Translations under genes and position numbers: made by a program
Assembly (NCBI RefSeq): GCF_001428505.1
Contig: NZ_LMHU01000012.1
Coordinates: 1 to 58,701, forward strand
Direction of reading: 5' to 3'
Source: Terrabacter sp. Root181
GTDB lineage: Bacteria > Actinomycetota > Actinomycetes > Actinomycetales > Dermatophilaceae
DNA length: 58,701 nt
The notes under the pieces: model-generated
Database searches by the model: none
The model's input: the letters and a program-made list of their open reading frames with translations, nothing else
Told to the model about the DNA's origin: nothing
Part shown: piece after piece, positions 1-58,701 of the stretch
Layout of the letters: every line of letters begins with the position of its first letter
How positions within the stretch are numbered: position 1 is the first letter of the stretch

Positions 1-1158
1 GGGCAAGGTGCGCCAGACCGATCCGGGGCGGGTGATGATCTCGCGGGCGTGGGCGGCGGTGACCCAGCCGTGGCCGGGGAGCTCGCAGGCGGTGTCGCTC
101 TCGCCGGTCGCGACCTCGAACGGCACGACGATCCACGCCAGCGCCGCCGCCCCGCCGGACACCGCGCCGGATGCGGCACCAGGCGCCGGAGCGGGGACGT
201 CCCCGACCGTGGGTCCGGCTGTGGGTCCGGCCGTGGGTCCGGTTGTGGGTCCGGCTGTGGGTCCGGCTGTGGGTCCGGGGTGGCCGGTGGCGTGCAGGAG
301 GGCGTGGGTGGCGAGGTCGGCGCGGAGCTGGTCGAGGGTGCGGGGGTCCCCGGCCCCGCGCCGGCCACGCGCGTGCGTGTCGAGGCGGTCCAGGACCGTG
401 GCGATCGGTGGCGGCGTCGGTGGTGACGGTGAGACAGCCCATCCCGTCCTGTGTGAGGCGGCCGAAGACCCCGCGCCGGGACCGGGTGGCGCGTGCCGCT
501 CCTGGCTGCCGCGGGCGTCGACCGACGCGACCGCCCGCCGCAGCCGCGCGGTGAACGTCCGCTGCGGCACGGGTCGACCGTCGCGGGACGGGGCGAGCAC
601 GGCCTCGGCGACGGTGGTCACGTCCGGATCCGGCAGCTGCGCGGTCTCGGACGCGACCTGCAGCGCACGGTGCAGCGAGGTCGCCCCGGCGCGCAGCGCG
701 CCCAGGACGACCCGGTGCCGGCGCGGCGCGGTCGCCAGGGACAGCCGGCGGGCGACCTCGCCGGTGCCGACCCCGGTCGCGAGGGCGATCTCCTCGGTCA
801 CGACCCGGTCCGGGCAGACCCGCGCGGACACCCGGGCGACGGCGCCGGCGGGGAGGGCGTCGATCTGCTGGGCCTCGATGGTGCGCAGCGCGCCGTAGGA
901 GGCGAGCAGGTCGGCCTCGAGGCGCGCCTTGGCGACCTCGAGCGCCTCGATCTCGGCCAGCACCCGCTCACCGGCACGCGCGAGCTCCTCCAGGGCCGTC
1001 GCCGCCTCCGCGCGGGCGTCGGCTCGCAGCCGCGCCAGCACCGGGTCCAGCGAGCGCGCCAATCGGTCCAGGTCGGTCGACCACGCCACCCGAACGGAGG
1101 TCCAACGTCCGCCCGAAGGCGCACCGGACAGCTCGACCGGCGACGGGGTGAACGGCAC
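1..1158 (-). CDS. DUF222 / 13E12-family HNH endonuclease-like protein, 3' end outside window
   Basis: The minus strand reads open for 386 codons from a GTG at 1158 to the window edge, with a GAGGAGG ribosome site 7-8 nt upstream. The protein has the DUF222 layout: an N-terminal helical region with Glu/Ala/Arg-rich segments, then conserved pieces such as TLDQLRADLATHALLH and GWVTAAHAREIITRPGSVWR. In the family an HNH nuclease domain follows, and here it would lie beyond position 1. These genes are multicopy in actinobacteria and their role is unresolved; DNA cleavage or mobile-element links are suspected. A Gly-Pro-Thr-Ala repeat linker is encoded at 209-280. Codons for about 405-492 look out of frame (see findings), so the copy may be decaying or carry a sequence error, although no stop interrupts it. 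Confidence 0.82.
   Translation of the reverse strand, partial: MPFTPSPVELSGAPSGGRWTSVRVAWSTDLDRLARSLDPVLARLRADARAEAATALEELARAGERVLAEIEALEVAKARLEADLLASYGALRTIEAQQIDALPAGAVARVSARVCPDRVVTEEIALATGVGTGEVARRLSLATAPRRHRVVLGALRAGATSLHRALQVASETAQLPDPDVTTVAEAVLAPSRDGRPVPQRTFTARLRRAVASVDARGSQERHAPPGPGAGSSAASHRTGWAVSPSPPTPPPIATVLDRLDTHARGRRGAGDPRTLDQLRADLATHALLHATGHPGPTAGPTAGPTTGPTAGPTAGPTVGDVPAPAPGAASGAVSGGAAALAWIVVPFEVATGESDTACELPGHGWVTAAHAREIITRPGSVWRTLP
209..280. repeat. Six tandem 12-bp units inside the DUF222 gene
   Basis: Six consecutive units of gtgggtccggct, with changes in the last two or three bases, encode a (Gly-Pro-Thr-Ala)n stretch on the minus strand. The unit length is a multiple of three, so copy-number change keeps the frame. 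It probably forms a flexible linker between the DUF222 core and the C-terminal part. Confidence 0.9.
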
Positions 1159-1373
1159 GGGCCCCTCCTCTCGATGGCGTCCCAATGCCTCAATGAGAAC
1201 ACGTGTTCGAGGGCCTTTCAAGGGCTGCTGGCAAATCTGTGGATAGCCAATTCGACTGCACCCCAGGGGATCTCACCCGTTCTAGCAACGCCGTAACGAT
1301 CCCTCCCCGATTGCGCCTGCGTCGGCGCGTCCACGATGAGGACAGCGGCTCCCACCTGGCGGACACGCATACG

Positions 1374-1379
1374 TACACT
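1374..1379 (+). promoter_or_regulatory. Putative -10 box (TACACT) of the metY transcript
   Basis: TACACT lies 6 nt before the first base of the riboswitch, the expected place for a -10 element whose transcript starts at the aptamer. No convincing -35 was found. The rest of the 1159-1385 gap shows no gene I can support. Confidence 0.45.
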
Positions 1380-1385
1380 CGCCGG

Positions 1386-1505
1386 TAGGTCATGAGCGCC
1401 AGCGACAAGCCCCGGCTCGCTGGCCGGCAACCCTCCAACCGCGGTGGGGTGCCCCGGGTGAAGACCTGGCCCGTCGACGCCACCGGCGCTCGGGCAAGCG
1501 CGGAG
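1386..1505 (+). promoter_or_regulatory. SAM-IV riboswitch
   Basis: The core aggtcatgagcgccagcgac, then aagccccggctcgctggccg and gcaaccctccaaccgcggtg, matches the SAM-I/SAM-IV binding core as I remember it from actinobacterial SAM-IV aptamers. The first bases (aggtc, 1386-1390) pair with gacct at 1463-1467 to close P1. Downstream G/C-rich sequence to about 1505 fits the extra SAM-IV 3' elements. A further hairpin (gcaccga/tcggtgc, 1518-1535) precedes the metY ribosome site and may belong to the expression platform. S-adenosylmethionine binding is expected to lower metY expression. The 3' boundary is approximate. Confidence 0.85.
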
Positions 1506-1597
1506 AGCCTCTCTCCCGCACCGACCCGTCGGTGCGCCGGGCCCGGTCACGCGGGGCCCTGGTCATCGACACGACCCAGGAAGAGCAGGAACGACCG

Positions 1598-2914
1598 ATG
1601 ACCGAGCCCAATTGGTCCTTCGAGACCAAGCAGATCCACGCCGGCCAGTCCCCCGACAGCGCCACGGGCGCCCGGGCGCTGCCGATCTACCAGACGACGA
1701 GCTACGTCTTCAACGACACCGACCACGCCGCGAACCTCTTCGGGCTCAAGGAGTTCGGCAACATCTACACCCGCCTGATGAACCCGACGACCGACGTCGT
1801 CGAGCAGCGCATCGCGGCGCTCGAGGGTGGGGTGGGCGCCCTTCTCGTCGCCTCGGGCCAGGCCGCCGAGACGCTCGCCGTGCTCAACATCGCCGAGGCT
1901 GGAGACCACGTCGTCGTCTCCCCCAGCCTCTACGGCGGCACCTTCAACCTCTTCAAGCACACGCTGCCGAAGTTCGGCATCGAGGTCGGCTTCGTCGAGG
2001 ACCCGACGTCGATCGACTCGTGGCGTGCGGCGATCCGGCCCAACACCAAGCTCCTCTTCGGCGAGACCATCGCCAACCCCAAGAGCGAGATCCTCGACAT
2101 CGAGGCGGTCGCGGCCCTCGCGCACGAGCACGGTGTCCCGCTCGTCGTCGACAACACCGTCGCGACGCCCTACCTCATCCGCCCGATCGAGTGGGGCGCC
2201 GACATCGTCGTGCACTCGGCGACCAAGTACCTCGGCGGCCACGGGACCTCGATCGCCGGCGTCATCGTCGACTCGGGCAACTTCGACTTCGGCGCGGACC
2301 CCGAGAAGTTCCCCAACTACAACACGCCCGAGGAGAGCTACCACGGGCTCGTGTTCGCCCGCGACCTCGGCGTGGGCAGCCCCCTCGGCGCCAACCTCGC
2401 GTTCATCCTCAAGGCACGGGTGCAGCTGCTTCGAGACCTCGGCCCGGCCGCTTCGCCCTTCAACGCCTTCCTCATCGCGCAGGGCATCGAGACGCTGTCG
2501 CTGCGCATCGAGCGTCACATCGAGAACGCGCACCGGGTCGCCGCCTACCTCCAGGGCCACGACCAGGTGGAGAAGGTCGTGTGGGCGTCCTTGCCCGACA
2601 GCCCGTTCCACGCCCTCGCGGAGAAGTACACGCCGCGCGGCGCCGGGGCCGTGCTCTCGTTCGAGATCGAGGGCGGGCTCGAGGCCGGCAAGAAGTTCGT
2701 CGAGGCGCTGACCCTCCACAGCCACGTCGCCAACATCGGCGACGTGCGCTCGCTCGTCATCCACCCCGCCTCGACGACGCACTCGCAGGGTCCCGACGAG
2801 GACCGCCTCGCCGCGGGCGTGACGCCCGGCCTCGTGCGCCTCTCGGTGGGCATCGAGCACATCGACGACATCGTCGCCGACCTCGAGCAGGGCTTCACCG
2901 CCGCCAAGGCCTGA
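1598..2914 (+). CDS. metY: O-acetylhomoserine aminocarboxypropyltransferase/cysteine synthase
   Basis: A 438-residue PLP enzyme of the Cys/Met metabolism family that makes homocysteine from O-acetylhomoserine and sulfide in the cytoplasm. The cofactor lysine is K210 in [10 protein letters not shown]. Other family marks are [10 protein letters not shown] near residue 50 and [10 protein letters not shown] near the C-terminus. The ATG at 1598 is chosen because [16 protein letters not shown] is the usual family N-terminus and AGGA lies just upstream; an in-frame ATG at 1532 falls in the riboswitch expression platform. Control by the upstream SAM-IV riboswitch fits methionine synthesis. No metX neighbour is present in the window. 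Confidence 0.95.
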
Positions 2915-2967
2915 CACCGCCCGAAACCGGGCTGAAGCGGATCGGCACGGCTGGCACGATGGCAGCC

Positions 2968-4005
2968 ATGCCGATCCGCTACCCCGCCCCGCTGCGCCCC
3001 GGCGACCGGATCGGCGTGACCTCGCCGAGCTCCGGCGTCTCCGACGCCCTCTGGGGGCGGTTCGCGTATGCCGTCCAGTGCCTCCGTGACCGCGGCTTCG
3101 AGATCGTCGTGGGCGAGCTCAACCACGCGCCCACCCACGTGAGCGGGCCGCGCGAGGCGCGCGCCGACGAGCTCATGTCGATGCTGCTCGACCCGAGCAT
3201 CCGCGCGGTCGTCCCGCCGTGGGGCGGCGAGACGGGCATCGACCTGCTCGACCTGCTCGACCTCGACGCGGTCTCGGCGGCCGAGCCGACGTGGTGCGTC
3301 GGCTTCTCCGACACGTCGACGTGGCTGACCCCGCTCACCCTGACCACGGGCATCGCGACGATCCACGGGCAGAACCTCATGGACACCCCGTTCGCCGTGC
3401 CGGACGGCATACTCCACTGGGTCGACGTCGCCTCCGCCGCCGCAGGTGCGGAGCTGCGCCAGCACTCCCCCGGGCGGCACCGCACCGGCGGCTGGGACGA
3501 CTACGCCGGCAACCCGACGGTCTCCGAGATGACCCTCGAGGGGCGCGGCACGTGGACGCGCATCGACCCGGGTCACGAGGACGAGCCGGCCAGCTTCTCG
3601 GGCCGCCTCGTCGCCGGCTGCGTCGAGACGGTGAGCTTCCTGGCCGGCGGGCGCTTCTCCGACATGGGTGCCTTCGCGCGGGACCACGCGCCCGAGGGCG
3701 TCGTCGTGCTCCTCGACATCTCCGAGTGGAGCTCCTACGACATCTGCCGGGCCCTGCACGCCATGCGCCTGCGCGGCTGGTTCGACGCCGCCACGGGCGT
3801 CCTCGTCTCACGCACCCATGCGCCCGAGCCGCACGGCTTCACCCAGCACGCGGCCGTCGTCGATGCGCTCGGGATGCTGGGCGTGCCGATCCTCGCCGAC
3901 GTCGAGTGCGGGCACGTGCAGCCGTTCCTCGCTCTCGTCCAGGGCGCCACGACCAGCGTGGTCCACGACGGGGACCTGCACGACGTCACGCAGCGCCTCT
4001 CCTGA
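2968..4005 (+). CDS. S66-family LD-carboxypeptidase / MccF-like peptidase
   Basis: About 345 residues. The N-terminus PLRPGDRIGVTSPSSG is typical of S66 peptidases, which trim murein tetrapeptides (LdcA) or inactivate microcin C-like peptidyl-nucleotides (MccF). The likely nucleophile is S114 in GFSDTS and the triad histidine H316 in ECGHVQPFLALVQG. The region where the family carries its catalytic Glu reads LLDISEWSSYD, with Asp250 apparently at the key site and Glu253 three residues on, so the triad may be altered. It starts 53 bp after metY with no clear ribosome site. ATG 2959 is an alternative start that adds three residues. Length and absence of a signal peptide suggest a cytosolic MccF-type role. 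Confidence 0.85.
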   Translation: MPIRYPAPLRPGDRIGVTSPSSGVSDALWGRFAYAVQCLRDRGFEIVVGELNHAPTHVSGPREARADELMSMLLDPSIRAVVPPWGGETGIDLLDLLDLDAVSAAEPTWCVGFSDTSTWLTPLTLTTGIATIHGQNLMDTPFAVPDGILHWVDVASAAAGAELRQHSPGRHRTGGWDDYAGNPTVSEMTLEGRGTWTRIDPGHEDEPASFSGRLVAGCVETVSFLAGGRFSDMGAFARDHAPEGVVVLLDISEWSSYDICRALHAMRLRGWFDAATGVLVSRTHAPEPHGFTQHAAVVDALGMLGVPILADVECGHVQPFLALVQGATTSVVHDGDLHDVTQRLS

Positions 4006-4023
4006 GACCGCCGACGGCTCGGC

Positions 4024-5928
4024 TCAGCCGACGACCTCGTCGACGAAACACCAGCGCCACGCCTCGCCCGGCTCGATGGAGCGCATGACGGGATGCTGCG
4101 TCTCGTGGAAGTGCGCCGTGGCGTGCTTCATCTCCGAGGAGTCGCAGCAGCCGACGTGCCCGCACCGGAGGCACAGACGCAGGTGCACCCACGTCGTGCC
4201 GTCGCGCAGGCACTCCTCGCACCCCTCGGGCGTGCGCGGCTCGACGCACGAGTCGGTCTCCTGCAGGTGCTCGCACGGGGCCTCGATGGTGTCCACGGGC
4301 AACATCTCACTCTCTGCCAGACGGCTCTCCTGGTCGTCGATGCGGTCGAGCATGGTCTCTTCCAGGTCGAGGCTGCTGAGGACGACGCGGAGCACGACCT
4401 GGTCGGCCCGCCCCTCGTCGCGCAGGCGCAGGACCTCGTCGCGCTCGGCCTGCAGCATCTGCAACCGGGCCCGGCAGTAGCGGGCGCTCGGCGTCTCGTC
4501 GTCGTTGCCGCTGCGCGGCCCGAGCCGCTCCCACATCTGGTTGAGCCGGTCCTCGGAGCGCGACTGCAGCATCTCGCGCGTCGCCTCGTCGACGTCGTCC
4601 ATGCGGTCGAGCGCGTCGAGGCCCGAGCGCGTCGCGGCCTGGAGCACCGTCGCCGCCTGGAGCGCGTCCTCGCGGGGGTCCGGCCCCCGCACGTCGAGCC
4701 AGCGGGCCAGTGCCGGCAGCGTCGCGCCCTGGATGAGCAGGGTGCCGATGGTGACGACGACGGCGATGAGGACCAGCACGTCGCGGTGCGGGGTCTCCGG
4801 CGGCAGGAGCAGGGCCGCGGCGAGGGTCACCACGCCACGCATGCCGGCCCACGACAGCACGACGGTGTGGGACCACGGCGCGTGTGCCTCGATGCGGAAC
4901 ACGCGCGTCCTGAGGAATCGGAACGGCACGATCCAGAGCGGCCGGAGGAGCAGGACGGCGACGAGCGTGCCGACGGCGGCGAGCGTGATCTGCCCGGCCG
5001 ACAGCGGGGAGCTTCGGACCTCGGCGAGGACGTAGAAGACCTGCAGGCCGATGAGGAGGAAGACGGCGTTCTCGAGGAGGAACTGGATCGAGCTCCAGTT
5101 GATCCGCTCGCTGAGGCGCGAGGCCCCCGTCTGGGTCCGCGGCGACTTGTGGCCGAGCACGAGGCCTGCCGTGACGACGGCGATGACGCCGGAGGCGTGC
5201 AGCTCCTCGGCAGGGACGTAGGCCGCGAAGGGCACCATGAACGACAGCACCGTGTCGAAGGCCGGCTCGGTCGAGAAGTGCCGGCGCAGCACCGAGACGA
5301 CGAGTGCGACGACGACGCCGATCGCGATGCCGCCCACCGACGCCCAGGCGAAGTCGAGCACGACACCGCCGAAGGTCACGCCGTTGGAGGCCAACCCCGT
5401 CGCGAGCCCGGCCGCGGCGAGCGCCGTGCGCAGCGACACGAGCGCCGTGGCGTCGTTGACGAGCGACTCGCCCTCGAGGATCGACACCAGGCGCCGCGGC
5501 AGCCCGATACGGCGGCCGACCGCCGTCGCCGCGACCGCGTCCGGCGGCGCGACGACCGCACCGATCGCGAAGGCGACCGCGAAGTCGAGGCCGAGCGCCC
5601 ACTGCAGGAAGAGCGCCACCCCGAGTGCGGTGAAGAGCACGAGCCCGACCGACAGGCTGAGGATGACTGCCCGGTTGTTGCGGAAGTCGACGAGCGATGT
5701 CTGGATCGCGGCGGCGTACAGCAGGGGCGGGAGGATGCCGAGCAGCACGACGTCAGGGCTCAGGGCCACCTCGGGCACGAACGGGAGGTAGGACCCGAGG
5801 ATGCCGATGACGATGAGGACGATCGGCGCCGGCAGGTCGAACCGGTCGGCGAGCCACGACCCGCCGAGCACGGTGGCTGCGATCGCGAGCAGCCCGATGG
5901 CGATCTCCACGACGACATCCTGCCCCAC
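4024..5928 (-). CDS. CPA1 Na+/H+ antiporter with C-terminal UBP-type zinc finger
   Basis: A 634-residue protein. Residues 1-400 form a 12-13 helix CPA1 antiporter core with the hallmark VAPPDAVAATAVGRRIGLPR and the ND pair of GESLVNDATALV, which bind the transported cations. A charged cytosolic helical region follows. The last 80 residues are a UBP zinc finger with CxxC and His ligands (CEHL, GCEEC, CLRCGHVGCC, HATAHFHETQHP). It should exchange Na+ (or K+) for H+ across the cell membrane. In eukaryotes UBP fingers bind the free ubiquitin C-terminus; the bacterial ligand is unknown. The gene converges with the S66 gene. The start is GTG 5928; the GTG at 5913 is also possible. Confidence 0.92.
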   Translation of the reverse strand: MGQDVVVEIAIGLLAIAATVLGGSWLADRFDLPAPIVLIVIGILGSYLPFVPEVALSPDVVLLGILPPLLYAAAIQTSLVDFRNNRAVILSLSVGLVLFTALGVALFLQWALGLDFAVAFAIGAVVAPPDAVAATAVGRRIGLPRRLVSILEGESLVNDATALVSLRTALAAAGLATGLASNGVTFGGVVLDFAWASVGGIAIGVVVALVVSVLRRHFSTEPAFDTVLSFMVPFAAYVPAEELHASGVIAVVTAGLVLGHKSPRTQTGASRLSERINWSSIQFLLENAVFLLIGLQVFYVLAEVRSSPLSAGQITLAAVGTLVAVLLLRPLWIVPFRFLRTRVFRIEAHAPWSHTVVLSWAGMRGVVTLAAALLLPPETPHRDVLVLIAVVVTIGTLLIQGATLPALARWLDVRGPDPREDALQAATVLQAATRSGLDALDRMDDVDEATREMLQSRSEDRLNQMWERLGPRSGNDDETPSARYCRARLQMLQAERDEVLRLRDEGRADQVVLRVVLSSLDLEETMLDRIDDQESRLAESEMLPVDTIEAPCEHLQETDSCVEPRTPEGCEECLRDGTTWVHLRLCLRCGHVGCCDSSEMKHATAHFHETQHPVMRSIEPGEAWRWCFVDEVVG

Positions 5929-5959
5929 ACGGGTCGTGGTTGCGTCGGCCGTCCGCGCG

Positions 5960-7132
5960 TCAGGCGAAGAAGGTGCGCACCGCCGCGATGACGCGGTCCT
6001 GGTCGGCCTCGGTCAGCTCGGTCGCGCAGGGCAGCGAGAGGCCGCGGGCGAAGAGCCCGTCGCCGACCGCCCCACCGAGCAGCGGCGCCGACAGGAAGGG
6101 CGGCTGCGCGTGCAGCGGCCGCCACAAAGCCCGGGCCCCGACGCCGGCCCCGTTGAGGTGGGCCAGGAACTCGTCACGACCGCGCCCGTCGGCCTCTGGT
6201 ACGAGGACCGAGTAGAGCCAGTACGTCGCGTCGAGTCCCTCGACCCGCGGCGGCAGGACGAGCGGGAGGTCGGCGAACGCCGCGTCGTAGCGGGCCGCGA
6301 TGCGGTGCTTGGCGGAGACGAACTCGTCGAGCCGCTCGAGCTGGGCGAGCCCGAGCCCGGCAGCGATGTTGGTGAGCCGGTAGTTGTAGCCGACCTCGTC
6401 GTGGAGGTAGCCGACGTCAGGCACCTTCGCCTGGGTCGTGAGGTGACGGGCGCGTGCGGCGAGGTCGTCGTCGTCGGTGACGATCATGCCGCCACCGCCG
6501 GTGGTCGCGATCTTGTTGCCGTTGAAGGAGAAGCAGCCGATGCGGCCGACGGTGCCGGTGTGCCGCCCGGCGTAGGGACCGGACGTCCACGTCGCCCCGA
6601 GCGACTCCGCGGCGTCTTCGAGCACGGGTATGCCGTGTCGCTCGCAGGCGTCCATGAGCGGTCCCATGTCGGCGGGCTGCCCGAGCACGTGCACGACCTC
6701 GACGACGTTCGGCTGGGCCTCCCCCGCGGCGGCGCGGCGGTCGAGCTCGGCGGCGAGCAGGGCCGGGTCGATGTTCCACGTCGTCGTCTCGGCGTCGACG
6801 AGCACCGGGCGGGCGCCGCAGTAGGCGATCGGGTTGACCGAGCCGACGAAGGTGAAGTCGGAGCAGACGACGTCGTCGTCGCGCCCGACCCCGAGCAGGA
6901 GCAGGCCGATGTGGATCGCGGCCGTGCCGGTCGCGCAGGCGATGGCGTGCTTCGACCCGACCCGCGCGGCGAAGCGCCGCTCGAACTCCGAGACGAAGGG
7001 ACCGACGGACGAGACGAAGCCGGACTCCACGGCCTCGAGGACGTAGCGCCGCTCGAGCTCGCCGATGTTGGGCACCGCGAGCGGGATCGTCCCTTCGGGC
7101 CCGCGGGCTCCGGGAGCGTGGGCCTCGGTCAC
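5960..7132 (-). CDS. legC: LegC-like UDP/GDP-4-keto-sugar aminotransferase (DegT/DnrJ family)
   Basis: A 390-residue PLP aminotransferase of the DegT/DnrJ/EryC1 group. IPLAVPNIGELERRYV, GFVSSVGPFVSEFE and ACATGTAAIHIGLLLLGVG match the LegC subgroup. The Schiff-base lysine sits in SFNGNKIATTGGGGMIVT. It is expected to transaminate the 4-keto, 6-deoxy product of LegB to the 4-amino sugar in legionaminic acid synthesis. GTG 7132 is chosen because it overlaps the legB stop codon (GTGA); a longer open frame to 7636 lies antisense to nothing sensible and runs through legB. It is the last gene of the minus-strand sugar operon. Confidence 0.9.
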   Translation of the reverse strand: MTEAHAPGARGPEGTIPLAVPNIGELERRYVLEAVESGFVSSVGPFVSEFERRFAARVGSKHAIACATGTAAIHIGLLLLGVGRDDDVVCSDFTFVGSVNPIAYCGARPVLVDAETTTWNIDPALLAAELDRRAAAGEAQPNVVEVVHVLGQPADMGPLMDACERHGIPVLEDAAESLGATWTSGPYAGRHTGTVGRIGCFSFNGNKIATTGGGGMIVTDDDDLAARARHLTTQAKVPDVGYLHDEVGYNYRLTNIAAGLGLAQLERLDEFVSAKHRIAARYDAAFADLPLVLPPRVEGLDATYWLYSVLVPEADGRGRDEFLAHLNGAGVGARALWRPLHAQPPFLSAPLLGGAVGDGLFARGLSLPCATELTEADQDRVIAAVRTFFA

Positions 7133-8286
7133 CGGTGGTACCGCCCGGCGGTCTCGGGGTCGACGCGCGGCCGCAGCCACTCCGCCGTGGCCGACAGGCC
7201 CTCCTCGAGCGACACGGTGGGCGCCCAGCCGAGCACCTCGTTGGCGAGCGACGGGTCGGACAGCAGGATCTGCACCTCGGACCCCTCGGGGCGGATGCGG
7301 TCGCTCTCGGTGACGATCTCGGCGTCGCTGCCGGTGACCTTGCGGCACAGCTCGACGACGTCGCCGACCGAGACGGTGCGCCCGGTGCCGAGCTGGATCG
7401 TCGTGCCGGGCGCGACGTCGGCGAGGGCGGCGCGGACGAAGCCGTCGGCCGTGTCGGCCACGAAGGTGAAGTCGCGCTTGGGCGTGAGGTCGCCGAGCTT
7501 GAGCTGGCTCGCGCCCGCGAGCAGCTGGGACAGGACGGTCGGGATGACGGCGCGCGTGGACTGTCGGGGACCGAACGTGTTGAACGGGCGCAGCGTCGTC
7601 ACCGGCGTCTCGAAGGACAGGGCGTAGGACTCGCACATCTTGTCGGCCGAGATCTTCGTCGCCGAGTAGGGCGACTGGCCGCGCAGCGGGTGCGCCTCGG
7701 TGATCGGCACCGACTCCGGCGTGCCGTAGACCTCGGACGTCGACGTGTTGACCATCCGCGGTGTCCCGTGACGGCGGACGGCCTCGAGGACGTTGAGCGT
7801 GCCGATGACGTTGGTCTCGACGTAGGAGCGGGGAGCCACGTAGGAGAACGGGATCGCGATGAGGGCCGCCAGGTGGAGCACGACGTCGACGCCCTCGGTC
7901 GTGGCCATGACGTGCTCGGGGTCGCGGATGTCGCCGAGGACGACCTCGGCCTGCCCGTCGCGCACCGCGGCCTTGAAGACGTCGGACTCGTCGAGCCAGC
8001 CCGTCGACCCGTTGGAGTTGTAGAGGCAGAAGGCCCGCACGTGCGCCCCGTCGGCGACGAGCCGCTCGACGACGTGCGACCCGATGAAGCCGTCGGAGCC
8101 CGTGACGAGGACGGTCTTGCCGGCGACGGACCCCTCGACGGGCCTCGCGGTCAGCTCGATGTCGGGGACGTCAGCGTTGGTGCTCAGGCCGGAAAGTGTT
8201 GTCACAGCTGCCTTTTCGTCGTTCATGTGTGCTCGTATGCCGTCAGCCACGTCGTGCGCGTCGGTGCCGGTCACGGGGATGCTCAT
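7129..8286 (-). CDS. legB: LegB-like nucleotide-GlcNAc 4,6-dehydratase (extended SDR)
   Basis: An extended short-chain dehydrogenase of 385 residues. The NAD-binding motif TVLVTGSDGFIGSHVVE begins only near residue 58, the catalytic YSATK near residue 210, and PFNTFGPRQSTRAVIPT is typical of LegB. It should dehydrate NDP-GlcNAc to the 4-keto-6-deoxy sugar. ATG 8286 overlaps the stop of the upstream gene (ATGA), but it gives about 55 extra N-terminal residues compared with usual LegB. Internal starts (ATG at residue 21, or a GTG a few codons later behind an AAAAGG) are possible. The N-terminal stretch is less GC-rich than its surroundings. Confidence 0.88.
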   Translation of the reverse strand: MSIPVTGTDAHDVADGIRAHMNDEKAAVTTLSGLSTNADVPDIELTARPVEGSVAGKTVLVTGSDGFIGSHVVERLVADGAHVRAFCLYNSNGSTGWLDESDVFKAAVRDGQAEVVLGDIRDPEHVMATTEGVDVVLHLAALIAIPFSYVAPRSYVETNVIGTLNVLEAVRRHGTPRMVNTSTSEVYGTPESVPITEAHPLRGQSPYSATKISADKMCESYALSFETPVTTLRPFNTFGPRQSTRAVIPTVLSQLLAGASQLKLGDLTPKRDFTFVADTADGFVRAALADVAPGTTIQLGTGRTVSVGDVVELCRKVTGSDAEIVTESDRIRPEGSEVQILLSDPSLANEVLGWAPTVSLEEGLSATAEWLRPRVDPETAGRYHR

Positions 8287-9338
8287 GTCTCACCCTTCGC
8301 GCGGGCGAGGTCCTTGGGGGTGCCGACGTCGATCCAGTCGTTCTGGATCGGCCACGCCGTCACCGGCTCGTCGCGCTCGAGACACGTCTCGACGAGGCCC
8401 GGCATCGTGCTGGCCCGCCCGGTGGGCAGCCAGGCGAGCGCGCGGGGCTCGACGGCATACACGGCGGCGTTGATGTCGAAGCTCAGCGTCGGCTTCTCCG
8501 AGACGCCGGTGACGCGGCCGTCGGTGCTCTCGACGACACCGAAGGGCACCTCGTGCTGGTAGGTGCGGGTCGCGACGGTGACAGCGGCGCCGGTGCGCCG
8601 GTGCGCGTCGAGGAGGTCGCCCGCGTCGAACTCGACCATGAGGTCACCGTTCATGACGAGGACGGCGTGCTCGAGGTCGGGTCGCTCGTCGCGCAGGAGC
8701 GTCAGCGAGCCGGCGGTGCCGAGCGGGCGGTCGGGGTCCTCGCGCAGGTAGCGCACGGTGCACCCGAGACGCGAGCCGTCGCCGAGGTGCTCCTCGATCT
8801 GCTCGGCGAGGTAGTTGACGCTGACGTAGATCTCGCGGATGCCGTCACCGACGAGGCCCAGGACGATCCACTCGAGGATCGAGCGTCCCGCCACGGTCAT
8901 GAGCGGCTTCGGGGTGTCCTTGGTCAGGTCACCGAGGCGGGTGCCGCGGCCACCGGCCATGACGACGGCGACGTTGGGCAGCGGCGCCGACCCGACGACG
9001 TCGGAGAGCGTGTGCAGGCCCACGAGGGTGCGGTCGTCGGCGAGCTCGGGCACCGCCGAGATCCGCAGCGCCTGCATGAGGTCGAGCACGAGCGCCCGAG
9101 GCGACCCGGCCGCGACGAAGTGCGGGGTGCGGGTCGCGTGGTCGAGGGCGACGTCGTCGAGGCTCGTGCCCTTGAGGAAGGCACGGCGCAGGTCGCCGTC
9201 GGTGAGCAGCCCGGCGAGGCGGTTGTCGTCGTCGACGAGCAGGCACACGAGGTTGCCGCTGCGGTCGACGACCTCGAGGGCGTCCCGGATCGTCGCGGTG
9301 GTCGGCGCGCAGGCCGCGCGCAGGTCTCGCGCCGTCAC
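8283..9338 (-). CDS. ptmE: CBS-domain sugar-phosphate nucleotidyltransferase, PtmE-like
   Basis: 351 residues. Tandem CBS motifs occupy about residues 1-118 and a GlmU/RmlA-type nucleotidyltransferase the rest, starting VAVVMAGGRGTRLGDLTKDTPKPL. The same domain order is known for PtmE, the glucosamine-1-phosphate guanylyltransferase of the Campylobacter legionaminate route, so a GDP-activated amino sugar is the likely product. VLVMNGDLMVEFD carries the metal-binding Asp of the family. It has 4-bp overlaps with both neighbours (GTGA at 9335-9338, ATGA at 8283-8286), so it is translationally coupled. Substrate and nucleotide choice cannot be proven from sequence. Confidence 0.85.
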   Translation of the reverse strand: MTARDLRAACAPTTATIRDALEVVDRSGNLVCLLVDDDNRLAGLLTDGDLRRAFLKGTSLDDVALDHATRTPHFVAAGSPRALVLDLMQALRISAVPELADDRTLVGLHTLSDVVGSAPLPNVAVVMAGGRGTRLGDLTKDTPKPLMTVAGRSILEWIVLGLVGDGIREIYVSVNYLAEQIEEHLGDGSRLGCTVRYLREDPDRPLGTAGSLTLLRDERPDLEHAVLVMNGDLMVEFDAGDLLDAHRRTGAAVTVATRTYQHEVPFGVVESTDGRVTGVSEKPTLSFDINAAVYAVEPRALAWLPTGRASTMPGLVETCLERDEPVTAWPIQNDWIDVGTPKDLARAKGET

Positions 9339-10555
9339 TCCTCATCCTCCTCGTTCGTGTCGCCGTCCCACTGCCGGCCCGGAGTCGGCGCCGGCGCGAG
9401 GTCCACGAAGTGCTTGGACCGCGGGGCGAGCGCCGCTGTCCGAACGATATCGAGGATGGCGGCGCTGGCCGTACCCGTGCCGTAGGGGTTGGCGACGTGG
9501 GCCGAGTGCTCCCGCCACCGCGGGCTGAGGGCCGTGCCCAGCGCGGCCTCGACCGCGTCGCGCCCCTCTGCAGCGTGCACGACGTTGTCGCCCCGGAGGC
9601 GACCCCGCTGGCGCTCGCCGATGTCGACGGCGGGCACGTGCAGCGTCGCCGCCTCGATGACGCCCGAGCTCGAGTTGCCGACGACGACGTCGCTGGCGGC
9701 GAGGACGCGTGGGTAGTCCCGGCCCAGGGCGGCGACGAGTCGCAGCCGCGGCTCGCGCTCGGCGAGGGCGGTCAGCTCCGTGAGGATCTCGTCGCGTCCC
9801 TCGTCCATGCCCGGGTGGGTGGCGACGACCGTGCCGCACGTGGCCAGGACCGCCTCGGCCGCCTCTCGGGCCCACTCCCCGACCGGCGCGCCCCGCTGGG
9901 CGGTCGGCGGGTGGTAGGTGAAGAGCGCGAGCGGCCGCTCCACGGCCGTTCCGAGCAGCTCGCCGAGGTCGGCGTCGGAGATCGGCGACGCGGTCGCCAG
10001 CCGGTCGAGGCCGGGCGCCCCGGTCACGTGGACCCGGTCGGCCGGCTCGCCGAGCTGTCGCACTCGCGCCGCGGCGTCCTCGGACGCGACGCAGTGCTGG
10101 TCGGCGAGCTTGGTGACCGCGTGGCGGACCCGCTCGTCGAGCGCCCCCTCCGTCACCTCTCCCCCGTGCAGGTGCACGACCGGCACGCCGAGCAGGACGG
10201 CCGCGGGCACGACGTAGAGCAGCTCCCACCGGTCGCCGAGCACCACGAGGACGTCGACGTGCTCGTCGCGCAGCGCTCGGCCGGCGGCGCGGGCGAGCAC
10301 CGCGCCCTGCTCGAGCTGGGCGTCGACGGTCACCTCGGTCATCGGCTCGGCGAGCGGCACGACCGCCGCGCGCCACGCGTCCGCCGTGGCACTCGCGGGC
10401 AGGGCGGCGACGAGGTCGTCAGCGGCATACATGACCCCCGTCAGGACGCGCAGGGTCACGTCGTCGACCGACTGCAGCGCCTCGAGGACGGGCGACAGCG
10501 GTCCGAGGTCGGCGCGGGTGCCGACGAAGACGGCGACCGTGGGCAGAGGGGTCAT
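9335..10555 (-). CDS. legG: LegG-like hydrolysing UDP/NDP-sugar 2-epimerase (NeuC family)
   Basis: 406 residues with the UDP-GlcNAc 2-epimerase fold. VAVFVGTRADLGPLSPVLEAL opens the protein, VLVVLGDRWELL and VVHLHGGEVTEGALDERVRHAVTKLAD form the active-site region, and VVGNSSSGVIEAATL binds nucleotide. In the pathway it inverts C2 and releases the nucleotide, giving free 2,4-diacetamido-2,4,6-trideoxy-mannose for LegI. The acidic C-terminal tail (about 40 residues, ending DTNEEDEE) is longer than usual. It starts 8 bp after the legI stop codon and overlaps ptmE by 4 bp. Confidence 0.9.
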   Translation of the reverse strand: MTPLPTVAVFVGTRADLGPLSPVLEALQSVDDVTLRVLTGVMYAADDLVAALPASATADAWRAAVVPLAEPMTEVTVDAQLEQGAVLARAAGRALRDEHVDVLVVLGDRWELLYVVPAAVLLGVPVVHLHGGEVTEGALDERVRHAVTKLADQHCVASEDAAARVRQLGEPADRVHVTGAPGLDRLATASPISDADLGELLGTAVERPLALFTYHPPTAQRGAPVGEWAREAAEAVLATCGTVVATHPGMDEGRDEILTELTALAEREPRLRLVAALGRDYPRVLAASDVVVGNSSSGVIEAATLHVPAVDIGERQRGRLRGDNVVHAAEGRDAVEAALGTALSPRWREHSAHVANPYGTGTASAAILDIVRTAALAPRSKHFVDLAPAPTPGRQWDGDTNEEDEE

Positions 10556-10563
10556 CGTGCGGG

Positions 10564-11622
10564 TCAGCCGGCGAGGTCGGCGTCGGTCACGGGGGCCCCG
10601 GCCTCGACGGGACGGGCCAGGACGCGTCCGCGGATGTCGACGGCGGGGCTGACGCCGCCCTCGGGGCGCAGCAGCTGGAGGTCGGTGCCCGCGAGCTCGG
10701 TGCCGGCCGGCATCGCGCGCGCGGCGTGCCAGGAGCGACGCACGAGGACGGCGTTCTCCTCCTCAGACGGCATGCGCACCTTGACGCCGTCGCCGAGCGC
10801 GCGGGCGAGCTGCTTGGTCGTCGCGACGTACTCGGTGAGGGCCTCGGGCTCGAGGCTGGCGAGGTGGTCGGGTCCGGGCAGCGTGCGGTCGCTCGTGAAG
10901 TGCTTCTCGAGGATCGGCGCGCCGAGCGCCACGGCGCCGAGGGCCGTCGTGAGCCCGGGCGTGTGGTCGGACCACCCCACGGGTATGCCGTGCAGCTCGG
11001 TCAGGCGTGGGATGACCCGCAGGTTGCACTCCTCCACCGGCGCCGGGTAGGCCGACACGCAGTGGAAGAGGACGAGACCCGGCGCGTCGGCACAGGCCTC
11101 GACGGCCGCCTCGACCTCGTCCTGGGTGCCCATGCCGGTCGAGACGAGCAGCACCACGCCGAGCTGCGACATCTCGCGCAGGTAGGGCAGGTTCGTCAGC
11201 TCGCCCGAGCTCACCTTGAGCGCGGGCAGGCCGAGCTCGACGAGCATCTCGGCGCTGTCGAGGTCGAAGGGGGTCGACAGGAAGGTCGTGCTGGCCTCGG
11301 TCGCGTGGTCGCGCAGCTCGACCCAGGCCTCCTTGGGCAGGGTGAGCGCCTCGAGCAGGCTGCGCTGGTCGGTGCTGCCACCCCGGTCGCGCTGGTAGGG
11401 CGTCGTCGCCGCCGCCGACGAGACGAGCTTGTCGGGCGAGAACGTCTGGAACTTCACGGCGTCGGCGCCAGAGGCCACCGCGATGTCGACGAGGCGGTGC
11501 GCCAGGTCGATGTCGCCGTTGTGGTTCACGCCCGCCTCGGCGATGAGGTAGACGTCGCCGGGAGTGGGGACGTCGACGTCGCCGATCGCGACCGGCGTGA
11601 CGGCGTTCAGGTGGTCGCTCAT
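10564..11622 (-). CDS. legI: LegI-like N,N'-diacetyllegionaminate synthase (NeuB family)
   Basis: 352 residues. The NeuB TIM barrel begins VYLIAEAGVNHNGDIDLAHR with GADAVKFQTFSPDKLVSS next, closely following known LegI proteins. KVSSGELTNLPYL, FHCVSAYPAP and GWSDHTPG line the active site, and an antifreeze-like SAF domain fills the last 65 residues. It condenses phosphoenolpyruvate with the trideoxy-mannose made by LegG to form the nine-carbon acid, using a divalent metal. ATG 11622 overlaps the stop of the acetyltransferase gene (ATGA), so the two are translationally coupled. The NulO type (Leg rather than Pse or Neu) is inferred from the whole set of partners. Confidence 0.92.
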   Translation of the reverse strand: MSDHLNAVTPVAIGDVDVPTPGDVYLIAEAGVNHNGDIDLAHRLVDIAVASGADAVKFQTFSPDKLVSSAAATTPYQRDRGGSTDQRSLLEALTLPKEAWVELRDHATEASTTFLSTPFDLDSAEMLVELGLPALKVSSGELTNLPYLREMSQLGVVLLVSTGMGTQDEVEAAVEACADAPGLVLFHCVSAYPAPVEECNLRVIPRLTELHGIPVGWSDHTPGLTTALGAVALGAPILEKHFTSDRTLPGPDHLASLEPEALTEYVATTKQLARALGDGVKVRMPSEEENAVLVRRSWHAARAMPAGTELAGTDLQLLRPEGGVSPAVDIRGRVLARPVEAGAPVTDADLAG

Positions 11623-12302
11623 GCAGTGCCTCCAGGCGGGCGGGTGTCGGGGGTGCTGCGGGGGTCGCGCGTCTCGGCGGGGACTCCGACGACGGTCTCC
11701 CCGTCGGCGACGCGCGCGGTGACCACGGCGCCCGCGCCGACGGTGACGCCGGCTCCGACGGTGACGCCCGGCAGGACGCGCGCGCCGCTGCCGACGAGAG
11801 AGCCGTCGCCGACGGACGCCGCCCCGAGGAGCACGGCGCCGGGCGCGATGTGGGCACCGTCGCCGACCGTGCAGTCGTGCTCGACGACGGCGCCGGTGTT
11901 GACGACGACGGCGACACCCAGACTGCTCGCGGCTCCGACGTGCGCGTGCTCGAGCACGACGCAGCCGGCACCGAGGACGCTGCGGGGTGAGACGGTGGCC
12001 GTCGCGGCGACGACCGGGGGGACGGGCAGTCCGCGGGCCACGAGCTCTCGGACGAGGCGGGCGCGAGCCGGGTTGGCGCCGATGGCGACCACGGCCTGCA
12101 GCCCCTGCGCCTCGATCAGCTCGAAGGCCGCGCGGTCGTCCGAGAGCACGTCGACGTGCCAGCGCTCGCCGCCCGGGGCCGCGCCCGAGACCGTGCCCGA
12201 GACCGCGACGACGGTGTGCCCGGCTCGCTCGAGGACGTCCACGACCGAGCGCGCGTGGCCGCCCGCGCCGAGGACGACCCAGCCGGCGCCGCCCGCCGTC
12301 AC
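11619..12302 (-). CDS. legH: NeuD/LegH-like sugar O/N-acetyltransferase
   Basis: 227 residues. The N-terminal PglD/NeuD-type Rossmann part (WVVLGAGGHARSVVDVLERAG) is followed by a left-handed beta-helix of hexapeptide repeats (VSPRSVLGAGCVVLEHAHVG onward). NeuD-family enzymes acetylate amino or hydroxyl groups of NulO precursors with acetyl-CoA. Here it most likely makes the 4-acetamido sugar after LegC. The catalytic His is probably in VVEHDCTVGDG. GTG 12302 overlaps the stop of the glycosyltransferase gene (GTGA). A role in O-acetylating finished legionaminate cannot be excluded. Confidence 0.85.
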   Translation of the reverse strand: MTAGGAGWVVLGAGGHARSVVDVLERAGHTVVAVSGTVSGAAPGGERWHVDVLSDDRAAFELIEAQGLQAVVAIGANPARARLVRELVARGLPVPPVVAATATVSPRSVLGAGCVVLEHAHVGAASSLGVAVVVNTGAVVEHDCTVGDGAHIAPGAVLLGAASVGDGSLVGSGARVLPGVTVGAGVTVGAGAVVTARVADGETVVGVPAETRDPRSTPDTRPPGGTA

Positions 12303-13720
12303 GTCAGGCCGTCCCGATGACCCAGCGACGCCGCGGCCTCGCCGAGCGCACCGCCGACCTTGCGGATGTTGTCGGGCTCCAGCACGGCGGGCACGCGTGG
12401 CGGGTCGAGCACCAGTCCCTCCCACGAGTTGCGCACGTAGCCGTGGACGAACCACTCGTCGATCGAGGCCTGGTCGGCACGCAGCGACTCCCAGCCGCGG
12501 TCGGCGACGAACTGCGTCAGGTCGTCGGGCGAGTCGAGCCGGGCCACGTTGCCCAGGCCGCTCCAGGGCATCTCGGCCCCGGTGACGACCGGCAGCCCGA
12601 GCAGCCCCGCCTCGAGACCGACCGTGCCGGTCGCGGTGACGGTGAAGACCGCCTGCTTCATCAGCTCACGGGAGTCGGCGAACGGGTCGATCGTCGCGAT
12701 GTTGGGGTGCGCGTCGAACTGCGGCCAGTAGTCGGGGTCACGCCGCCACATGAAGTGCGCGTGCTCCTTGACGGCGACGCCGATGTCGAGCGGCGCGAGC
12801 GCGTCGGCGAGGACGCGTGCGGTGTAGGCCTGGTCGCGCCACTCCTGGCCCATGACGTCGGCGCTCGACTCCGGCTGCACCTGCAGCGGCAGGAAGACGA
12901 ACTTCTCCGGCACCGGGTCCCAGCGTCGGTCCTGGTACTCGCGCAGGTTGAGGCGGGCCTTGACGGGGTTGAGCCACGGCAGCCGCGCGTAGTCGGAGGG
13001 CCGTGGCAGCTGGAGGTTCGCGCCCCGGTCGACGGCGAACTCCTTGATGCGGTCGCTCGCGAGGCGCCAGATCTCCTGGCCGTTCTCGACCTGCAGGTTG
13101 CGGGCGAAGCCCATCGGGCGCCCGTGCTCGGCCCGCCACGTGTCGATGAACGCCTGGCCCGCTGCCACCGCCGACGGGTCCTCGACCTGCCGCTCCCACA
13201 GGGTGATCCCCTTGGGCGCGCCGATGAGGCCGAAGCGGTCGGACGGGAGGCGGATGCCGCGTGGCCAGGTCGCGAGGCCGCCGTGGTGGGTCACGAGGCC
13301 CGCCGTGAGCAGCTCGGAGGTCACGGTGAACTCGACGAGGGCGAGCACGGGACCGCGACCCTCGATGGCCGCCTCGAGCTCCTCGGCGGCGAGGTTGAGG
13401 AAGTTCATCGCGGTGTCGACGCGGTTGCGGCGCAGCGCCCGCTCCGACACGAGCAGGTCGAGCGGGTCGAGGCCGACGCCGGCACAGGCCCGCTTGAGAG
13501 CCGCGTGGGGCGCGAGGCCACTGACGACGTTGGCCTTGCGCGCTGCGGCATACGGCAGCCGGACGGTCGTGGCACGCGGCGCGTGCTTGCGCACCCACGC
13601 GAGGTTGGCGTCCGTCCGCACGACGAGCACGAGGTCCTTCGTCTCGAAGCCGGCGTGCACGAGGGCCGGCACGAGGAGGTCGTCGTAGCCCAACCCCATG
13701 TGGACGAGCGGTGTCACCAC
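12299..13720 (-). CDS. Capsule-type glycosyltransferase (PF05159-like), probable legionaminate transferase
   Basis: 473 residues, no signal peptide or membrane helix. The C-terminal half resembles the capsule polysaccharide biosynthesis (KpsC/KpsS) fold, with VAVKEHAHFMW near residue 330 and the nucleotide-site motif FTVTATGTVGLEAGLLGLPVV near residue 380. By position inside a legionaminate operon, between flippase and synthesis genes, it is the best candidate for the transferase that moves CMP-legionaminate onto a lipid or wall acceptor. The family call rests on the TGTxGxEa motif and general layout, so a different GT-B family is possible. GTG 13720 has AGGAG 10 nt upstream. Confidence 0.65.
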   Translation of the reverse strand: MVTPLVHMGLGYDDLLVPALVHAGFETKDLVLVVRTDANLAWVRKHAPRATTVRLPYAAARKANVVSGLAPHAALKRACAGVGLDPLDLLVSERALRRNRVDTAMNFLNLAAEELEAAIEGRGPVLALVEFTVTSELLTAGLVTHHGGLATWPRGIRLPSDRFGLIGAPKGITLWERQVEDPSAVAAGQAFIDTWRAEHGRPMGFARNLQVENGQEIWRLASDRIKEFAVDRGANLQLPRPSDYARLPWLNPVKARLNLREYQDRRWDPVPEKFVFLPLQVQPESSADVMGQEWRDQAYTARVLADALAPLDIGVAVKEHAHFMWRRDPDYWPQFDAHPNIATIDPFADSRELMKQAVFTVTATGTVGLEAGLLGLPVVTGAEMPWSGLGNVARLDSPDDLTQFVADRGWESLRADQASIDEWFVHGYVRNSWEGLVLDPPRVPAVLEPDNIRKVGGALGEAAASLGHRDGLT

Positions 13721-13783
13721 GAAAGCGTCTCTCCTGCGTGTCGGTGCGTGCCGGATCGAGGCGAGCCGGGCGAGCGCCCCATC

Positions 13784-15220
13784 CTATCCGCGCAGCGTGC
13801 GCAGGATCCGCGGCGCGACGGCCACGGCCGCCGCCCCGACGAGGACGGTGAGGGCGACCCGCACCCACGCGGCCGGTCCGTCCAGCGGCAGCACGGCACC
13901 GACGAGCGCGAGGGCGACGCCGGCGAGCGCCACCGCGGCCACCCGGGGAGGCCACCGCAGCGGCGAGTGGGTCCGGGCGAACCACGTCGTCAGCGCCATG
14001 AGCACGACGTAGCCGGCGGCCTTCGCGATGGCCACGCCGACGACCCCGCCCGTCGAGCCGGCCCGTGGGGCGAGCCACAGGGCGACGAGGACGAGCACGG
14101 CGAGTGCCACGAGGGCAGCCCACGCGAGCCGGCCGGTGCGCTCCGCGTCGAGCACGGCCAGCGAGGAGCCCTGGTAGAGCATGTACGACACCGAGACGGT
14201 GCAGATGACGCCGAGCGCGCCGACCATCGCGACGTGGTCGAAGCCGGGGTCGGCCATGACGGCGACGAGCCAGGGCCCGAGCAGCGCCACCCCGGCCGCT
14301 CCCGCGGCGACGACCGTCGTCAGCGCGGTGCCGGTCCGGGCGGTCCAGGCCCAGCGGCGCTCCAGGGGGTGGGAGAGCACGAGGGGACCCCACGCGTTGA
14401 AGAGGGCGACCGCGAGGACGAAGGGCATGTTCCCGAGCTGGAGGGCCACCTGGTAGCTGCCGGCGCCGGCCTCCCCGACGAGGATGCGGGCGAGCAGGAC
14501 GTCCCCCGAGAGCAGCCCGAGCATCGCGGCCGCCTGCGGCAGGAGCGGCGTCGCCAGGCGGATGCCGGCCCGCACGCGCTCGCGCTCGACGGTGGGCGGC
14601 AGCGGACGGCCGAGCACGAGGGCGACGACGGCGGCGAGCACGACGACGACGGCGTATGCCGTCAGGTACGTCTCCGCGGTCGGCTCGGTGCGCGAGGCGA
14701 GCAGTCCCGCGAGCTGCGCGCCGACGGTCGCGAGCACGGCGAGCGCGAGGAACCCCCACGGCTGCAGCCGGGCCCGCATCAGGGTCTGGCCGGCCACGAC
14801 GGTCGTCAGCGCGACCGCGGCGACGACGAGCGGCACCCACTGTCCGAGGTCGGCGTGCCCGGTGGCGGACAGGACGAGCGCGAGCAGCAGACCGACGACA
14901 CCGAGACCGAGGGCGAGCAGCACCATCGTCCCGGCCAGCGCCCTCGCGACCCGCGGACCTTCGGCGCCGCGGTGGTGCTCGCGGAGCACGACCTGGGGCA
15001 GGCCCGCCGCGGCGATGGTGCCCACCATCTGCACGACCACGAGACCCGTTGCCACCCGGCCGAACTCGACGGCCCCGAGCACCCGGGTGGCGAAGGGCAG
15101 CACGAGGAGCACGCCGAGGCCCTGCAGGGCCGTGCCCACGAGGTAGACCACCGAGTGCGCCCCGAGCGACGCGCCGGGACGGCCGGCGGTGGGCGCGGGG
15201 CTTCCGGGCGGGCTCGTCAC
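13784..15220 (-). CDS. Wzx-like oligosaccharide flippase (MATE/MOP superfamily)
   Basis: About 478 residues, nearly all hydrophobic, with 12-14 predicted helices. The first is around SVVYLVGTALQGLGVLLVLP and the last pairs are VAAVALAGVALALVGAVLPL and VALTVLVGAAAVAVAPRILR. The pattern fits the polysaccharide transport (Wzx) branch that flips undecaprenyl-linked glycans. It is first in the minus-strand operon and divergent from the Gfo/Idh gene (gap about 90 bp). GTG 15220 (MTSPPGSPAP) is preferred; GTG 15247 adds nine residues. No Wzy polymerase or ligase is visible nearby, so a short unit may be flipped. Confidence 0.82.
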   Translation of the reverse strand: MTSPPGSPAPTAGRPGASLGAHSVVYLVGTALQGLGVLLVLPFATRVLGAVEFGRVATGLVVVQMVGTIAAAGLPQVVLREHHRGAEGPRVARALAGTMVLLALGLGVVGLLLALVLSATGHADLGQWVPLVVAAVALTTVVAGQTLMRARLQPWGFLALAVLATVGAQLAGLLASRTEPTAETYLTAYAVVVVLAAVVALVLGRPLPPTVERERVRAGIRLATPLLPQAAAMLGLLSGDVLLARILVGEAGAGSYQVALQLGNMPFVLAVALFNAWGPLVLSHPLERRWAWTARTGTALTTVVAAGAAGVALLGPWLVAVMADPGFDHVAMVGALGVICTVSVSYMLYQGSSLAVLDAERTGRLAWAALVALAVLVLVALWLAPRAGSTGGVVGVAIAKAAGYVVLMALTTWFARTHSPLRWPPRVAAVALAGVALALVGAVLPLDGPAAWVRVALTVLVGAAAVAVAPRILRTLRG

Positions 15221-15297
15221 AGACCCGAAGGTACCGGTGCGCGGCACGCCGACCGGTCAGCCACCCGCCGTCGTGCGCGGCAGGCGACCGCGTCCTC

Positions 15298-15303
15298 TAG
15301 CCT
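15298..15303 (+). promoter_or_regulatory. Leaderless -10 box TAGCCT of the plus arm of the legionaminate locus
   Basis: TAGCCT ends 6 nt before the GTG at 15310, placing the transcript start at or next to the start codon. The same spacing recurs at many other genes here. Confidence 0.55.
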
Positions 15304-15309
15304 GCAGGT

Positions 15310-16362
15310 GTGCCCAGCCCGTCCTCCTCGTCGATGCGCGTGGTCGTGCGCGGCTCCGGCTCGATCGGGCAGCGCCACGCGCGCGTCTTCCGGCAGGTCG
15401 GCGCCGAGGTCTCCCTGTGGCCGGTCCGCGACCGCGGCGCCGCCCCCGATGCCGCCCCCGATGCCGTCGACGAGGCCACGGGCGCGCGGCTCCTCGACGA
15501 CTCCACCGGGCCGGGCTCGCTGCGCGACACGCTCGTCGTCGTCGCCACCGACACCTCCCGACACGTGGCGGATGCGATCGCCGCCCTCGACGCCGGCGCG
15601 TTCGCCGTCCTCGTCGAGAAGCCCGTCGCGGCGACGGTCGACGACGCCCACGCGCTGCGCGGCCACCCACGGTCCGTCGACGTGTGGGTCGCCGCCCCGC
15701 TGCGCGCCCACGAGGCGTTCCGCCACCTGCGCCGGCTCGTGGGGCGCATCGACGGCAGCGCGTCGGCCCACGTGAGGTCCCAGTCCTGGCTGCCCGGCTG
15801 GCGGCCCGACCGCGACTACCGCACCTCCTACTCCGCGCGTCCCGACGAGGGCGGCGTGCTGCGCGACATGGTGCACGAGATCGACTACGCCACCGTGCTC
15901 TTCGGTCGCCCCGAGCTCATCGGCTCTCGCCTCGAGACCAGCGGGCCGCTCGACATCGAGGCCGAGCAGGCTGCCACCCTGCTGTGGGAGACGGGGCACC
16001 CCTTCACGGTCACGGCGCGGCTCGACTACGTCACCCGACCGACGTCACGCGGGGTGGTCGTCCACTCCCACGACGGCATCCTCGAGTGGGACGTCACGCG
16101 AGCGATGGTGCGGCACACGACGGCCGACGGCGAGGTCAGCGAGCAGGTCTTCGACCACGACCTCGACCGCGACATCGTCATGGGCACCCAGGCCCGCGCG
16201 GCCCTCGACCTCCGGCCGTCGGCACCGGCCGACCAGCGCCTCGCACGCGGAGCCCCCGCCACCCTCGCCGAGGGCATCGACGCCCTGCGCGTGTGCGACG
16301 AGGCGCGTGCGACGGGGCTGCACGTGGCCGACCCGGCCGCAGACCCCGAGGACGCCTCGTGA
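15310..16362 (+). CDS. Gfo/Idh/MocA-family oxidoreductase of the legionaminate locus
   Basis: 350 residues. The NAD(P)-binding motif RVVVRGSGSIGQRHARVFRQ lies near residue 10 and the EKPVAATVDDA motif near residue 100; the C-terminal half carries the alpha/beta substrate domain with HEIDYATVLFG. Genes of this type recur in nonulosonic-acid clusters and are suspected of oxidising or reducing a hexosamine precursor or a tailoring position; the exact reaction is not known. It heads a three-gene operon with legF and ptmA (4-bp GTGA and ATGA overlaps). The start is leaderless GTG 15310; ATG nine codons in is an alternative. Confidence 0.8.
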   Translation: MPSPSSSSMRVVVRGSGSIGQRHARVFRQVGAEVSLWPVRDRGAAPDAAPDAVDEATGARLLDDSTGPGSLRDTLVVVATDTSRHVADAIAALDAGAFAVLVEKPVAATVDDAHALRGHPRSVDVWVAAPLRAHEAFRHLRRLVGRIDGSASAHVRSQSWLPGWRPDRDYRTSYSARPDEGGVLRDMVHEIDYATVLFGRPELIGSRLETSGPLDIEAEQAATLLWETGHPFTVTARLDYVTRPTSRGVVVHSHDGILEWDVTRAMVRHTTADGEVSEQVFDHDLDRDIVMGTQARAALDLRPSAPADQRLARGAPATLAEGIDALRVCDEARATGLHVADPAADPEDAS

Positions 16363-17159
16363 CCGACCGCCACCCGCCCCGCGTCCTCGCCGTCATCCCC
16401 GCGCGGGGAGGCTCGAAGGGACTGCCGGGCAAGAACATCCGCCCCATGTGGGGACTGCCCCTCATCGCGCACAGTGTCCGCGCCGCTGCCCTGACGCCCG
16501 AGGTGACGCGCTGCGTCGTCACGACCGACTCGGCCGAGATCGCCGACGTCGTGCGGGCGCACGGCGGTGACGCCCCCTTCCTGCGCCCGGCCGAGCTCGC
16601 GGCCGACGACACCCCGATGGCCCCGGTGGTCCGGCACGCCCTCGAGTGGGTCGAAGGCGACGAGGGCACCGCCTACGACGCCGTGCTGCTCCTCGACCCG
16701 ACGAGCCCGGCCCGCGTGCCCGCCCAGCTCGCCGAGGCCGTGGCCCGCCTCGCGACGAACCCGGCCCTCGACGGTGTCGTCAGCGTCTCCGAGCCCACCT
16801 TCAACCCCGTCTGGGTCGGCGTGCGACCCGATGAGGGGCGCGCCGGGGCCCTGACGCGCTACTTCGAGGCCGGCACCGGGGTGACCCGACGCCAGGAGGT
16901 GGGTCGCTTCCTGCGGATCAACGGCAACTTCTACCTCTGGCGCGCCGACTTCGTGCGTCGGCTCGAGTCGTCGTGGTTCGACGAGGGCACCCACGAGGGC
17001 CTCGAGATCCCCGAGGCGCAGGCCTTCTCGATCGACGACGAGTACGAGTTCCGGCTCATCGAGTCCCTCATCGGCTCGGGGCTCATCACGTTGCCCTGGC
17101 TCGACGTCACCGACCTCGCCGCCGGCACGGGTGCCACCCCGACGAAGGAGAGCCCATGA
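16359..17159 (+). CDS. legF: CMP-N,N'-diacetyllegionaminate synthase (acylneuraminate cytidylyltransferase family)
   Basis: 266 residues. The signature VLAVIPARGGSKGLPGKNIR binds CTP. LLLDPTSPARVPAQLAEAV and RINGNFYLWRADF match the NeuA/LegF/PseF family. It activates the free nonulosonic acid to CMP-sugar, the donor for the glycosyltransferase of this locus. The gene starts at GTG 16359, overlapping the oxidoreductase stop, and ends overlapping ptmA. The length is typical for LegF, which lacks the C-terminal phosphatase domain seen in some NeuA. Confidence 0.9.
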   Translation: MTDRHPPRVLAVIPARGGSKGLPGKNIRPMWGLPLIAHSVRAAALTPEVTRCVVTTDSAEIADVVRAHGGDAPFLRPAELAADDTPMAPVVRHALEWVEGDEGTAYDAVLLLDPTSPARVPAQLAEAVARLATNPALDGVVSVSEPTFNPVWVGVRPDEGRAGALTRYFEAGTGVTRRQEVGRFLRINGNFYLWRADFVRRLESSWFDEGTHEGLEIPEAQAFSIDDEYEFRLIESLIGSGLITLPWLDVTDLAAGTGATPTKESP

Positions 17160-17944
17160 CGAGCGCACCGACCCCGTCCCTCGCGGGTCGCACCGCGGTC
17201 GTGACCGGAGGCGCCGGTCCGCTCGGCAGCGTGCTGGCCGACGCCCTGGCCACGGCAGGCGCCCGGGTCGTCGTCGTCGACCTCGACGAGGCGGCCTGCG
17301 CCGCGACCTCGAGCGCGCTCCCCGGCTCCGGACACGTGCCGGTCGGGGCCGATCTGCTTGCCCCACCAGGGATCTCGAGCGTCGTCGATGCCGTGCGCGA
17401 CCTCGGAGCCTGCGACGTCCTCGTCAACAACGCGGCCTTCACCGGCACGTCCGGGGTGCCGGGGTATGCCGTCCCCTTCGACGAGCAGACCGACGACGCC
17501 TTCGCGATGGCGCTGGCGCTCAACCTCACCGCGCCCTTCTCGCTCACCCGGCAGCTCGCCCCGCTCCTGCGCGCCTCCGGGCACGGGAGCGTCGTCAACG
17601 TCTCGAGCATCTACGGCCTCGTCGGGCCCAACATGGGGCTCTACGAGGGCACCCGGATGGGCAACCCGGCGGCCTACGCCGCGAGCAAGGGCGGCATCGC
17701 CCAGCTGACGCGCTACCTCTCGACGGTGCTCGCGCCCGACGTGCGGGTCAACGCGTTCGCGCCCGGTGGCATCGCCCGTGGGCAGGACGACGCGTTCGTC
17801 GAGCGCTACGAGCGCCTGACGCCACTGGGGCGGATGGGGACCGAGGACGACTTCCGCGGGGTCGTCACGTGGCTGGCGTCGGACGCGTCCGCGTACGTCA
17901 CCGGCCAGGTCGTCGCCGTCGACGGCGGCTGGACGGCCTGGTGA
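17156..17944 (+). CDS. ptmA: PtmA-like short-chain dehydrogenase
   Basis: 262 residues, classical SDR. TAVVTGGAGPLGSVLADALA binds NAD(P), NNAAF and the serine of VNVSSIYGLVGPN come next, and the catalytic pair is YAASK in NPAAYAASKGGIAQL. RVNAFAPGGIARGQ and the C-terminal VVAVDGGWTAW are typical. PtmA-type SDRs travel with legionaminate genes in Campylobacter and many other bacteria. ATG 17156 overlaps the legF stop and has GGAG 6 nt upstream. It is the last gene of the plus arm, followed by a hairpin. The precise substrate is unproven. Confidence 0.85.
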   Translation: MTSAPTPSLAGRTAVVTGGAGPLGSVLADALATAGARVVVVDLDEAACAATSSALPGSGHVPVGADLLAPPGISSVVDAVRDLGACDVLVNNAAFTGTSGVPGYAVPFDEQTDDAFAMALALNLTAPFSLTRQLAPLLRASGHGSVVNVSSIYGLVGPNMGLYEGTRMGNPAAYAASKGGIAQLTRYLSTVLAPDVRVNAFAPGGIARGQDDAFVERYERLTPLGRMGTEDDFRGVVTWLASDASAYVTGQVVAVDGGWTAW

Positions 17945-17960
17945 CGAGCGGCCGACCCGA

Positions 17961-18004
17961 TTCGATGTGTTCTGCGGTCACGGGTGACGGCAGAACACAT
18001 CGAA
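17961..18004. terminator. Bidirectional hairpin between ptmA and the LLM gene
   Basis: A perfect 15-bp inverted repeat (ttcgatgtgttctgc at 17961-17975, complement at 17990-18004) encloses a second small stem (gtcac/gtgac). It sits between two converging genes and probably ends both transcripts. There is no T-tract. The arms are less GC-rich than surrounding DNA, like the palindromes at 39.7-39.9 kb. Confidence 0.7.
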
Positions 18005-18019
18005 CGAGGACGAGGGCCC

Positions 18020-19039
18020 TCAGGCCTTGAGCTCGGGGGCGACCGTCTGCTCGAAGAGCTCGATGCCCGAGCGGTCGTAGGCGGCCTCCGCGAAGTACGT
18101 GATGGCATACGTCATCCCGCGTGCCTCCATGTCCTTGAGCATGGTGACGATCTTGTCTGGCGTGCCGACCGCGGGCTGCTTGCGGAGGTCCTCGACTGAC
18201 GCGGCAGCCTTGTCGTCGGCCACGCCACCCTTGCGGAGCAGCTCACCGTAGAACTGGAGGCGGTCCTCGACGTCGGCGTCGGTCTCGCCGATGACGACGT
18301 TGTAGTTGGCCGAGCGCACGATCTCGCCGAAGTCGCGGCCACGGTCGTCGCAGTGGCCCTTGAGGATCGCGCTCTTGTGGTCGAAGCCCTCGGGGCTGCC
18401 GTCGAAGTTCGTGTAGTCGGCGTACTCGGCCGCGATCTTCAGCGTCACCTTCTCGCCGCCCCCGGCGATCCACATCGGGATGCCGTTGAGGGCGCTGCCC
18501 GGGTGGCTCGTGCCCTGCAGCGGCCGCGGGGCGCAGAGGGCGCCGTCGACCTGGTAGTACGTCCCGTCGAGCGTGGCCGAGCCCTTCGTCCACATGTCGC
18601 GGAAGACCTGGACGCCCTCACGGAGGGCACCGAGACGGTCGCCGGCCTTGGGGAAGCCGTAGCCGTAGGCGCGCCACTCGTGCTCGTACCAGCCGGCGCC
18701 GATGCCCATCTCGGTGCGGCCGCCGGAGATGACGTCGACGGTCGCGGCCACCTTGGCGAGGTAGGCGGGGTTGCGGTAGGCCATGCACGTGCACATCTGG
18801 CCGAGCCGCACCCGGCTCGTCGCGGCGCCGAAGCCCGCCATGAGCGACCACGCCTCGTGCGTCGCCTCGCCCGACGGCTGCGGCGTGGTGTGGAAGTGGT
18901 CGTAGACCCAGATGGACTCGTAGACGTCTCCGTCGTCGGCGTGCTTGGCGAGGTTGACCATGGCTTCCCAGTGCTGGGCCGGCTCGATGCCGACGAGGTC
19001 CATACGCCAGCCCTGGGGAACGAACATTCCGAATCGCAT
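18020..19039 (-). CDS. LLM-class F420-dependent oxidoreductase
   Basis: 339 residues with the luciferase-like TIM barrel: MRFGMFVPQGWRMDLVG, SIWVYDHFHTTPQPSG, RVRLGQMCTCMAYRNPAYLAK and the cofactor-site GRTEMGIGAGWYEHEWRAYG. This group uses reduced F420 (or FMN) to act on unknown organic substrates in the cytoplasm. ATG 19039 is preferred over the upstream in-frame start at 19051 because MRFGMFVPQ is the family N-terminus. TTGGAT 6 nt upstream could be a leaderless -10. It converges with ptmA through the shared hairpin. Confidence 0.9.
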   Translation of the reverse strand: MRFGMFVPQGWRMDLVGIEPAQHWEAMVNLAKHADDGDVYESIWVYDHFHTTPQPSGEATHEAWSLMAGFGAATSRVRLGQMCTCMAYRNPAYLAKVAATVDVISGGRTEMGIGAGWYEHEWRAYGYGFPKAGDRLGALREGVQVFRDMWTKGSATLDGTYYQVDGALCAPRPLQGTSHPGSALNGIPMWIAGGGEKVTLKIAAEYADYTNFDGSPEGFDHKSAILKGHCDDRGRDFGEIVRSANYNVVIGETDADVEDRLQFYGELLRKGGVADDKAAASVEDLRKQPAVGTPDKIVTMLKDMEARGMTYAITYFAEAAYDRSGIELFEQTVAPELKA

Positions 19040-19135
19040 CCCGCCATCCAACCACGGCCCGCTCGACGCCCTCAGGGTGCGATCCGGGTGCGATCAGCAC
19101 GCGACCCGCACGGCTCAGCGTGTGAGGATGGCGGC

Positions 19136-19600
19136 ATGAGTCCGCACCACAACGACCCGGACGTCATCCGGGACCTGCTCCACACCCCGGCCGCGTGGGC
19201 CGTCGTCGGTCTCGGTGACAACCCCGACCGCACGGCATACCGCGTGTCGCTGTGGCTCCAGCGCGAGCTCGGCATCCGCCTCGTGCCGGTCCACCCGAGC
19301 GCCGCGACGGTGCACGGGGCGACGGGCTACAAGACCCTGGCCGACATCCCGGACGGCATGGTCGTCAAGGTCGTCGACTGCTTCGTCAACAGCTCCCGGG
19401 TGGGCGCCGTCGTCGACGAGGCGATCGCCGAGCGCGACCGCCTCGGCATCGAGGCGCTGTGGCTGCAGCTCGGGGTCATCGACGAGGACGCGGCCGCCCG
19501 CGCCGAGGCGGCCGGGCTCGCGGTCGTCATGGACACGTGCCCCAAGATCGAGTACCCCCGCATCCAGCCCGGTGACGGCGCCTCGGCCGTGACCGACTGA
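19136..19600 (+). CDS. CoA-binding domain protein (YccU-like)
   Basis: 154 residues forming a single CoA-binding Rossmann domain: WAVVGLGDNPDRTAYRVSLWLQ, IRLVPVHPS and GYKTLADIPDGMVVKVVDCFVNS. The C-terminal LGVIDEDAAARAEAAGLAVVMDTCPKIE is conserved in this small family, which resembles the CoA-binding part of succinyl-CoA synthetases but lacks the catalytic domains. Function is not established. A GAGGAT just upstream could serve as ribosome site or leaderless -10. A hydrolase gene follows after 7 bp. Confidence 0.85.
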   Translation: MSPHHNDPDVIRDLLHTPAAWAVVGLGDNPDRTAYRVSLWLQRELGIRLVPVHPSAATVHGATGYKTLADIPDGMVVKVVDCFVNSSRVGAVVDEAIAERDRLGIEALWLQLGVIDEDAAARAEAAGLAVVMDTCPKIEYPRIQPGDGASAVTD

Positions 19601-19607
19601 CCCGACC

Positions 19608-20285
19608 GTGGCAGCGGTCGCCCTCCACGTCCGGCGCTGGGGCAGCCCCGGCGAGCCCGCGCCCGTCCTGCTCGTCCATGCCACGGGCGACACCTCGGCG
19701 GACTGGGGCGAGGTCGCGACCGGCCTCGCGCACGACGGACTCGTCGTGGCCGTCGACCTGCGCGGGCACGGCGCGAGCCCGTGGCCCGGCAGCTACGCCC
19801 TGACAGAGCTCGCCGACGACCTCGTCGTCGTCGCAGCGGGCCTGGCGGCCGAGCACGGCCGGCCGGTCGACGTCGTCGCGCACTCCCTCGGCGGTCTCGT
19901 CGCGTGCCTGCTCGCGAGCCGTCGGCCCGACCTCGTGCGACGGCTCGTCCTCGAGGACGTACCGGTGCCGCACCCCCGCGAGCCGCACCCTCCGGCGCGC
20001 CCCGACGGCGAGCTCGCCTTCGACTGGGAGGCGGTGCTCCAGGTGCGCGCGCAGTTCGACCGCCCGGACCCCCGATGGCCGCAGGTGGTCGCGGCGGTCA
20101 CCGCCCCGACGCTCGTCGTGTGGGGCGGACCGAGCAGCCCGATGCCGCCCGAGCACGTCACCGAGATGGCCGAGACCGTCGCCGACGGTCGCCTCGTGCG
20201 CATCGACGCGGGACACCTCGTGCACGCCCGCCGGCCGGAGGCGTTCGCGGCTGCCGTGCGCGGCTTCCTCGCACTGCCGGACTGA
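19608..20285 (+). CDS. Alpha/beta hydrolase
   Basis: 225 residues. HATGDTSADWGEV stands at the oxyanion position, VDLRGHGASPWPG follows, the nucleophile elbow is VVAHSLGGLVACLL, and the triad His lies in IDAGHLVHARRPEAF. It has the compact core with a small cap. Family members hydrolyse esters, lactones or carbon-carbon bonds; the substrate cannot be read here. GTG 19608 starts 7 bp after the CoA-binding gene, so the two probably share a transcript. Confidence 0.85.
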   Translation: MAAVALHVRRWGSPGEPAPVLLVHATGDTSADWGEVATGLAHDGLVVAVDLRGHGASPWPGSYALTELADDLVVVAAGLAAEHGRPVDVVAHSLGGLVACLLASRRPDLVRRLVLEDVPVPHPREPHPPARPDGELAFDWEAVLQVRAQFDRPDPRWPQVVAAVTAPTLVVWGGPSSPMPPEHVTEMAETVADGRLVRIDAGHLVHARRPEAFAAAVRGFLALPD

Positions 20286-20350
20286 CCGAGGCCGTATGCC
20301 GGCCGCCACGGTCCCACGGTCGCCCGCGGCGGGTGTGGGGCGGGGTGGGC

Positions 20351-20911
20351 TCAGTCGGTCAGGCCCCGAGCGACCTGCTCGCGCAGGGACGCTCCCTTGG
20401 CATGCGCCTGGTCGCGCAGGTCGGCCTGGAAGGTGACCATCCGCTCACGCACGTCGGCGGCGAGCTCGTCGCTCCCGGTGCCGACGATGCGGGCAGCGAG
20501 CAGGCCCGCGTTGCGGGCGCCCCCGATCGACACGGTCGCGACGGGCACCCCGGCGGGCATCTGGACGATCGAGAGCAGCGAGTCCATGCCGTCGAGGTAC
20601 TTCAGCGGCACCGGGACCCCGACGACGGGGAGCGGCGTCACCGACGCGAGCATGCCCGGCAGGTGCGCGGCTCCCCCGGCGCCGGCGATGACGACCCGCA
20701 GGCCTCGTCCGGCGGCGTTCTGGCCGTAGGCGATCATCTCGTCGGGCATCCGGTGGGCCGAGACGACATCGGCCTCGTAGGGGATGCCGAACTCCTCGAG
20801 CGCGCGGGCGGCCTCACGCATGACGGGCCAGTCGCTGTCGCTGCCCATGACGATGCCGACGACGGGGGCGGAAGCGGGCGCGACCGCGCTGCTCCGGGGG
20901 CTGTCGGTCAT
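20351..20911 (-). CDS. purE: N5-carboxyaminoimidazole ribonucleotide mutase
   Basis: 186 residues, class I Pur[29 protein letters not shown] and [16 protein letters not shown] form the active site that moves the carboxyl group from N5 to C4 in de novo purine synthesis. About 16 disordered residues precede the core. ATG 20911 overlaps the purK stop (ATGA), so the two consecutive pathway steps are translationally coupled. Confidence 0.96.
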
Positions 20912-22104
20912 TCGGTGATCACTCCTCGGAGGTAGCCGGCTGCGTGCCCGGCCCGCTCGCGCGCGTCGTCGAGGTCGGCGCCGCTGACGTTGACGTGCCC
21001 GATCTTGCGGCCGGGACGCACGCCCTTGCCGTAGACGTGCACCTTGGCGCCGGGGTCGCGCGCCATGATGTGGCGGTACGCCGGGTAGAGGTGCTCGTAG
21101 TCGCCGCCGAGGACGTTGGCCATGACGGTCCACGGGGCCCGGGGACGAGGGTCGCCGAGCGGCAGGTCGAGCACGGCACGCAGGTGCTGCTCGAACTGCC
21201 CGGTGACGGCGCCGTCCATGGACCAGTGACCGCTGTTGTGCGGCCGCATCGCGAGCTCGTTGACGACGTAGGCGGCCGCGCCGCCCGTCCCGGGGCGCAC
21301 CTCGAACATCTCCACGGCGAGGACACCCGTCACGCCGAGCTCCCCGGCGATCCGCAGGGCGGCCTCGGTGGCCACCGATGCGAGGTCGGCGTCGAGGGAC
21401 GGTGCGGGGGCGAGCACTTCGGTGCAGATGCCGTCGGTCTGGACCGTCTCGACCACCGGCCACGCCGCCGCCTGGCCTGACGGGCTGCGGGCGATGAGGA
21501 CGGCGAGCTCACGGACGAAGTCGACCTTCTCCTCGAGGAGCAGGCCGCCCTCGAGCGGGCCGGGCTCCCCGATCCGGGAGATCCACTCGGTGAGGTCGTC
21601 GGCGGAGGAGGCGACGGCCACGCCCTTGCCGTCATAGCCACCCCGGGGTGTCTTGGCGATGACCGGCCAGCCGACCTCGTCGCCGAACGCGGTGACCTCC
21701 TCGGCGGTGGTCGCGCGGGCCCAGCGGGGGCAGGCGATCCCGAGGGCGGTGAGGCGCTCGCGCATCGCGAGCTTGTCCTGCGCGAAGTTGAGGGCGGCGC
21801 GGGTGGGGTGGATGGCGACGCCGTCGGCCTCGAGCGCCTCGAGGACGGCGGGCGGCACGTGCTCGTGGTCGAAGGTGACGACGTCGCAGTGCTGGGCGAA
21901 GGCGCGGACTGTCTCGAGGTCGGTGTGCTCGCCGACGGGTGAGCTCGGCACGACGAGGGCGGCTGCCGCGGTGTCGCTCTCGGCGAGCACCGACAGCTGG
22001 ACGCCCAGCTCGACGGCGGGGCCCTGCATCATGCGGGCGAGCTGTCCGCCACCGACGACGCCGACGACGGGGAATCCTCCGGGGGCGCGCTTCGGCTGGG
22101 TCAC
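20908..22104 (-). CDS. purK: 5-(carboxyamino)imidazole ribonucleotide synthase
   Basis: 398 residues, ATP-grasp enzyme that carboxylates AIR with bicarbonate and [23 protein letters not shown] opens the N-terminal domain. The ATP-binding loop is [19 protein letters not shown] and the metal site lies in [26 protein letters not shown] 22104 is chosen because TACGCT lies 8 nt upstream, fitting a leaderless transcript; a TTG at 22113 is in frame. Together with purE it forms a two-gene operon. Confidence 0.95.
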
Positions 22105-22125
22105 GACGCCCAAGCGTAGTCGCCG

Positions 22126-22779
22126 TCAGGCGAGTGGGTCGTGGCGGCCCGGCAGGGCGCCGGCCCGCCGGTCCGCATCGGTCGACGCGGTGGCCACGTC
22201 GCCCTCGTCGGCGAGCACCGCCTCGACGTGGCTGGGGTCGGCGAGGTCGGGGTGGTGGGTGCGCACCGCCGCGAACGTCCACAGCTTGTTGAGCACGAAC
22301 GAGATGGGCGTGACGACGGCGATGACGATGAGCTGCGCCCAGTAGAGGCGGGTTCGGAAGCCCGTCGAGTCGTCGAACACCGTGGGCGAGAGATGGATCG
22401 GTGAGTCGAGGTGCATGAGCAGGGTCAGCAGCACGAGGCCGATGACCTGACCGAGCAGCCCCACGGCGAGGAACGGCCAGTACTCGTGCCACCACCGGGC
22501 GTGCTTGCTCGTGCGGAAGGTCCACGTCCGGTTGAGCTGGAAGTTCCAGAGGTTCGCGACGAGGAACGCGATGGTCGAGTAGACGTGGTACCAGCGGACG
22601 TTGAACTCGGTGCCCGGCACGCCGACGATCGGCTGGTTGAAGCCCGGCCCGAGCTTCTTGACGACGACCAGGGTGAGGAGGTTGACGAGCACGCCCGACA
22701 CGCCAACGACCGCGAACCGGAGCAGCAGCAGCCAGTTGTGCCGGTGGCGCACGAACAGGAACTCATGCAGGCGCCTCAC
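22126..22779 (-). CDS. GtrA-family membrane protein
   Basis: 217 residues with four membrane helices in the GtrA/DPMS layout: LLRFAVVGVSGVLVNLLTLV, an unusually long segment before the second, IAFLVANLWNFQLNRTWTF, PFLAVGLLGQVIGLVLLTLL and LIVIAVVTPISFVLNKLWTF. GtrA proteins are thought to move or present polyprenyl-linked sugars in glycan assembly. A charged 40-residue tail follows. GTG 22779 lies 6 nt after a TAGGGT box. It may serve surface glycans such as those of the 6-18 kb locus, but nothing links them directly. Confidence 0.88.
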   Translation of the reverse strand: MRRLHEFLFVRHRHNWLLLLRFAVVGVSGVLVNLLTLVVVKKLGPGFNQPIVGVPGTEFNVRWYHVYSTIAFLVANLWNFQLNRTWTFRTSKHARWWHEYWPFLAVGLLGQVIGLVLLTLLMHLDSPIHLSPTVFDDSTGFRTRLYWAQLIVIAVVTPISFVLNKLWTFAAVRTHHPDLADPSHVEAVLADEGDVATASTDADRRAGALPGRHDPLA

Positions 22780-22843
22780 CGGGGCACCCTACCCCGCGTT
22801 GCCGGGAGTCCCGGGCCGGTTCGGGAACCCTCGAGGGCCGACG

Positions 22844-23872
22844 TCAGTCGGTCTCGGCCTCGGACAGGAAGAGCGCGAAGCGGGCCGGCTGCGCCTGGAC
22901 GAGGTCGAGTCGCCCGCCGTTGGACTCGGCGAGGTCGCGGGCGAGGGCGAGGCCCAGACCGGTGCTGCCACCGGCGCCGCTGCTGACGGAGCGCTCGAAG
23001 ATGTGGGGGGCCATCGCCGCCGGCACGCCGTCACCCTGGTCGCTGACCTCGACGATGACCGACGGGCCGGAGCGGCGCGCGTGCACGTCGACGGTGCCCC
23101 GGCCGTGCACGAGGGAGTTCTCGAGGAGCGTCGAGAGCACCTGGGAGAGGGCAACCGGCGTCGACCGGACGAAGAGGCCGCGCTCGCCGCGCACCCGCAC
23201 CGAGCGGCGAGCCTGCTCGAAGGCGGGCTGCCACTCGCGCTGCAGGGCGGCGATCACGGAGTCGAGCGACACGGCCGGTGACGGTCCGCCCGATCCGCGG
23301 GTGCGCCCGAGGAGGTCGTCGACGACCCGGGTCAGCCGCTCGACCTGGGCGATCGCGATGGTCGCCTCCTCCTTGACCACCTCGGCGTCGTCGGTCTCGG
23401 AGATCTCCTCGAGGCGCATGAGCAGGGCGGTCAGGGGCGTGCGCAGCTGGTGGGAGGCGTCCGCCGCGAAGTCGCGCTCGGCGGCGAGCGACTTCGTCAT
23501 GTCGTGGGCCCGGCGGGTCATGACGCCCGACACGTGGTCGATCTCGTCGATGTCGGAGTGCACGGGCGTCAGGCGCGCCTCTCCCGCCGCGAACCGGGTG
23601 GCGAGGTGGACGAGCTCCTGGGAGGACCGCTCGACGTGCGCCCGGGTGCTCGTCGTGGCGAGGTAGGCCGCGGCCCCGCTCAGCGCACCGACCCCGAGCA
23701 TGGCGGCGCCGAACCGGGCGATCCCGAGCGAGGGGTCCGAGAGGACCCAGGCCCTGAGGGCACTCGGCCGCTGCGTCACGGCCCAGACGACGACGGCCGT
23801 CGAGAGCAGCACGAAGAGCCCGGCGCCCACGACGGCCCCGACGAGTGCCATCCGGTCGAGCACCCGGCGCAC
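22844..23872 (-). CDS. Sensor histidine kinase
   Basis: 342 residues. Two membrane helices (about residues 8-35 and 58-80) flank a short extracellular loop of only about 25 residues, suggesting that it senses the membrane or a partner rather than a large ligand. A HAMP-like linker follows, then the H box AADASHQLRTPLTALLMRLE, the N box LSTLLENSLVHG, and G boxes SDQGDGVPAAM and STGLGLALARDLAESNGG. GTG 23872 starts 2 bp after the response-regulator stop codon. Confidence 0.92.
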   Translation of the reverse strand: MRRVLDRMALVGAVVGAGLFVLLSTAVVVWAVTQRPSALRAWVLSDPSLGIARFGAAMLGVGALSGAAAYLATTSTRAHVERSSQELVHLATRFAAGEARLTPVHSDIDEIDHVSGVMTRRAHDMTKSLAAERDFAADASHQLRTPLTALLMRLEEISETDDAEVVKEEATIAIAQVERLTRVVDDLLGRTRGSGGPSPAVSLDSVIAALQREWQPAFEQARRSVRVRGERGLFVRSTPVALSQVLSTLLENSLVHGRGTVDVHARRSGPSVIVEVSDQGDGVPAAMAPHIFERSVSSGAGGSTGLGLALARDLAESNGGRLDLVQAQPARFALFLSEAETD

Positions 23873-23874
23873 GG

Positions 23875-24552
23875 TCAGTCGACCTGGGGACGCTCGAAGC
23901 GGAAGCCGACGCCACGGACGGTGGCGATGTACTGAGGGGAGGTCGCGTCGTCGCCGAGCTTTCGGCGCAGCACCGAGATGTGCATGTCGAGGGTCTTCGT
24001 GGAGCCGAACCACGCGGTGTCCCAGATCTCGCGCATCAGCTGCTCACGGGATACGACCTTGCCCTGCTCGCGCACGAGGACCCGCAGCAGGTCGAACTCC
24101 TTGGCCGTGAGCTGCAGCTCCTCTCCCTTGAACCAGGCGCGGCGCCCGTCGGAGTCGATGCGCACGAGCTCGCCGGTGGCGACGACCTCGGTGGGGGTGC
24201 GTCGCAGCAGTGCCCGCACACGGGCGAGCAGCTCGGCGAGGCGGAACGGCTTGGTGACGTAGTCGTCGGCACCGGCGTCGAGGCCCACGACGGTGTCCAC
24301 CTCGTCGGCGCGGGCCGTGAGGATGAGGACGGGGATGGCACGGCCCTCGGCGCGGATGCGACGGCACACCTCGAGCCCGTCGATCTTCGGCAGTCCGAGG
24401 TCGAGCAGCACGAGGTCGGGGTTCTCCTTGGCACCGTCGAGGGCAGCAACACCGTCCTCGCGCACGTCGACGTCGTAGCCCTCTCGCCGCAGCGCACGCG
24501 CCAACGGCTCGGAGATGGCTGGGTCGTCCTCCGCCAGGAGCACTCGGGTCAT
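23875..24552 (-). CDS. OmpR-family response regulator
   Basis: 225 residues. The receiver domain has the acidic pair in LLAEDDPAIS, phospho-acceptor D51 in LVLLDLGLPKIDG and K101 in DYVTKPF. The C-terminal winged helix has ELQLTAKEFDLLRVLVRE and TLDMHISVLRRKLGDDA. It pairs with the adjacent kinase. ATG 24552 has GAGG upstream. The target regulon is not visible. Confidence 0.94.
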   Translation of the reverse strand: MTRVLLAEDDPAISEPLARALRREGYDVDVREDGVAALDGAKENPDLVLLDLGLPKIDGLEVCRRIRAEGRAIPVLILTARADEVDTVVGLDAGADDYVTKPFRLAELLARVRALLRRTPTEVVATGELVRIDSDGRRAWFKGEELQLTAKEFDLLRVLVREQGKVVSREQLMREIWDTAWFGSTKTLDMHISVLRRKLGDDATSPQYIATVRGVGFRFERPQVD

Positions 24553-24660
24553 GTCACCGTCCTCAAGATCTGCCGGCCCGGGGGCGCACCGACCGTCGTG
24601 AGCCTATCGACAACGGACCGAATTGCACCCTGACGGCACGGCGACATGGCAGATCGCCGG

Positions 24661-25506
24661 TCAGCGGCCCGGCCAGACCGGGCGACGCTTCTCCGCGAAC
24701 GCGGCCACACCCTCGCGCCGGTCGCCCGAGAAGGCCGTCGCCCGCCAGCAGCCGTCCTCGATCTCCAGGCCCGCGTCGAGGCCCACGTCGGCGCCGAGAC
24801 GCATCGCCCGCTTGGCGTTGCGCAGCCCGACGGGCGAGTTCGCCGCGATCGTCCGAGCCAGCTCGAGCGCCCTATCACGCGCGGTTCCGGCCGGCACGAC
24901 CTCGTCGACGGCGCCGAGCTCGAGGGCCTCCGCCGCTGGGAGCCGCGCCGCCGTGAAGATGGCCCTCGCGGCCCGCGACCACCCGACCCGGCGCACGAGC
25001 AGCTGCGTGCCGCCGCCGCCGGGGATGACGCCGACGCTGACCTCCGGCAGTCCGACGAGGGCACCCTCGCCCGCGACCACGACGTCGCACGACAGCGCCA
25101 GCTCGAAGCCACCGCCGAGGGCGAAACCGTCGACGGCGGCGATCGCGGGCACCGGCAGGTCGAGCACGCCGCCGTAGGCCGCCCGGGCGACAGGGCGTTG
25201 CTCCATGAGGTCGGCGTCGGTGAAGCTGTTGCGCTCCTTGAGGTCGGCGCCGACGCAGAACGCCTTCGGATGGCTCGAGCTCAGCACGACGCAGCGCACC
25301 GACTCGTCCGCGGCCACGCGGGCCGTCGCCGCGGCGATGGCGCGGGCCATGGCGGTCGACACGGCGTTCATGGCCTCCGGCCGGTCGAGGACGATCTCCG
25401 CGACGTGCGCCAGCTCGGGGTCCTCGAAGCGCTCGACGCGCACGAGGACGGGCTCTAATGACCCCGCGCTCGCGGTGTCGTCGGCTGCGGTCGGCGTTGA
25501 CGGCAT
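24661..25506 (-). CDS. Enoyl-CoA hydratase/isomerase family protein
   Basis: 281 residues, crotonase fold. The CoA and oxyanion segments are HPKAFCVGADLKERNSF and DGFALGGGFELALSCDVVVAG; the expected Glu pair region reads LVGLPEVSVGVIPGGGGTQLL. The C-terminal AFAEKRRPVWPGR is typical. Likely activity is hydration of enoyl-CoA, or 3-methylglutaconyl-CoA hydration, in fatty- or amino-acid breakdown. ATG 25506 is behind AAGGAGA. This start codon lies inside one of the GTATGCCG motifs. It sits just downstream of the cyclase gene and may be cotranscribed. Confidence 0.9.
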   Translation of the reverse strand: MPSTPTAADDTASAGSLEPVLVRVERFEDPELAHVAEIVLDRPEAMNAVSTAMARAIAAATARVAADESVRCVVLSSSHPKAFCVGADLKERNSFTDADLMEQRPVARAAYGGVLDLPVPAIAAVDGFALGGGFELALSCDVVVAGEGALVGLPEVSVGVIPGGGGTQLLVRRVGWSRAARAIFTAARLPAAEALELGAVDEVVPAGTARDRALELARTIAANSPVGLRNAKRAMRLGADVGLDAGLEIEDGCWRATAFSGDRREGVAAFAEKRRPVWPGR

Positions 25507-25526
25507 ACGAAGGTCTCCTTCTGGGG

Positions 25527-26657
25527 TCACGTGTCGGTGGGCGACGTGGGTCGGCGGGCGGTGTCGGGGACCGGGTCCCCCGAGACGGAGCGGCGGCCGG
25601 CGGACGTCGCCCGGCGCAGGAGCGAGGGCGTGACCGGCCCGACCCCGCGCAGGATGCGCCGGCGCTGCCCGGTCAGCTCGAAGCCGGAGAGGCTCGCGAG
25701 CTCGCGCGCCATCGTCGCGTCGACGAGGACGCTCCCGGCCTGGGCCACGGCGGTCAGGCGCGAGGCGCGGTTGACGGTGGTGCCGAACACGTCGCCGAGG
25801 CGGGAGATGATCGGGCCGCGCGCCATCCCGCAGCGCACGTCCGGCAGCACGTCGTCGTGGGTCATCGTCTCGACGAGGTCGAGCGCGATGGCCGCGGCGG
25901 GCGCGGCCCCCATCGTGGTGAAGAGGACCTCGTCGCCGACCGTCTTGATGAGGCGGCCACCGTGGGCCGTGATGACGTCGGCCGACAGCGCCTCGAAGCG
26001 GGAGACGAGGCGCGCGAGGTCCCGCTCGGACAGCCGACGCACGAGCGCCGTGAAGTTGACGAGGTCGGCGAAGCCCACCGAGCGCATCTTCGTCATGCCG
26101 TAGGACTCGGGGTCGGCGTCGGCGAGCATGCGCGCCACCGTGGCCGACAGGTGACGGCGCCAGGCGTAGACGAGGAGGGGCTCGAGGCGGTCGGTGAGCA
26201 CCGCGAGGCGCTTGGCCGTCTCGGTCGCGGTCTCGATGCTGGGCACCGACCGCGACTCCTGGTCGTCGTCGTCGCTCTCCTCGGCCAGCGCGGCCGACAT
26301 GTGGTTCTCGACGGCCTCGGCGATGAGCTGCGACTGCCAGCCCGCGAGGCGGTCGGCCGAGCGGGCGAAGGCCCGGGTCATGGCGAGCGCCGTCGGCTCG
26401 TCGAGCAGCCCGTCGCGCACGATGCCCGCGACCGCCGCGAGCGCCTTCTGGTCGGCCTCGGTGAACAGCTCGTCGTCGGTGTCGACGACGGGGAAGCCGA
26501 GCGCGTGCCAGAACTTGCGCGCGGACAGCAGGGACACCTCGGCACCGCGGCTCACCTCGCGGCGGCGCAGCTCGAGCGGACGCCCGAGCAGCCGCTCGGT
26601 GTAGTCCTCGCTGGCCCGCCCGACTGGCTCGGCGCCCGTGGTGCCCGGCTCGGTCAT
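25527..26657 (-). CDS. Class III adenylate cyclase with Rv1264-like regulatory domain
   Basis: 376 residues. Residues 1-155 form an all-helical domain ([29 protein letters not shown]) like the pH-sensing autoinhibitory domain of mycobacterial Rv1264. A linker with a DDDDQES acidic patch follows. The catalytic half has the metal Asp in [17 protein letters not shown], the second Asp in [13 protein letters not shown], and [13 protein letters not shown] with the transition-state Asn/Arg. It should make cAMP in the cytoplasm. ATG 26657 is used. It lies 7 bp after birA on the same strand. Confidence 0.92.
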
Positions 26658-26664
26658 GGCCCGA

Positions 26665-27606
26665 TCATGCCAGCCCGCCGGCCGCGGGCCGGACGTGGAC
26701 GACGTCACCGGCCGCGAAGCTCCGCTCCCCGTGGTCGGTGCGTACGACGAGGGCTCCGCCGTCGTCGACGCCGACCGCGACGCCCTCGATCGCCTCGCCC
26801 GTCGGCAGGTGCACCCGGACCTCCAGCCCGATGGTCGAGCACGCCTCGCGGTACGCCGTCCGTGCCCCGGCCGCCCCGGCCGCCCCGACCGCCCCGACCG
26901 CCCCGACCGCCCCAGCCACCCCGGCCGCCCTCGACGGGTCGGTGCCGATGTCCGCCCCCGCTCCTGCGAGCACGGCCGTCAGCTCGTCGAGGTAGGCGAC
27001 CAGCAGGTCCTCGCGGCGCACGGTGGCCCCGGCGACCGCCAGGGACGTCGCGGTGTCGACGGGCAGCTCCTCGCGGGTCTGGTCGACGTTGACGCCGGTG
27101 CCGACGACGACTGCCTGTCCGGAGGACACCGCCACGAGCTCGCAGAGGATGCCGCTCAGCTTGCGGTCGCCGTCGTCGGCCAGGAGCACGTCGTTGGGCC
27201 ACTTGAGCCGGGCCGTCAGCGCGTGACCGGCTGCCTCGGTCACGCGGCGCACGGCGCGCGACAGCGCGAGCCCGGCGAGGAGCGGCATCCAGCCCGCCTG
27301 CGCGGGGTCGGCGACCGGGACCGCGACGCTGATGGCGATCGAGGCCCGGTCGGGCACCGTCCAGGCCCGCCCGAGCCGTCCGCGCCCGCCGGTCTGGTGG
27401 TCGGTGAGGACGACCCACCAGAGGCAGCGGTCGTCGCCCGCCCGCCCCACGGCATACGGACCGGTCGGCTGGGCCGTCCCGGCGAGCAGCTCGCGCAGCC
27501 GGGTGTTCGTCGACCCGAGGGCCGGGTGGAACTCCACCCCGCGCCAGGGCCGTCCGGACGTGACCAAGGCCGCACTCACAGTCTCGATGTCGAGCGAATC
27601 GCGCAC
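26665..27606 (-). CDS. birA: Biotin--[acetyl-CoA-carboxylase] ligase
   Basis: 313 residues, class I biotin protein ligase without an N-terminal DNA-binding domain. [11 protein letters not shown], the biotinyl-AMP loop [34 protein letters not shown] and [12 protein letters not shown] are all present; a C-terminal SH3-like domain ends the protein. It attaches biotin to carboxyl-carrier proteins, such as the one at 43.5-45.3 kb. A (Gly-Ala-Val)n insert of about 20 residues precedes the C-terminal domain. GTG 27606 lies 7 nt after TAGCCT, giving a leaderless start divergent from accD5. Confidence 0.94.
26866..26930. repeat. Tandem 9-bp repeats inside birA
   Basis: About seven imperfect copies of the 9-mer gaccgcccc/ggccgcccc encode a Gly-Ala/Val-rich linker in BirA. 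The unit keeps the reading frame, so length can vary without inactivating the gene. Confidence 0.8.
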
Positions 27607-27613
27607 GTCCACA

Positions 27614-27623
27614 AGGCTAGAGT
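27614..27623. promoter_or_regulatory. Overlapping divergent leaderless promoters of birA and accD5
   Basis: The ten bases aggctagagt hold TAGAGT on the plus strand, 7 nt before the accD5 ATG, and TAGCCT on the minus strand, 7 nt before the birA GTG. The two -10 boxes share a CTA/TAG core, so polymerase can occupy only one side at a time. Confidence 0.6.
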
Positions 27624-27630
27624 GCCGAAC

Positions 27631-29295
27631 ATGGCCACCGATCATGCCGTCGCAGAACAGCCGACCAGCACGTCGCCGGAGCGCACGTCGCCCGAGGCGG
27701 GGTCGGCCCCCGGGCCCGATCTCGGCACGACGGCCAGCAAGCTCGCCGACCTGAAGCGACGCGTCGCCGAGGTGGCCAACGCCGGGTCGGAGCGCGCGGT
27801 CGAGAAGCAGCACGCCCGCGGCAAGAAGACCGCCCGCGAGCGCATCGAGATGCTCCTCGACGAGGGCACCTTCATCGAGCTCGACAAGTACGCCCGGCAC
27901 CGCAGCAACAACTTCGGCCAGGACAAGAACCGGCCCTACGGCGACGGCGTCGTCACCGGCTACGGCATGGTCGACGGTCGCCAGGTGGCGGTCTTCGCCC
28001 AGGACTTCACCGTCTTCGGCGGGTCCCTCGGTGAGGTCTTCGGCGAGAAGATCGTCAAGGTCATGGACTTCGCGATGAAGATCGGCTGCCCCGTCATCGG
28101 CCTCAACGACTCCGGCGGCGCCCGCATCCAGGAGGGGGTCGTCTCGCTCGGCCTCTACGGCGAGATCTTCTTCCGCAACGTCCGCGCGTCGGGCGTCATC
28201 CCGCAGATCTCGCTCGTCATGGGCCCGTGCGCCGGCGGCGCGGTCTACTCCCCCGCCATCACCGACTTCACCGTCATGGTCGACCAGACCTCGCACATGT
28301 TCATCACCGGTCCGGACGTCATCAAGACCGTGACGGGCGAGGACGTCGGCTTCGAGGAGCTCGGCGGTGCGCTGACGCACAACAGCAAGTCGGGTGTCGC
28401 GCACTACATGGGCACCGACGAGCAGGACGCCATCGACTACGTCAAGGCGCTCCTCTCCTACCTGCCGAGCAACAACATGGAGACCCCGCCGGCCTACGGC
28501 GAGGGCGAGGCGGACCTCGCGGTCACCGACGACGACCGCTGGCTCGACACGTGCATCCCGGACTCCCCCAACGTCCCCTACGACATGAAGCAGGTCATCG
28601 AGCACCTCGTCGACGACGGCGAGTTCCTCGAGGTGCAGCCGCTCTTCGCGCCCAACATCCTCACCGGCTTCGCCCGCATCGACGGCATGTCGGTCGGCAT
28701 CGTGGCCAACCAGCCGCTCCAGTTCGCCGGGTGCCTCGACATCCACGCGTCCGAGAAGGCCGCGCGCTTCGTGCGCACGTGCGACTGCTTCAACGTCCCC
28801 GTGCTGACCCTCGTCGACGTGCCGGGCTTCCTCCCCGGCACGAGCCAGGAGTGGGACGGCATCATCCGTCGCGGTGCCAAGCTCATCTACGCCTACGCCG
28901 AGGCCACGGTCCCCAAGATCACCGTCATCACGCGCAAGGCCTACGGCGGCGCCTACGACGTCATGGGCTCCAAGCACCTCGGCGCCGACATCAACCTCGC
29001 CTGGCCGACGGGGCAGATCGCCGTCATGGGCGCCCAGGGCGCCGTCAACATCCTCTACCGCAAGGAGCTCAAGCACACCGCGGAGCGGGGCGGCGACGTC
29101 GACGCCCAGCGCCAGGAGCTCATCACCCACTACGAGGAGACGCTGGCCAACCCGTACGTCGCGGCCGAGCGTGGCTACATCGACACGGTGATCAGCCCCT
29201 CCAACACGCGGATGAACGTCACCCGGGCCCTGCGCGCCCTGCAGAACAAGCGTGAGACGCTGCCGCCCAAGAAGCACGGGAACATCCCGCTGTGA
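27631..29295 (+). CDS. accD5: Acyl-CoA carboxylase carboxyltransferase (beta) subunit, AccD5/PccB-like
   Basis: 554 residues, crotonase-type carboxyltransferase. The first 40 residues are disordered. [17 protein letters not shown] opens the core; [15 protein letters not shown] and [17 protein letters not shown] form the first oxyanion site; [23 protein letters not shown] and [17 protein letters not shown] form the second. It transfers carboxyl from biotin to acetyl- or propionyl-CoA to make malonyl/methylmalonyl-CoA. It needs a biotin carboxylase/BCCP subunit (probably the gene at 43.5 kb) and the epsilon subunit encoded next. Confidence 0.94.
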
Positions 29296-29519
29296 GCGAT
29301 CCCACGACGCCCGCGGCGGGCCCGGTCCCGCCCACGATCCGCGTCTCGGGCCACCCGACGCCCGAGGAGGTCGCGGCGCTCGTCGCCGTGCTGTCCGCGC
29401 TCGGTGGGGACGAGGCGGTGCCCGAGCACGCCCGTTCGGCCTGGTCCGACCCCTCCTGGTCGCTCGTCGGCCCCTCGGCCCGCCACGGCGGGTGGCGGCG
29501 CACGGGCCTGCCCCGCTGA
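29292..29519 (+). CDS. accE: Acyl-CoA carboxylase epsilon subunit
   Basis: A 75-residue protein. [20 protein letters not shown] is the N-terminal helix and [10 protein letters not shown]...[11 protein letters not shown] the conserved C-terminal end of actinobacterial AccE, which binds the beta subunit and boosts carboxylase activity. GTG 29292 overlaps the accD5 stop codon (GTGA). Such short epsilon subunits are restricted to actinobacteria, which supports the host assignment. Confidence 0.9.
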
Positions 29520-29575
29520 CGCGAGGCCCGTTTCGGTTGGCCGTCACCCGGCCCACTGCCCTACGCTCGTTCCTC

Positions 29576-31273
29576 ATGTCTGTCGAGTCGAGCCCCACCG
29601 TCCGGATCGCCGAGCGCTACTCCCTCCGGGAGCGCCTCGCCGTCGGTGGCATGGGTGAGGTCCACCTCGCGACCGACGACCGCCTGGGTCGGCTCGTCGC
29701 CGTCAAGGTGCTCGGCGCGGGGTTCGCCGACTCCCCCGACTTCGTCGAGCGGTTCCGCCGCGAGGCCCTCACTGCCGCGGCGCTGTCGCACCCCAACATC
29801 GCCCAGGTCTACGACTACGGCGTCGACGGCGACTCCCACTTCATCGTCATGGAGTATGCCGAGGGCCAGGACCTCGCCCACGTGATCCGGGAGCACGGCC
29901 GGCTCACCCCCAGCGACGCCGTGCGCATCGCGGAGCAGGTCTGCGCAGCCCTCGGTGCCGCCCACCGCGCCGGCGTCGTCCACCGGGACATCAAGCCCGG
30001 CAACGTCATCGTCCGCCCCGACGGCACGGTCAAGGTGACCGACTTCGGCATCGCCCGGGCCCTCGGACAGGCATCGCTCACCGACACCGGCACCGTCATG
30101 GGCACGGCGGCCTACGTCGCTCCCGAGCAGGCCCGCGGTGAGGCCACGACGCCGTCGTCGGACCTCTACTCGCTGGGCATCCTGCTCTTCCAGATGCTGA
30201 CCGGAGCCGTCCCCTTCGAGGGCGACACCCCGGTCGCGATCGCGATGCGGCACCTCGACGAGTCGGTGCCCCTGCCGAGCTCGCGCGTCGCGGACCTCCC
30301 GGCGAACCTCGACGAGGTCGTCGTCCGCGCCACGGCGAAGTCGCCGACCGACCGCTACGCCGACGCCGACGCCATGGCTGCGGCCCTGCTCGGCCACGAG
30401 ATGCGTGCCGATGCCGCTACCCGGGCCCTGCCCGCCGGCGAGGCCACCTCGGTCCTCGACATCGGCACGAGCACGGCGATGATGCCCGCGGTCGACCTCC
30501 AGCCGAGCGGCGAGCGCACGGCGGTCCACCCCGTGCCCAGCGCGGCCGCCGCGCGCAGGGTGCCCACCGGAGTCGCCGCACCCGCACCCGCGCCCGTGCC
30601 CGTGGGCCCCACGGCCGCCGCAACCCGGCGCTCGAGCGTGGCCGGCCGCGGCCGGTCCGGGCCGAGCCCCGTCGTCTGGGTGCTCCTCGCCGCCGTCGTG
30701 GCGCTCGTCGGGATCCTCGGCTACGTCCTGCTGTCGGGCTCGGACGCACCGACCGCCACCTCGGGCACGCGCCCGTCGGCGAGCGCGAAGCCCACCTCCG
30801 CCCCCTCGAAGACCGACCCGCCGTCCGACGGCAGCACCGTTCCCAGCGGCCTCGTCGGACAGCAGCGCGACGCGACGGTCGACGAGCTGATCGGCCTCGG
30901 CGTCAACGTGCGCTGGGTGCTCGTGCGCTCGGCGCAGCCGGACGGCGCGGTCATGGGCAGCTTCCCCGCCGAGGGCCAGCCGATGACGAAGGGCCAGACG
31001 GTCGCCCTCGTCGTGAGCCGTGGCCACGCCCCGGACCAGGTCAACTCCTCCTTCGTCGTGCCCGAGGGCCTCGTCGGCACGAGCGCCAAGGACGCGGAGA
31101 AGGCACTCGACCGCGAGGACGTCCGGGTCACGCGGGTCACGGTCCCCTCCGACGGTGAGAGCGGTCAGGTCATCGCGACCTGGCCTGCTGCCGGCACCCC
31201 GACGGCCGACGGGATCGTCGTGCTCGTCGTCTCGGGCGGCGACAAGGGCGGCTCGTCCGACGGCGACGGCTGA
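29576..31273 (+). CDS. Transmembrane Ser/Thr protein kinase with PASTA domains
   Basis: 565 residues. The N-terminal Hanks-type kinase (about 15-275) has GGMGEVHLA, the ATP lysine K44, the catalytic HRDIKPGNVIV, DFGIARA and the APEQARGE loop. A low-complexity, Ala/Pro-rich juxtamembrane part precedes one helix (VVWVLLAAVVALVGILGYVLL). Outside are two PASTA repeats of about 65 residues each, which in PknB-like kinases recognise peptidoglycan or lipid II. ATG 29576 lies 8 nt after TACGCT. No phosphatase or FHA partner is adjacent, unlike the canonical pknB cluster, so this is a second kinase. Confidence 0.93.
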   Translation: MSVESSPTVRIAERYSLRERLAVGGMGEVHLATDDRLGRLVAVKVLGAGFADSPDFVERFRREALTAAALSHPNIAQVYDYGVDGDSHFIVMEYAEGQDLAHVIREHGRLTPSDAVRIAEQVCAALGAAHRAGVVHRDIKPGNVIVRPDGTVKVTDFGIARALGQASLTDTGTVMGTAAYVAPEQARGEATTPSSDLYSLGILLFQMLTGAVPFEGDTPVAIAMRHLDESVPLPSSRVADLPANLDEVVVRATAKSPTDRYADADAMAAALLGHEMRADAATRALPAGEATSVLDIGTSTAMMPAVDLQPSGERTAVHPVPSAAAARRVPTGVAAPAPAPVPVGPTAAATRRSSVAGRGRSGPSPVVWVLLAAVVALVGILGYVLLSGSDAPTATSGTRPSASAKPTSAPSKTDPPSDGSTVPSGLVGQQRDATVDELIGLGVNVRWVLVRSAQPDGAVMGSFPAEGQPMTKGQTVALVVSRGHAPDQVNSSFVVPEGLVGTSAKDAEKALDREDVRVTRVTVPSDGESGQVIATWPAAGTPTADGIVVLVVSGGDKGGSSDGDG

Positions 31274-31345
31274 GCCCCGGACGCGTCCGACCCGCGCGAC
31301 CACAATGCACTGGCACGTGACCGCGGGCTGGATTACGTTCGCCGG

Positions 31346-33040
31346 GTGACCGCCAACACCCAGACAGCGCGACCCCAGACCGACGTCGACCGCATCGCGG
31401 AGACCTACTTCGACGCCTCCGTCGCCCTCAGTCCCATCAACGCGACCTTCCTCGGCGTCCCCGGCGCCGAGGAGGAGCTCGACGACCTCTCCCCCGCCGG
31501 CAACGCCGCCGCCTCCGAGCTGCGGCGCACGACGCTCTCCGAGCTCGCCGCGGCGACCCCGGCCGACGACGTCGACCGGGTCACCGTCGACGCGATGACC
31601 GAGCGCCTACAGCTCTCCGAGGACCGGTATGCCGCGGGACTCGACGAGATGTCCCTCAACGTCCTCGCGTCCCCGCTCCAGGCCGTCCGCGACGTGTTCG
31701 ACCTCATGCCGCAGGAGACCGAGGACAACTGGCGCACCTTCGCCGTCCGCCTCACGAAGATCCCGGCCGCCCTCGAGGGGTACAAGGAGTCGCTGCTCCT
31801 CGCGCGCGAGCGTGGGCAGGTCTCCCCACGCCGGCAGGTCGAGGCCTGCGCCGAGCAGACGCGTGACCTCGTGGCCGACGACGGGTACTTCGCCAAGGTC
31901 GTGGCCGACGCGACGGTCGCAGACGCGCCGCTCGCCGGCGAGGTGAGGGACCGGCTCGCCGAGGGCGCGAGGATGGCCGCGGCGGCATACGGCGACATCG
32001 CCGACTGGCTCGAGAGGGAGCTGCTGCCGCACGCCCCCGAGGCCGACGCCTGCGGCATCGAGCGCTACCGGCTCGAGTCGCGCTACTTCCTCGGCGCCGC
32101 GGTCGACCTGCAGGAGACCTACCGCTGGGGCCAGCAGGAGGTCGCGAGCCTGCACGCGCAGATGAGCGAGATCGCCGAGGGCCTCGAGGCCGGGGCCGGC
32201 GTCCAGCGCGGGGTCGAGATCCTCGACGCCGACGACCGCTACGCCCTGCACGGCACCGACGCGCTCCGGGCCTGGATGCAGGAGCGGGCCGACGAGGTCA
32301 TCGCCGACCTCAAGGACGTCCACTTCGACATCCCGGAGCCGGTCCAGCGCATCGAGTGCATGATCGCGCCGACGCAGACGGGCGGGATCTACTACACCGG
32401 ACCGTCCGACGACTTCAGCCGACCCGGCCGGATGTGGTGGTCGGTTCCCAAGGGCAACACCGAGTTCCGCACGTGGAACGAGCTGACCACGGTCTACCAC
32501 GAGGGTGTCCCCGGTCATCACCTCCAGGTCGCCCAGACGGTGTACCGCTCCGAGCTGCTCAACAAGTGGCGTCGCCTCGAGGCCTGGACCTCCGGCCACG
32601 GCGAGGGCTGGGCCCTCTACGCCGAGCGGCTCATGGCCGAGCTCGGCTACATGGACGACCCCGGCAACCGGATGGGTTGGCTTGCCGGACAGTCACTCCG
32701 GGCCGCACGCGTCGTCATCGACATCGGCGTGCACTGCGGCTTCGACGCACCTGACGAGGTCGGCGGCGGTGCCTGGGACTACGACAAGGCGTGGGCCTAC
32801 CTGACCCGCTACGGCTTCATGGACGAGAAGATCCTGCGCTTCGAGCTCAACCGCTACCTCGGCTGGCCGGGGCAGGCGCCCAGCTACAAGATCGGTGAGC
32901 GACTGTGGCTGCAGCTGCGCGACGAGGTCAAGCAGCGCGAGGGGGACGCCTTCGACCTCAAGGCCTTTCACCGGCGGGCGCTCGACATCGGTGGCGTCGG
33001 CCTCGACACCCTGCGCAGCGCGGTCCTGCGGGAGATCTGA
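31346..33040 (+). CDS. DUF885 metallopeptidase-like protein
   Basis: 564 residues, all-helical, no signal peptide. The putative zinc site is VYHEGVPGHHLQVAQ near residue 390, a HExxxGHH variant; GHGEGWALYAERLMAELGY and a conserved C-terminal AWAYLTRYGFMDE follow, as in DUF885 proteins related to M32 carboxypeptidases. It probably degrades small peptides or dipeptide-like substrates. GTG 31346 lies 6 nt after TACGTT. A strong hairpin ends the unit at 33049-33079. Confidence 0.88.
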   Translation: MTANTQTARPQTDVDRIAETYFDASVALSPINATFLGVPGAEEELDDLSPAGNAAASELRRTTLSELAAATPADDVDRVTVDAMTERLQLSEDRYAAGLDEMSLNVLASPLQAVRDVFDLMPQETEDNWRTFAVRLTKIPAALEGYKESLLLARERGQVSPRRQVEACAEQTRDLVADDGYFAKVVADATVADAPLAGEVRDRLAEGARMAAAAYGDIADWLERELLPHAPEADACGIERYRLESRYFLGAAVDLQETYRWGQQEVASLHAQMSEIAEGLEAGAGVQRGVEILDADDRYALHGTDALRAWMQERADEVIADLKDVHFDIPEPVQRIECMIAPTQTGGIYYTGPSDDFSRPGRMWWSVPKGNTEFRTWNELTTVYHEGVPGHHLQVAQTVYRSELLNKWRRLEAWTSGHGEGWALYAERLMAELGYMDDPGNRMGWLAGQSLRAARVVIDIGVHCGFDAPDEVGGGAWDYDKAWAYLTRYGFMDEKILRFELNRYLGWPGQAPSYKIGERLWLQLRDEVKQREGDAFDLKAFHRRALDIGGVGLDTLRSAVLREI

Positions 33041-33048
33041 CCACGCTC

Positions 33049-33079
33049 CGACGGCGCCGCTCCCGGAGCGGCGCCGTCG
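33049..33079 (+). terminator. Hairpin terminator after the DUF885 gene
   Basis: cgacggcgccgctcc at 33049-33063 pairs with its complement at 33065-33079, starting 9 bp after the stop codon. The stem is GC-only with no T-tract, as usual in high-GC actinobacteria. Confidence 0.7.
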
Positions 33080-33116
33080 GCGTCCCATCGGCCGGCCGCG
33101 CGCCTAGCATGGCGTC

Positions 33117-33785
33117 ATGCCGCCGAGTCCCCTCCCCGACGTGCCCACCGTCCAGCTCGTCCTCGCCTCTGCCTCGCCCGCCCGCCGCTCGACCCTCCGT
33201 GCCGCCGGCATCGAGCCGGTCGTCGTCGTGAGCGAGGTCGACGAGGACCTCACCGTCGCCGAGGCCACGGACCGCTACGGCCCGCTCGAGCCGGCCGACA
33301 TCGCGCTGCTGCTCGCGCGCGCCAAGGCCGAGGACGTCGCGGCCCGGGTCGACGCCGGCGTGGTCGTGCTCGGCTGCGACTCGGTCCTCGAGCTCGACGG
33401 CGAGGTCCACGGCAAGCCGGGCGACGCCGCGGAGGCTGTGGCCCGGTGGCGCCGGATGCGGGGCCGGTCAGGGGTGCTGCACACGGGCCACTGGCTCATC
33501 GACGAACGCGGCAGCGGCGGCCCCACGCTGGGCGCGACGGCGTCGACGACCGTCCACTTCGCGAAGCTCTCCGACGAGGAGATCGAGGCCTACGTCACCA
33601 CGGGCGAACCACTCACCGTCGCCGGAGCCTTCACCATCGACGGCCTCGGCGGCGCGTTCGTCACCTCCGTGGAGGGCGACCACCACAACGTCGTCGGCCT
33701 GTCCCTGCCGCTGCTGCGCGACCTGCTCGCCGACGCCGGAATCGAGTGGTTCGACGTCGTCGGCGGGGTCGACGGTCAGGGGTAG
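33117..33785 (+). CDS. maf: Maf-like nucleoside triphosphate pyrophosphatase
   Basis: 222 residues. LVLASASPARRSTLRAAGIEP, the catalytic Asp region VVVLGCDSVLELDGEVHGKPGDA and VAGAFTIDGLGGAFV are Maf signatures. The enzyme hydrolyses non-canonical or pyrimidine NTPs to NMP and PPi, protecting the nucleotide pool. ATG 33117 stands 6 nt after TAGCAT, a leaderless layout. The last 10 bp overlap the end of the convergent membrane-protein gene. Confidence 0.93.
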   Translation: MPPSPLPDVPTVQLVLASASPARRSTLRAAGIEPVVVVSEVDEDLTVAEATDRYGPLEPADIALLLARAKAEDVAARVDAGVVVLGCDSVLELDGEVHGKPGDAAEAVARWRRMRGRSGVLHTGHWLIDERGSGGPTLGATASTTVHFAKLSDEEIEAYVTTGEPLTVAGAFTIDGLGGAFVTSVEGDHHNVVGLSLPLLRDLLADAGIEWFDVVGGVDGQG

Positions 33786-35083
33786 AGGTCGTCGGTGAGG
33801 TTCTCGATGACGAGGTAGTGCTCGGTCCACCACCACATCTGGGCCGCGCCGATGACCACGATGAGTCCGAGCAGCCAGTAGCGGTAGCGCCGCCACCAGC
33901 GCAGCTTGAGGAACCAGGCGATGACGAGCGTCATCGGGAAGGCCAGCAGCGCGTAGCGCACGCGGCTCGGCGTCGTGCTCGTCACGAGGATGATGTATGC
34001 CGGGTAGGCGCCGGCCCAGCCCCAGATCTCCGGGCCCCAGCGCCACGAGTTCTTCGTCAGCATGAACCACGTGAACGCGGCGATGCCGAGCACGCCCGCG
34101 ACCTGGCCGATGACGCCCCAGTAGTCGTAGAGCAGGTTCCACCACAGGTAGAGCTTGATCTTCGTCTCGATGTTCCAGGCGAGCATCGTGTCGTTGTAGG
34201 CGTTGGGCGTGTCGGTCGCGATCGTCACGATCGTCGGCCAGAGGAAGGTCAGGGCGCCGGCGTACGCCGCGAGCACGCCCAGCCCGACGCGCAGGCGCAC
34301 CGGGTGCTCGCCCTCGTCGCCCTGCCGCCAGCGCACGACGGCGTGGGCGATGATGACCGGCACCATCGCGATGACGACGTTGCGGCTGAGGGACAGCACG
34401 AGGAGCGCGAGGGCGACCCACCAGTACTGCCGCTTGCGCAGCAGCCACAGCACCGTGACGACGCCCAGGAGGGCGGTCGACTCGGTGTAGGAGGCCGAGA
34501 AGGCCGGGGACGCGATGAAGAAGCAGGTCGCGACGACGGCGACGATCGCCTCCCAGCGACCGACCGCCTGGTCGACGAGCTTGAACAGCACGTGCATCGC
34601 GGCGAAGCCGATGACGATCGAGAGCATCGGGGCGACCACGGAGAAGGGCAGCCCGGTCACCTTCATGATGAGGCCGGCGGTCATCGGGAACACCGGGAAG
34701 AAGGCCCATGGGTTCATGTCGATGCCACCCCAGCCGACACGAGGCAGTACCGCGGGGTAGCCCTGCTCGGCGATGACGCGGTACCACTGGCCGTCCCAGC
34801 CCGTCATGACCGCGGCATAGCCGGGGTCCGCGGGCGAGGGGTAGAAGATGCGGATGTTCGCCGTCCCGATCGGCAGCGGGATCTGGTAGCGCGAGAGGTA
34901 CGTCGCGGCGACCCAGACGAAGATGCGTGAGACGCCGAAGACGGCGAAGGGGAACCAGACCGGGAACCGGCGCCAGAACGGCTGCTCTCGCTCGGCGTCG
35001 CGGTCGGGGTGCTCGAGCCTGTGACCGAGGCGCGGCTCAGACCGGCGGGACGGAGCGTCGGCGCTCGCTGAAGTGACGGTCAC
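33776..35083 (-). CDS. PIG-V-like membrane mannosyltransferase
   Basis: 435 residues with about ten membrane helices. A cytosolic N-terminus of about 40 residues precedes FPFAVFGVSRIFVWVAATYL; the loop GWDGQWYRVIAEQGYP carries the WDxxWY motif of PIG-V-type GT-C enzymes that use polyprenyl-phosphate mannose. A Pro/Phe-rich FFPVFPMTAGL follows. The acceptor is unknown and could be a membrane or wall lipoglycan. GTG 35083 lies 7 nt after TATGCT, which places the start 47 bp inside the 3' end of the upstream carboxyltransferase gene; no later start gives a complete protein. Confidence 0.8.
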   Translation of the reverse strand: MTVTSASADAPSRRSEPRLGHRLEHPDRDAEREQPFWRRFPVWFPFAVFGVSRIFVWVAATYLSRYQIPLPIGTANIRIFYPSPADPGYAAVMTGWDGQWYRVIAEQGYPAVLPRVGWGGIDMNPWAFFPVFPMTAGLIMKVTGLPFSVVAPMLSIVIGFAAMHVLFKLVDQAVGRWEAIVAVVATCFFIASPAFSASYTESTALLGVVTVLWLLRKRQYWWVALALLVLSLSRNVVIAMVPVIIAHAVVRWRQGDEGEHPVRLRVGLGVLAAYAGALTFLWPTIVTIATDTPNAYNDTMLAWNIETKIKLYLWWNLLYDYWGVIGQVAGVLGIAAFTWFMLTKNSWRWGPEIWGWAGAYPAYIILVTSTTPSRVRYALLAFPMTLVIAWFLKLRWWRRYRYWLLGLIVVIGAAQMWWWTEHYLVIENLTDDLYP

Positions 35084-36608
35084 GCCGGGAAGCATAGGCC
35101 AGACGGCGCACCAGGTCCGAGCGCAGTTCATCCGCCTCGATGATCGAGTCGAGCACGAGGTCGGCCGCCAGACGCTCGATGTCGACGTCCTCCTCGTACT
35201 CGCGACGGCGATCCGCGACGAATCGTGCCCGTTCGTCGGGGTCGGCGATCTCGGCGATCTTGTTCGCGTAGACGGCGTTGACGGCGGCCTCCGGGCCCAT
35301 CACGGCGATCCGCGCGGTCGGCAGCGCGATGGTCGCGTCGGGACCGAAACCGGGACCGCCCATGGCGTAGAGGCCCGCCCCGTAGGCCTTGCGCACGACG
35401 ACGCAGAACTGCGGCACGGTCGCGGACGAGACGGCGCTGACCATCTTGGCGCCGTGCCGGATGATGCCGCCGCGCTCGACCTCCGAGCCGATCATGAAGC
35501 CCGGCACGTCGGCGAGGTAGACGATCGGGACGTTGAAGGCGTCGCAGAGCCAGATGAAGCGCGCGGCCTTGTCGGCGCTGTCGGTGAAGAGCACGCCGCC
35601 CTTGACCATGGAGTTGTTCGCGACGATGCCGACGGTCTGCCCCTCGAGGCGCCCGAAGCCGATGACGAGCTCGCCGGCCCAGAGGGGCTTGAGCTCGAAG
35701 AAGGAGTCGTCGTCCACGAGACCGTCGATGACCTCGTGGACGTCGAAGGGCACGGACTCGCGCTCGGGCACGGTCTCCCGGGTCAGCGGCGTCGCCGGCT
35801 GCTCGGCCGCATACGTCGGCGGGTGGTCGCGCCAGCTGCCGGGGACGTAGGAGAAGTAGAGCTTGGCCAGCTCAATGGCCTCGGCGTCGTCGTGGGCGAG
35901 CAGGTCACCGACACCGGAGACGGTGCAGTGCATGCGGGCGCCGCCCATCTCCTCGAGGGAGACCTTCTCGCCGACGACCATCTCGGCCATGCGCGGGCTG
36001 CCGAGGTACATCGAGGCATTGCCCTCGACCATGATGATGAGGTCGCAGAAGCTGGGGATGTAGGCGCCACCGGCGGCACTTGGGCCGAAGAGGCAGCAGA
36101 TCTGGGGCACCTTGCCCGACAGGGCGACCTGGTTGTGGAAGATGCGCCCGGCGCCGCGACGGCCGGGGAACATCTCGACCTGGTCGGTGATGCGGGCGCC
36201 GGCCGAGTCGACGAACCAGAAGACGGGCAGCTCCTCGCGCAGCGCCATCTCGGTGGCGCGCACGATCTTCTCGACAGTGCGCGCGCCCCAGGAACCGGCC
36301 TTGACGGTCGGGTCGTTGGCGATGACGATCGCCGCCCGACCGTCGACCGTGCCACGCCCGGTGACGACGCCGTCGGCCGGGAGGCCCGGCTGCAGGGCGT
36401 TGGCGTATCGGCCGTCCTCGACGAAGGAGCCCTCGTCGAAGAGCAGGGCGATGCGGTCGCGGACGTAGATCTTGCCCTGCGCGTCGAGCTTGGCCTGCGC
36501 CTTCTCCGGCGCGCTGGCCGATGCGGCGTGGGCGGCGGAGAGGCGCGCGCGGACGTCGGCCACGCGCGGGTCGCCGTGGGGGCTCGCACCGGGCGCGGGC
36601 TCGGTCAT
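35037..36608 (-). CDS. Acyl-CoA carboxylase carboxyltransferase subunit, AccD1-like
   Basis: 523 residues, second carboxyltransferase of the window. VDSAGARITDQVEMFPGRRGAG and GPSAAGGAYIPSFCD form the first active-site half, and LADVPGFMIGSEVERGGIIRHGAK with RKAYGAGLYAMGGPGFGPD the second. The SAGARI and GRRGAG variants match the AccD1/methylcrotonyl-CoA type rather than AccD5. With the coupled acyl-CoA dehydrogenase (ATGA overlap) and MerR regulator it resembles the leucine/isovalerate degradation operon (liu), but no biotin carboxylase lies in the operon. The 43.5 kb alpha subunit may fill in. Confidence 0.9.
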   Translation of the reverse strand: MTEPAPGASPHGDPRVADVRARLSAAHAASASAPEKAQAKLDAQGKIYVRDRIALLFDEGSFVEDGRYANALQPGLPADGVVTGRGTVDGRAAIVIANDPTVKAGSWGARTVEKIVRATEMALREELPVFWFVDSAGARITDQVEMFPGRRGAGRIFHNQVALSGKVPQICCLFGPSAAGGAYIPSFCDLIIMVEGNASMYLGSPRMAEMVVGEKVSLEEMGGARMHCTVSGVGDLLAHDDAEAIELAKLYFSYVPGSWRDHPPTYAAEQPATPLTRETVPERESVPFDVHEVIDGLVDDDSFFELKPLWAGELVIGFGRLEGQTVGIVANNSMVKGGVLFTDSADKAARFIWLCDAFNVPIVYLADVPGFMIGSEVERGGIIRHGAKMVSAVSSATVPQFCVVVRKAYGAGLYAMGGPGFGPDATIALPTARIAVMGPEAAVNAVYANKIAEIADPDERARFVADRRREYEEDVDIERLAADLVLDSIIEADELRSDLVRRLAYASRRDRHFSERRRSVPPV

Positions 36609-37783
36609 GCCGGCAGCCCCATCCCGCGGGCGATGAGCATGCGCTGGACCTCGGACGTGCCCTCGCCGATCTCGAGGATCTTGGCGTCGCGGTAGAACCG
36701 GGCCACGGGGTACTCCTCCATGAAGCCGTTGCCGCCGAACACCTGCGTCGCGATCCGGGTGGCCGTGACGGCGGCCTCGGTCGAGTAGAGCTTCGCGATG
36801 GCGGCAGCCTGCTTGACCTCCTTGACGGAGCGCTTGCCCGCGTGGAGCTCGTCCTTGAGCCAGGCCGCCTTGTAGGTCAGCAGCCGGGCTCCCTCGACCA
36901 TGACCGCGAGGTCGGCGAGCTGGAACGACACGCCCTGGTTGACGCCGATCGGGCGGCCGAACGCAACGCGGGTCTTCGCGTAGTCCGTGGCGAGCTCGAG
37001 ACAGGCCTGCGCGCAGCCGACGGCCAGCGCCGAGATGGCGATGCGGCCGTCATCGAGGGTCTTGAGGAACTGCTTGAACCCCTCACCCTCCTGGCCGAGG
37101 AGGTGGTCGGCGGGGACGCGGCAGTCCTCGAAGGTGAGGCCGTGGGTGTCGGAGACGTGCCAGCCGAGCTTGTGGTACGCCGGCTCGACGATGAAGCCGG
37201 GGGTGCCGGCGGGCACCATGATCGCCGAGATCTGCGGTGACCCGTCCTCGTTCGTGCCGGTGCGCGCGGTCACGGTGACGACGGACGTGATGTCGGTGCC
37301 GGAGTTCGTGATGAAGGCCTTGGCGCCGTTGACGACCCACTCGTCGCCGTCGCGGACGGCTCGCGTGCGGGTCGCGCCGGCGTCGGAGCCGGCCTCGGGC
37401 TCGGTGAGCCCGAAGCCGGCGAGGGCGCGGCCGGCGACGAGGTCGGGCAGGAAGCGCTGCTTCTGCTCCTCGGTGCCGTAGGTGAGGATCGGGTTGATGC
37501 CGAGCCCCACGCCCGCGGACAGCGTGATGCCGATCGACTGGTCGACGCGGCCCAGCTCCTCGATGGCGACGCAGAGGCTCGTGAAGTCGCCGGACTCCCC
37601 CGCGCCGCCGTACTCCTCCGGCACGACGAGGCCGAACAGCCCGAGGTCACCCATCTTCGGCACGAGGTCGGTCGGGAAGTACGCGGCGGCGTCCCACTTG
37701 GCGATGTTGGGCGCGACCTCCTTCTCGGCGAAGTCGCGGACGACCATCCGGAAGTCCTCGTGGTCCTGGCTGAGCTCGAACAT
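36605..37783 (-). CDS. Acyl-CoA dehydrogenase
   Basis: 392 residues, FAD flavoprotein. GFGLTEPEAGSDAGATRTRA and AFITNSGTDITSVV hold the FAD and substrate loops; FGRPIGVNQGVSFQLADLAV and FGGNGFMEEYPVARFYRDAK lead to the C-terminal EIGEGTSEVQRMLIARGMG with the family's catalytic-loop sequence. It probably oxidises isovaleryl-CoA or another short branched acyl-CoA, passing electrons to ETF. ATG 37783 has AGGAGA 6 nt upstream. It is the first gene of the operon, divergent from its probable MerR regulator. Confidence 0.94.
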   Translation of the reverse strand: MFELSQDHEDFRMVVRDFAEKEVAPNIAKWDAAAYFPTDLVPKMGDLGLFGLVVPEEYGGAGESGDFTSLCVAIEELGRVDQSIGITLSAGVGLGINPILTYGTEEQKQRFLPDLVAGRALAGFGLTEPEAGSDAGATRTRAVRDGDEWVVNGAKAFITNSGTDITSVVTVTARTGTNEDGSPQISAIMVPAGTPGFIVEPAYHKLGWHVSDTHGLTFEDCRVPADHLLGQEGEGFKQFLKTLDDGRIAISALAVGCAQACLELATDYAKTRVAFGRPIGVNQGVSFQLADLAVMVEGARLLTYKAAWLKDELHAGKRSVKEVKQAAAIAKLYSTEAAVTATRIATQVFGGNGFMEEYPVARFYRDAKILEIGEGTSEVQRMLIARGMGLPA

Positions 37784-37832
37784 CGCTGTTCTCCTGAAGG
37801 GGTGGCGGCCATCACGCGCTCGTGACGCATGC

Positions 37833-37861
37833 TTGACGTTGACGTAAACGTAAAGCACTAT
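37833..37861 (+). promoter_or_regulatory. merR promoter with embedded 22-bp operator-like dyad
   Basis: TTGACG (37833-37838) and CACTAT (37856-37861) are spaced by exactly 17 bp, and the ATG follows 7 nt later. The -35 and spacer coincide with an imperfect palindrome ttgacgttgacgtaaacgta(aa), 37833-37854, built of ACGT steps. MerR-family repressors of branched-chain or fatty-acid operons use ACGT-rich dyads of this form. It lies between the divergent merR and acyl-CoA dehydrogenase genes and can control both. Confidence 0.65.
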
Positions 37862-37868
37862 CGACCGC

Positions 37869-38291
37869 ATGACAAGTGACACCTCGATCGCGCGCCCGTC
37901 CTCGCGGACCGGCGAGACGTGGACCATCGCCCAGGTGGCCGAGGAGTTCGACGTCACCCACCGAACGGTTCGCCACTACGAGGACCTCGGCCTCATCTCG
38001 CCCGAGCGGCGCGGGACCCAGCGCGTCTACCACCGCCGCGACCGCACGCGCCTCAGCCTCATCCTGCGCGGCAAGCGGCTGGGCTTCCCGCTCGAGGAGA
38101 TCCGCACGATCATCGACCTCTTCGACGCGCCGCGCGGCCGTCGCACGCAGCTCGAGTACGTCCTCGGCCAGATCGACGAGCGTCGCACCGACCTCGAGCA
38201 GCGCCTGCGCGACGTGCAGGACGCCATCGCCGAGCTGGGCGAGTTCGAGCGGCGCTGCCGCGACGACCTCGGGCGCCTCGACCACGTGTGA
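37869..38291 (+). CDS. MerR-family transcriptional regulator (LiuR-like)
   Basis: 140 residues. The MerR helix-turn-helix and wing occupy about residues 18-85: TIAQVAEEFDVTHRTVRHYEDLGLISPERRG, then YHRRDRTRLSLILRGKRLGFPLEEI. A long C-terminal coiled coil without a metal or ligand domain (about 95-140) should dimerise it. Divergence from an acyl-CoA dehydrogenase/carboxyltransferase operon and the operator-like dyad point to LiuR-type control of acyl-CoA breakdown. It has a leaderless ATG. Confidence 0.9.
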   Translation: MTSDTSIARPSSRTGETWTIAQVAEEFDVTHRTVRHYEDLGLISPERRGTQRVYHRRDRTRLSLILRGKRLGFPLEEIRTIIDLFDAPRGRRTQLEYVLGQIDERRTDLEQRLRDVQDAIAELGEFERRCRDDLGRLDHV

Positions 38292-38322
38292 AGCCTTTCG
38301 TCGCGCGTGACACGATGGGTGC

Positions 38323-39201
38323 ATGAGCGCTGAAGACACGAAGATCTCCGCCTACGCCCACCCTGAGCGCCTCGTCACGACCGAGTGGCTCGCGGAGCAG
38401 ATCGCGGCCGGCGGCCTCGGGGGCCCGGACGGCATCGTGCTGCTCGAGTCCGACGAGGACGTGCTGCTCTACGAGACCGGCCACATCCCAGGGGCGCTCA
38501 AGATCGACTGGCACGTCGACCTCAACGACCCGGTGGCGCGCGACTACGTCGACGGTGCGCGTTTCGCCGAGGTGATGGGCGCCCGCGGCATCAGCCGCGA
38601 CACGACCGTCGTGATCTACGGCGACAAGAGCAACTGGTGGGCGGCGTACGCCCTGTGGGTCTTCAGCCTCTTCGGGCACGAGGACGTCCGGCTCCTCGAC
38701 GGTGGCCGGGCCAAGTGGGTCGCCGAGGGCCGCGAGCTCACCCGCGACGTGTCGTCGCCGGCCACGGTGGACTACCCCGTGGCCGAGCGTGACGACGCCC
38801 CCATCCGCGCCTTCAAGGACGACGTGCTCGCCCACCTCGGCAAGCCTCTGGTCGACGTCCGCTCCCCCGGCGAGTACTCCGGCGAGCTGCTGCACATGCC
38901 GGACTACCCCCAGGAGGGGGCGATGCGCGGCGGGCACATCCCCGGCGCCAGGTCGGTGCCGTGGGCACGCGCCGCGAACGAGGACGGCTCGTTCAAGTCG
39001 CGCGAGGACCTCGAGGCGATCTACCTCGAGGAGCAGGGCCTCACGGCCTCGGACGACGTCGTCGCGTACTGCCGCATCGGTGAGCGCTCGTCGCACACGT
39101 GGTTCGTGCTGACCCACCTGCTCGGCTTCGAGACGGTGCGCAACTACGACGGCTCGTGGACCGAGTGGGGCAACGCCGTGCGCGTGCCGATCGAGAAGTG
39201 A
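38323..39201 (+). CDS. sseA: Thiosulfate/3-mercaptopyruvate sulfurtransferase (tandem rhodanese)
   Basis: 292 residues with two rhodanese domains. The first (about 15-140), with [25 protein letters not shown], is inactive; the second carries the catalytic Cys250 in [18 protein letters not shown]. It passes sulfane sulfur from thiosulfate or mercaptopyruvate to acceptors. In actinobacteria it is regularly paired with sufE, as here (25 bp apart), pointing to sulfur supply for Fe-S clusters or thiolation. ATG 38323 is 31 bp after merR. Confidence 0.94.
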
Positions 39202-39226
39202 CCCGGATGCGAGCCAGGAGTCTCTC

Positions 39227-39682
39227 GTGAGCGACACCCCACTGCCAGCCCCCCTCGCCGAGATCGCCGAGGACTTCCGGTCGGCGAGCAACGACCTCAA
39301 GCTCCAGCTGCTGCTCGAGTTCAGCGACGAGCTGCCGGGCCTTCCCGAGCGGTATGCCGGCCACCTCGACCAGCTCGAACGCGTCGACGAGTGCCAGTCA
39401 CCCCTCTTCCTCACCGTCGAGGTGGGCGACGGCGCCTCGCTCGACGACCGCGTCGTCAGCCTGTTCTTCGACGCCCCGCCCGAGGCACCGACGACCCGCG
39501 GGTTCGCCGGCATCCTGCACGAGGGCCTGGACGGCCTCTCGGCTGCGGAGGTGCTCGACGTCCCCGACGACGCCCCGATGCGCTTCGGCCTCGCCGAAGC
39601 GGTGTCACCGCTGCGGATGCGCGGCATGGTCGCGATGCTCGGCCGCATCAAGCGCCAGGTCCGCGCCAAGACCGCCTCCTGA
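39227..39682 (+). CDS. sufE: SufE-family sulfur acceptor protein
   Basis: 151 residues. The persulfide-carrying Cys56 lies in RVDECQSPLFLTVEVGDG, and the C-terminal LRMRGMVAMLGRIKRQVRAK is family-typical. It accepts sulfur from a cysteine desulfurase or from the neighbouring rhodanese. GTG 39227 has CAGGAG 6 nt upstream. It is followed by a 320-bp region holding three palindromes. Confidence 0.93.
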   Translation: MSDTPLPAPLAEIAEDFRSASNDLKLQLLLEFSDELPGLPERYAGHLDQLERVDECQSPLFLTVEVGDGASLDDRVVSLFFDAPPEAPTTRGFAGILHEGLDGLSAAEVLDVPDDAPMRFGLAEAVSPLRMRGMVAMLGRIKRQVRAKTAS

Positions 39683-39705
39683 CCAGCAGAACCCCGGCAC
39701 ACCTC

Positions 39706-39900
39706 CTACGTCAGTGCTGCACCCCGTGCAGCAGTGACGTAGCCGCTGGACCCCAACCGCCCGCCAGGTGACCAGACCCAACCGCTACGTCACTGTTGCA
39801 CCCCATGCAGCAGTGACGTAGCCGCTGGACCCCCACCGCCCGCCGGGTGACCAGACCCACCCGCTACGTCACTGTTGCACCCCATGCAGCAGTGACGTAG
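39706..39900. repeat. Three palindromic hairpins in a 79-bp tandem array
   Basis: Three 37-bp palindromes lie at 39706-39742, 39785-39821 and 39864-39900, exactly 79 bp apart. The 42-bp spacers are also alike (ccgctggaccc...caggtgaccagaccc). Each hairpin has a stem of about 16 bp, ctacgtcactg/cagtgacgtag plus ttgca/tgcag, with loop cccca. The first copy has one mismatch in the outer arm. The array follows sufE and could terminate transcription or be a REP-type dispersed palindrome; the rest of 39683-40002 holds no gene I can support. Confidence 0.9.
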
Positions 39901-40002
39901 CCGTGGACGGGATGTCCACACCCCTCTGAGTCGGTCACCGGACATGTGGACAGGGCCCTTCGAGCGCACGGCGCTGTCGGTGCCGACACCGAACGTGTCC
40001 GC

Positions 40003-40692
40003 ATGAGCGCAACAGCAGGCAGCCCTGCCCCCGACGACGAGCCAGGACGGTATGTCGTTCGCGCGCGGCGTCGCGCCGACCTCAGCCAGCGGGAGCTCGC
40101 CGCCCTCGTGGGCATCTCCGCGAGCACCGTGAGTCGCATCGAGTCCGGCGCCGTGGTGCCCAGCATCGCCCTCTACGTCCGACTGCTCGCACTGGCGGAA
40201 CTCCGGCTGGTGGTCGTCGACCGCGAGGGGCACGAGGTCCTGCCGGTGCCGGTCGACACGGTGCGCGACAACCAGGGGCGACGGTTTCCCGCCCACCTCG
40301 ACGTCGCGCCTCCCGACGAGGTGCCCTTCGAACGCTGGGCCTTCCCACGCTACGACCGTCCCGATGCACGCGCCTGGTTCCGTCACCGCTCGACGCGTGA
40401 CCAGCTCGCGGACGACGCCCCGCACCGCGAGCGGCCGGCCGACCACCCGACCGAAGGCGAGCTGCTGCTCCGGCGTCGACTGATGCGTGGACGGCAGCCG
40501 CGCGTCGACGCGCCACCCACGGCCGACATCGAGTGCCACTGCCTCGACAGGTGTTTCGAGGAGCTCTGCGTCGCCGCGTGCCCGTGCCAGTGCGAGCCGG
40601 GACGCGACCGGCTGGGCAGACGCCGAGCGCTCCCCGCCGACGTGGTCGACGAGGAGCGCGGGGAGCTCGAGGGTGACGGCACCCCTAGTTGA
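40003..40692 (+). CDS. XRE-family HTH regulator with C-terminal cysteine cluster
   Basis: 229 residues. The HTH (about residues 15-70) reads RARRRADLSQRELAALVGIS and ASTVSRIESGAVVPSIALYV. The middle part is unrecognised, with a Pro/Trp-rich FERWAFPRYDRPDARAWFRHR. A dense cluster follows: Cys178, 180, 184, 189, 193, 195 and 197 in ECHCLDRCFEELCVAACPCQ. It suggests metal or redox binding. ATG 40003 is preferred; ATG 39946 would add 19 residues. It converges with the permease remnant, overlapping it by 8 bp. No regulatory target is evident. Confidence 0.75.
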   Translation: MSATAGSPAPDDEPGRYVVRARRRADLSQRELAALVGISASTVSRIESGAVVPSIALYVRLLALAELRLVVVDREGHEVLPVPVDTVRDNQGRRFPAHLDVAPPDEVPFERWAFPRYDRPDARAWFRHRSTRDQLADDAPHRERPADHPTEGELLLRRRLMRGRQPRVDAPPTADIECHCLDRCFEELCVAACPCQCEPGRDRLGRRRALPADVVDEERGELEGDGTPS

Positions 40693-41089
40693 CGGGCCCA
40701 CCGCCCCCGAGGTCGTCGGTGTCACGGAAGTAGGTCTTCTTCGCTCGCAGGCCGCGGTTGGCCATCCACGTCAACGCCCAGAGCACCACGCCGGGCGCGG
40801 GCAGTCCGCCGCCGATCCTGTAGTGCTCCGACGGTCGTCCCGAGAAGGGCAGCACCAGGAAGAAGCAGCGGACGGCACCGATGACCGGCAGCACGGACGG
40901 CGTGACGAAGTGGTCGCTCGTCTGCCGGTCGCGGCGCAGCACGAGGACGACGATGTTGACGATCGTGAACACACCGAGCAGCAGCAGGGAGGTCGTACCG
41001 CCCAGAGCGGCGACGGCGTCCTCGCTGGCGCCCGACACGTAGGTGATGAGCCCACGGGTCGGCAACGACAGACCTGTCCGAAAGGTCAC
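40685..41089 (-). pseudogene. C-terminal remnant of an APC-type amino-acid permease
   Basis: Up to 134 codons match only the last three helices of amino-acid permeases: GLITYVSGASEDAVAALGGT, SLLLLGVFTIVNIVVLVLRR, VIGAVRCFFLVLPFSGRPSE and GVVLWALTWMANRGL. Intact proteins are 450-500 residues with 12 helices. Sequence before TRGLITYV is unrelated to the family, and no upstream part is found before the tryptophan dioxygenase gene. A GTG at 41089 could still start a short protein. It may be what is left of a transporter once paired with tryptophan breakdown. Confidence 0.75.
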
Positions 41090-41121
41090 CCTTGCGCGCG
41101 CCGCCGCTCCCGAGACGCTCG

Positions 41122-41997
41122 TCAGCCGCCGATGCGGGTGCGCACCTCGTAGAGCTCCGGGAAGAAGGTCAGGTCGAGCGCGCGGCGCAGGAAGTCGACA
41201 CCCGTCGAGCCACCGGTCCCGGTCTTCTGCCCGATCGTGCGCTGCACGACCTGGAGGTGCCGGAACCTCCACTGCTGGAAGTTGTCCTCGAGGTCGACCA
41301 GCTCCTCGCAGGTCTCGTAGACGCCCCAGTGCTCGTTCGGCTGCGCGTAGACGGCCGCGAAGACGTCGACGAGCCCCTCGTCATGGCGGTAGGGCTGCGT
41401 CCAGTCACGGTCGAGCAGAGCCGGCGGGACGGCATACCCCCGTCGGGAGAGGTAGGCGAGGAACTCGTCGTAGAGGCTCGGCTCGTGCAGCAGGGCGTCG
41501 AGGGCCGCCCGGGCGCCCTCGTCGTGCGAGAAGACGGCGACCATGTCGGCGTTCTTGTTGCCGAGGAGGAACTCGACCTCCCGGTACTGCGCCGACTGGA
41601 AGCCCGAGCTCGTGGCGAGGAAGGGTCGGATCTCGGCGTACTCGCTCGGGGTCAGGGTCGCGAGCACCGACCACTGGTCGGTCAACGTGTGCTGGATGTG
41701 CTTGACCCGGGCGAGGCGCTTGAGCGCCGGAGCCAGCTCGTCGTCGCGGAGCAGGCTTCGGGCAGAACGGAGCTCGTGGATCAGGAGCTTGAGCCACAGC
41801 TCCGACGTCTGGTGCTGGATGATGAAGAGCAGCTCGTCGTGCTGGGGCGGTTCGCTCAGTGGCTGCTGCGCACTGAGGAGGGTGTCCAGCCGGAGGTAGT
41901 CGCCGTAGGACATCCTGCGCGTGAAGTCACGCTGGATGCCCTCCTCGAGGTCGCGCTTGCTCCGCCGGTCGAGCCCACCCTGGGCGGCACTGTCCAT
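41122..41997 (-). CDS. kynA: Tryptophan 2,3-dioxygenase
   Basis: 291 residues, heme enzyme opening the indole ring of L-tryptophan to N-formylkynurenine. MSYGDYLRLDTLL, LFIIQHQTSELWLKLLIHEL with the distal-side His, and FQQWRFRHLQVVQRTIGQKT and GTGGSTGVDFLRRAL at the heme and substrate side are conserved. ATG 41997 stands 7 nt after TAGGAT. No kynureninase or formamidase gene lies next to it, so the rest of the pathway is elsewhere or absent. Confidence 0.95.
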   Translation of the reverse strand: MDSAAQGGLDRRSKRDLEEGIQRDFTRRMSYGDYLRLDTLLSAQQPLSEPPQHDELLFIIQHQTSELWLKLLIHELRSARSLLRDDELAPALKRLARVKHIQHTLTDQWSVLATLTPSEYAEIRPFLATSSGFQSAQYREVEFLLGNKNADMVAVFSHDEGARAALDALLHEPSLYDEFLAYLSRRGYAVPPALLDRDWTQPYRHDEGLVDVFAAVYAQPNEHWGVYETCEELVDLEDNFQQWRFRHLQVVQRTIGQKTGTGGSTGVDFLRRALDLTFFPELYEVRTRIGG

Positions 41998-42019
41998 GCC
42001 CGCGATCCTAGAGGTCGCG

Positions 42020-42532
42020 TCAGCGCGAGCGCGGGCGGATGCTCACGAGGTGGGAGACGACGCCCGGGACCCAGCCGGTCTCACCGCGCATCCACCGGGC
42101 GCCGACGAGGTTGTGCGGCACGACCACGGTGTCGGCACGTGCAGCCACGAGACCGAGGTCGGTGCCGAAGACGTCGGTGACGATCGCCCAGTCACGCGCG
42201 CTGTGGCGCGCGAGGTGCTCGCCGATGGCGACGGCATACGTCTCGACGACGATGTCCGGCCCCTCGCCCGAACCGCCCGCGTCGGCCCAGCGGCGGTAGG
42301 CCGCGTCGTAGTGCGCGCCGATGGACGCGAGGTCGTCGACGTCCACCCCGTCATCCGTCGCGTGCTCGAGGGCCGCGGTGATGCGCGCGCGCTCCTCGTC
42401 ACCGAGCGGCACCGCGACCGGCCGTCCGGTGAAGTCGGCGGCAAGGGCGTCGTCGGCGTCCTCGTCGACCGTGGGGGCCGCGCCCGCCGGCTCGTCGGTG
42501 TCGTCCTTGCCCTTGCGCGAGAACAGTCCCAT
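42020..42532 (-). CDS. DUF3806 domain protein
   Basis: 170 residues, soluble. A charged linker (about 1-38) precedes the DUF3806-like core: DDLASIGAHYDAAYRRWADA, DIVVETYAVAIGEHLARHS and WAIVTDVFGTDLGLVA. The function of the family is unknown. ATG 42532 is preferred to an upstream TTG because TAGATT lies 7 nt before it. It stands alone between tryptophan dioxygenase and an aldo/keto reductase on the same strand, each with its own -10 box. Confidence 0.75.
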   Translation of the reverse strand: MGLFSRKGKDDTDEPAGAAPTVDEDADDALAADFTGRPVAVPLGDEERARITAALEHATDDGVDVDDLASIGAHYDAAYRRWADAGGSGEGPDIVVETYAVAIGEHLARHSARDWAIVTDVFGTDLGLVAARADTVVVPHNLVGARWMRGETGWVPGVVSHLVSIRPRSR

Positions 42533-42571
42533 GCCCGCCAATCTAGTGGCTCGGACGCGGCCCGGGTCCGG

Positions 42572-43414
42572 TCAGCCGAAGGCGTCCGGGTCGGGCCCGG
42601 TACGGGTGCCCCGGTCGAGCCCGGCGAGGGCCTCGAGGTCGTCCTCGCCGAGGCTGAACCCGAAGATCTCGACGTTCTCCGCGATGCGTGCCGGGGTGAC
42701 GGAGCGCGTGAGCACGACGTTGCCGAGCTCGACGTGCCAGCGCAGCACGAGCTGGGCGGGCGTCACGGCATGCGTCGCGGCGAGGGCGACGACGACCGGG
42801 TCGTCGAGCAGCCCGGCACGGACGGCGAGCGGGCTCCAGGCCTCGGTGACGATGCCGTGCTCGGCGTGGAAGGCGCGCAGCTCCCTCTGCTGGAGGTACG
42901 GGCTCAGCTCGATCTGGTTGACCGACGGCAGGACCCCGGTCTCCTCGAGCAGCCTCTCGAGGTGGGGCACCTGGAAGTTGCAGACACCGACCGAGCGGAC
43001 CCGTCCCTCGCGCTGGAGGTCGAGCATCGCCCGCCAGGCGTCGACGTAGGCATCCTGCTGCGGGGCCGGCCAGTGGATGAGGTAGAGGTCGAGGACCTCG
43101 ATGCCGAGGCGCTGCATCGAGGCGTCGAAGGCCGCGGGCACGCTCCTGTGGTCGTCGTTCCAGACCTTCGTCGTGACGAAGACGTCGTCGCGGTCGACGT
43201 CGCTGCGCCCGAGGACCCGGCCGACGCCCTCCTCGTTGCCGTAGATCCGCGCGGTGTCGATGTGGCGGTAGCCGGCATCGAGCGCACGGCCGAAGGCGGC
43301 GTCGACGGCGGCGTCCGGGACCTCCCAGACACCGAAGCCGACCTGCGGGATAGCGAGGCCCGGGGTTGAGGCGTGGCCGAGGCCGAGGGTGTGGACTGGC
43401 TCGTGTGTCGTCAT
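42572..43414 (-). CDS. Aldo/keto reductase
   Basis: 280 residues, AKR5-like (2,5-diketo-gluconate reductase type). The NADPH TIM barrel has [20 protein letters not shown] with the catalytic Asp and Tyr, [15 protein letters not shown] with the catalytic His, and [19 protein letters not shown]. It reduces aldehydes or ketones with NADPH. ATG 43414 lies 7 nt after TAGCGT. The divergent carboxylase gene has its own leaderless promoter at 43520. Confidence 0.92.
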
Positions 43415-43519
43415 GCTGCCCACGCTAGGTCGGTGCCGCTCGGGGTGGTGTGCCCGACCTCACTCCGAGACGACCGGGAATAGACCCGAGGACGCCGAAT
43501 TGACGCGACGTCATCCCGA

Positions 43520-43525
43520 TAGAGT
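43520..43525 (+). promoter_or_regulatory. Leaderless -10 box TAGAGT of the biotin carboxylase gene
   Basis: TAGAGT is separated from ATG 43533 by 7 nt. The box and spacer (TAGAGTCCGAACC) closely repeat those before accD5 (TAGAGTGCCGAAC), suggesting matched expression of the two carboxylase genes. Confidence 0.55.
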
Positions 43526-43532
43526 CCGAACC

Positions 43533-45317
43533 ATGGCATCCATCAGCAAGGTACTGATCGCAAACCGTGGTGAGATCGCCGTCCGCATCGCGCGGGCGTG
43601 CGCGGACAGCGGGATCGCCTCGGTCGCCGTCTACGCCGAGCCTGACCGGGATGCCTTGCACGTCAAGGTCGCCGACGAGGCGTACGCCCTCGGGGGCTCG
43701 ACCCCCGGCGAGAGCTACCTCGTCCAGGAGAAGCTGCTCGACATCGCCCGTCAGGCGGGCGCCGACGCGGTCCACCCCGGCTACGGCTTCCTCGCCGAGA
43801 ACGCCTCGTTCGCGCAGGCGGTCATCGACGCCGGCCTGATCTGGATCGGCCCCGGCCCCCAGGCGATCGACTCCCTCGGCGACAAGGTCAAGGCGCGCCA
43901 CATCGCCACGAAGGCCGGCGCGCCACTCGTGCCCGGCACGAAGGACCCCGTCTCGGGAGCCGACGAGGTCGTCGAGTTCGCGAAGGAGCACGGCCTCCCC
44001 GTCGCGATCAAGGCGGCCTACGGCGGCGGCGGCCGCGGCCTCAAGGTCGCCCGCGCCATGGAGGAGATCCCCGACCTCTACGACTCGGCGGTCCGCGAGG
44101 CCGTGACGGCCTTCGGCCGCGGCGAGTGCTTCGTCGAGCGCTTCCTCGACCACCCCCGCCACGTCGAGACCCAGTGCCTGGCCGACCAGCACGGCAACGT
44201 CGTCGTCGTGTCGACGCGCGACTGCTCGCTCCAGCGCCGCAACCAGAAGCTCGTCGAGGAGGCGCCCGCACCGTTCCTCTCCGAGGCGCAGCACACCGAG
44301 CTGCTCCGCGCGAGCAAGGCGATCCTCAAGGAGGCCGGATACGTCGGAGCCGGCACGTGCGAGTTCCTCGTCGGCCCGGCCGGCGACATCAGCTTCCTCG
44401 AGGTCAACACCCGTCTGCAGGTCGAGCACCCCGTGACCGAGGAGGTCACCGGCATCGACCTCGTGCGGGAGCAGTTCCGCATCGCGAACGGCGAGTCCCT
44501 CGACTACGGCGACCCCGAGCCGCACGCCCACTCGATCGAGTTCCGCATCAACGGCGAGGACGCCGGCCGCGGCTTCCTGCCGGCACCGGGGACCGTCAGC
44601 CGCATGGTCGTCCCGCAGGGTCCCGGTGTGCGCTGGGACGCCGGCCTCGTCGAGGGCGACACCGTCGCCGGCGCCTTCGACTCGATGATCGCCAAGCTCG
44701 TCATCACCGGCCGCACCCGTGAGCAGGCCATCGAGCGGTCGCGCCGGGCCCTGGCCGAGCTCACCATCGAGGGCATGCCGACCGTCGTGCCGTTCCACCG
44801 GGCCGTCGTCGCCGACCCGGCCTTCGCGCCGGCCGACGGTGCGCCCTTCACGATCCACACCCGTTGGATCGAGACCGAGTTCGACAACACGATCGAGGCG
44901 TATGCCGGTGGGTCGGCCGACGCGGCCGAGGCCGAGGAGCGCCAGACCGTCGTCGTCGAGGTCGGGGGCAAGCGCCTCGAGGTCTCGCTCCCGGGCGGTC
45001 TGTCGCTCGGCGGCGGCGGGAGTGCGTCTGCGGCCAAGAAGAAGGCGCCCAAGAGGTCCGGTGGCGGCAAGTCCGGGGGCGCGGCCTCCGGCGACTCCCT
45101 CACCGCCCCGATGCAGGGCACGATCGTCAAGATCGCCGTCGAGGAGGGCGCGACCGTCGCGGCGGGCGACCTCGTCATCGTCCTGGAGGCGATGAAGATG
45201 GAGCAGCCCATCACCGCCCACAAGGCCGGCGTCGTGTCGGGCCTCACCGCGAAGGTCGGCGAGACCGTCACGTCGGGTGCCGTGCTCGCCGAGATCACCG
45301 ACGTCGCCGAGGGCTGA
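43533..45317 (+). CDS. Acyl-CoA carboxylase alpha subunit (biotin carboxylase + BCCP), AccA3-like
   Basis: 594 residues. Biotin carboxylase spans about 1-450: [20 protein letters not shown], the ATP-grasp loop [33 protein letters not shown] and the active-site [12 protein letters not shown] Lys/Gly/Ser-rich hinge ([15 protein letters not shown]) joins it to the C-terminal biotinyl domain with [17 protein letters not shown], whose Lys is biotinylated by BirA. It supplies carboxybiotin to AccD partners such as those at 27.6 and 35.0 kb. It stands alone in its transcription unit and ends at a strong terminator. Confidence 0.95.
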
Positions 45318-45334
45318 GCCCACCCACCGGACCG

Positions 45335-45377
45335 ACGACGAGGGCCGACCCCGCGTGGCGGGGTCGGCCCTCGTCGT
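45335..45377. terminator. Strong terminator after the biotin carboxylase gene
   Basis: A perfect 19-bp stem (acgacgagggccgaccccg at 45335-45353, complement at 45359-45377) with loop cgtgg starts 18 bp after the stop codon. It lies between convergent genes and probably works in both directions. Confidence 0.88.
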
Positions 45378-45403
45378 GTGCCGCCGTCGCCGGCAGCGTC
45401 TCG

Positions 45404-45943
45404 TCAGCCCTGCTTGGCGGGCGGGTCGCCGAGGGTGACGTCGCCGTCGCCCGAGCCGGGCAGGTTGGGGTCGGGGACTCCGGGCAGCTCCTGCTCGCCG
45501 GCAGGCCCTCCCGCCGGCGGGATCTCCGACGGGCCGGGTCCGCCGGGCAGGTGGGGGTCGACGGGAGCCGGGTCGGTCGGGTCGACCGGCGGCCTCGGCT
45601 CGACGGGTCCGGGCTCCGGTGTCGGAACGGGCTCCGGCGTCGGGACGGGCTCCGGTGTCGGCGTGGGCTCGGGCGTCGGGGCCGGCGGCGGGCTCGGAGC
45701 CGGCGGCGGGGTGGCCGGCGGCGGGGTGGCCGGCGGCTCCGGGGCGCCGGGAGGCTGGGTGCCCTCGGCGTCCGGCGGCAGCCCGAGGCCCTCCTTCAGC
45801 TTGTCGCTGCCCTGGTCGACCTGGTCGGCGTACTTCCCCCCGGTGCGCTCGTTGATGAGCTCCTCGGCCTTGTCGAGTCCCTGCTGGGCCTGCTCGGGGT
45901 GGCCCTTGACGAAGTCCTTGGCCTTCTGGATCCAGTCGCTCAC
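45404..45943 (-). CDS. Rv0909/MT0933-like antitoxin-family protein with Pro-rich tail
   Basis: 179 residues. The first 55 (VSDWIQKAKDFVKGHPEQAQ, GLDKAEELINERTGGKYADQ) match the short MT0933 antitoxin-like family. The remaining 120 residues are a low-complexity tail with PTPEPVPTPEP repeats and acidic, Gly/Pro-rich end. GTG 45943 has GGAGG 8 nt upstream. No toxin gene is adjacent, so an antitoxin role is doubtful; the helical head may have another scaffold function. Confidence 0.7.
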   Translation of the reverse strand: MSDWIQKAKDFVKGHPEQAQQGLDKAEELINERTGGKYADQVDQGSDKLKEGLGLPPDAEGTQPPGAPEPPATPPPATPPPAPSPPPAPTPEPTPTPEPVPTPEPVPTPEPGPVEPRPPVDPTDPAPVDPHLPGGPGPSEIPPAGGPAGEQELPGVPDPNLPGSGDGDVTLGDPPAKQG

Positions 45944-46062
45944 TGCGTTTGCCTCCACGGTCCGACCTGCTCAGGAACCACCGCCCGCGGGTGGACAGCC
46001 ATCCCTGACATGGCGACGACGCCGCCACGGGCCCGACGCTACGCCTCTGGCACACTGCTCAT

Positions 46063-46284
46063 GTGTTTGCGACCCTCCCCACTGCCTCGGCCGACCAGCC
46101 CGTCTTCTCCGTGGCGAACCTCGTCATCCTCGTCATCGTGGCCGCGATCGTCTACCCGCTGCAGAAGAAGCTGCGCGAGGTGGTCTCGCGCCGCCGGCGC
46201 GAACGATGGGCTGAGGAGGACCGTCGAGCCGAGCTCGAGCGCGGGCAGGCTGACCGCCCGGCGCCGCGCGACGACGAGCACTGA
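46063..46284 (+). CDS. Small single-pass membrane protein
   Basis: 73 residues. One helix, VFSVANLVILVIVAAIVYPL, is followed by a strongly charged cytosolic tail of Arg/Glu/Asp residues. No known family recognised. GTG 46063 is 6 nt after CACACT, suggesting leaderless transcription. It has its own position between two minus-strand genes. Confidence 0.6.
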   Translation: MFATLPTASADQPVFSVANLVILVIVAAIVYPLQKKLREVVSRRRRERWAEEDRRAELERGQADRPAPRDDEH

Positions 46285-46374
46285 GCAGCCGCCGACACGG
46301 TATGCCGTCCGGCCGGGTCGGTCGTCCCGCGTCGGACGTCTGCTCACCCCGGGACGGCGCGGCCTCGGTCGAGG

Positions 46375-47778
46375 TCAGTCGGACTGGTGCAGCTGGCGCG
46401 CCGCCTCGGCGATCGAGCCCGACAGCGAGGGGTAGACCGTGATGGTGCTCGACACCTGGTCCACGCTGAGGCGGTTCTGCACCGCGAGCGCGACGGGGTA
46501 GATCAGCTCGGACGCCTTCGGCGCGACGACGACCCCGCCGAGCACCGTCCCGTAGCCCTTGCGACAGAAGAGCTTGACGAAGCCGTCGCTGATGCCCTGC
46601 ATCTTGGCGCGCGGGTTGCGTGCGAGCGGCAGGGTCACGGACTCGACGTCGGGTGACTCGTCGGCCGCGTTCTGGCTGATGCCGACGGTCGCGATCTCGG
46701 GCTCCGTGAAGATGTTGGCGGCGACGCCCCGCACGTTGAGGGGCGACACGGCGTCGCCGAGCGCGTGCCACATGGCGATGCGTCCCTGCATGGCGGCGAC
46801 GGACGCGAGGGGCAGCACGCCGGTGCAGTCGCCGGCCGCGTAGACGCCGCCGACGCTGGTGCGCGAGACCCGGTCGACCTGGACGTGCCCCGAGGGGCTG
46901 AGCTCGACACCGGCCTCCTCGAGGCCGAGACCGTCGGTGTTCGGCACGGATCCGACGGCGAGCAGGGCGTGCGACCCCTCGACGGTGCGCCCGTCGACGA
47001 GCGTGACGACGACGCCGTCGGCCGTGCGCTCGACGGACGCCGCTCGCGACTTGTTGAGGACCTCCATGCCGCGCTTGCGGAAGACGTCCTCGATGACGGT
47101 GGCGGCGTCGGCGTCCTCGCCGGGCAGCACCCGGTCGCGTGAGGAGACGAGCACGACCTGGGAGCCGAGGCCGAGGTAGGCCTGGGCGAGCTCGGCGCCG
47201 GTGACACCTGACCCGATGACGATGATCCGCTCGGGCAGCTCGTCGAGGGAGTAGATCTGCTGCCACGTCAGGATGCGCTCGCCGTCCGGCCGCATGGTGT
47301 CCATGACGCGAGGTGCAGCGCCGGTGGCGACGAGGACGACGTGCGCGGTGAGCTCCTGCGTCGTCCCGTCCGCGAGCTCGGCGACCACGCGCTCACGGCC
47401 GACGATCCGGGCGGTGCCGCGCAGCACGGTGACGCCGACCGCCTCGAGGCTCCCCTGGATATCGGCGCTCTGAGCGGCGGCGAGCTCGAGGATGCGGTCG
47501 TTGACGGTGTGCGCCTGGGCGACGGCGTCGGACACCTCGTCACCGTCGTCGTCCTGCAGCCGCACACCGAGCCGCGACGCGGTCTCGAAGTCGGACATGT
47601 AGTCGGCGGTCGCGATGAGGGCCTTGCTGGGGACGCAGTCGGTGAGGACGGCCGCGCCGCCGAGGCCGTCCTTCTCGACGATCGTGACCTGCGCCCCGAG
47701 CTGGGCCGCGACGAGCGCCGCCTCATAGCCCCCGGGGCCGCCGCCGATGATGACAACGGATGTCTCGCGCGTGATCAC
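46375..47778 (-). CDS. lpdA: NAD(P)H-quinone dehydrogenase, LpdA/Rv3303c type
   Basis: 467 residues, two-dinucleotide-binding flavoprotein like lipoamide dehydrogenase: VVIIGGGPGGYEAALVAAQL, IIVIGSGVTGAELAQAYLGL, VYAAGDCTGVLPLASVAAMQ and the C-terminal dimer domain. The usual CxxxxC redox pair is absent: GLGGAAVLTDCVPSKALIA keeps only the second Cys, as in mycobacterial LpdA, so it cannot be an E3 subunit and should reduce quinones. GTG 47778 is preferred to a TTG four codons upstream. Confidence 0.9.
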   Translation of the reverse strand: MITRETSVVIIGGGPGGYEAALVAAQLGAQVTIVEKDGLGGAAVLTDCVPSKALIATADYMSDFETASRLGVRLQDDDGDEVSDAVAQAHTVNDRILELAAAQSADIQGSLEAVGVTVLRGTARIVGRERVVAELADGTTQELTAHVVLVATGAAPRVMDTMRPDGERILTWQQIYSLDELPERIIVIGSGVTGAELAQAYLGLGSQVVLVSSRDRVLPGEDADAATVIEDVFRKRGMEVLNKSRAASVERTADGVVVTLVDGRTVEGSHALLAVGSVPNTDGLGLEEAGVELSPSGHVQVDRVSRTSVGGVYAAGDCTGVLPLASVAAMQGRIAMWHALGDAVSPLNVRGVAANIFTEPEIATVGISQNAADESPDVESVTLPLARNPRAKMQGISDGFVKLFCRKGYGTVLGGVVVAPKASELIYPVALAVQNRLSVDQVSSTITVYPSLSGSIAEAARQLHQSD

Positions 47779-47841
47779 GGGACCATCCAACCATCCCTCG
47801 GACGGGCGTCCGACCGCCCGGCGACCGGGCGGAGCCGGCCG

Positions 47842-48018
47842 TCAGTGGCTGAGGGCAAGCCCACGGTAGTAGGGCACGAGGGGCGTTCCGGCGCGGACAC
47901 GCAGGGAGCGGTTGCGCACGAGGAAGGCGCCTGCAGCCCCGAGGACGAGCAGCGCGGCGATCGCGGCGAGAGAGAAGAAGACGACGAGGAACGGCGTGAT
48001 GCCGGTGAGGATCTGCAT
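47842..48018 (-). CDS. Small membrane protein divergent from a TetR regulator
   Basis: 58 residues: ITPFLVVFFSLAAIAALLVL and a short basic tail ending LVPYYRGLALSH. One membrane helix. ATG 48018 has a strong AGGAGG site. Two operator-like palindromes lie 20-50 bp upstream, shared with the divergent TetR gene, so it is the likely regulated target. No known family recognised. Confidence 0.75.
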   Translation of the reverse strand: MQILTGITPFLVVFFSLAAIAALLVLGAAGAFLVRNRSLRVRAGTPLVPYYRGLALSH

Positions 48019-48036
48019 GGTGGACCTCCTGAAGGT

Positions 48037-48067
48037 TTCTACATCCGTAGATTCTACATATGTAGAA
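48037..48067. promoter_or_regulatory. Two adjacent palindromic operators for the TetR regulator
   Basis: tctacatccgtaga (48038-48051) and ttctacatatgtagaa (48052-48067, a perfect 16-bp palindrome) sit side by side between the small membrane gene and the TetR gene. The half-site TCTACAT/GTAGA is the same in both, so two dimers could bind in tandem. The stretch is strikingly AT-rich for this genome. Confidence 0.8.
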
Positions 48068-48141
48068 ACACCGTCCGAGCCGCCACACATTCCCGGCTAC
48101 CCTCGGTGTGACGACTCCCACTCGTGCGACAGGCAGGACCG

Positions 48142-48783
48142 ATGTCCCCGACGGACGCCCCCCTCTCCCCGCGCCGCCGACAGCTGCTCGAGGCCGCCGT
48201 GCAGGTGGTCGCCGCGGGCGGGCTCCGTGGACTGACCCATCGCGCCGTCGACGCCAGGGCCGGGCTGCCGCCGGGGACCTGCTCGGCCTACCTGCGCACG
48301 CGTGCCGCCTTGGTCCACGCCCTCGCCCAGCACGTCGCCACGGGCCTGACCGACGACGTCGAGGCACTCGCCCGCCGCCTCGCCACTCGACCCGGCGACC
48401 CGACCTTCGCAGGTGCCCAGGTCTCCGACCTCTTCGCCGGCTGGCTGCGCGATCCCGACGTCGTGCTGGCCCGTCTGGAGCTGACGCTCGAGGCGGCCCG
48501 CGACGACGAGCTGGCCGCCGCCTTCGCGCAGTGGCGCATCCGGCTGCTCGACGTCGTCGAGGAGGTCGTGAGCCGCAGCCGAGACGGCGACACGAGGACC
48601 CGCGCAGAGGCCGTCGTGGCCGCCCTCGAGGGCGTCCTGCTCAGCGCCCTGGCGCAGCCGGCGCGGCGCCGGCGGGCCTTCGTCACGCGCACCGTCGACA
48701 CGGTGCTCACGGCGTTCGCGGAGAGTCTGGGCCGACCCGACCGGGCCGGTTCCTGCACCGGGTCGACCTCGCTAGAGTCCTGA
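48142..48783 (+). CDS. TetR-family transcriptional regulator
   Basis: 213 residues. The N-terminal HTH (about 10-55) reads RRRQLLEAAVQVVAAGGLRG, LTHRAVDARAGLPPGTCSAY. The helical ligand domain follows. ATG 48142 is behind GGCAGGA; an in-frame start at 48124 is less likely. It probably represses itself and the divergent 58-residue protein through the paired palindromes. It ends 2 bp before pnp, whose leaderless -10 lies inside its last codons, so it may or may not be linked to nucleoside genes. Confidence 0.88.
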   Translation: MSPTDAPLSPRRRQLLEAAVQVVAAGGLRGLTHRAVDARAGLPPGTCSAYLRTRAALVHALAQHVATGLTDDVEALARRLATRPGDPTFAGAQVSDLFAGWLRDPDVVLARLELTLEAARDDELAAAFAQWRIRLLDVVEEVVSRSRDGDTRTRAEAVVAALEGVLLSALAQPARRRRAFVTRTVDTVLTAFAESLGRPDRAGSCTGSTSLES

Positions 48784-48785
48784 GC

Positions 48786-49619
48786 GTGACCAGTTCCCAC
48801 CGTGATCTCAGCGACCCCTCCACCGACCCCTTCGCCGTCGCCGCCGACGCCGCCGCCGTCATCGCCGAGCGCACCGGCGCCGACCACCACGACGTCGCCC
48901 TCGTGCTCGGATCGGGCTGGGGCCAGACCGCCGACCTCATCGGTGAGACGCTCGCGACCGTCGAGAACGCCGACGTCCCCGGCTTCCACAAGGCCGCCGT
49001 CGCCGGACACTCCGGCAGCATGCGTTCGGTGGCCATCGGCGACACCGGCCGCCGGGCGCTCGTCTTCGGCACCCGCACCCACTTCTACGAGGGGCGCGGC
49101 GTGCGGGCCGTCGTCCACGGCGTCCGCACCGCGAAGGCGGCGGGGTGCTCGACCGTCGTGCTGACCAACGGCTGCGGTGGCCTCAACCCCGCATGGGCGC
49201 CCGGCACCCCCGTCCTCATCCGCGACCACATCAACCTCACCGCGCACTCCCCCGTCGAGGGTGCGAACTTCGTCGACCTCACCGACCTCTACACCCCACG
49301 CCTGCGCGACATCGCCCGCGAGGTCGACCCCGACCTCGACGAGGGCGTCTACGTCCAGTTCCGAGGGCCGCACTACGAGACGCCGGCCGAGGTGCAGATG
49401 GCCAAGGTCATCGGCGGCGACCTCGTCGGCATGTCGACGAGCCTCGAGGCGATCGCCGCGCGCCAGGCCGGGCTCGACGTGCTCGGCATCTCGCTCGTGA
49501 CCAACCTCGCGGCCGGCATCTCGGACCAACCGCTCAGCCACGCCGAGGTGCTCGAGGCCGGACAGGCCGCCGCCGAACGCTGCGGCCGGCTGCTCGCCCA
49601 GGTCGTGGGGCGCCTCTGA
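48786..49619 (+). CDS. Purine-nucleoside phosphorylase
   Basis: 277 residues, trimeric NP-II/PNP type. LVLGSGWGQTADLIGETLAT, the phosphate-site VAGHSGSMRSVAIG, VLTNGCGGLNPAWAPGTPVL, and the purine-site GPHYETPAEVQMAKVIGGD and VGMSTSLEAIAARQAGL. It splits inosine, guanosine and deoxy forms to base and (deoxy)ribose-1-phosphate. GTG 48786 stands 7 nt after TAGAGT (48773-48778). The stop overlaps the start of the mutase gene by one base. Confidence 0.94.
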   Translation: MTSSHRDLSDPSTDPFAVAADAAAVIAERTGADHHDVALVLGSGWGQTADLIGETLATVENADVPGFHKAAVAGHSGSMRSVAIGDTGRRALVFGTRTHFYEGRGVRAVVHGVRTAKAAGCSTVVLTNGCGGLNPAWAPGTPVLIRDHINLTAHSPVEGANFVDLTDLYTPRLRDIAREVDPDLDEGVYVQFRGPHYETPAEVQMAKVIGGDLVGMSTSLEAIAARQAGLDVLGISLVTNLAAGISDQPLSHAEVLEAGQAAAERCGRLLAQVVGRL

Positions 49620-51304
49620 TGACGACCATCGACACCACCGAGACGCTGTATGCCGCGGCGCGGGCCTGGCGCGACGACGACCCCGACCCGACGACGCGGG
49701 CCGAGCTCGACGCCGTCCTCGGCAGGGCGACGGCGGGCGACGCGGACGCAGCCGCCGACCTCGCCGACCGCATGGCCGGACTGCTCGAGTTCGGCACCGC
49801 CGGGCTGCGCGGGGCCCTCGGCGCCGGCCCCAACCGGATGAACCGCAGCGTCGTCATCCGAGCGGCGGCCGGCCTGACGGCATACCTCAAGGACGAGGGG
49901 CGCGCCGGCGACGCGCCGACGGTCGTCGTCGGCTACGACGCGCGCTACAACTCGGACGTCTTCGCCCGCGACACCGCCGCCGTGGTCGTCGCGGCCGGCG
50001 GCCGGGCGCTGCTGCTGCCCCAGCCCCTTCCGACGCCGGTCCTCGCCTTCGCGATCCGTCACCTCGGCGCCGATGCCGGCGTCATGGTGACGGCGAGCCA
50101 CAACCCGCCGCAGGACAACGGCTACAAGGTCTACCTCGGCGACGGCAGCCAGATCGTGCCGCCCGCCGACGCCCGGATCGCCGCCCACATCGGCCGCGTC
50201 GAGCGGGTGGCCGACGTGCCGCGCGCCGCCGATGGCTGGGAGATGCTGGGCGACAACCTCCTCGAGGACTACGTCGACGCCGTCGTCGGCGTCGTCGACC
50301 CGAGCTCGCCGCGCGACCTCCGCGTCGTCCACACGAGCCTGCACGGCGTCGGTCACGGCACGGTGCACACCGCCTTCGTCCAGGCCGGCTTCGCGGCGCC
50401 GGTCGTCGTCGACGAGCAGGCCGTACCCGACCCGGACTTCCCGACCGTCGCGTTCCCCAACCCCGAGGAGAAGGGCGCGATCGACCTCGCGCTGGCCCGA
50501 GCCCGCGCCGTCGGGTGCGACCTCGTCATCGCCAACGACCCGGACGCCGACCGGTGCGCTGCGGCCGTGCTCGACCCGGCCCTCGGCGACTGGCGGATGC
50601 TGCGCGGCGACGAGGTGGGGGCGCTCCTCGGTGCCCACATCGTCCGGCGTGGCGTCTCGCGCCGCGACGTCTTCGCCAACTCGATCGTGTCCTCGCGCCT
50701 GCTCGCGTCGATCGCGAAGGCCGCCGGACTCGCCCACGAGGAGACGCTCACCGGCTTCAAGTGGATCTCCCGCGTCGACCGGCTGCGCTACGGCTACGAG
50801 GAGGCGCTCGGCTACTGCGTCGCGCCGCAGCTCGTCCGCGACAAGGACGGCGTCAGCGCCGCCCTGCTGCTCGCCGAGCTCGCAGCCACCCTCAAGGCAC
50901 AGGGGCGCACGCTCATCGACCAGCTCGACGACCTCGCCGTCGAGCACGGCGTGCACGCGACCGACTCGTTCTCGGTGCGCGTCTCGGACCTCGCCCAGAT
51001 CGACACCCTGATGGGGCGCCTTCGCGCCGAGCCGCCGGCCTCGGTGGCCGGCGTGGAGGTCGACCGCATCGACGACCTCGCCCGGGGCGACGGCGGGCTG
51101 CCGCCCACCGAGGGCCTGCGCTACCACCTCGTCGACCGCTCCCGCGTCATCGTGCGCCCGAGCGGCACCGAGCCCAAGGTGAAGGTCTACCTCGAGGTCA
51201 TCGAGCCGGTCGCCGGTCCGGCGGCCCTCGGCGAGTCACGCGCGCTCGCCGAGACCCGGCTCGCCCGCGTCCGGGCCGACATGGAACGCCTCACGTCTCT
51301 CTGA
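49619..51304 (+). CDS. Phosphohexomutase/phosphopentomutase (alpha-D-phosphohexomutase family)
   Basis: 561 residues. LEFGTAGLRGALGAGPNRMN, the phosphoserine loop VMVTASHNPPQDNGYKVYLG, metal loop IANDPDADRCAAAVLD, sugar loop with KWISRVDRLRYGYEEALGYC, and the phosphate-binding VIVRPSGTEPKVKVYLEV. Such long forms act on glucose, mannose or ribose phosphates. Coupling to pnp (TGATG) suggests it turns (deoxy)ribose-1-phosphate into the 5-phosphate, feeding deoC downstream. ATG 49619. Confidence 0.92.
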   Translation: MTTIDTTETLYAAARAWRDDDPDPTTRAELDAVLGRATAGDADAAADLADRMAGLLEFGTAGLRGALGAGPNRMNRSVVIRAAAGLTAYLKDEGRAGDAPTVVVGYDARYNSDVFARDTAAVVVAAGGRALLLPQPLPTPVLAFAIRHLGADAGVMVTASHNPPQDNGYKVYLGDGSQIVPPADARIAAHIGRVERVADVPRAADGWEMLGDNLLEDYVDAVVGVVDPSSPRDLRVVHTSLHGVGHGTVHTAFVQAGFAAPVVVDEQAVPDPDFPTVAFPNPEEKGAIDLALARARAVGCDLVIANDPDADRCAAAVLDPALGDWRMLRGDEVGALLGAHIVRRGVSRRDVFANSIVSSRLLASIAKAAGLAHEETLTGFKWISRVDRLRYGYEEALGYCVAPQLVRDKDGVSAALLLAELAATLKAQGRTLIDQLDDLAVEHGVHATDSFSVRVSDLAQIDTLMGRLRAEPPASVAGVEVDRIDDLARGDGGLPPTEGLRYHLVDRSRVIVRPSGTEPKVKVYLEVIEPVAGPAALGESRALAETRLARVRADMERLTSL

Positions 51305-51309
51305 GGGAG

Positions 51310-51345
51310 CCCCACGCGTACGCCATCGACGGCGTACGCGTGGGG
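51310..51345. terminator. Bidirectional terminator after the phosphomutase gene
   Basis: Perfect 15-bp stem ccccacgcgtacgcc (51310-51324) with complement at 51331-51345 and loop atcgac, 6 bp after the stop codon and between convergent genes. Confidence 0.85.
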
Positions 51346-51364
51346 CAGGGTGAGCGGCAGCCCG

Positions 51365-52018
51365 TCACACGACGAACGTGCCGATGACGAAGAAGGCCGC
51401 GGCGGCGAGGAGCAGGCCGACGGACACCGGGTCCCAGGCCTGGTGCGCGATGCGCGGCGTCCGGCCGTCCTTGCGCTTGCGGTCGGCGCTCATGCGCGCC
51501 TCGACCTCGGCCGCGACGGCCTGCGCCTCGACCTTGGACTTCGTCGGCTCCTCCGTGGTCCCCTTGCCCCGCACCTTGTTGGCGCCGACGGTCAGCATGC
51601 CGCGGCCGTACCTCGGACGGCCGGGATCGGCCGGCACGCCCCATGCCGTGTAGCGCCGGCCCTCCGCGACGATCTCGAGCGCCCACCTCGACCGCACCTC
51701 GGCGATGGCGGGCCACGTGACGTCGACGACCCGCAGCGGGTTGACGAGCCGGATGCCCTCGGCGTGGATGACGACGCACGGTCGCACGACGAAGAGCCAC
51801 AGCAGCGCGAGGGCGAGCACCACGGTCGAGATGAGCGTCCAGCTCCGCGGCTCGGTCAGCGCGGCGAGGACGAGCAGGGCGAGTCCGGCGACCCCGCCGA
51901 CGACGCCGACGACGATCGACGAGCCCGGCCGGAGGGTGCGGGCATCGCGCAGAGCGTCGCTCTCGTCGGGGGCCTCGGCCGGTGAGTCGGAGGGCGGTGG
52001 GGACACGTCAGGGCTCAC
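51365..52018 (-). CDS. PH-domain membrane protein
   Basis: 217 residues. A Pro/Ser/Asp-rich N-terminus precedes two helices (SSIVVGVVGGVAGLALLVLA, WTLISTVVLALALLWLFVVR). A bacterial PH-like domain follows: CVVIHAEGIRLVNPLRVVDV, TWPAIAEVRSRWALEIVAEG, RRYTAWGVPAD. A third helix ends the protein. Function unknown. GTG 52018. It separates the mutase and deoC genes and is on the opposite strand. Confidence 0.8.
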   Translation of the reverse strand: MSPDVSPPPSDSPAEAPDESDALRDARTLRPGSSIVVGVVGGVAGLALLVLAALTEPRSWTLISTVVLALALLWLFVVRPCVVIHAEGIRLVNPLRVVDVTWPAIAEVRSRWALEIVAEGRRYTAWGVPADPGRPRYGRGMLTVGANKVRGKGTTEEPTKSKVEAQAVAAEVEARMSADRKRKDGRTPRIAHQAWDPVSVGLLLAAAAFFVIGTFVV

Positions 52019-52073
52019 GGACCGACTCTCTCACGCGTGACGGGCCGTCTCGATAGGTGGATAGACTCCCGTG

Positions 52074-53060
52074 GTGACAGTAAGCACCACGACGCGCACC
52101 GCGCAGGACCTCACCGCGCAGGCGCGGGACGTCCTCGGGGTGTCGCGCCTGACGAACCATGCCCTGACCTCCTGGCTGCACGGCCTGCCCGGGGTCGACC
52201 AGGTCGGCTGCGAGGCGCGAGCCGCGTCCCTCGGCACCCGCTCGGTGAAGACGACGAGCAAGGCCTGGGCGATCGACACCGCCATCGGGATGATCGACCT
52301 GACGACCCTCGAGGGCTCCGACACGGTCGGCAAGGTCCGCTCGCTGTGCGCGAAGGCCCTCGTGCCCGACCCGCTCGACCCCACGACGCCGCGGCCCGCC
52401 GCGATCTGCGTCTACGGCGACATGGTCGCGACCGCGAAGGCCGCGCTCGGTGACAGCGGCATCCACGTCGCGGCCGTCGCGACCGCCTTCCCGTCCGGGC
52501 GCGCGAGCATGCCGGTCAAGCTCGCCGACACCCGTGACGCCGTCGAGGCCGGAGCCGACGAGATCGACATGGTCATCGACCGCGGGGCGTTCCTCTCGGG
52601 CGACTACCTCACGGTCTTCAACCAGATCGCCGAGGTCAAGCAGGCCTGCGGCACGGCGCACCTCAAGGTCATCATGGAGACGGGCGAGCTCGTCACCTAC
52701 GACAACGTCCGCCGCGCGTCCTACCTCTCGATGCTCGCCGGCGGCGACTTCATCAAGACGTCCACCGGCAAGGTCCAGCCTGCGGCGACCCTGCCCGTCA
52801 CGCTCATCATGCTCGAGGCCGTGCGCGACTGGCGCGACCTCACCGGCACCCAGGTGGGCGTCAAGCCGGCCGGTGGCATCAAGACCACCAAGGACGCCAT
52901 CAAGTACCTCGTCATGGTCAGCGAGATCGCGGGCGACGACTGGCTCACCCCCGAGTGGTTCCGCTTCGGTGCCTCGAGCCTGCTCAACGACCTCATCCTC
53001 CAGCGGCAGAAGCTCGCCACCGGTGCCTACTCCGGCGCCGACTACGTGACGATCGACTGA
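52074..53060 (+). CDS. deoC: Deoxyribose-phosphate aldolase
   Basis: 328 residues, longer than the E. coli enzyme through an N-terminal extension of about 60 residues. Schiff-base lysine K228 is in GGDFIKTSTGKVQPAATLP; the proton-relay Lys is in VGVKPAGGIKTTKDAIKYL, and the Asp in GADEIDMVIDRGAF. It splits 2-deoxyribose-5-phosphate to glyceraldehyde-3-phosphate and acetaldehyde. The downstream aldehyde dehydrogenases can oxidise the acetaldehyde. TAGACT at 52062-52067 lies 6 nt before GTG 52074; GTG 52071 is the alternative. Confidence 0.94.
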   Translation: MTVSTTTRTAQDLTAQARDVLGVSRLTNHALTSWLHGLPGVDQVGCEARAASLGTRSVKTTSKAWAIDTAIGMIDLTTLEGSDTVGKVRSLCAKALVPDPLDPTTPRPAAICVYGDMVATAKAALGDSGIHVAAVATAFPSGRASMPVKLADTRDAVEAGADEIDMVIDRGAFLSGDYLTVFNQIAEVKQACGTAHLKVIMETGELVTYDNVRRASYLSMLAGGDFIKTSTGKVQPAATLPVTLIMLEAVRDWRDLTGTQVGVKPAGGIKTTKDAIKYLVMVSEIAGDDWLTPEWFRFGASSLLNDLILQRQKLATGAYSGADYVTID

Positions 53061-53110
53061 CCGCGACTGACCGACCGCGCCACACGACAGCGCCCACGAA
53101 AGACACCCTG

Positions 53111-54583
53111 ATGCCGAAGTTCGAGTACGCCCCCGCGCCGGAGTCGCGCGCCATCGTCACGATCGAGAAGTCCTACGGGCTCTTCATCGACGGCGCCTTC
53201 ACGCGCCCCAAGGCGACCTTCCCCACGCTCAACCCCGCCGACGAGACGGTCCTCGCCGAGGTGAGCCAGGCCGGCCCCAAGGACGTCGACAAGGCGGTCG
53301 CTGCGGCTCGCCGCGCCTATGAGGGCGTCTGGGGTCGCATGAGCGGCGCCGAGCGCGGCAAGTACCTCTTCCGCATCGCCCGCATCCTCCAGGAGCGGGC
53401 CCGTGAGTTCGCCGTGCTCGAGACGCTCGACAACGGCAAGCCGATCAAGGAGACCCGCGACGTCGACGTCCCGGTCGCCGCGGCGCACTTCTTCTACCAC
53501 GCGGGCTGGGCCGACAAGCTGGAGTATGCCGGCCTGTCCGCCTCGGGCGCCGACGTGCCGCGCCCGCACGGCGTGGTCGGCCAGGTCATCCCGTGGAACT
53601 TCCCGCTGCTCATGCTCGCGTGGAAGATCGCCCCGGCCCTCGCGACGGGCAACACCGTCGTGCTCAAGCCCGCCGAGACGACACCGCTATCGGCCCTGCT
53701 CTTCGCCGAGGTCTGCCAGCAGGCCGAGCTGCCCGCCGGCGTCGTCAACATCATCACCGGAGACGGCCGCACGGGTCAGGCCCTCGTCGAGCACCCCGAC
53801 GTCGACAAGATCGCCTTCACCGGCTCGACCGAGGTCGGCAAGGCGATCGCCCGGACCATCGCCGGCACGTCGAAGAAGGCCACGCTCGAGCTCGGCGGCA
53901 AGGCCGCGAACATCGTCTTCGACGACGCCCCGCTCGACCAGGCCGTCGAGGGCATCGTCAACGGCATCTTCTTCAACCAGGGCCAGGTGTGCTGCGCCGG
54001 CTCGCGCCTGCTCGTGCAGGAGAACGTCCACGACCAGGTCGTCGCGAAGCTCAAGCGTCGTCTCGGCACGCTGCGCGTCGGTGACCCGATGGACAAGAAC
54101 AGCGACCTCGGCGCGATCAACAGCAAGGCGCAGCTCGACCGCATCACCTCGCTCGTCGAGGCAGGCGTCGCCGAGGGTGCCGAGCGCTGGAGCCCCGAGT
54201 GCACCCTGCCGGCCAAGGGCTACTGGTTCCCGCCGACGGTGCTCACGGGCGTCTCGCAGACGCACCGTGTCGCGACCGAGGAGATCTTCGGCCCGGTCCT
54301 GTCCGTGCTGACCTTCCGCACACCGCAGGAGGCGGTCGCCAAGGCCAACAACACGGCGTACGGCCTCTCGGCCGGCGTCTGGACCGAGAAGGGCTCGCGC
54401 ATCCTCTGGATGGCCGACCAGCTCAAGGCCGGCGTGGTCTGGGCCAACACCTTCAACCGCTTCGACCCGACGTCGCCGTTCGGTGGCTACAAGGAGTCGG
54501 GCTATGGCCGCGAGGGCGGCCGCCACGGCCTCGAGGCCTACGTCACCACCGCCCCTTCGACCCTGACGGGAGCCGCCCGATGA
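53111..54583 (+). CDS. Aldehyde dehydrogenase
   Basis: 490 residues, complete NAD(P)-dependent ALDH. Catalytic Glu in ATLELGGKAANIVFDDA, catalytic Cys in NQGQVCCAGSRLLVQE, Asn in GVVGQVIPWNFPLLML, and the C-terminal SPFGGYKESGYGREGG. In this position after deoC it probably oxidises acetaldehyde, or handles the pair of products, in deoxyribose breakdown. ATG 53111 starts 50 bp after deoC. Its stop overlaps the start of the second ALDH gene (ATGA). Confidence 0.93.
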   Translation: MPKFEYAPAPESRAIVTIEKSYGLFIDGAFTRPKATFPTLNPADETVLAEVSQAGPKDVDKAVAAARRAYEGVWGRMSGAERGKYLFRIARILQERAREFAVLETLDNGKPIKETRDVDVPVAAAHFFYHAGWADKLEYAGLSASGADVPRPHGVVGQVIPWNFPLLMLAWKIAPALATGNTVVLKPAETTPLSALLFAEVCQQAELPAGVVNIITGDGRTGQALVEHPDVDKIAFTGSTEVGKAIARTIAGTSKKATLELGGKAANIVFDDAPLDQAVEGIVNGIFFNQGQVCCAGSRLLVQENVHDQVVAKLKRRLGTLRVGDPMDKNSDLGAINSKAQLDRITSLVEAGVAEGAERWSPECTLPAKGYWFPPTVLTGVSQTHRVATEEIFGPVLSVLTFRTPQEAVAKANNTAYGLSAGVWTEKGSRILWMADQLKAGVVWANTFNRFDPTSPFGGYKESGYGREGGRHGLEAYVTTAPSTLTGAAR

Positions 54584-55467
54584 GCCGCCTCGACGTGCGC
54601 AAGACCTACAAGCTCTACATCGGGGGCAAGTTCCCGCGCAGCGAGTCCGGTCGCTCCTACGAGGTCGTCTCGGCCTCGGGCGAGTTCCTCGCCAACGCCG
54701 CGATGGGCTCTCGCAAGGACGTCCGGGACGCCGTCGTCGCCGCTCGGGGCGCGCTGGCCGGCTGGGCGGGCGCGACGGCCTACAACCGCGGCCAGGTGCT
54801 CTACCGCGTCGCGGAGGTGCTCGAGGGCCGCCGAGCCCAGTTCGTCGACGAGGTCGCCGCGAGCGAGGGGCTCACGGTCCGTGCCGCAGGTGCCGTCGTC
54901 GACGCCGCGATCGACCGCGTCGTCTGGTACGCCGGGTGGACCGACAAGATCGCCCAGGTGCTCGGCAACCTCAACCCCGTCGCCGGGCCGTTCTTCAACG
55001 TGTCGGCTCCTGAGCCGACCGGTGTGGTGGGCGTCCTTGCGCCCCAAGGCTCCTCGCTGCTCGGTCTCGTGTCGGTCGTGGCCCCCGTCATCGCGGCGGG
55101 CAACACCGCCGTGGTCGTCACCTCGGCTGCCCGACCGCTCCCGGCGGTGACCTTCAGCGAGGTCCTCGCGACGTCCGACGTCCCGGGTGGCGTCGTCAAC
55201 ATCGTCACCGCGCAGACCGCCGAGGTCGCGACGTGGCTCGCCGCGCACCGCGACGTCAACGCCATCGACCTGACCGGAGTGGCCGGCGCCAACGGCGTCG
55301 ACTGGGCCGCGCTCGAGGCCGAGGCCGCGGGCAACCTCAAGCGTGTCTACCGGCCGGCCCTGGCCGACGGCGCCCCCGTCGAGCCCGACTGGAACGCCGA
55401 CCCGGGGCTCGGTCGGATCCGCGCCTTCGTCGAGACGAAGACCGTCTGGCACCCCAAGGGTCTCTGA
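54580..55467 (+). CDS. Short aldehyde dehydrogenase-like protein lacking the catalytic domain
   Basis: 295 residues covering only the N-terminal, cofactor-binding portion of an ALDH (KLYIGGKFPRSESGRSYEVV, GVVGVLAPQGSSLLGLVSVV, PGGVVNIVTAQTAEVATWLA). The catalytic Glu site reads GVAGANGVDWAAL, and the Cys domain is missing; a short new end (RIRAFVETKTVWHPKGL) follows. The frame is open and translationally coupled to the complete ALDH, so it looks maintained, perhaps as a partner subunit of that enzyme. It is not a simple fragment, as the C-terminus has its own conserved-looking sequence. Confidence 0.85.
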   Translation: MSRLDVRKTYKLYIGGKFPRSESGRSYEVVSASGEFLANAAMGSRKDVRDAVVAARGALAGWAGATAYNRGQVLYRVAEVLEGRRAQFVDEVAASEGLTVRAAGAVVDAAIDRVVWYAGWTDKIAQVLGNLNPVAGPFFNVSAPEPTGVVGVLAPQGSSLLGLVSVVAPVIAAGNTAVVVTSAARPLPAVTFSEVLATSDVPGGVVNIVTAQTAEVATWLAAHRDVNAIDLTGVAGANGVDWAALEAEAAGNLKRVYRPALADGAPVEPDWNADPGLGRIRAFVETKTVWHPKGL

Positions 55468-55510
55468 GCCCGGTTCGGGTCGGACCCCTGGTTCGGTGGG
55501 AGGAGACGAG

Positions 55511-56167
55511 GTGGCGTCGGTCGACCACCGCGCGGGCGGCAACCGCGAGACGGGTGCCGGTCGTCGCCGCGTCATCCTCCTCACCGGACCCAGCGGCGCC
55601 GGCAAGAGCCGCCTCTCGGCTCGGTTGAGCGCCGCCCACGGGTGGCCGGTCGTGCGCCTCGACGACTTCTACCGCGAGGCGAGCGATCCCCGACTGCCGC
55701 GGTCCCCCATCGGCATCCCCGACTGGGACCACGCCGACTCGTGGGACAGCCAGGCCGCGGTCGACGCCTTGCGTCGGCTCGTCGACGAGGGGCACGTCGA
55801 GGTCCCCGTCTACGACATCGGCGCGTCCGCCGTGACGGGTCGGCACGTCGTGCACGCCGGCCCGACCGACTTCGTGCTGGCCGAGGGTCTCTTCGCCGGC
55901 CGGCTCGTCGAGCCCCTGCAGCGCGAGGCCCTGCTCGCCGACGCCCTGTGCGTACGGCAGAACCGCACCCTGACGGCCCTGCGCCGGTTCGTGCGGGACC
56001 TGTCCGAGCGACGGAAACCCCCCCACATCCTCGTCCGCCGCGGGATCGCCCTCTGGTGCGACGAGCCGCACGTGGTCGCCGAGGCACAGGCCCACGGCGC
56101 CAGGTGCGTGCACCCGCGCGACGCAGAGACCGAGCTCGGCGCACTCCCCAGCGCGAGACCGGCGTGA
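55511..56167 (+). CDS. Uridine kinase-like P-loop ATPase
   Basis: 218 residues. Walker A is LLTGPSGAGKSRLSARLSAA; VVRLDDFYREASDPRLP carries the uridine-kinase substrate Asp; IPDWDHADSWDSQAAVDAL and FVLAEGLFAGRLVEPL follow. It probably phosphorylates a nucleoside or similar small sugar compound with ATP. GTG 55511 has GGGAGGAG 6 nt upstream. The stop overlaps the racemase start (GTGA), tying it to that gene. Confidence 0.85.
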   Translation: MASVDHRAGGNRETGAGRRRVILLTGPSGAGKSRLSARLSAAHGWPVVRLDDFYREASDPRLPRSPIGIPDWDHADSWDSQAAVDALRRLVDEGHVEVPVYDIGASAVTGRHVVHAGPTDFVLAEGLFAGRLVEPLQREALLADALCVRQNRTLTALRRFVRDLSERRKPPHILVRRGIALWCDEPHVVAEAQAHGARCVHPRDAETELGALPSARPA

Positions 56168-56859
56168 GGCTCATCGGCCTGCTCGGCGGCATGAGCTGGG
56201 AGTCGAGCGCGGAGTACTACCGGCTCGCCAACGAGCTCGTGCGAGAGAGGGTCGGCGGGCTCGCCTCCGCGCGACTGCTGCTGCACTCCGTCGACTTCGC
56301 CGAGGTCGAGCGCCTGCAGGCCGAGGACCGCTGGGACGAGGCCGGCGTGCTGCTCGCCGCGGCCGCCGCGGGACTCGAGGCCGGAGGCGCTGAGCTGATC
56401 GTGCTGTGCACCAACACGATGCACAAGGTCGCCCCCGCCATCGAGGAGGCCGTCTCCATCCCGCTGCTGCACATCGGGGACGTCACCGCCCACGCGGTGC
56501 GAGCGGCGGGCCTCCGTCGGGTCGGCCTGCTCGCGACGGCCTACACGATGGAGCAGGGCTTCCTGCGTGAGCGCCTCGCCGGCCACGGCCTGACGGTGCT
56601 CGTGCCCGACGCCGACGACCGCGCCCTGGTGCACCGGGTCATCTACGACGAGCTGTGCCTCGGCGTCGTCACCGAGGAGTCCCGGCAGGCCTACCGCGAG
56701 GTCATCGCCCGGCTCGTCGCGGCGGGCGCCGAGGGAGTCGTCCTCGGCTGCACCGAGATCGAACTGCTCGTCGACCAGTCCGACTCGCACGTGCCGGTCT
56801 TCCCGACGACCCGCCTGCACGTCGAGGCCGCGGTGACCGCCGCGCTCGCGGGCGACTGA
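56164..56859 (+). CDS. Aspartate/glutamate racemase-family protein
   Basis: 231 residues. The two catalytic cysteines of cofactor-independent amino-acid racemases are in LIVLCTNTMHKVAPAIE and GVVLGCTEIELLVDQ; GLLGGMSWESSAEYYRLANE is the YgeA/RacX-like N-terminus. It probably interconverts L- and D-amino acids. GTG 56164. A weak GC hairpin lies in the 44-bp gap to the convergent adenosine deaminase gene. Confidence 0.9.
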   Translation: MRLIGLLGGMSWESSAEYYRLANELVRERVGGLASARLLLHSVDFAEVERLQAEDRWDEAGVLLAAAAAGLEAGGAELIVLCTNTMHKVAPAIEEAVSIPLLHIGDVTAHAVRAAGLRRVGLLATAYTMEQGFLRERLAGHGLTVLVPDADDRALVHRVIYDELCLGVVTEESRQAYREVIARLVAAGAEGVVLGCTEIELLVDQSDSHVPVFPTTRLHVEAAVTAALAGD

Positions 56860-56903
56860 CTCCCCCACGGCGGCGCCCGCCGGACGGACGGGGCTCGGCA
56901 GCC

Positions 56904-58061
56904 TCAGGCGATGGGAGGCGCCTGGTAGCCGAGGGCGGCGTACCCCGGCTTGATCACGTCGTCGATGAGCGCGAGGCGCTCGTCGAACGGGATGAACGCC
57001 GACTTCATGGCGTTGATCGTCACCCAGCGCAGGTCCTCGAGGGTCCAGCCGGCCTCGTCTCGCAGCAGGGCCGCCTCCTTGCTCATCGAGGTGTCGCTCA
57101 TGAGCCGGTTGTCGGTGTTGAGGGTGACCCGGAAGCGCAGGCGACGCAGCAGCGTGATCGGGTGCAGCGCGATCGACGGCGCCGCAGACGTCTGCAGGTT
57201 GCTGCTCGGGCACATCTCGAGGGGGATGCGCTTGTCGCGCACGTAGGCCGAGAGCCGACCCAGGCGCACCCGGTCGAGCTCCAGGGTCGTCAGGGCGCCG
57301 ACGTCGTCCTTGTTGCCCTCGACCCACTGGGCGAAGGGTGCGCCGTCGATGGTGATGTCGTCGACGATGCGCACACCGTGGCCGAGCCGGTCCGCGCCGC
57401 ACCACTGGATGGCCTCCCAGATGGACGGCAGACCGAACGCCTCACCGGCGTGGATCGTGAAGTGGAAGTTCTCGCGGCGGAGGTACTCGAAGGCGTCGAG
57501 GTGACGGGTGGGCGGGTAGCCCGCCTCGGCTCCGGCGATGTCGAACCCGGAGACGCCCTGGTCCCGATAGCGGATCGCGAGCTCGGCGATCTCGGTGGAC
57601 TTGGCCGCGTGCCGCATGGCCGTCAGCAGCGAGGTGACCCGGATCGGGTGTCCCGCAGCCGCAGCCCGCGCCTCCCCGTCGCGCAGGCCGGCGTTGACGG
57701 CCTCGACGACGCCCTCGAGCGTCAGACCACGGGTCAGGTGCTGCTCCGGCGCGTAGCGGCTCTCGGCGTAGACCACGCCGTCGGCGGCGAGGTCCTGGGC
57801 GCACTCGCTGGCCACCCGGAAGAGGCCTTCACGCGTCTGCATGACGGCGAGGGTGTGGTCGAAGGTCTCGAGGTAGCGCGGGAGCGAGCCGGAGTCGGCG
57901 CTCTCCCGGAACCAGGTGCCCAGCGACTCCGCGTCGGTCTCGGGCAGCACGTCGTAGCCGACCTCCGCGGCGAGCTCGATGATCGACTGCGGGCGCAGAC
58001 CTCCGTCGAGGTGGTCGTGGAGCAGGACCTTGGGAGCCCGACGGACGTCGTCAGCGCTCAC
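56904..58061 (-). CDS. add: Adenosine deaminase
   Basis: 385 residues. Zinc ligands in [38 protein letters not shown] with the third His and catalytic Glu, [12 protein letters not shown] with the catalytic His, and [20 protein letters not shown] with the catalytic Asp. It deaminates (deoxy)adenosine to (deoxy)inosine, the substrate of the PNP at 48.8 kb. GTG 58061 overlaps the stop of the cupin gene upstream. Confidence 0.94.
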
Positions 58062-58453
58062 GACGCGTCACCGGCGCCCGTCTCGGTCTCGTCCTCGCGG
58101 TGCACCGAGTCCGGGCTGAAGGCGGGCAGGCAGACGGCGACGTACTCGGCGCCGTCAGGACCGCACGAGTAGCGGATGCGCTCGCCGCCCCGCGTCACGA
58201 CCGACTGGCCGGCCGCGACCTCGAGGGTGCCACCGTCGTGGTCGATGATCACCGTTCCGGCGAGCACCAGCGTGATCTCGTCGAACTCGGGCGTCTGGAA
58301 GGGCTCGGACCAACCGCCCGGGGCGACCATCCGCGCCACGGAGACCGACGCCTGCAGGCTCGCGCCCGGGGTGTTGACGGCACCGACGTGCTCGTCGATG
58401 ACCTTGCCGCCGGGGACGGGGATACGGGTGGGAAAGGGAATGAGTTCAGGCAC
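58058..58453 (-). CDS. Cupin-domain protein
   Basis: 131 residues, single RmlC-like cupin. [20 protein letters not shown] and [40 protein letters not shown] mark the two cupin motifs; the usual His ligands are partly replaced, so metal binding is uncertain. GTG 58453 lies 6 nt after TAGGGT (minus strand). It is coupled to add by a 4-bp overlap and could be a regulator or small-molecule binder in purine salvage. Confidence 0.82.
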
Positions 58454-58568
58454 GAGCCAACCCTAGACCCTGGCCGATGGGCCCTCAGCACCTTCCTGGG
58501 CGGGGCGTCCCGACATCGGAACGCGTCGCCGGCCTCCGAAAGAGATGACGAAAAGGGTATGGAAATCC

Positions 58569-58600
58569 GACAACCCCGCCGGTTACCCGGCGGGGTTGTC
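58569..58600 (-). terminator. rRNA operon terminator
   Basis: Perfect 14-bp stem gacaaccccgccgg (58569-58582) with complement at 58587-58600 and loop ttac, just 3' of the minus-strand 5S gene. On the minus strand it is followed by a T-containing stretch (atttcc). The gap 58454-58568 has no gene I can support. Confidence 0.88.
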
Positions 58601-58609
58601 TGAAAGTGT

Positions 58610-58701
58610 GTCCGGCTGCGTCCTACTCTCCCACACCGTCACCAGTGCAGTACCATCGGCGCTGAAGGGCTTAGCTTCCGGGTTCGGAATGGAGCCGGGC
58701 G
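58610..58701 (-). rRNA. rrf: 5S ribosomal RNA, 5' end outside window
   Basis: The complement reads CGCCCGGCTCCATTCCGAAC, CCGGAAGCTAAGCCCTTCAG and GGTGACGGTGTGGGAGAGTA, the invariant core and 3' half of actinobacterial 5S rRNA. About 92 of some 117-120 bases are visible; the 3' end near 58610 is approximate. It implies 23S and 16S genes to the right. Confidence 0.97.

Follow-up and report, generated by a model that had tools for sequence, protein, structure and literature searches.

An exact, non-palindromic octamer iterated in an actinobacterial family: genus dialects, orientation-dependent spacing and a possible role as a self-DNA signal

Introduction

Why does one octamer, GTATGCCG, occur 26 times in 58,701 nucleotides of the Terrabacter sp. 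Root181 genome (contig NZ_LMHU01000012.1 of GCF_001428505.1; this whole stretch is hereafter called the window), when base composition alone predicts 1.9 copies? The first-pass annotation of this DNA, which had rightly put the expectation at about two, offered several functional guesses, among which an uptake-like sequence and a repair or recombination site remain in play. It overlooked the family specificity, the dialects and the orientation rule of the word. To our knowledge, few lineages have iterated words for self-recognition (uptake sequences, Chi and HIP1), and Actinobacteria would gain their first known example with GTATGCCG.

The word in the window and in congeners

The 26 copies (15 plus, 11 minus) lie where the first-pass annotation had placed them. 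Its minus-strand coordinates are correct for GGCATAC, but they exceed those of CGGCATAC by one and are not octamer starts. A 27th GTATGCC, at 18104 on the minus strand, reads GTATGCCA, so that the earlier count of 27 heptamers and 26 octamers holds. As had also been noticed, GTATG pentamers of the window mostly belong to the word (27 of 32 to the heptamer, 26 of 32 to the octamer). Dinucleotide shuffles lead to an expectation of 0.72 copies in the window, with a maximum of 3 among 100 shuffles, and a second-order model to 0.86. The flanks differ around individual copies, and the word is not its own reverse complement, i.e. it is non-palindromic.

Conservation of GTATGCCG between congeners, a check proposed with the first reading, exceeds that of matched 8-mers. 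From left to right in the window, the word is kept in 5/5 aligned congeners at 3066..3073 (+), 4/5 at 3405..3412 (-), 6/6 at 6628..6635 (+), 4/6 at 8235..8242 (+), where one miss is an alignment gap, 5/6 at 8453..8460 (-), 6/6 at 10423..10430 (-), 5/6 at 10983..10990 (+), 6/6 at 13546..13553 (-), 5/6 at 14654..14661 (+), 4/6 at 17464..17471 (+), 2/6 at 19233..19240 (-), 3/6 at 20294..20301 (+), 5/6 at 25501..25508 (-) and 4/6 at 27450..27457 (-). It is then kept in 5/6 within a protein kinase gene (29854..29861, +), 5/6 at 31627..31634 (+), 4/6 at 31983..31990 (-), 1/6 at 33995..34002 (+), where G171 retains it and the other five have C or G at position 4, and 3/6 at 39352..39359 (+). Further right, the figures are 7/7 within a tryptophan dioxygenase gene (41430..41437, -), 5/7 at 42232..42239 (-), 6/7 at 44900..44907 (+), 4/7 at 46300..46307 (+), where two misses are alignment gaps, 6/7 and 7/7 for the two copies of one phosphoglucomutase gene (49648..49655, +, and 49878..49885, -), and 7/7 within an aldehyde dehydrogenase gene (53524..53531, +). 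Homologous sites that depart from the word display 27 single changes, at positions 1, 2, 3, 4, 6 and 8.

As to the names legC and legI of the first-pass annotation, an epimerase gene (PF02350, 9335-10555) and a gene for a CBS-domain nucleotidyl transferase (PF00483 and PF00571, 8283-9338) would fit a nonulosonate locus.

Abundance, range and placement

The genome-wide count, which had been proposed with the first reading both as a check and as a possible refutation, is far above expectation: the Root181 genome harbours 2,231 copies (1135+1096) versus 250 (124+126) of the word with its letters reversed. This genome thus carries 0.45 copies per kb, the stretches read from G167 and G100 carry 1.29 per kb, and the enrichment is 46- to 119-fold. 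Among 186 genomes of the family, 106 carry at least 400 copies, 14 carry 150-399 and 66 carry fewer. The word is near background in all of 300 genomes sampled from 19 other families of the order, and also in whole genera inside the same family. The reversed control is high as well in a few motif-bearing genomes, the lowest ratio being 2.5 (G041). The word is an exact 8-mer devoid of any halo of near-misses, and none of its abundant one-letter neighbours is markedly more depleted than in word-free genomes.

In six genomes, GTATGCCG is read in all six frames of predicted genes and is also found outside them. Together with the conservation among congeners, this agrees with the first-pass view that it is the DNA, rather than the protein, that is under constraint. 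Of the 175 copies in coding sense orientation, 147 are read as G|TAT|GCC|G. Uncontrolled counts by gene decile (41, 41, 26, 29, 24, 26, 24, 29, 26 and 33) display some excess at gene ends, and an excess near gene ends is reported for Pasteurellaceae uptake sequences in an excerpt of PMC2346458. The word is depleted in a 27-kb contig carrying IS110-type transposases and an FtsK-like ATPase (2 copies versus 12.3 expected).

Orientation and spacing

Over distances of up to about 1 kb, copies of GTATGCCG that share an orientation avoid one another, an orientation rule that is new here. Indeed, 87 same-orientation pairs are observed at 100-1000 bp versus 161 expected, a deficit that none of 2000 label shuffles reached and for which GTATGCCG ranks first of 100 8-mers. 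Opposite-orientation pairs at the same distances are as numerous as expected (173 versus 176), and convergent pairs closer than 100 bp are enriched 2.2- to 2.8-fold. In a control on Pasteurellaceae uptake sequences, no orientation rule was found beyond 200 bp (same orientation 114/109, opposite 105/116).

Within the stretches, copies are shared between the two strands more evenly than chance would predict (chi-square 8.0 on 27). The stretches read, counted irrespective of replication arms, do not display any strand polarity, and C1:1-200000 carries 48 plus and 48 minus copies. The 'no strong strand bias' of the first-pass annotation was therefore correct as to balance but missed that this balance is active, same-orientation copies repelling each other and opposite ones not. 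Its argument against a KOPS-type signal was sound: given the 48/48 balance and the balanced stretches, we reject KOPS or any replication-polarised signal. The spacing of about 1 kb between same-orientation copies suggests that the word signals self-DNA and that its reading involves a single strand at a time.

Dialects

Several genera devoid of GTATGCCG have other iterated words, mostly near variants. These dialect words include GGATGCCG, GTACGCC, GTATGCGG, CGATGCGG and GTACGRCG, which differ by one or two letters. Another word, CGAAGGGG, is iterated in two genera (g27 and g36), both with RecC. Dialects are also described for the DUS of Neisseriaceae, according to part of PMC3630211. When loci of G000 and its congeners were compared with those of G017, a single homologous GTATGCCG/GGATGCCG place was seen in about 15 kb of summed alignments, in which one site aligned repeatedly may count more than once; the copies of the two words are therefore mostly at different places. 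Against G178, only 3.4 kb aligned, and no GTATGCCG lies within them.

Neighbouring copies are in excess in opposite orientation for GTACGGCG in G084 (47 opposite, 21 same), for GTACGACG (44 and 30) and for CGTACGCC in G014 (29 and 20). The corresponding numbers for GTACGCC are 24 and 19 in G002 and 56 and 42 in G090, and in G025 the excess is weak for GTATGCGG (11 and 8) and stronger for GTATGCG (26 and 11). It is absent for CGAAGGGG in G092 (41 and 38), GTACGCCG in G002 (17 and 19) and GTACGACGCC in G084 (12 and 17), and these three words count against an uptake or import function.

Candidate machinery

The Root181 genome carries adjacent genes encoding a ComEA-ComEC pair, five matches to PF00437 ATPases (T2SSE-type), and AdnA and AdnB in tandem. 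ComEC is found in 180/186 family genomes and in 30/30 genomes of a panel that includes six motif-less ones; no tested competence gene therefore tracks the word. ComEC is rejected as the deciding gene, since motif-less relatives also have it, and the PF00437 ATPase, present in 185/186, does not discriminate either. In ComEA, 6 residues follow the dialect pattern versus 6 and 9 for two other patterns. Type IVa pili are the pilus class with the Neisseria receptor. Their PilM (PF11104) is absent from the Root181 genome and from 179 of the 186 family genomes (found in 7), and a Neisseria-type DUS machinery is thus ruled out for Root181. In Micrococcus luteus, which has comEA and comEC, transformation requires Tad-type Flp pili, according to an excerpt of PMC6370729.

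AdnA is also present in 30/30 panel genomes, including the six motif-less ones. Among four AdnA sequences, that of G178 groups with that of G000 (31 residues versus 11 and 12) despite their different dialects, and no excess of residues marks the dialect split; these four sequences give no support to AdnA as the dialect determinant. RecC was not found in the Root181 genome and its presence elsewhere cuts across that of the motif, which rules out RecBCD-Chi for this genome. Vsr is absent from the Root181 genome and occurs in 71/186 family genomes without visible relation to the motif; a product of Vsr-type very short patch repair is thereby ruled out.

Possible functions of the word

Our tentative reading is that GTATGCCG marks self-DNA in a strand-specific manner and serves directional DNA import and recombination, which would make it an analogue of uptake sequences in a Gram-positive family. 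A putative protein would read the word in one orientation and on one strand, most likely during natural transformation. In the import of single-stranded DNA through ComEA/ComEC, such a directional reader would determine which strand is imported and in which direction, and plus and minus copies would therefore serve opposite strands. Within a single import or recombination tract (about 1 kb), a further copy in the same orientation would bring little benefit. The word would become abundant through selection or through accumulation driven by transformation, in the manner of the uptake sequences of Neisseriaceae and Pasteurellaceae, and a shift in reader specificity would give rise to dialects. 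We thus infer DNA import and recombination as the process behind the word, a directional reader, and a spacing that reflects tract length.

The density, the on/off pattern within the family, the dialects, the strand balance, the same-orientation spacing, the close convergent pairs, the gene-end excess, the depletion in the mobile contig, and the ComEA-ComEC pair and PF00437 ATPase matches all count for this import function. The ubiquity of ComEC, the absence of PilM and the lack of an orientation rule in USS count against it, as does the orientation-independent uptake of H. influenzae described in part of PMC1939737. This family may possess a genome-wide code for recognising DNA, one that is independent of the Neisseriaceae and Pasteurellaceae uptake sequences. 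Such a code would be read from a single strand at a time, each strand bearing its own series of marks, mostly spaced by about 1 kb or more, and its genus-specific dialects would be able to switch completely between close genera.

The main rival, which we consider unlikely, is that GTATGCCG is the Chi of AdnAB, the actinobacterial DNA-end helicase-nuclease, and is read on one strand during unwinding, switching degradation to recombination. Since a single copy in the correct orientation would suffice at each break end, same-orientation neighbours would be redundant, and a spacing restricted to the same orientation is what a directional reader predicts. The tandem AdnA/AdnB of Root181 and its lack of RecC also favour a Chi of AdnAB, as does CGAAGGGG, the word of the RecC genera g27 and g36, which we take to be G-rich like known Chi. 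Furthermore, a 2026 paper states that the control of a Chi-like step by AdnAB is unclear (PMC13309787). However, known Chi sequences display leading-strand polarity and over-representation in the core genome, as described in an excerpt of PMC8022716, and GTATGCCG lacks polarity, its stretches being more balanced than chance. The occurrence of AdnA in motif-less genomes and the independence of the dialect from the AdnA tree (four sequences) also argue against a Chi of AdnAB. In addition, the enrichment usual for Chi is below that of GTATGCCG.

It is improbable that GTATGCCG is a chromosome-organisation or DNA-transfer mark whose reader is a directional DNA pump or a nucleoid protein. FtsK-type pumps do read non-palindromic 8-mers directionally, and CGAAGGGG of g27 and g36 presumably resembles KOPS-like words. 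However, the word lacks strand polarity, and for a core chromosome function it would be odd to be near background in entire genera of this family and in the 300 genomes sampled from other families.

We give equally little credence to a methylation- or repair-linked word, i.e. a methyltransferase target made and kept by biased repair, as is supposed for HIP1 in cyanobacteria. HIP1 is likewise highly iterated, with alternate words in some lineages and matching methyltransferases, according to part of PMC4390886. However, GTATGCCG is non-palindromic, and Vsr has no visible relation to it. Moreover, the many kinds of change at homologous sites and the lack of any markedly depleted abundant neighbour mean that no single repair reaction is seen making the word.

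Lastly, it is next to impossible that the word merely follows from base composition, codon usage or repeats: the preferred coding frame and the high reversed control of a few genomes would speak for such an origin, but the genome-wide counts against that control already refute it, and the window expectations below one, the use of all six frames and of DNA outside predicted genes, the varied flanks, and the absence of the word from some near relatives and from other families of the order go against it.

Comparison with known systems

In open-licence full-text literature, no title among the matches listed for GTATGCCG or for an over-represented GTATGCC is relevant. The word is likewise not described in the titles and abstract beginnings of the matches listed on actinobacterial uptake sequences, AdnAB with Chi, actinobacterial Chi, uptake-sequence spacing, DUS dialects, HIP1 or Intrasporangiaceae. 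If it is an uptake code, transformation and species barriers become testable in a large bacterial group; if it is a Chi of AdnAB, it bears on AdnAB regulation. The orientation rule adds a further type of evidence for an uptake or Chi function, and any iterated motif can be examined for it computationally.

KOPS, SRS and AIMS are non-palindromic octamers spread over the whole chromosome and strand-polarised. GTATGCCG resembles them in being such an octamer with such a distribution, but its strand balance is tighter than chance. Like HIP1 and the alternate HIPs, it is very highly iterated, with a patchy range and alternate words in some lineages. Unlike HIP1, it is oriented and its placement depends on orientation, whereas HIPs are palindromes linked to methyltransferases, according to PMC4390886 in part. 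Like the Chi of RecBCD and AddAB, it is exact, short, non-palindromic and conserved, and its orientation matters; unlike Chi, it is devoid of strand polarity, RecC is absent from the Root181 genome, and its dialect is independent of the AdnA tree.

Unlike USS, GTATGCCG has a same-orientation-only spacing over about 1 kb, USS having none beyond 200 bp, a criterion of orientation indifference that comes from our own USS control and not from a published definition. Unlike the setting of Neisseria DUS, the Root181 genome lacks the type IVa PilM; the host group of the word is Gram-positive, unlike DUS and USS hosts. The density of DUS and USS is similar to that of GTATGCCG. Like them, the word has genus dialects, some close inverted pairs and some gene-end excess, it is scarce in one mobile contig, and its host has a ComEA/ComEC import machinery, which is not discriminating. 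As with DUS and USS, its exact, non-palindromic copies number hundreds to thousands in a genome, with both strands alike in this respect. Taken as a whole, these features depict GTATGCCG as an iterated, exact, conserved and family-ranged word with dialects and orientation-specific spacing.

Abundance and conservation of the word

The first-pass annotation had claimed an excess of the octamer GTATGCCG, and the window indeed contains 26 copies (15 plus, 11 minus) versus 0.72 in dinucleotide shuffles, besides one extra GTATGCCA. This density equals that of the whole genome (26 versus 26.5 expected), so the excess is not local. Counted genome-wide, as that annotation had proposed, the word is present 1135 + 1096 times in the 4,939,208 bases (12 contigs) of Terrabacter sp. 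Root181, versus 124 + 126 for a control made of the same letters read backwards. Under a third-order model in which the word was masked, 348,558 bases of own-genome stretches, including two small contigs (2,559 bases) consisting wholly of N, carry 146 copies versus 3.2 expected (46-fold). Five other word-bearing genomes of the family carry 281 versus 2.4 in 270,015 bases (119-fold), and five family genomes devoid of the word carry 2 versus 1.2 in 326,096 bases. The palindrome ATCGCGAT is likewise in excess in the own-genome stretches (60 versus 9.8, both strands counted).

All eight positions of the word are required. No one-letter neighbour exceeds about 4-fold its expectation, and those close to this value have counts of 10 or fewer. 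Hand-summed neighbour totals, with expected values in brackets, are 284 (191) for the own genome, 174 (136) for the five other word-bearing genomes and 188 (139) for genomes without the word; a halo of decayed copies is therefore not clear. In the own genome, the base following the word is preferentially T (51%) and almost never A (1%).

The word is also maintained in close relatives, as the same annotation had suggested checking. In seven congeners aligned to the window (85–91% identity; one of them, G170, across 15.5 kb only), 22/26, 21/26, 21/26, 20/24, 15/26, 19/26 and 6/7 copies are perfect, copies in alignment gaps being scored as lost. The conserved fractions of 8-mers of the same composition are 0.60, 0.60, 0.60, 0.54, 0.44, 0.51 and 0.48, respectively, and those of one-mismatch neighbours range from 0.30 to 0.55. 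The 27 single-letter differences found in congeners affect positions 1, 2, 3, 4, 6 and 8 and comprise eleven different changes, so the word is not explained by a single mutation or repair reaction.

Reading in different frames was confirmed in genes predicted by our own simple G+C-frame method in six genomes: all six frames are used (175 sense and 124 antisense copies), the commonest being G|TAT|GCC|G (147). The 128 copies lying outside predicted genes represent 30.0% of copies versus 25.7% of bases. Among ten window genes checked, nine carry a copy and nine match a Pfam family; nothing in their identities looks unusual (protein kinase, tryptophan dioxygenase, phosphoglucomutase, aldehyde dehydrogenase and similar).

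Range and dialects

Among 186 genomes (53 genera) of the family, which general features suggest is probably the Intrasporangiaceae/Dermatophilaceae group, 106 carry at least 400 copies, 14 carry 150–399 and 66 carry fewer; in the 106 rich genomes, the ratio to the reversed control ranges from 2.5 in G041, whose control count is high too, to 70. In an order-wide scan of 327 genomes, 27 of them from the family, the other 300, which belong to 19 further families, are near the reversed control. Inspection of the table by eye gives 180 as the largest count outside the family (G477, versus 195 for its control); a few genomes with less than 100 copies each reach 3- to 4-fold their control. Three genomes, G084, G114 and G008, lack the word despite its presence in their genera (g33, g42 and g4, respectively); they are possible cases of natural loss, useful for finding the gene of a protein recognising the word (the reader).

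Some genera with background or intermediate counts of GTATGCCG possess other iterated words, or dialects (observed/expected, third-order or fourth-order models): GGATGCCG in G178 (81/23.5 in 100 kb) and G017 (40/5.7 in 60 kb), GTATGCGG in G025 (22/1.7 in 60 kb; GTATGCG 40/5.1), CGATGCGG in G083 (76/14.4 in 80 kb), GTACGCCG in G002 (40/9.4 in 80 kb), GTACGACGCC and GTACGGCGTC in G084 (36/3.2 and 23/2.5 in 140 kb), CGAAGGGGG in G055 (52/3.1 in 80 kb), CGAAGGGG in G092 (83/10.1 in 80 kb) and GTACGCC in G090 (102/32.9 in 80 kb) and G014 (79/21.6 in 80 kb), GTAC-type words being weaker than the remaining ones. No clear iterated word was seen in G161 (160 kb), G184 (100 kb), G114 (66 kb) and G008 (80 kb), nor in single 17–20 kb stretches of G001, G011, G015, G019, G021, G022, G038, G068, G069, G081, G096, G099 and G154.

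Further repeats were encountered. CGAAGGGG(G) is a strongly iterated second word of genera g27 and g36 (G055, L055–L058; G092, L136 and L152–L154), without strand bias in G055 (52 versus 3.1) and G092 (83 versus 10.1); it seems to have no relation to GTATGCCG and may constitute a system of its own. RecC is carried by 3/3 g36 and 15/16 g27 genomes examined. In G014 (L123, L143–L145), GTATCGAGA occurs 11 times versus 0.2 expected in 80 kb and is either an unrelated repeat or a second word. Several AAGTGCGGT...ACCGCACTT matches with the same 48-base span in the Actinomycetes MAG RYN_140 (L193, L217, L225, L232, L235) probably correspond to a short dispersed repeat family.

Orientation rule

In six word-bearing genomes (427 copies, 618,573 bases), neighbouring copies have opposite orientations 258 times and the same orientation 137 times. 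This surplus arises because same-orientation copies avoid each other over a limited distance: at 100–1000 bp, same-orientation pairs number 87 versus 161 expected and opposite pairs 173 versus 176. This avoidance seems to extend as far as 1.5 kb in Root181 itself (9 pairs versus 14.6 expected at 1000–1500 bp). When orientations were shuffled with positions fixed, none of 2000 shuffles brought the number of same-orientation pairs as low (shuffle mean 124.4, sd 7.7), and strand counts per stretch are evener than expected at random (chi-square 8.0 on 27). The word ranks first on all three measures in a set of 100 8-mers, itself included, that have comparable counts in the same DNA; its same-orientation fraction is 0.335 versus a mean of 0.529 (sd 0.051). 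Convergent pairs less than 100 bp apart are over-represented, consistent with hairpin terminators.

Several dialects lean the same way (opposite/same): G178 60/16, G025 GTATGCG 26/11, G083 45/27, G017 23/14, G055 33/15 and G084 GTACGGCG 47/21. The lean was not found for CGAAGGGG in G092 (41/38), GTACGCCG in G002 (17/19) and GTACGACGCC in G084 (12/17).

This orientation-dependent placement suggests a candidate reader that would be directional and whose benefit would saturate within about 1 kb, each strand on its own.

Candidate readers and mobile DNA

The own genome encodes ComEA (HHH_3, SLBB) adjoining ComEC (Competence, metallo-beta-lactamase), five PF00437 ATPase matches and a tandem gene pair whose products match chains A and B in the helicase-nuclease structures 6ppj, 6ppr, 6ppu, 7sjr and 9np6, which we take to be mycobacterial AdnAB; matches to PilM, Vsr and RecC are absent. 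No gene tested tracks the word: ComEC is present in 180/186 and PF00437 in 185/186 family genomes, and both AdnA and ComEC occur in 30/30 genomes of a panel including six motif-less ones. AdnA groups G178 with Root181 despite their differing dialects.

The word is depleted on own-genome contig C2 (L019–L020, 27 kb; 2 versus 12.3 expected). This contig of lower GC carries IS110-type transposases, an FtsK/SpoIIIE-like ATPase and a SIR2-like domain protein.

Interpretation and comparison with known systems

The word behaves like a mark of self-DNA: it is dense, exact, maintained and lineage-specific, has dialects and is scarce on one mobile contig. Two processes are directional and saturating in the way predicted for the reader. 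We lean, tentatively, towards the first, in which transforming DNA is imported as a single strand in a set direction and then recombined. The second, in which a translocating helicase-nuclease is controlled as by Chi, appears rather unlikely: the orientation rule resembles what we would expect of Chi, a recombination hotspot word, but leading-strand polarity is a published criterion for Chi (PMC8022716), and by it GTATGCCG does not qualify. The word is not a palindrome, which rules out identity with the cyanobacterial HIP.

GTATGCCG resembles the uptake sequences of Neisseriaceae (DUS) and Pasteurellaceae (USS) in several respects: its range is patchy, it has dialects, its copies are evenly split between the strands, they show some excess near gene ends, and some of them form inverted pairs. 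As a control, at least 120 loci were found by scanning for inverted pairs of the USS; 101 were kept, after 10 had been left out by title (among 80 titles listed) and 9 for having two copies or fewer, and the pairs used to find them were masked. Below 200 bp, same-orientation pairs number 9 versus 28.0 expected and opposite ones 47 versus 29.7. Adjacent copies face opposite ways in 169 cases and the same way in 133; part of the GTATGCCG pattern is therefore common to both words at short range. At 200–1000 bp, both kinds are near expectation in these loci (same 114/109, opposite 105/116), and the USS thus lacks the kilobase-scale orientation rule that GTATGCCG obeys. Globally, GTATGCCG is like DUS and USS but differs in this rule and in the absence of PilM from the own genome, and it is best filed with the iterated recognition words already known to occur genome-wide.
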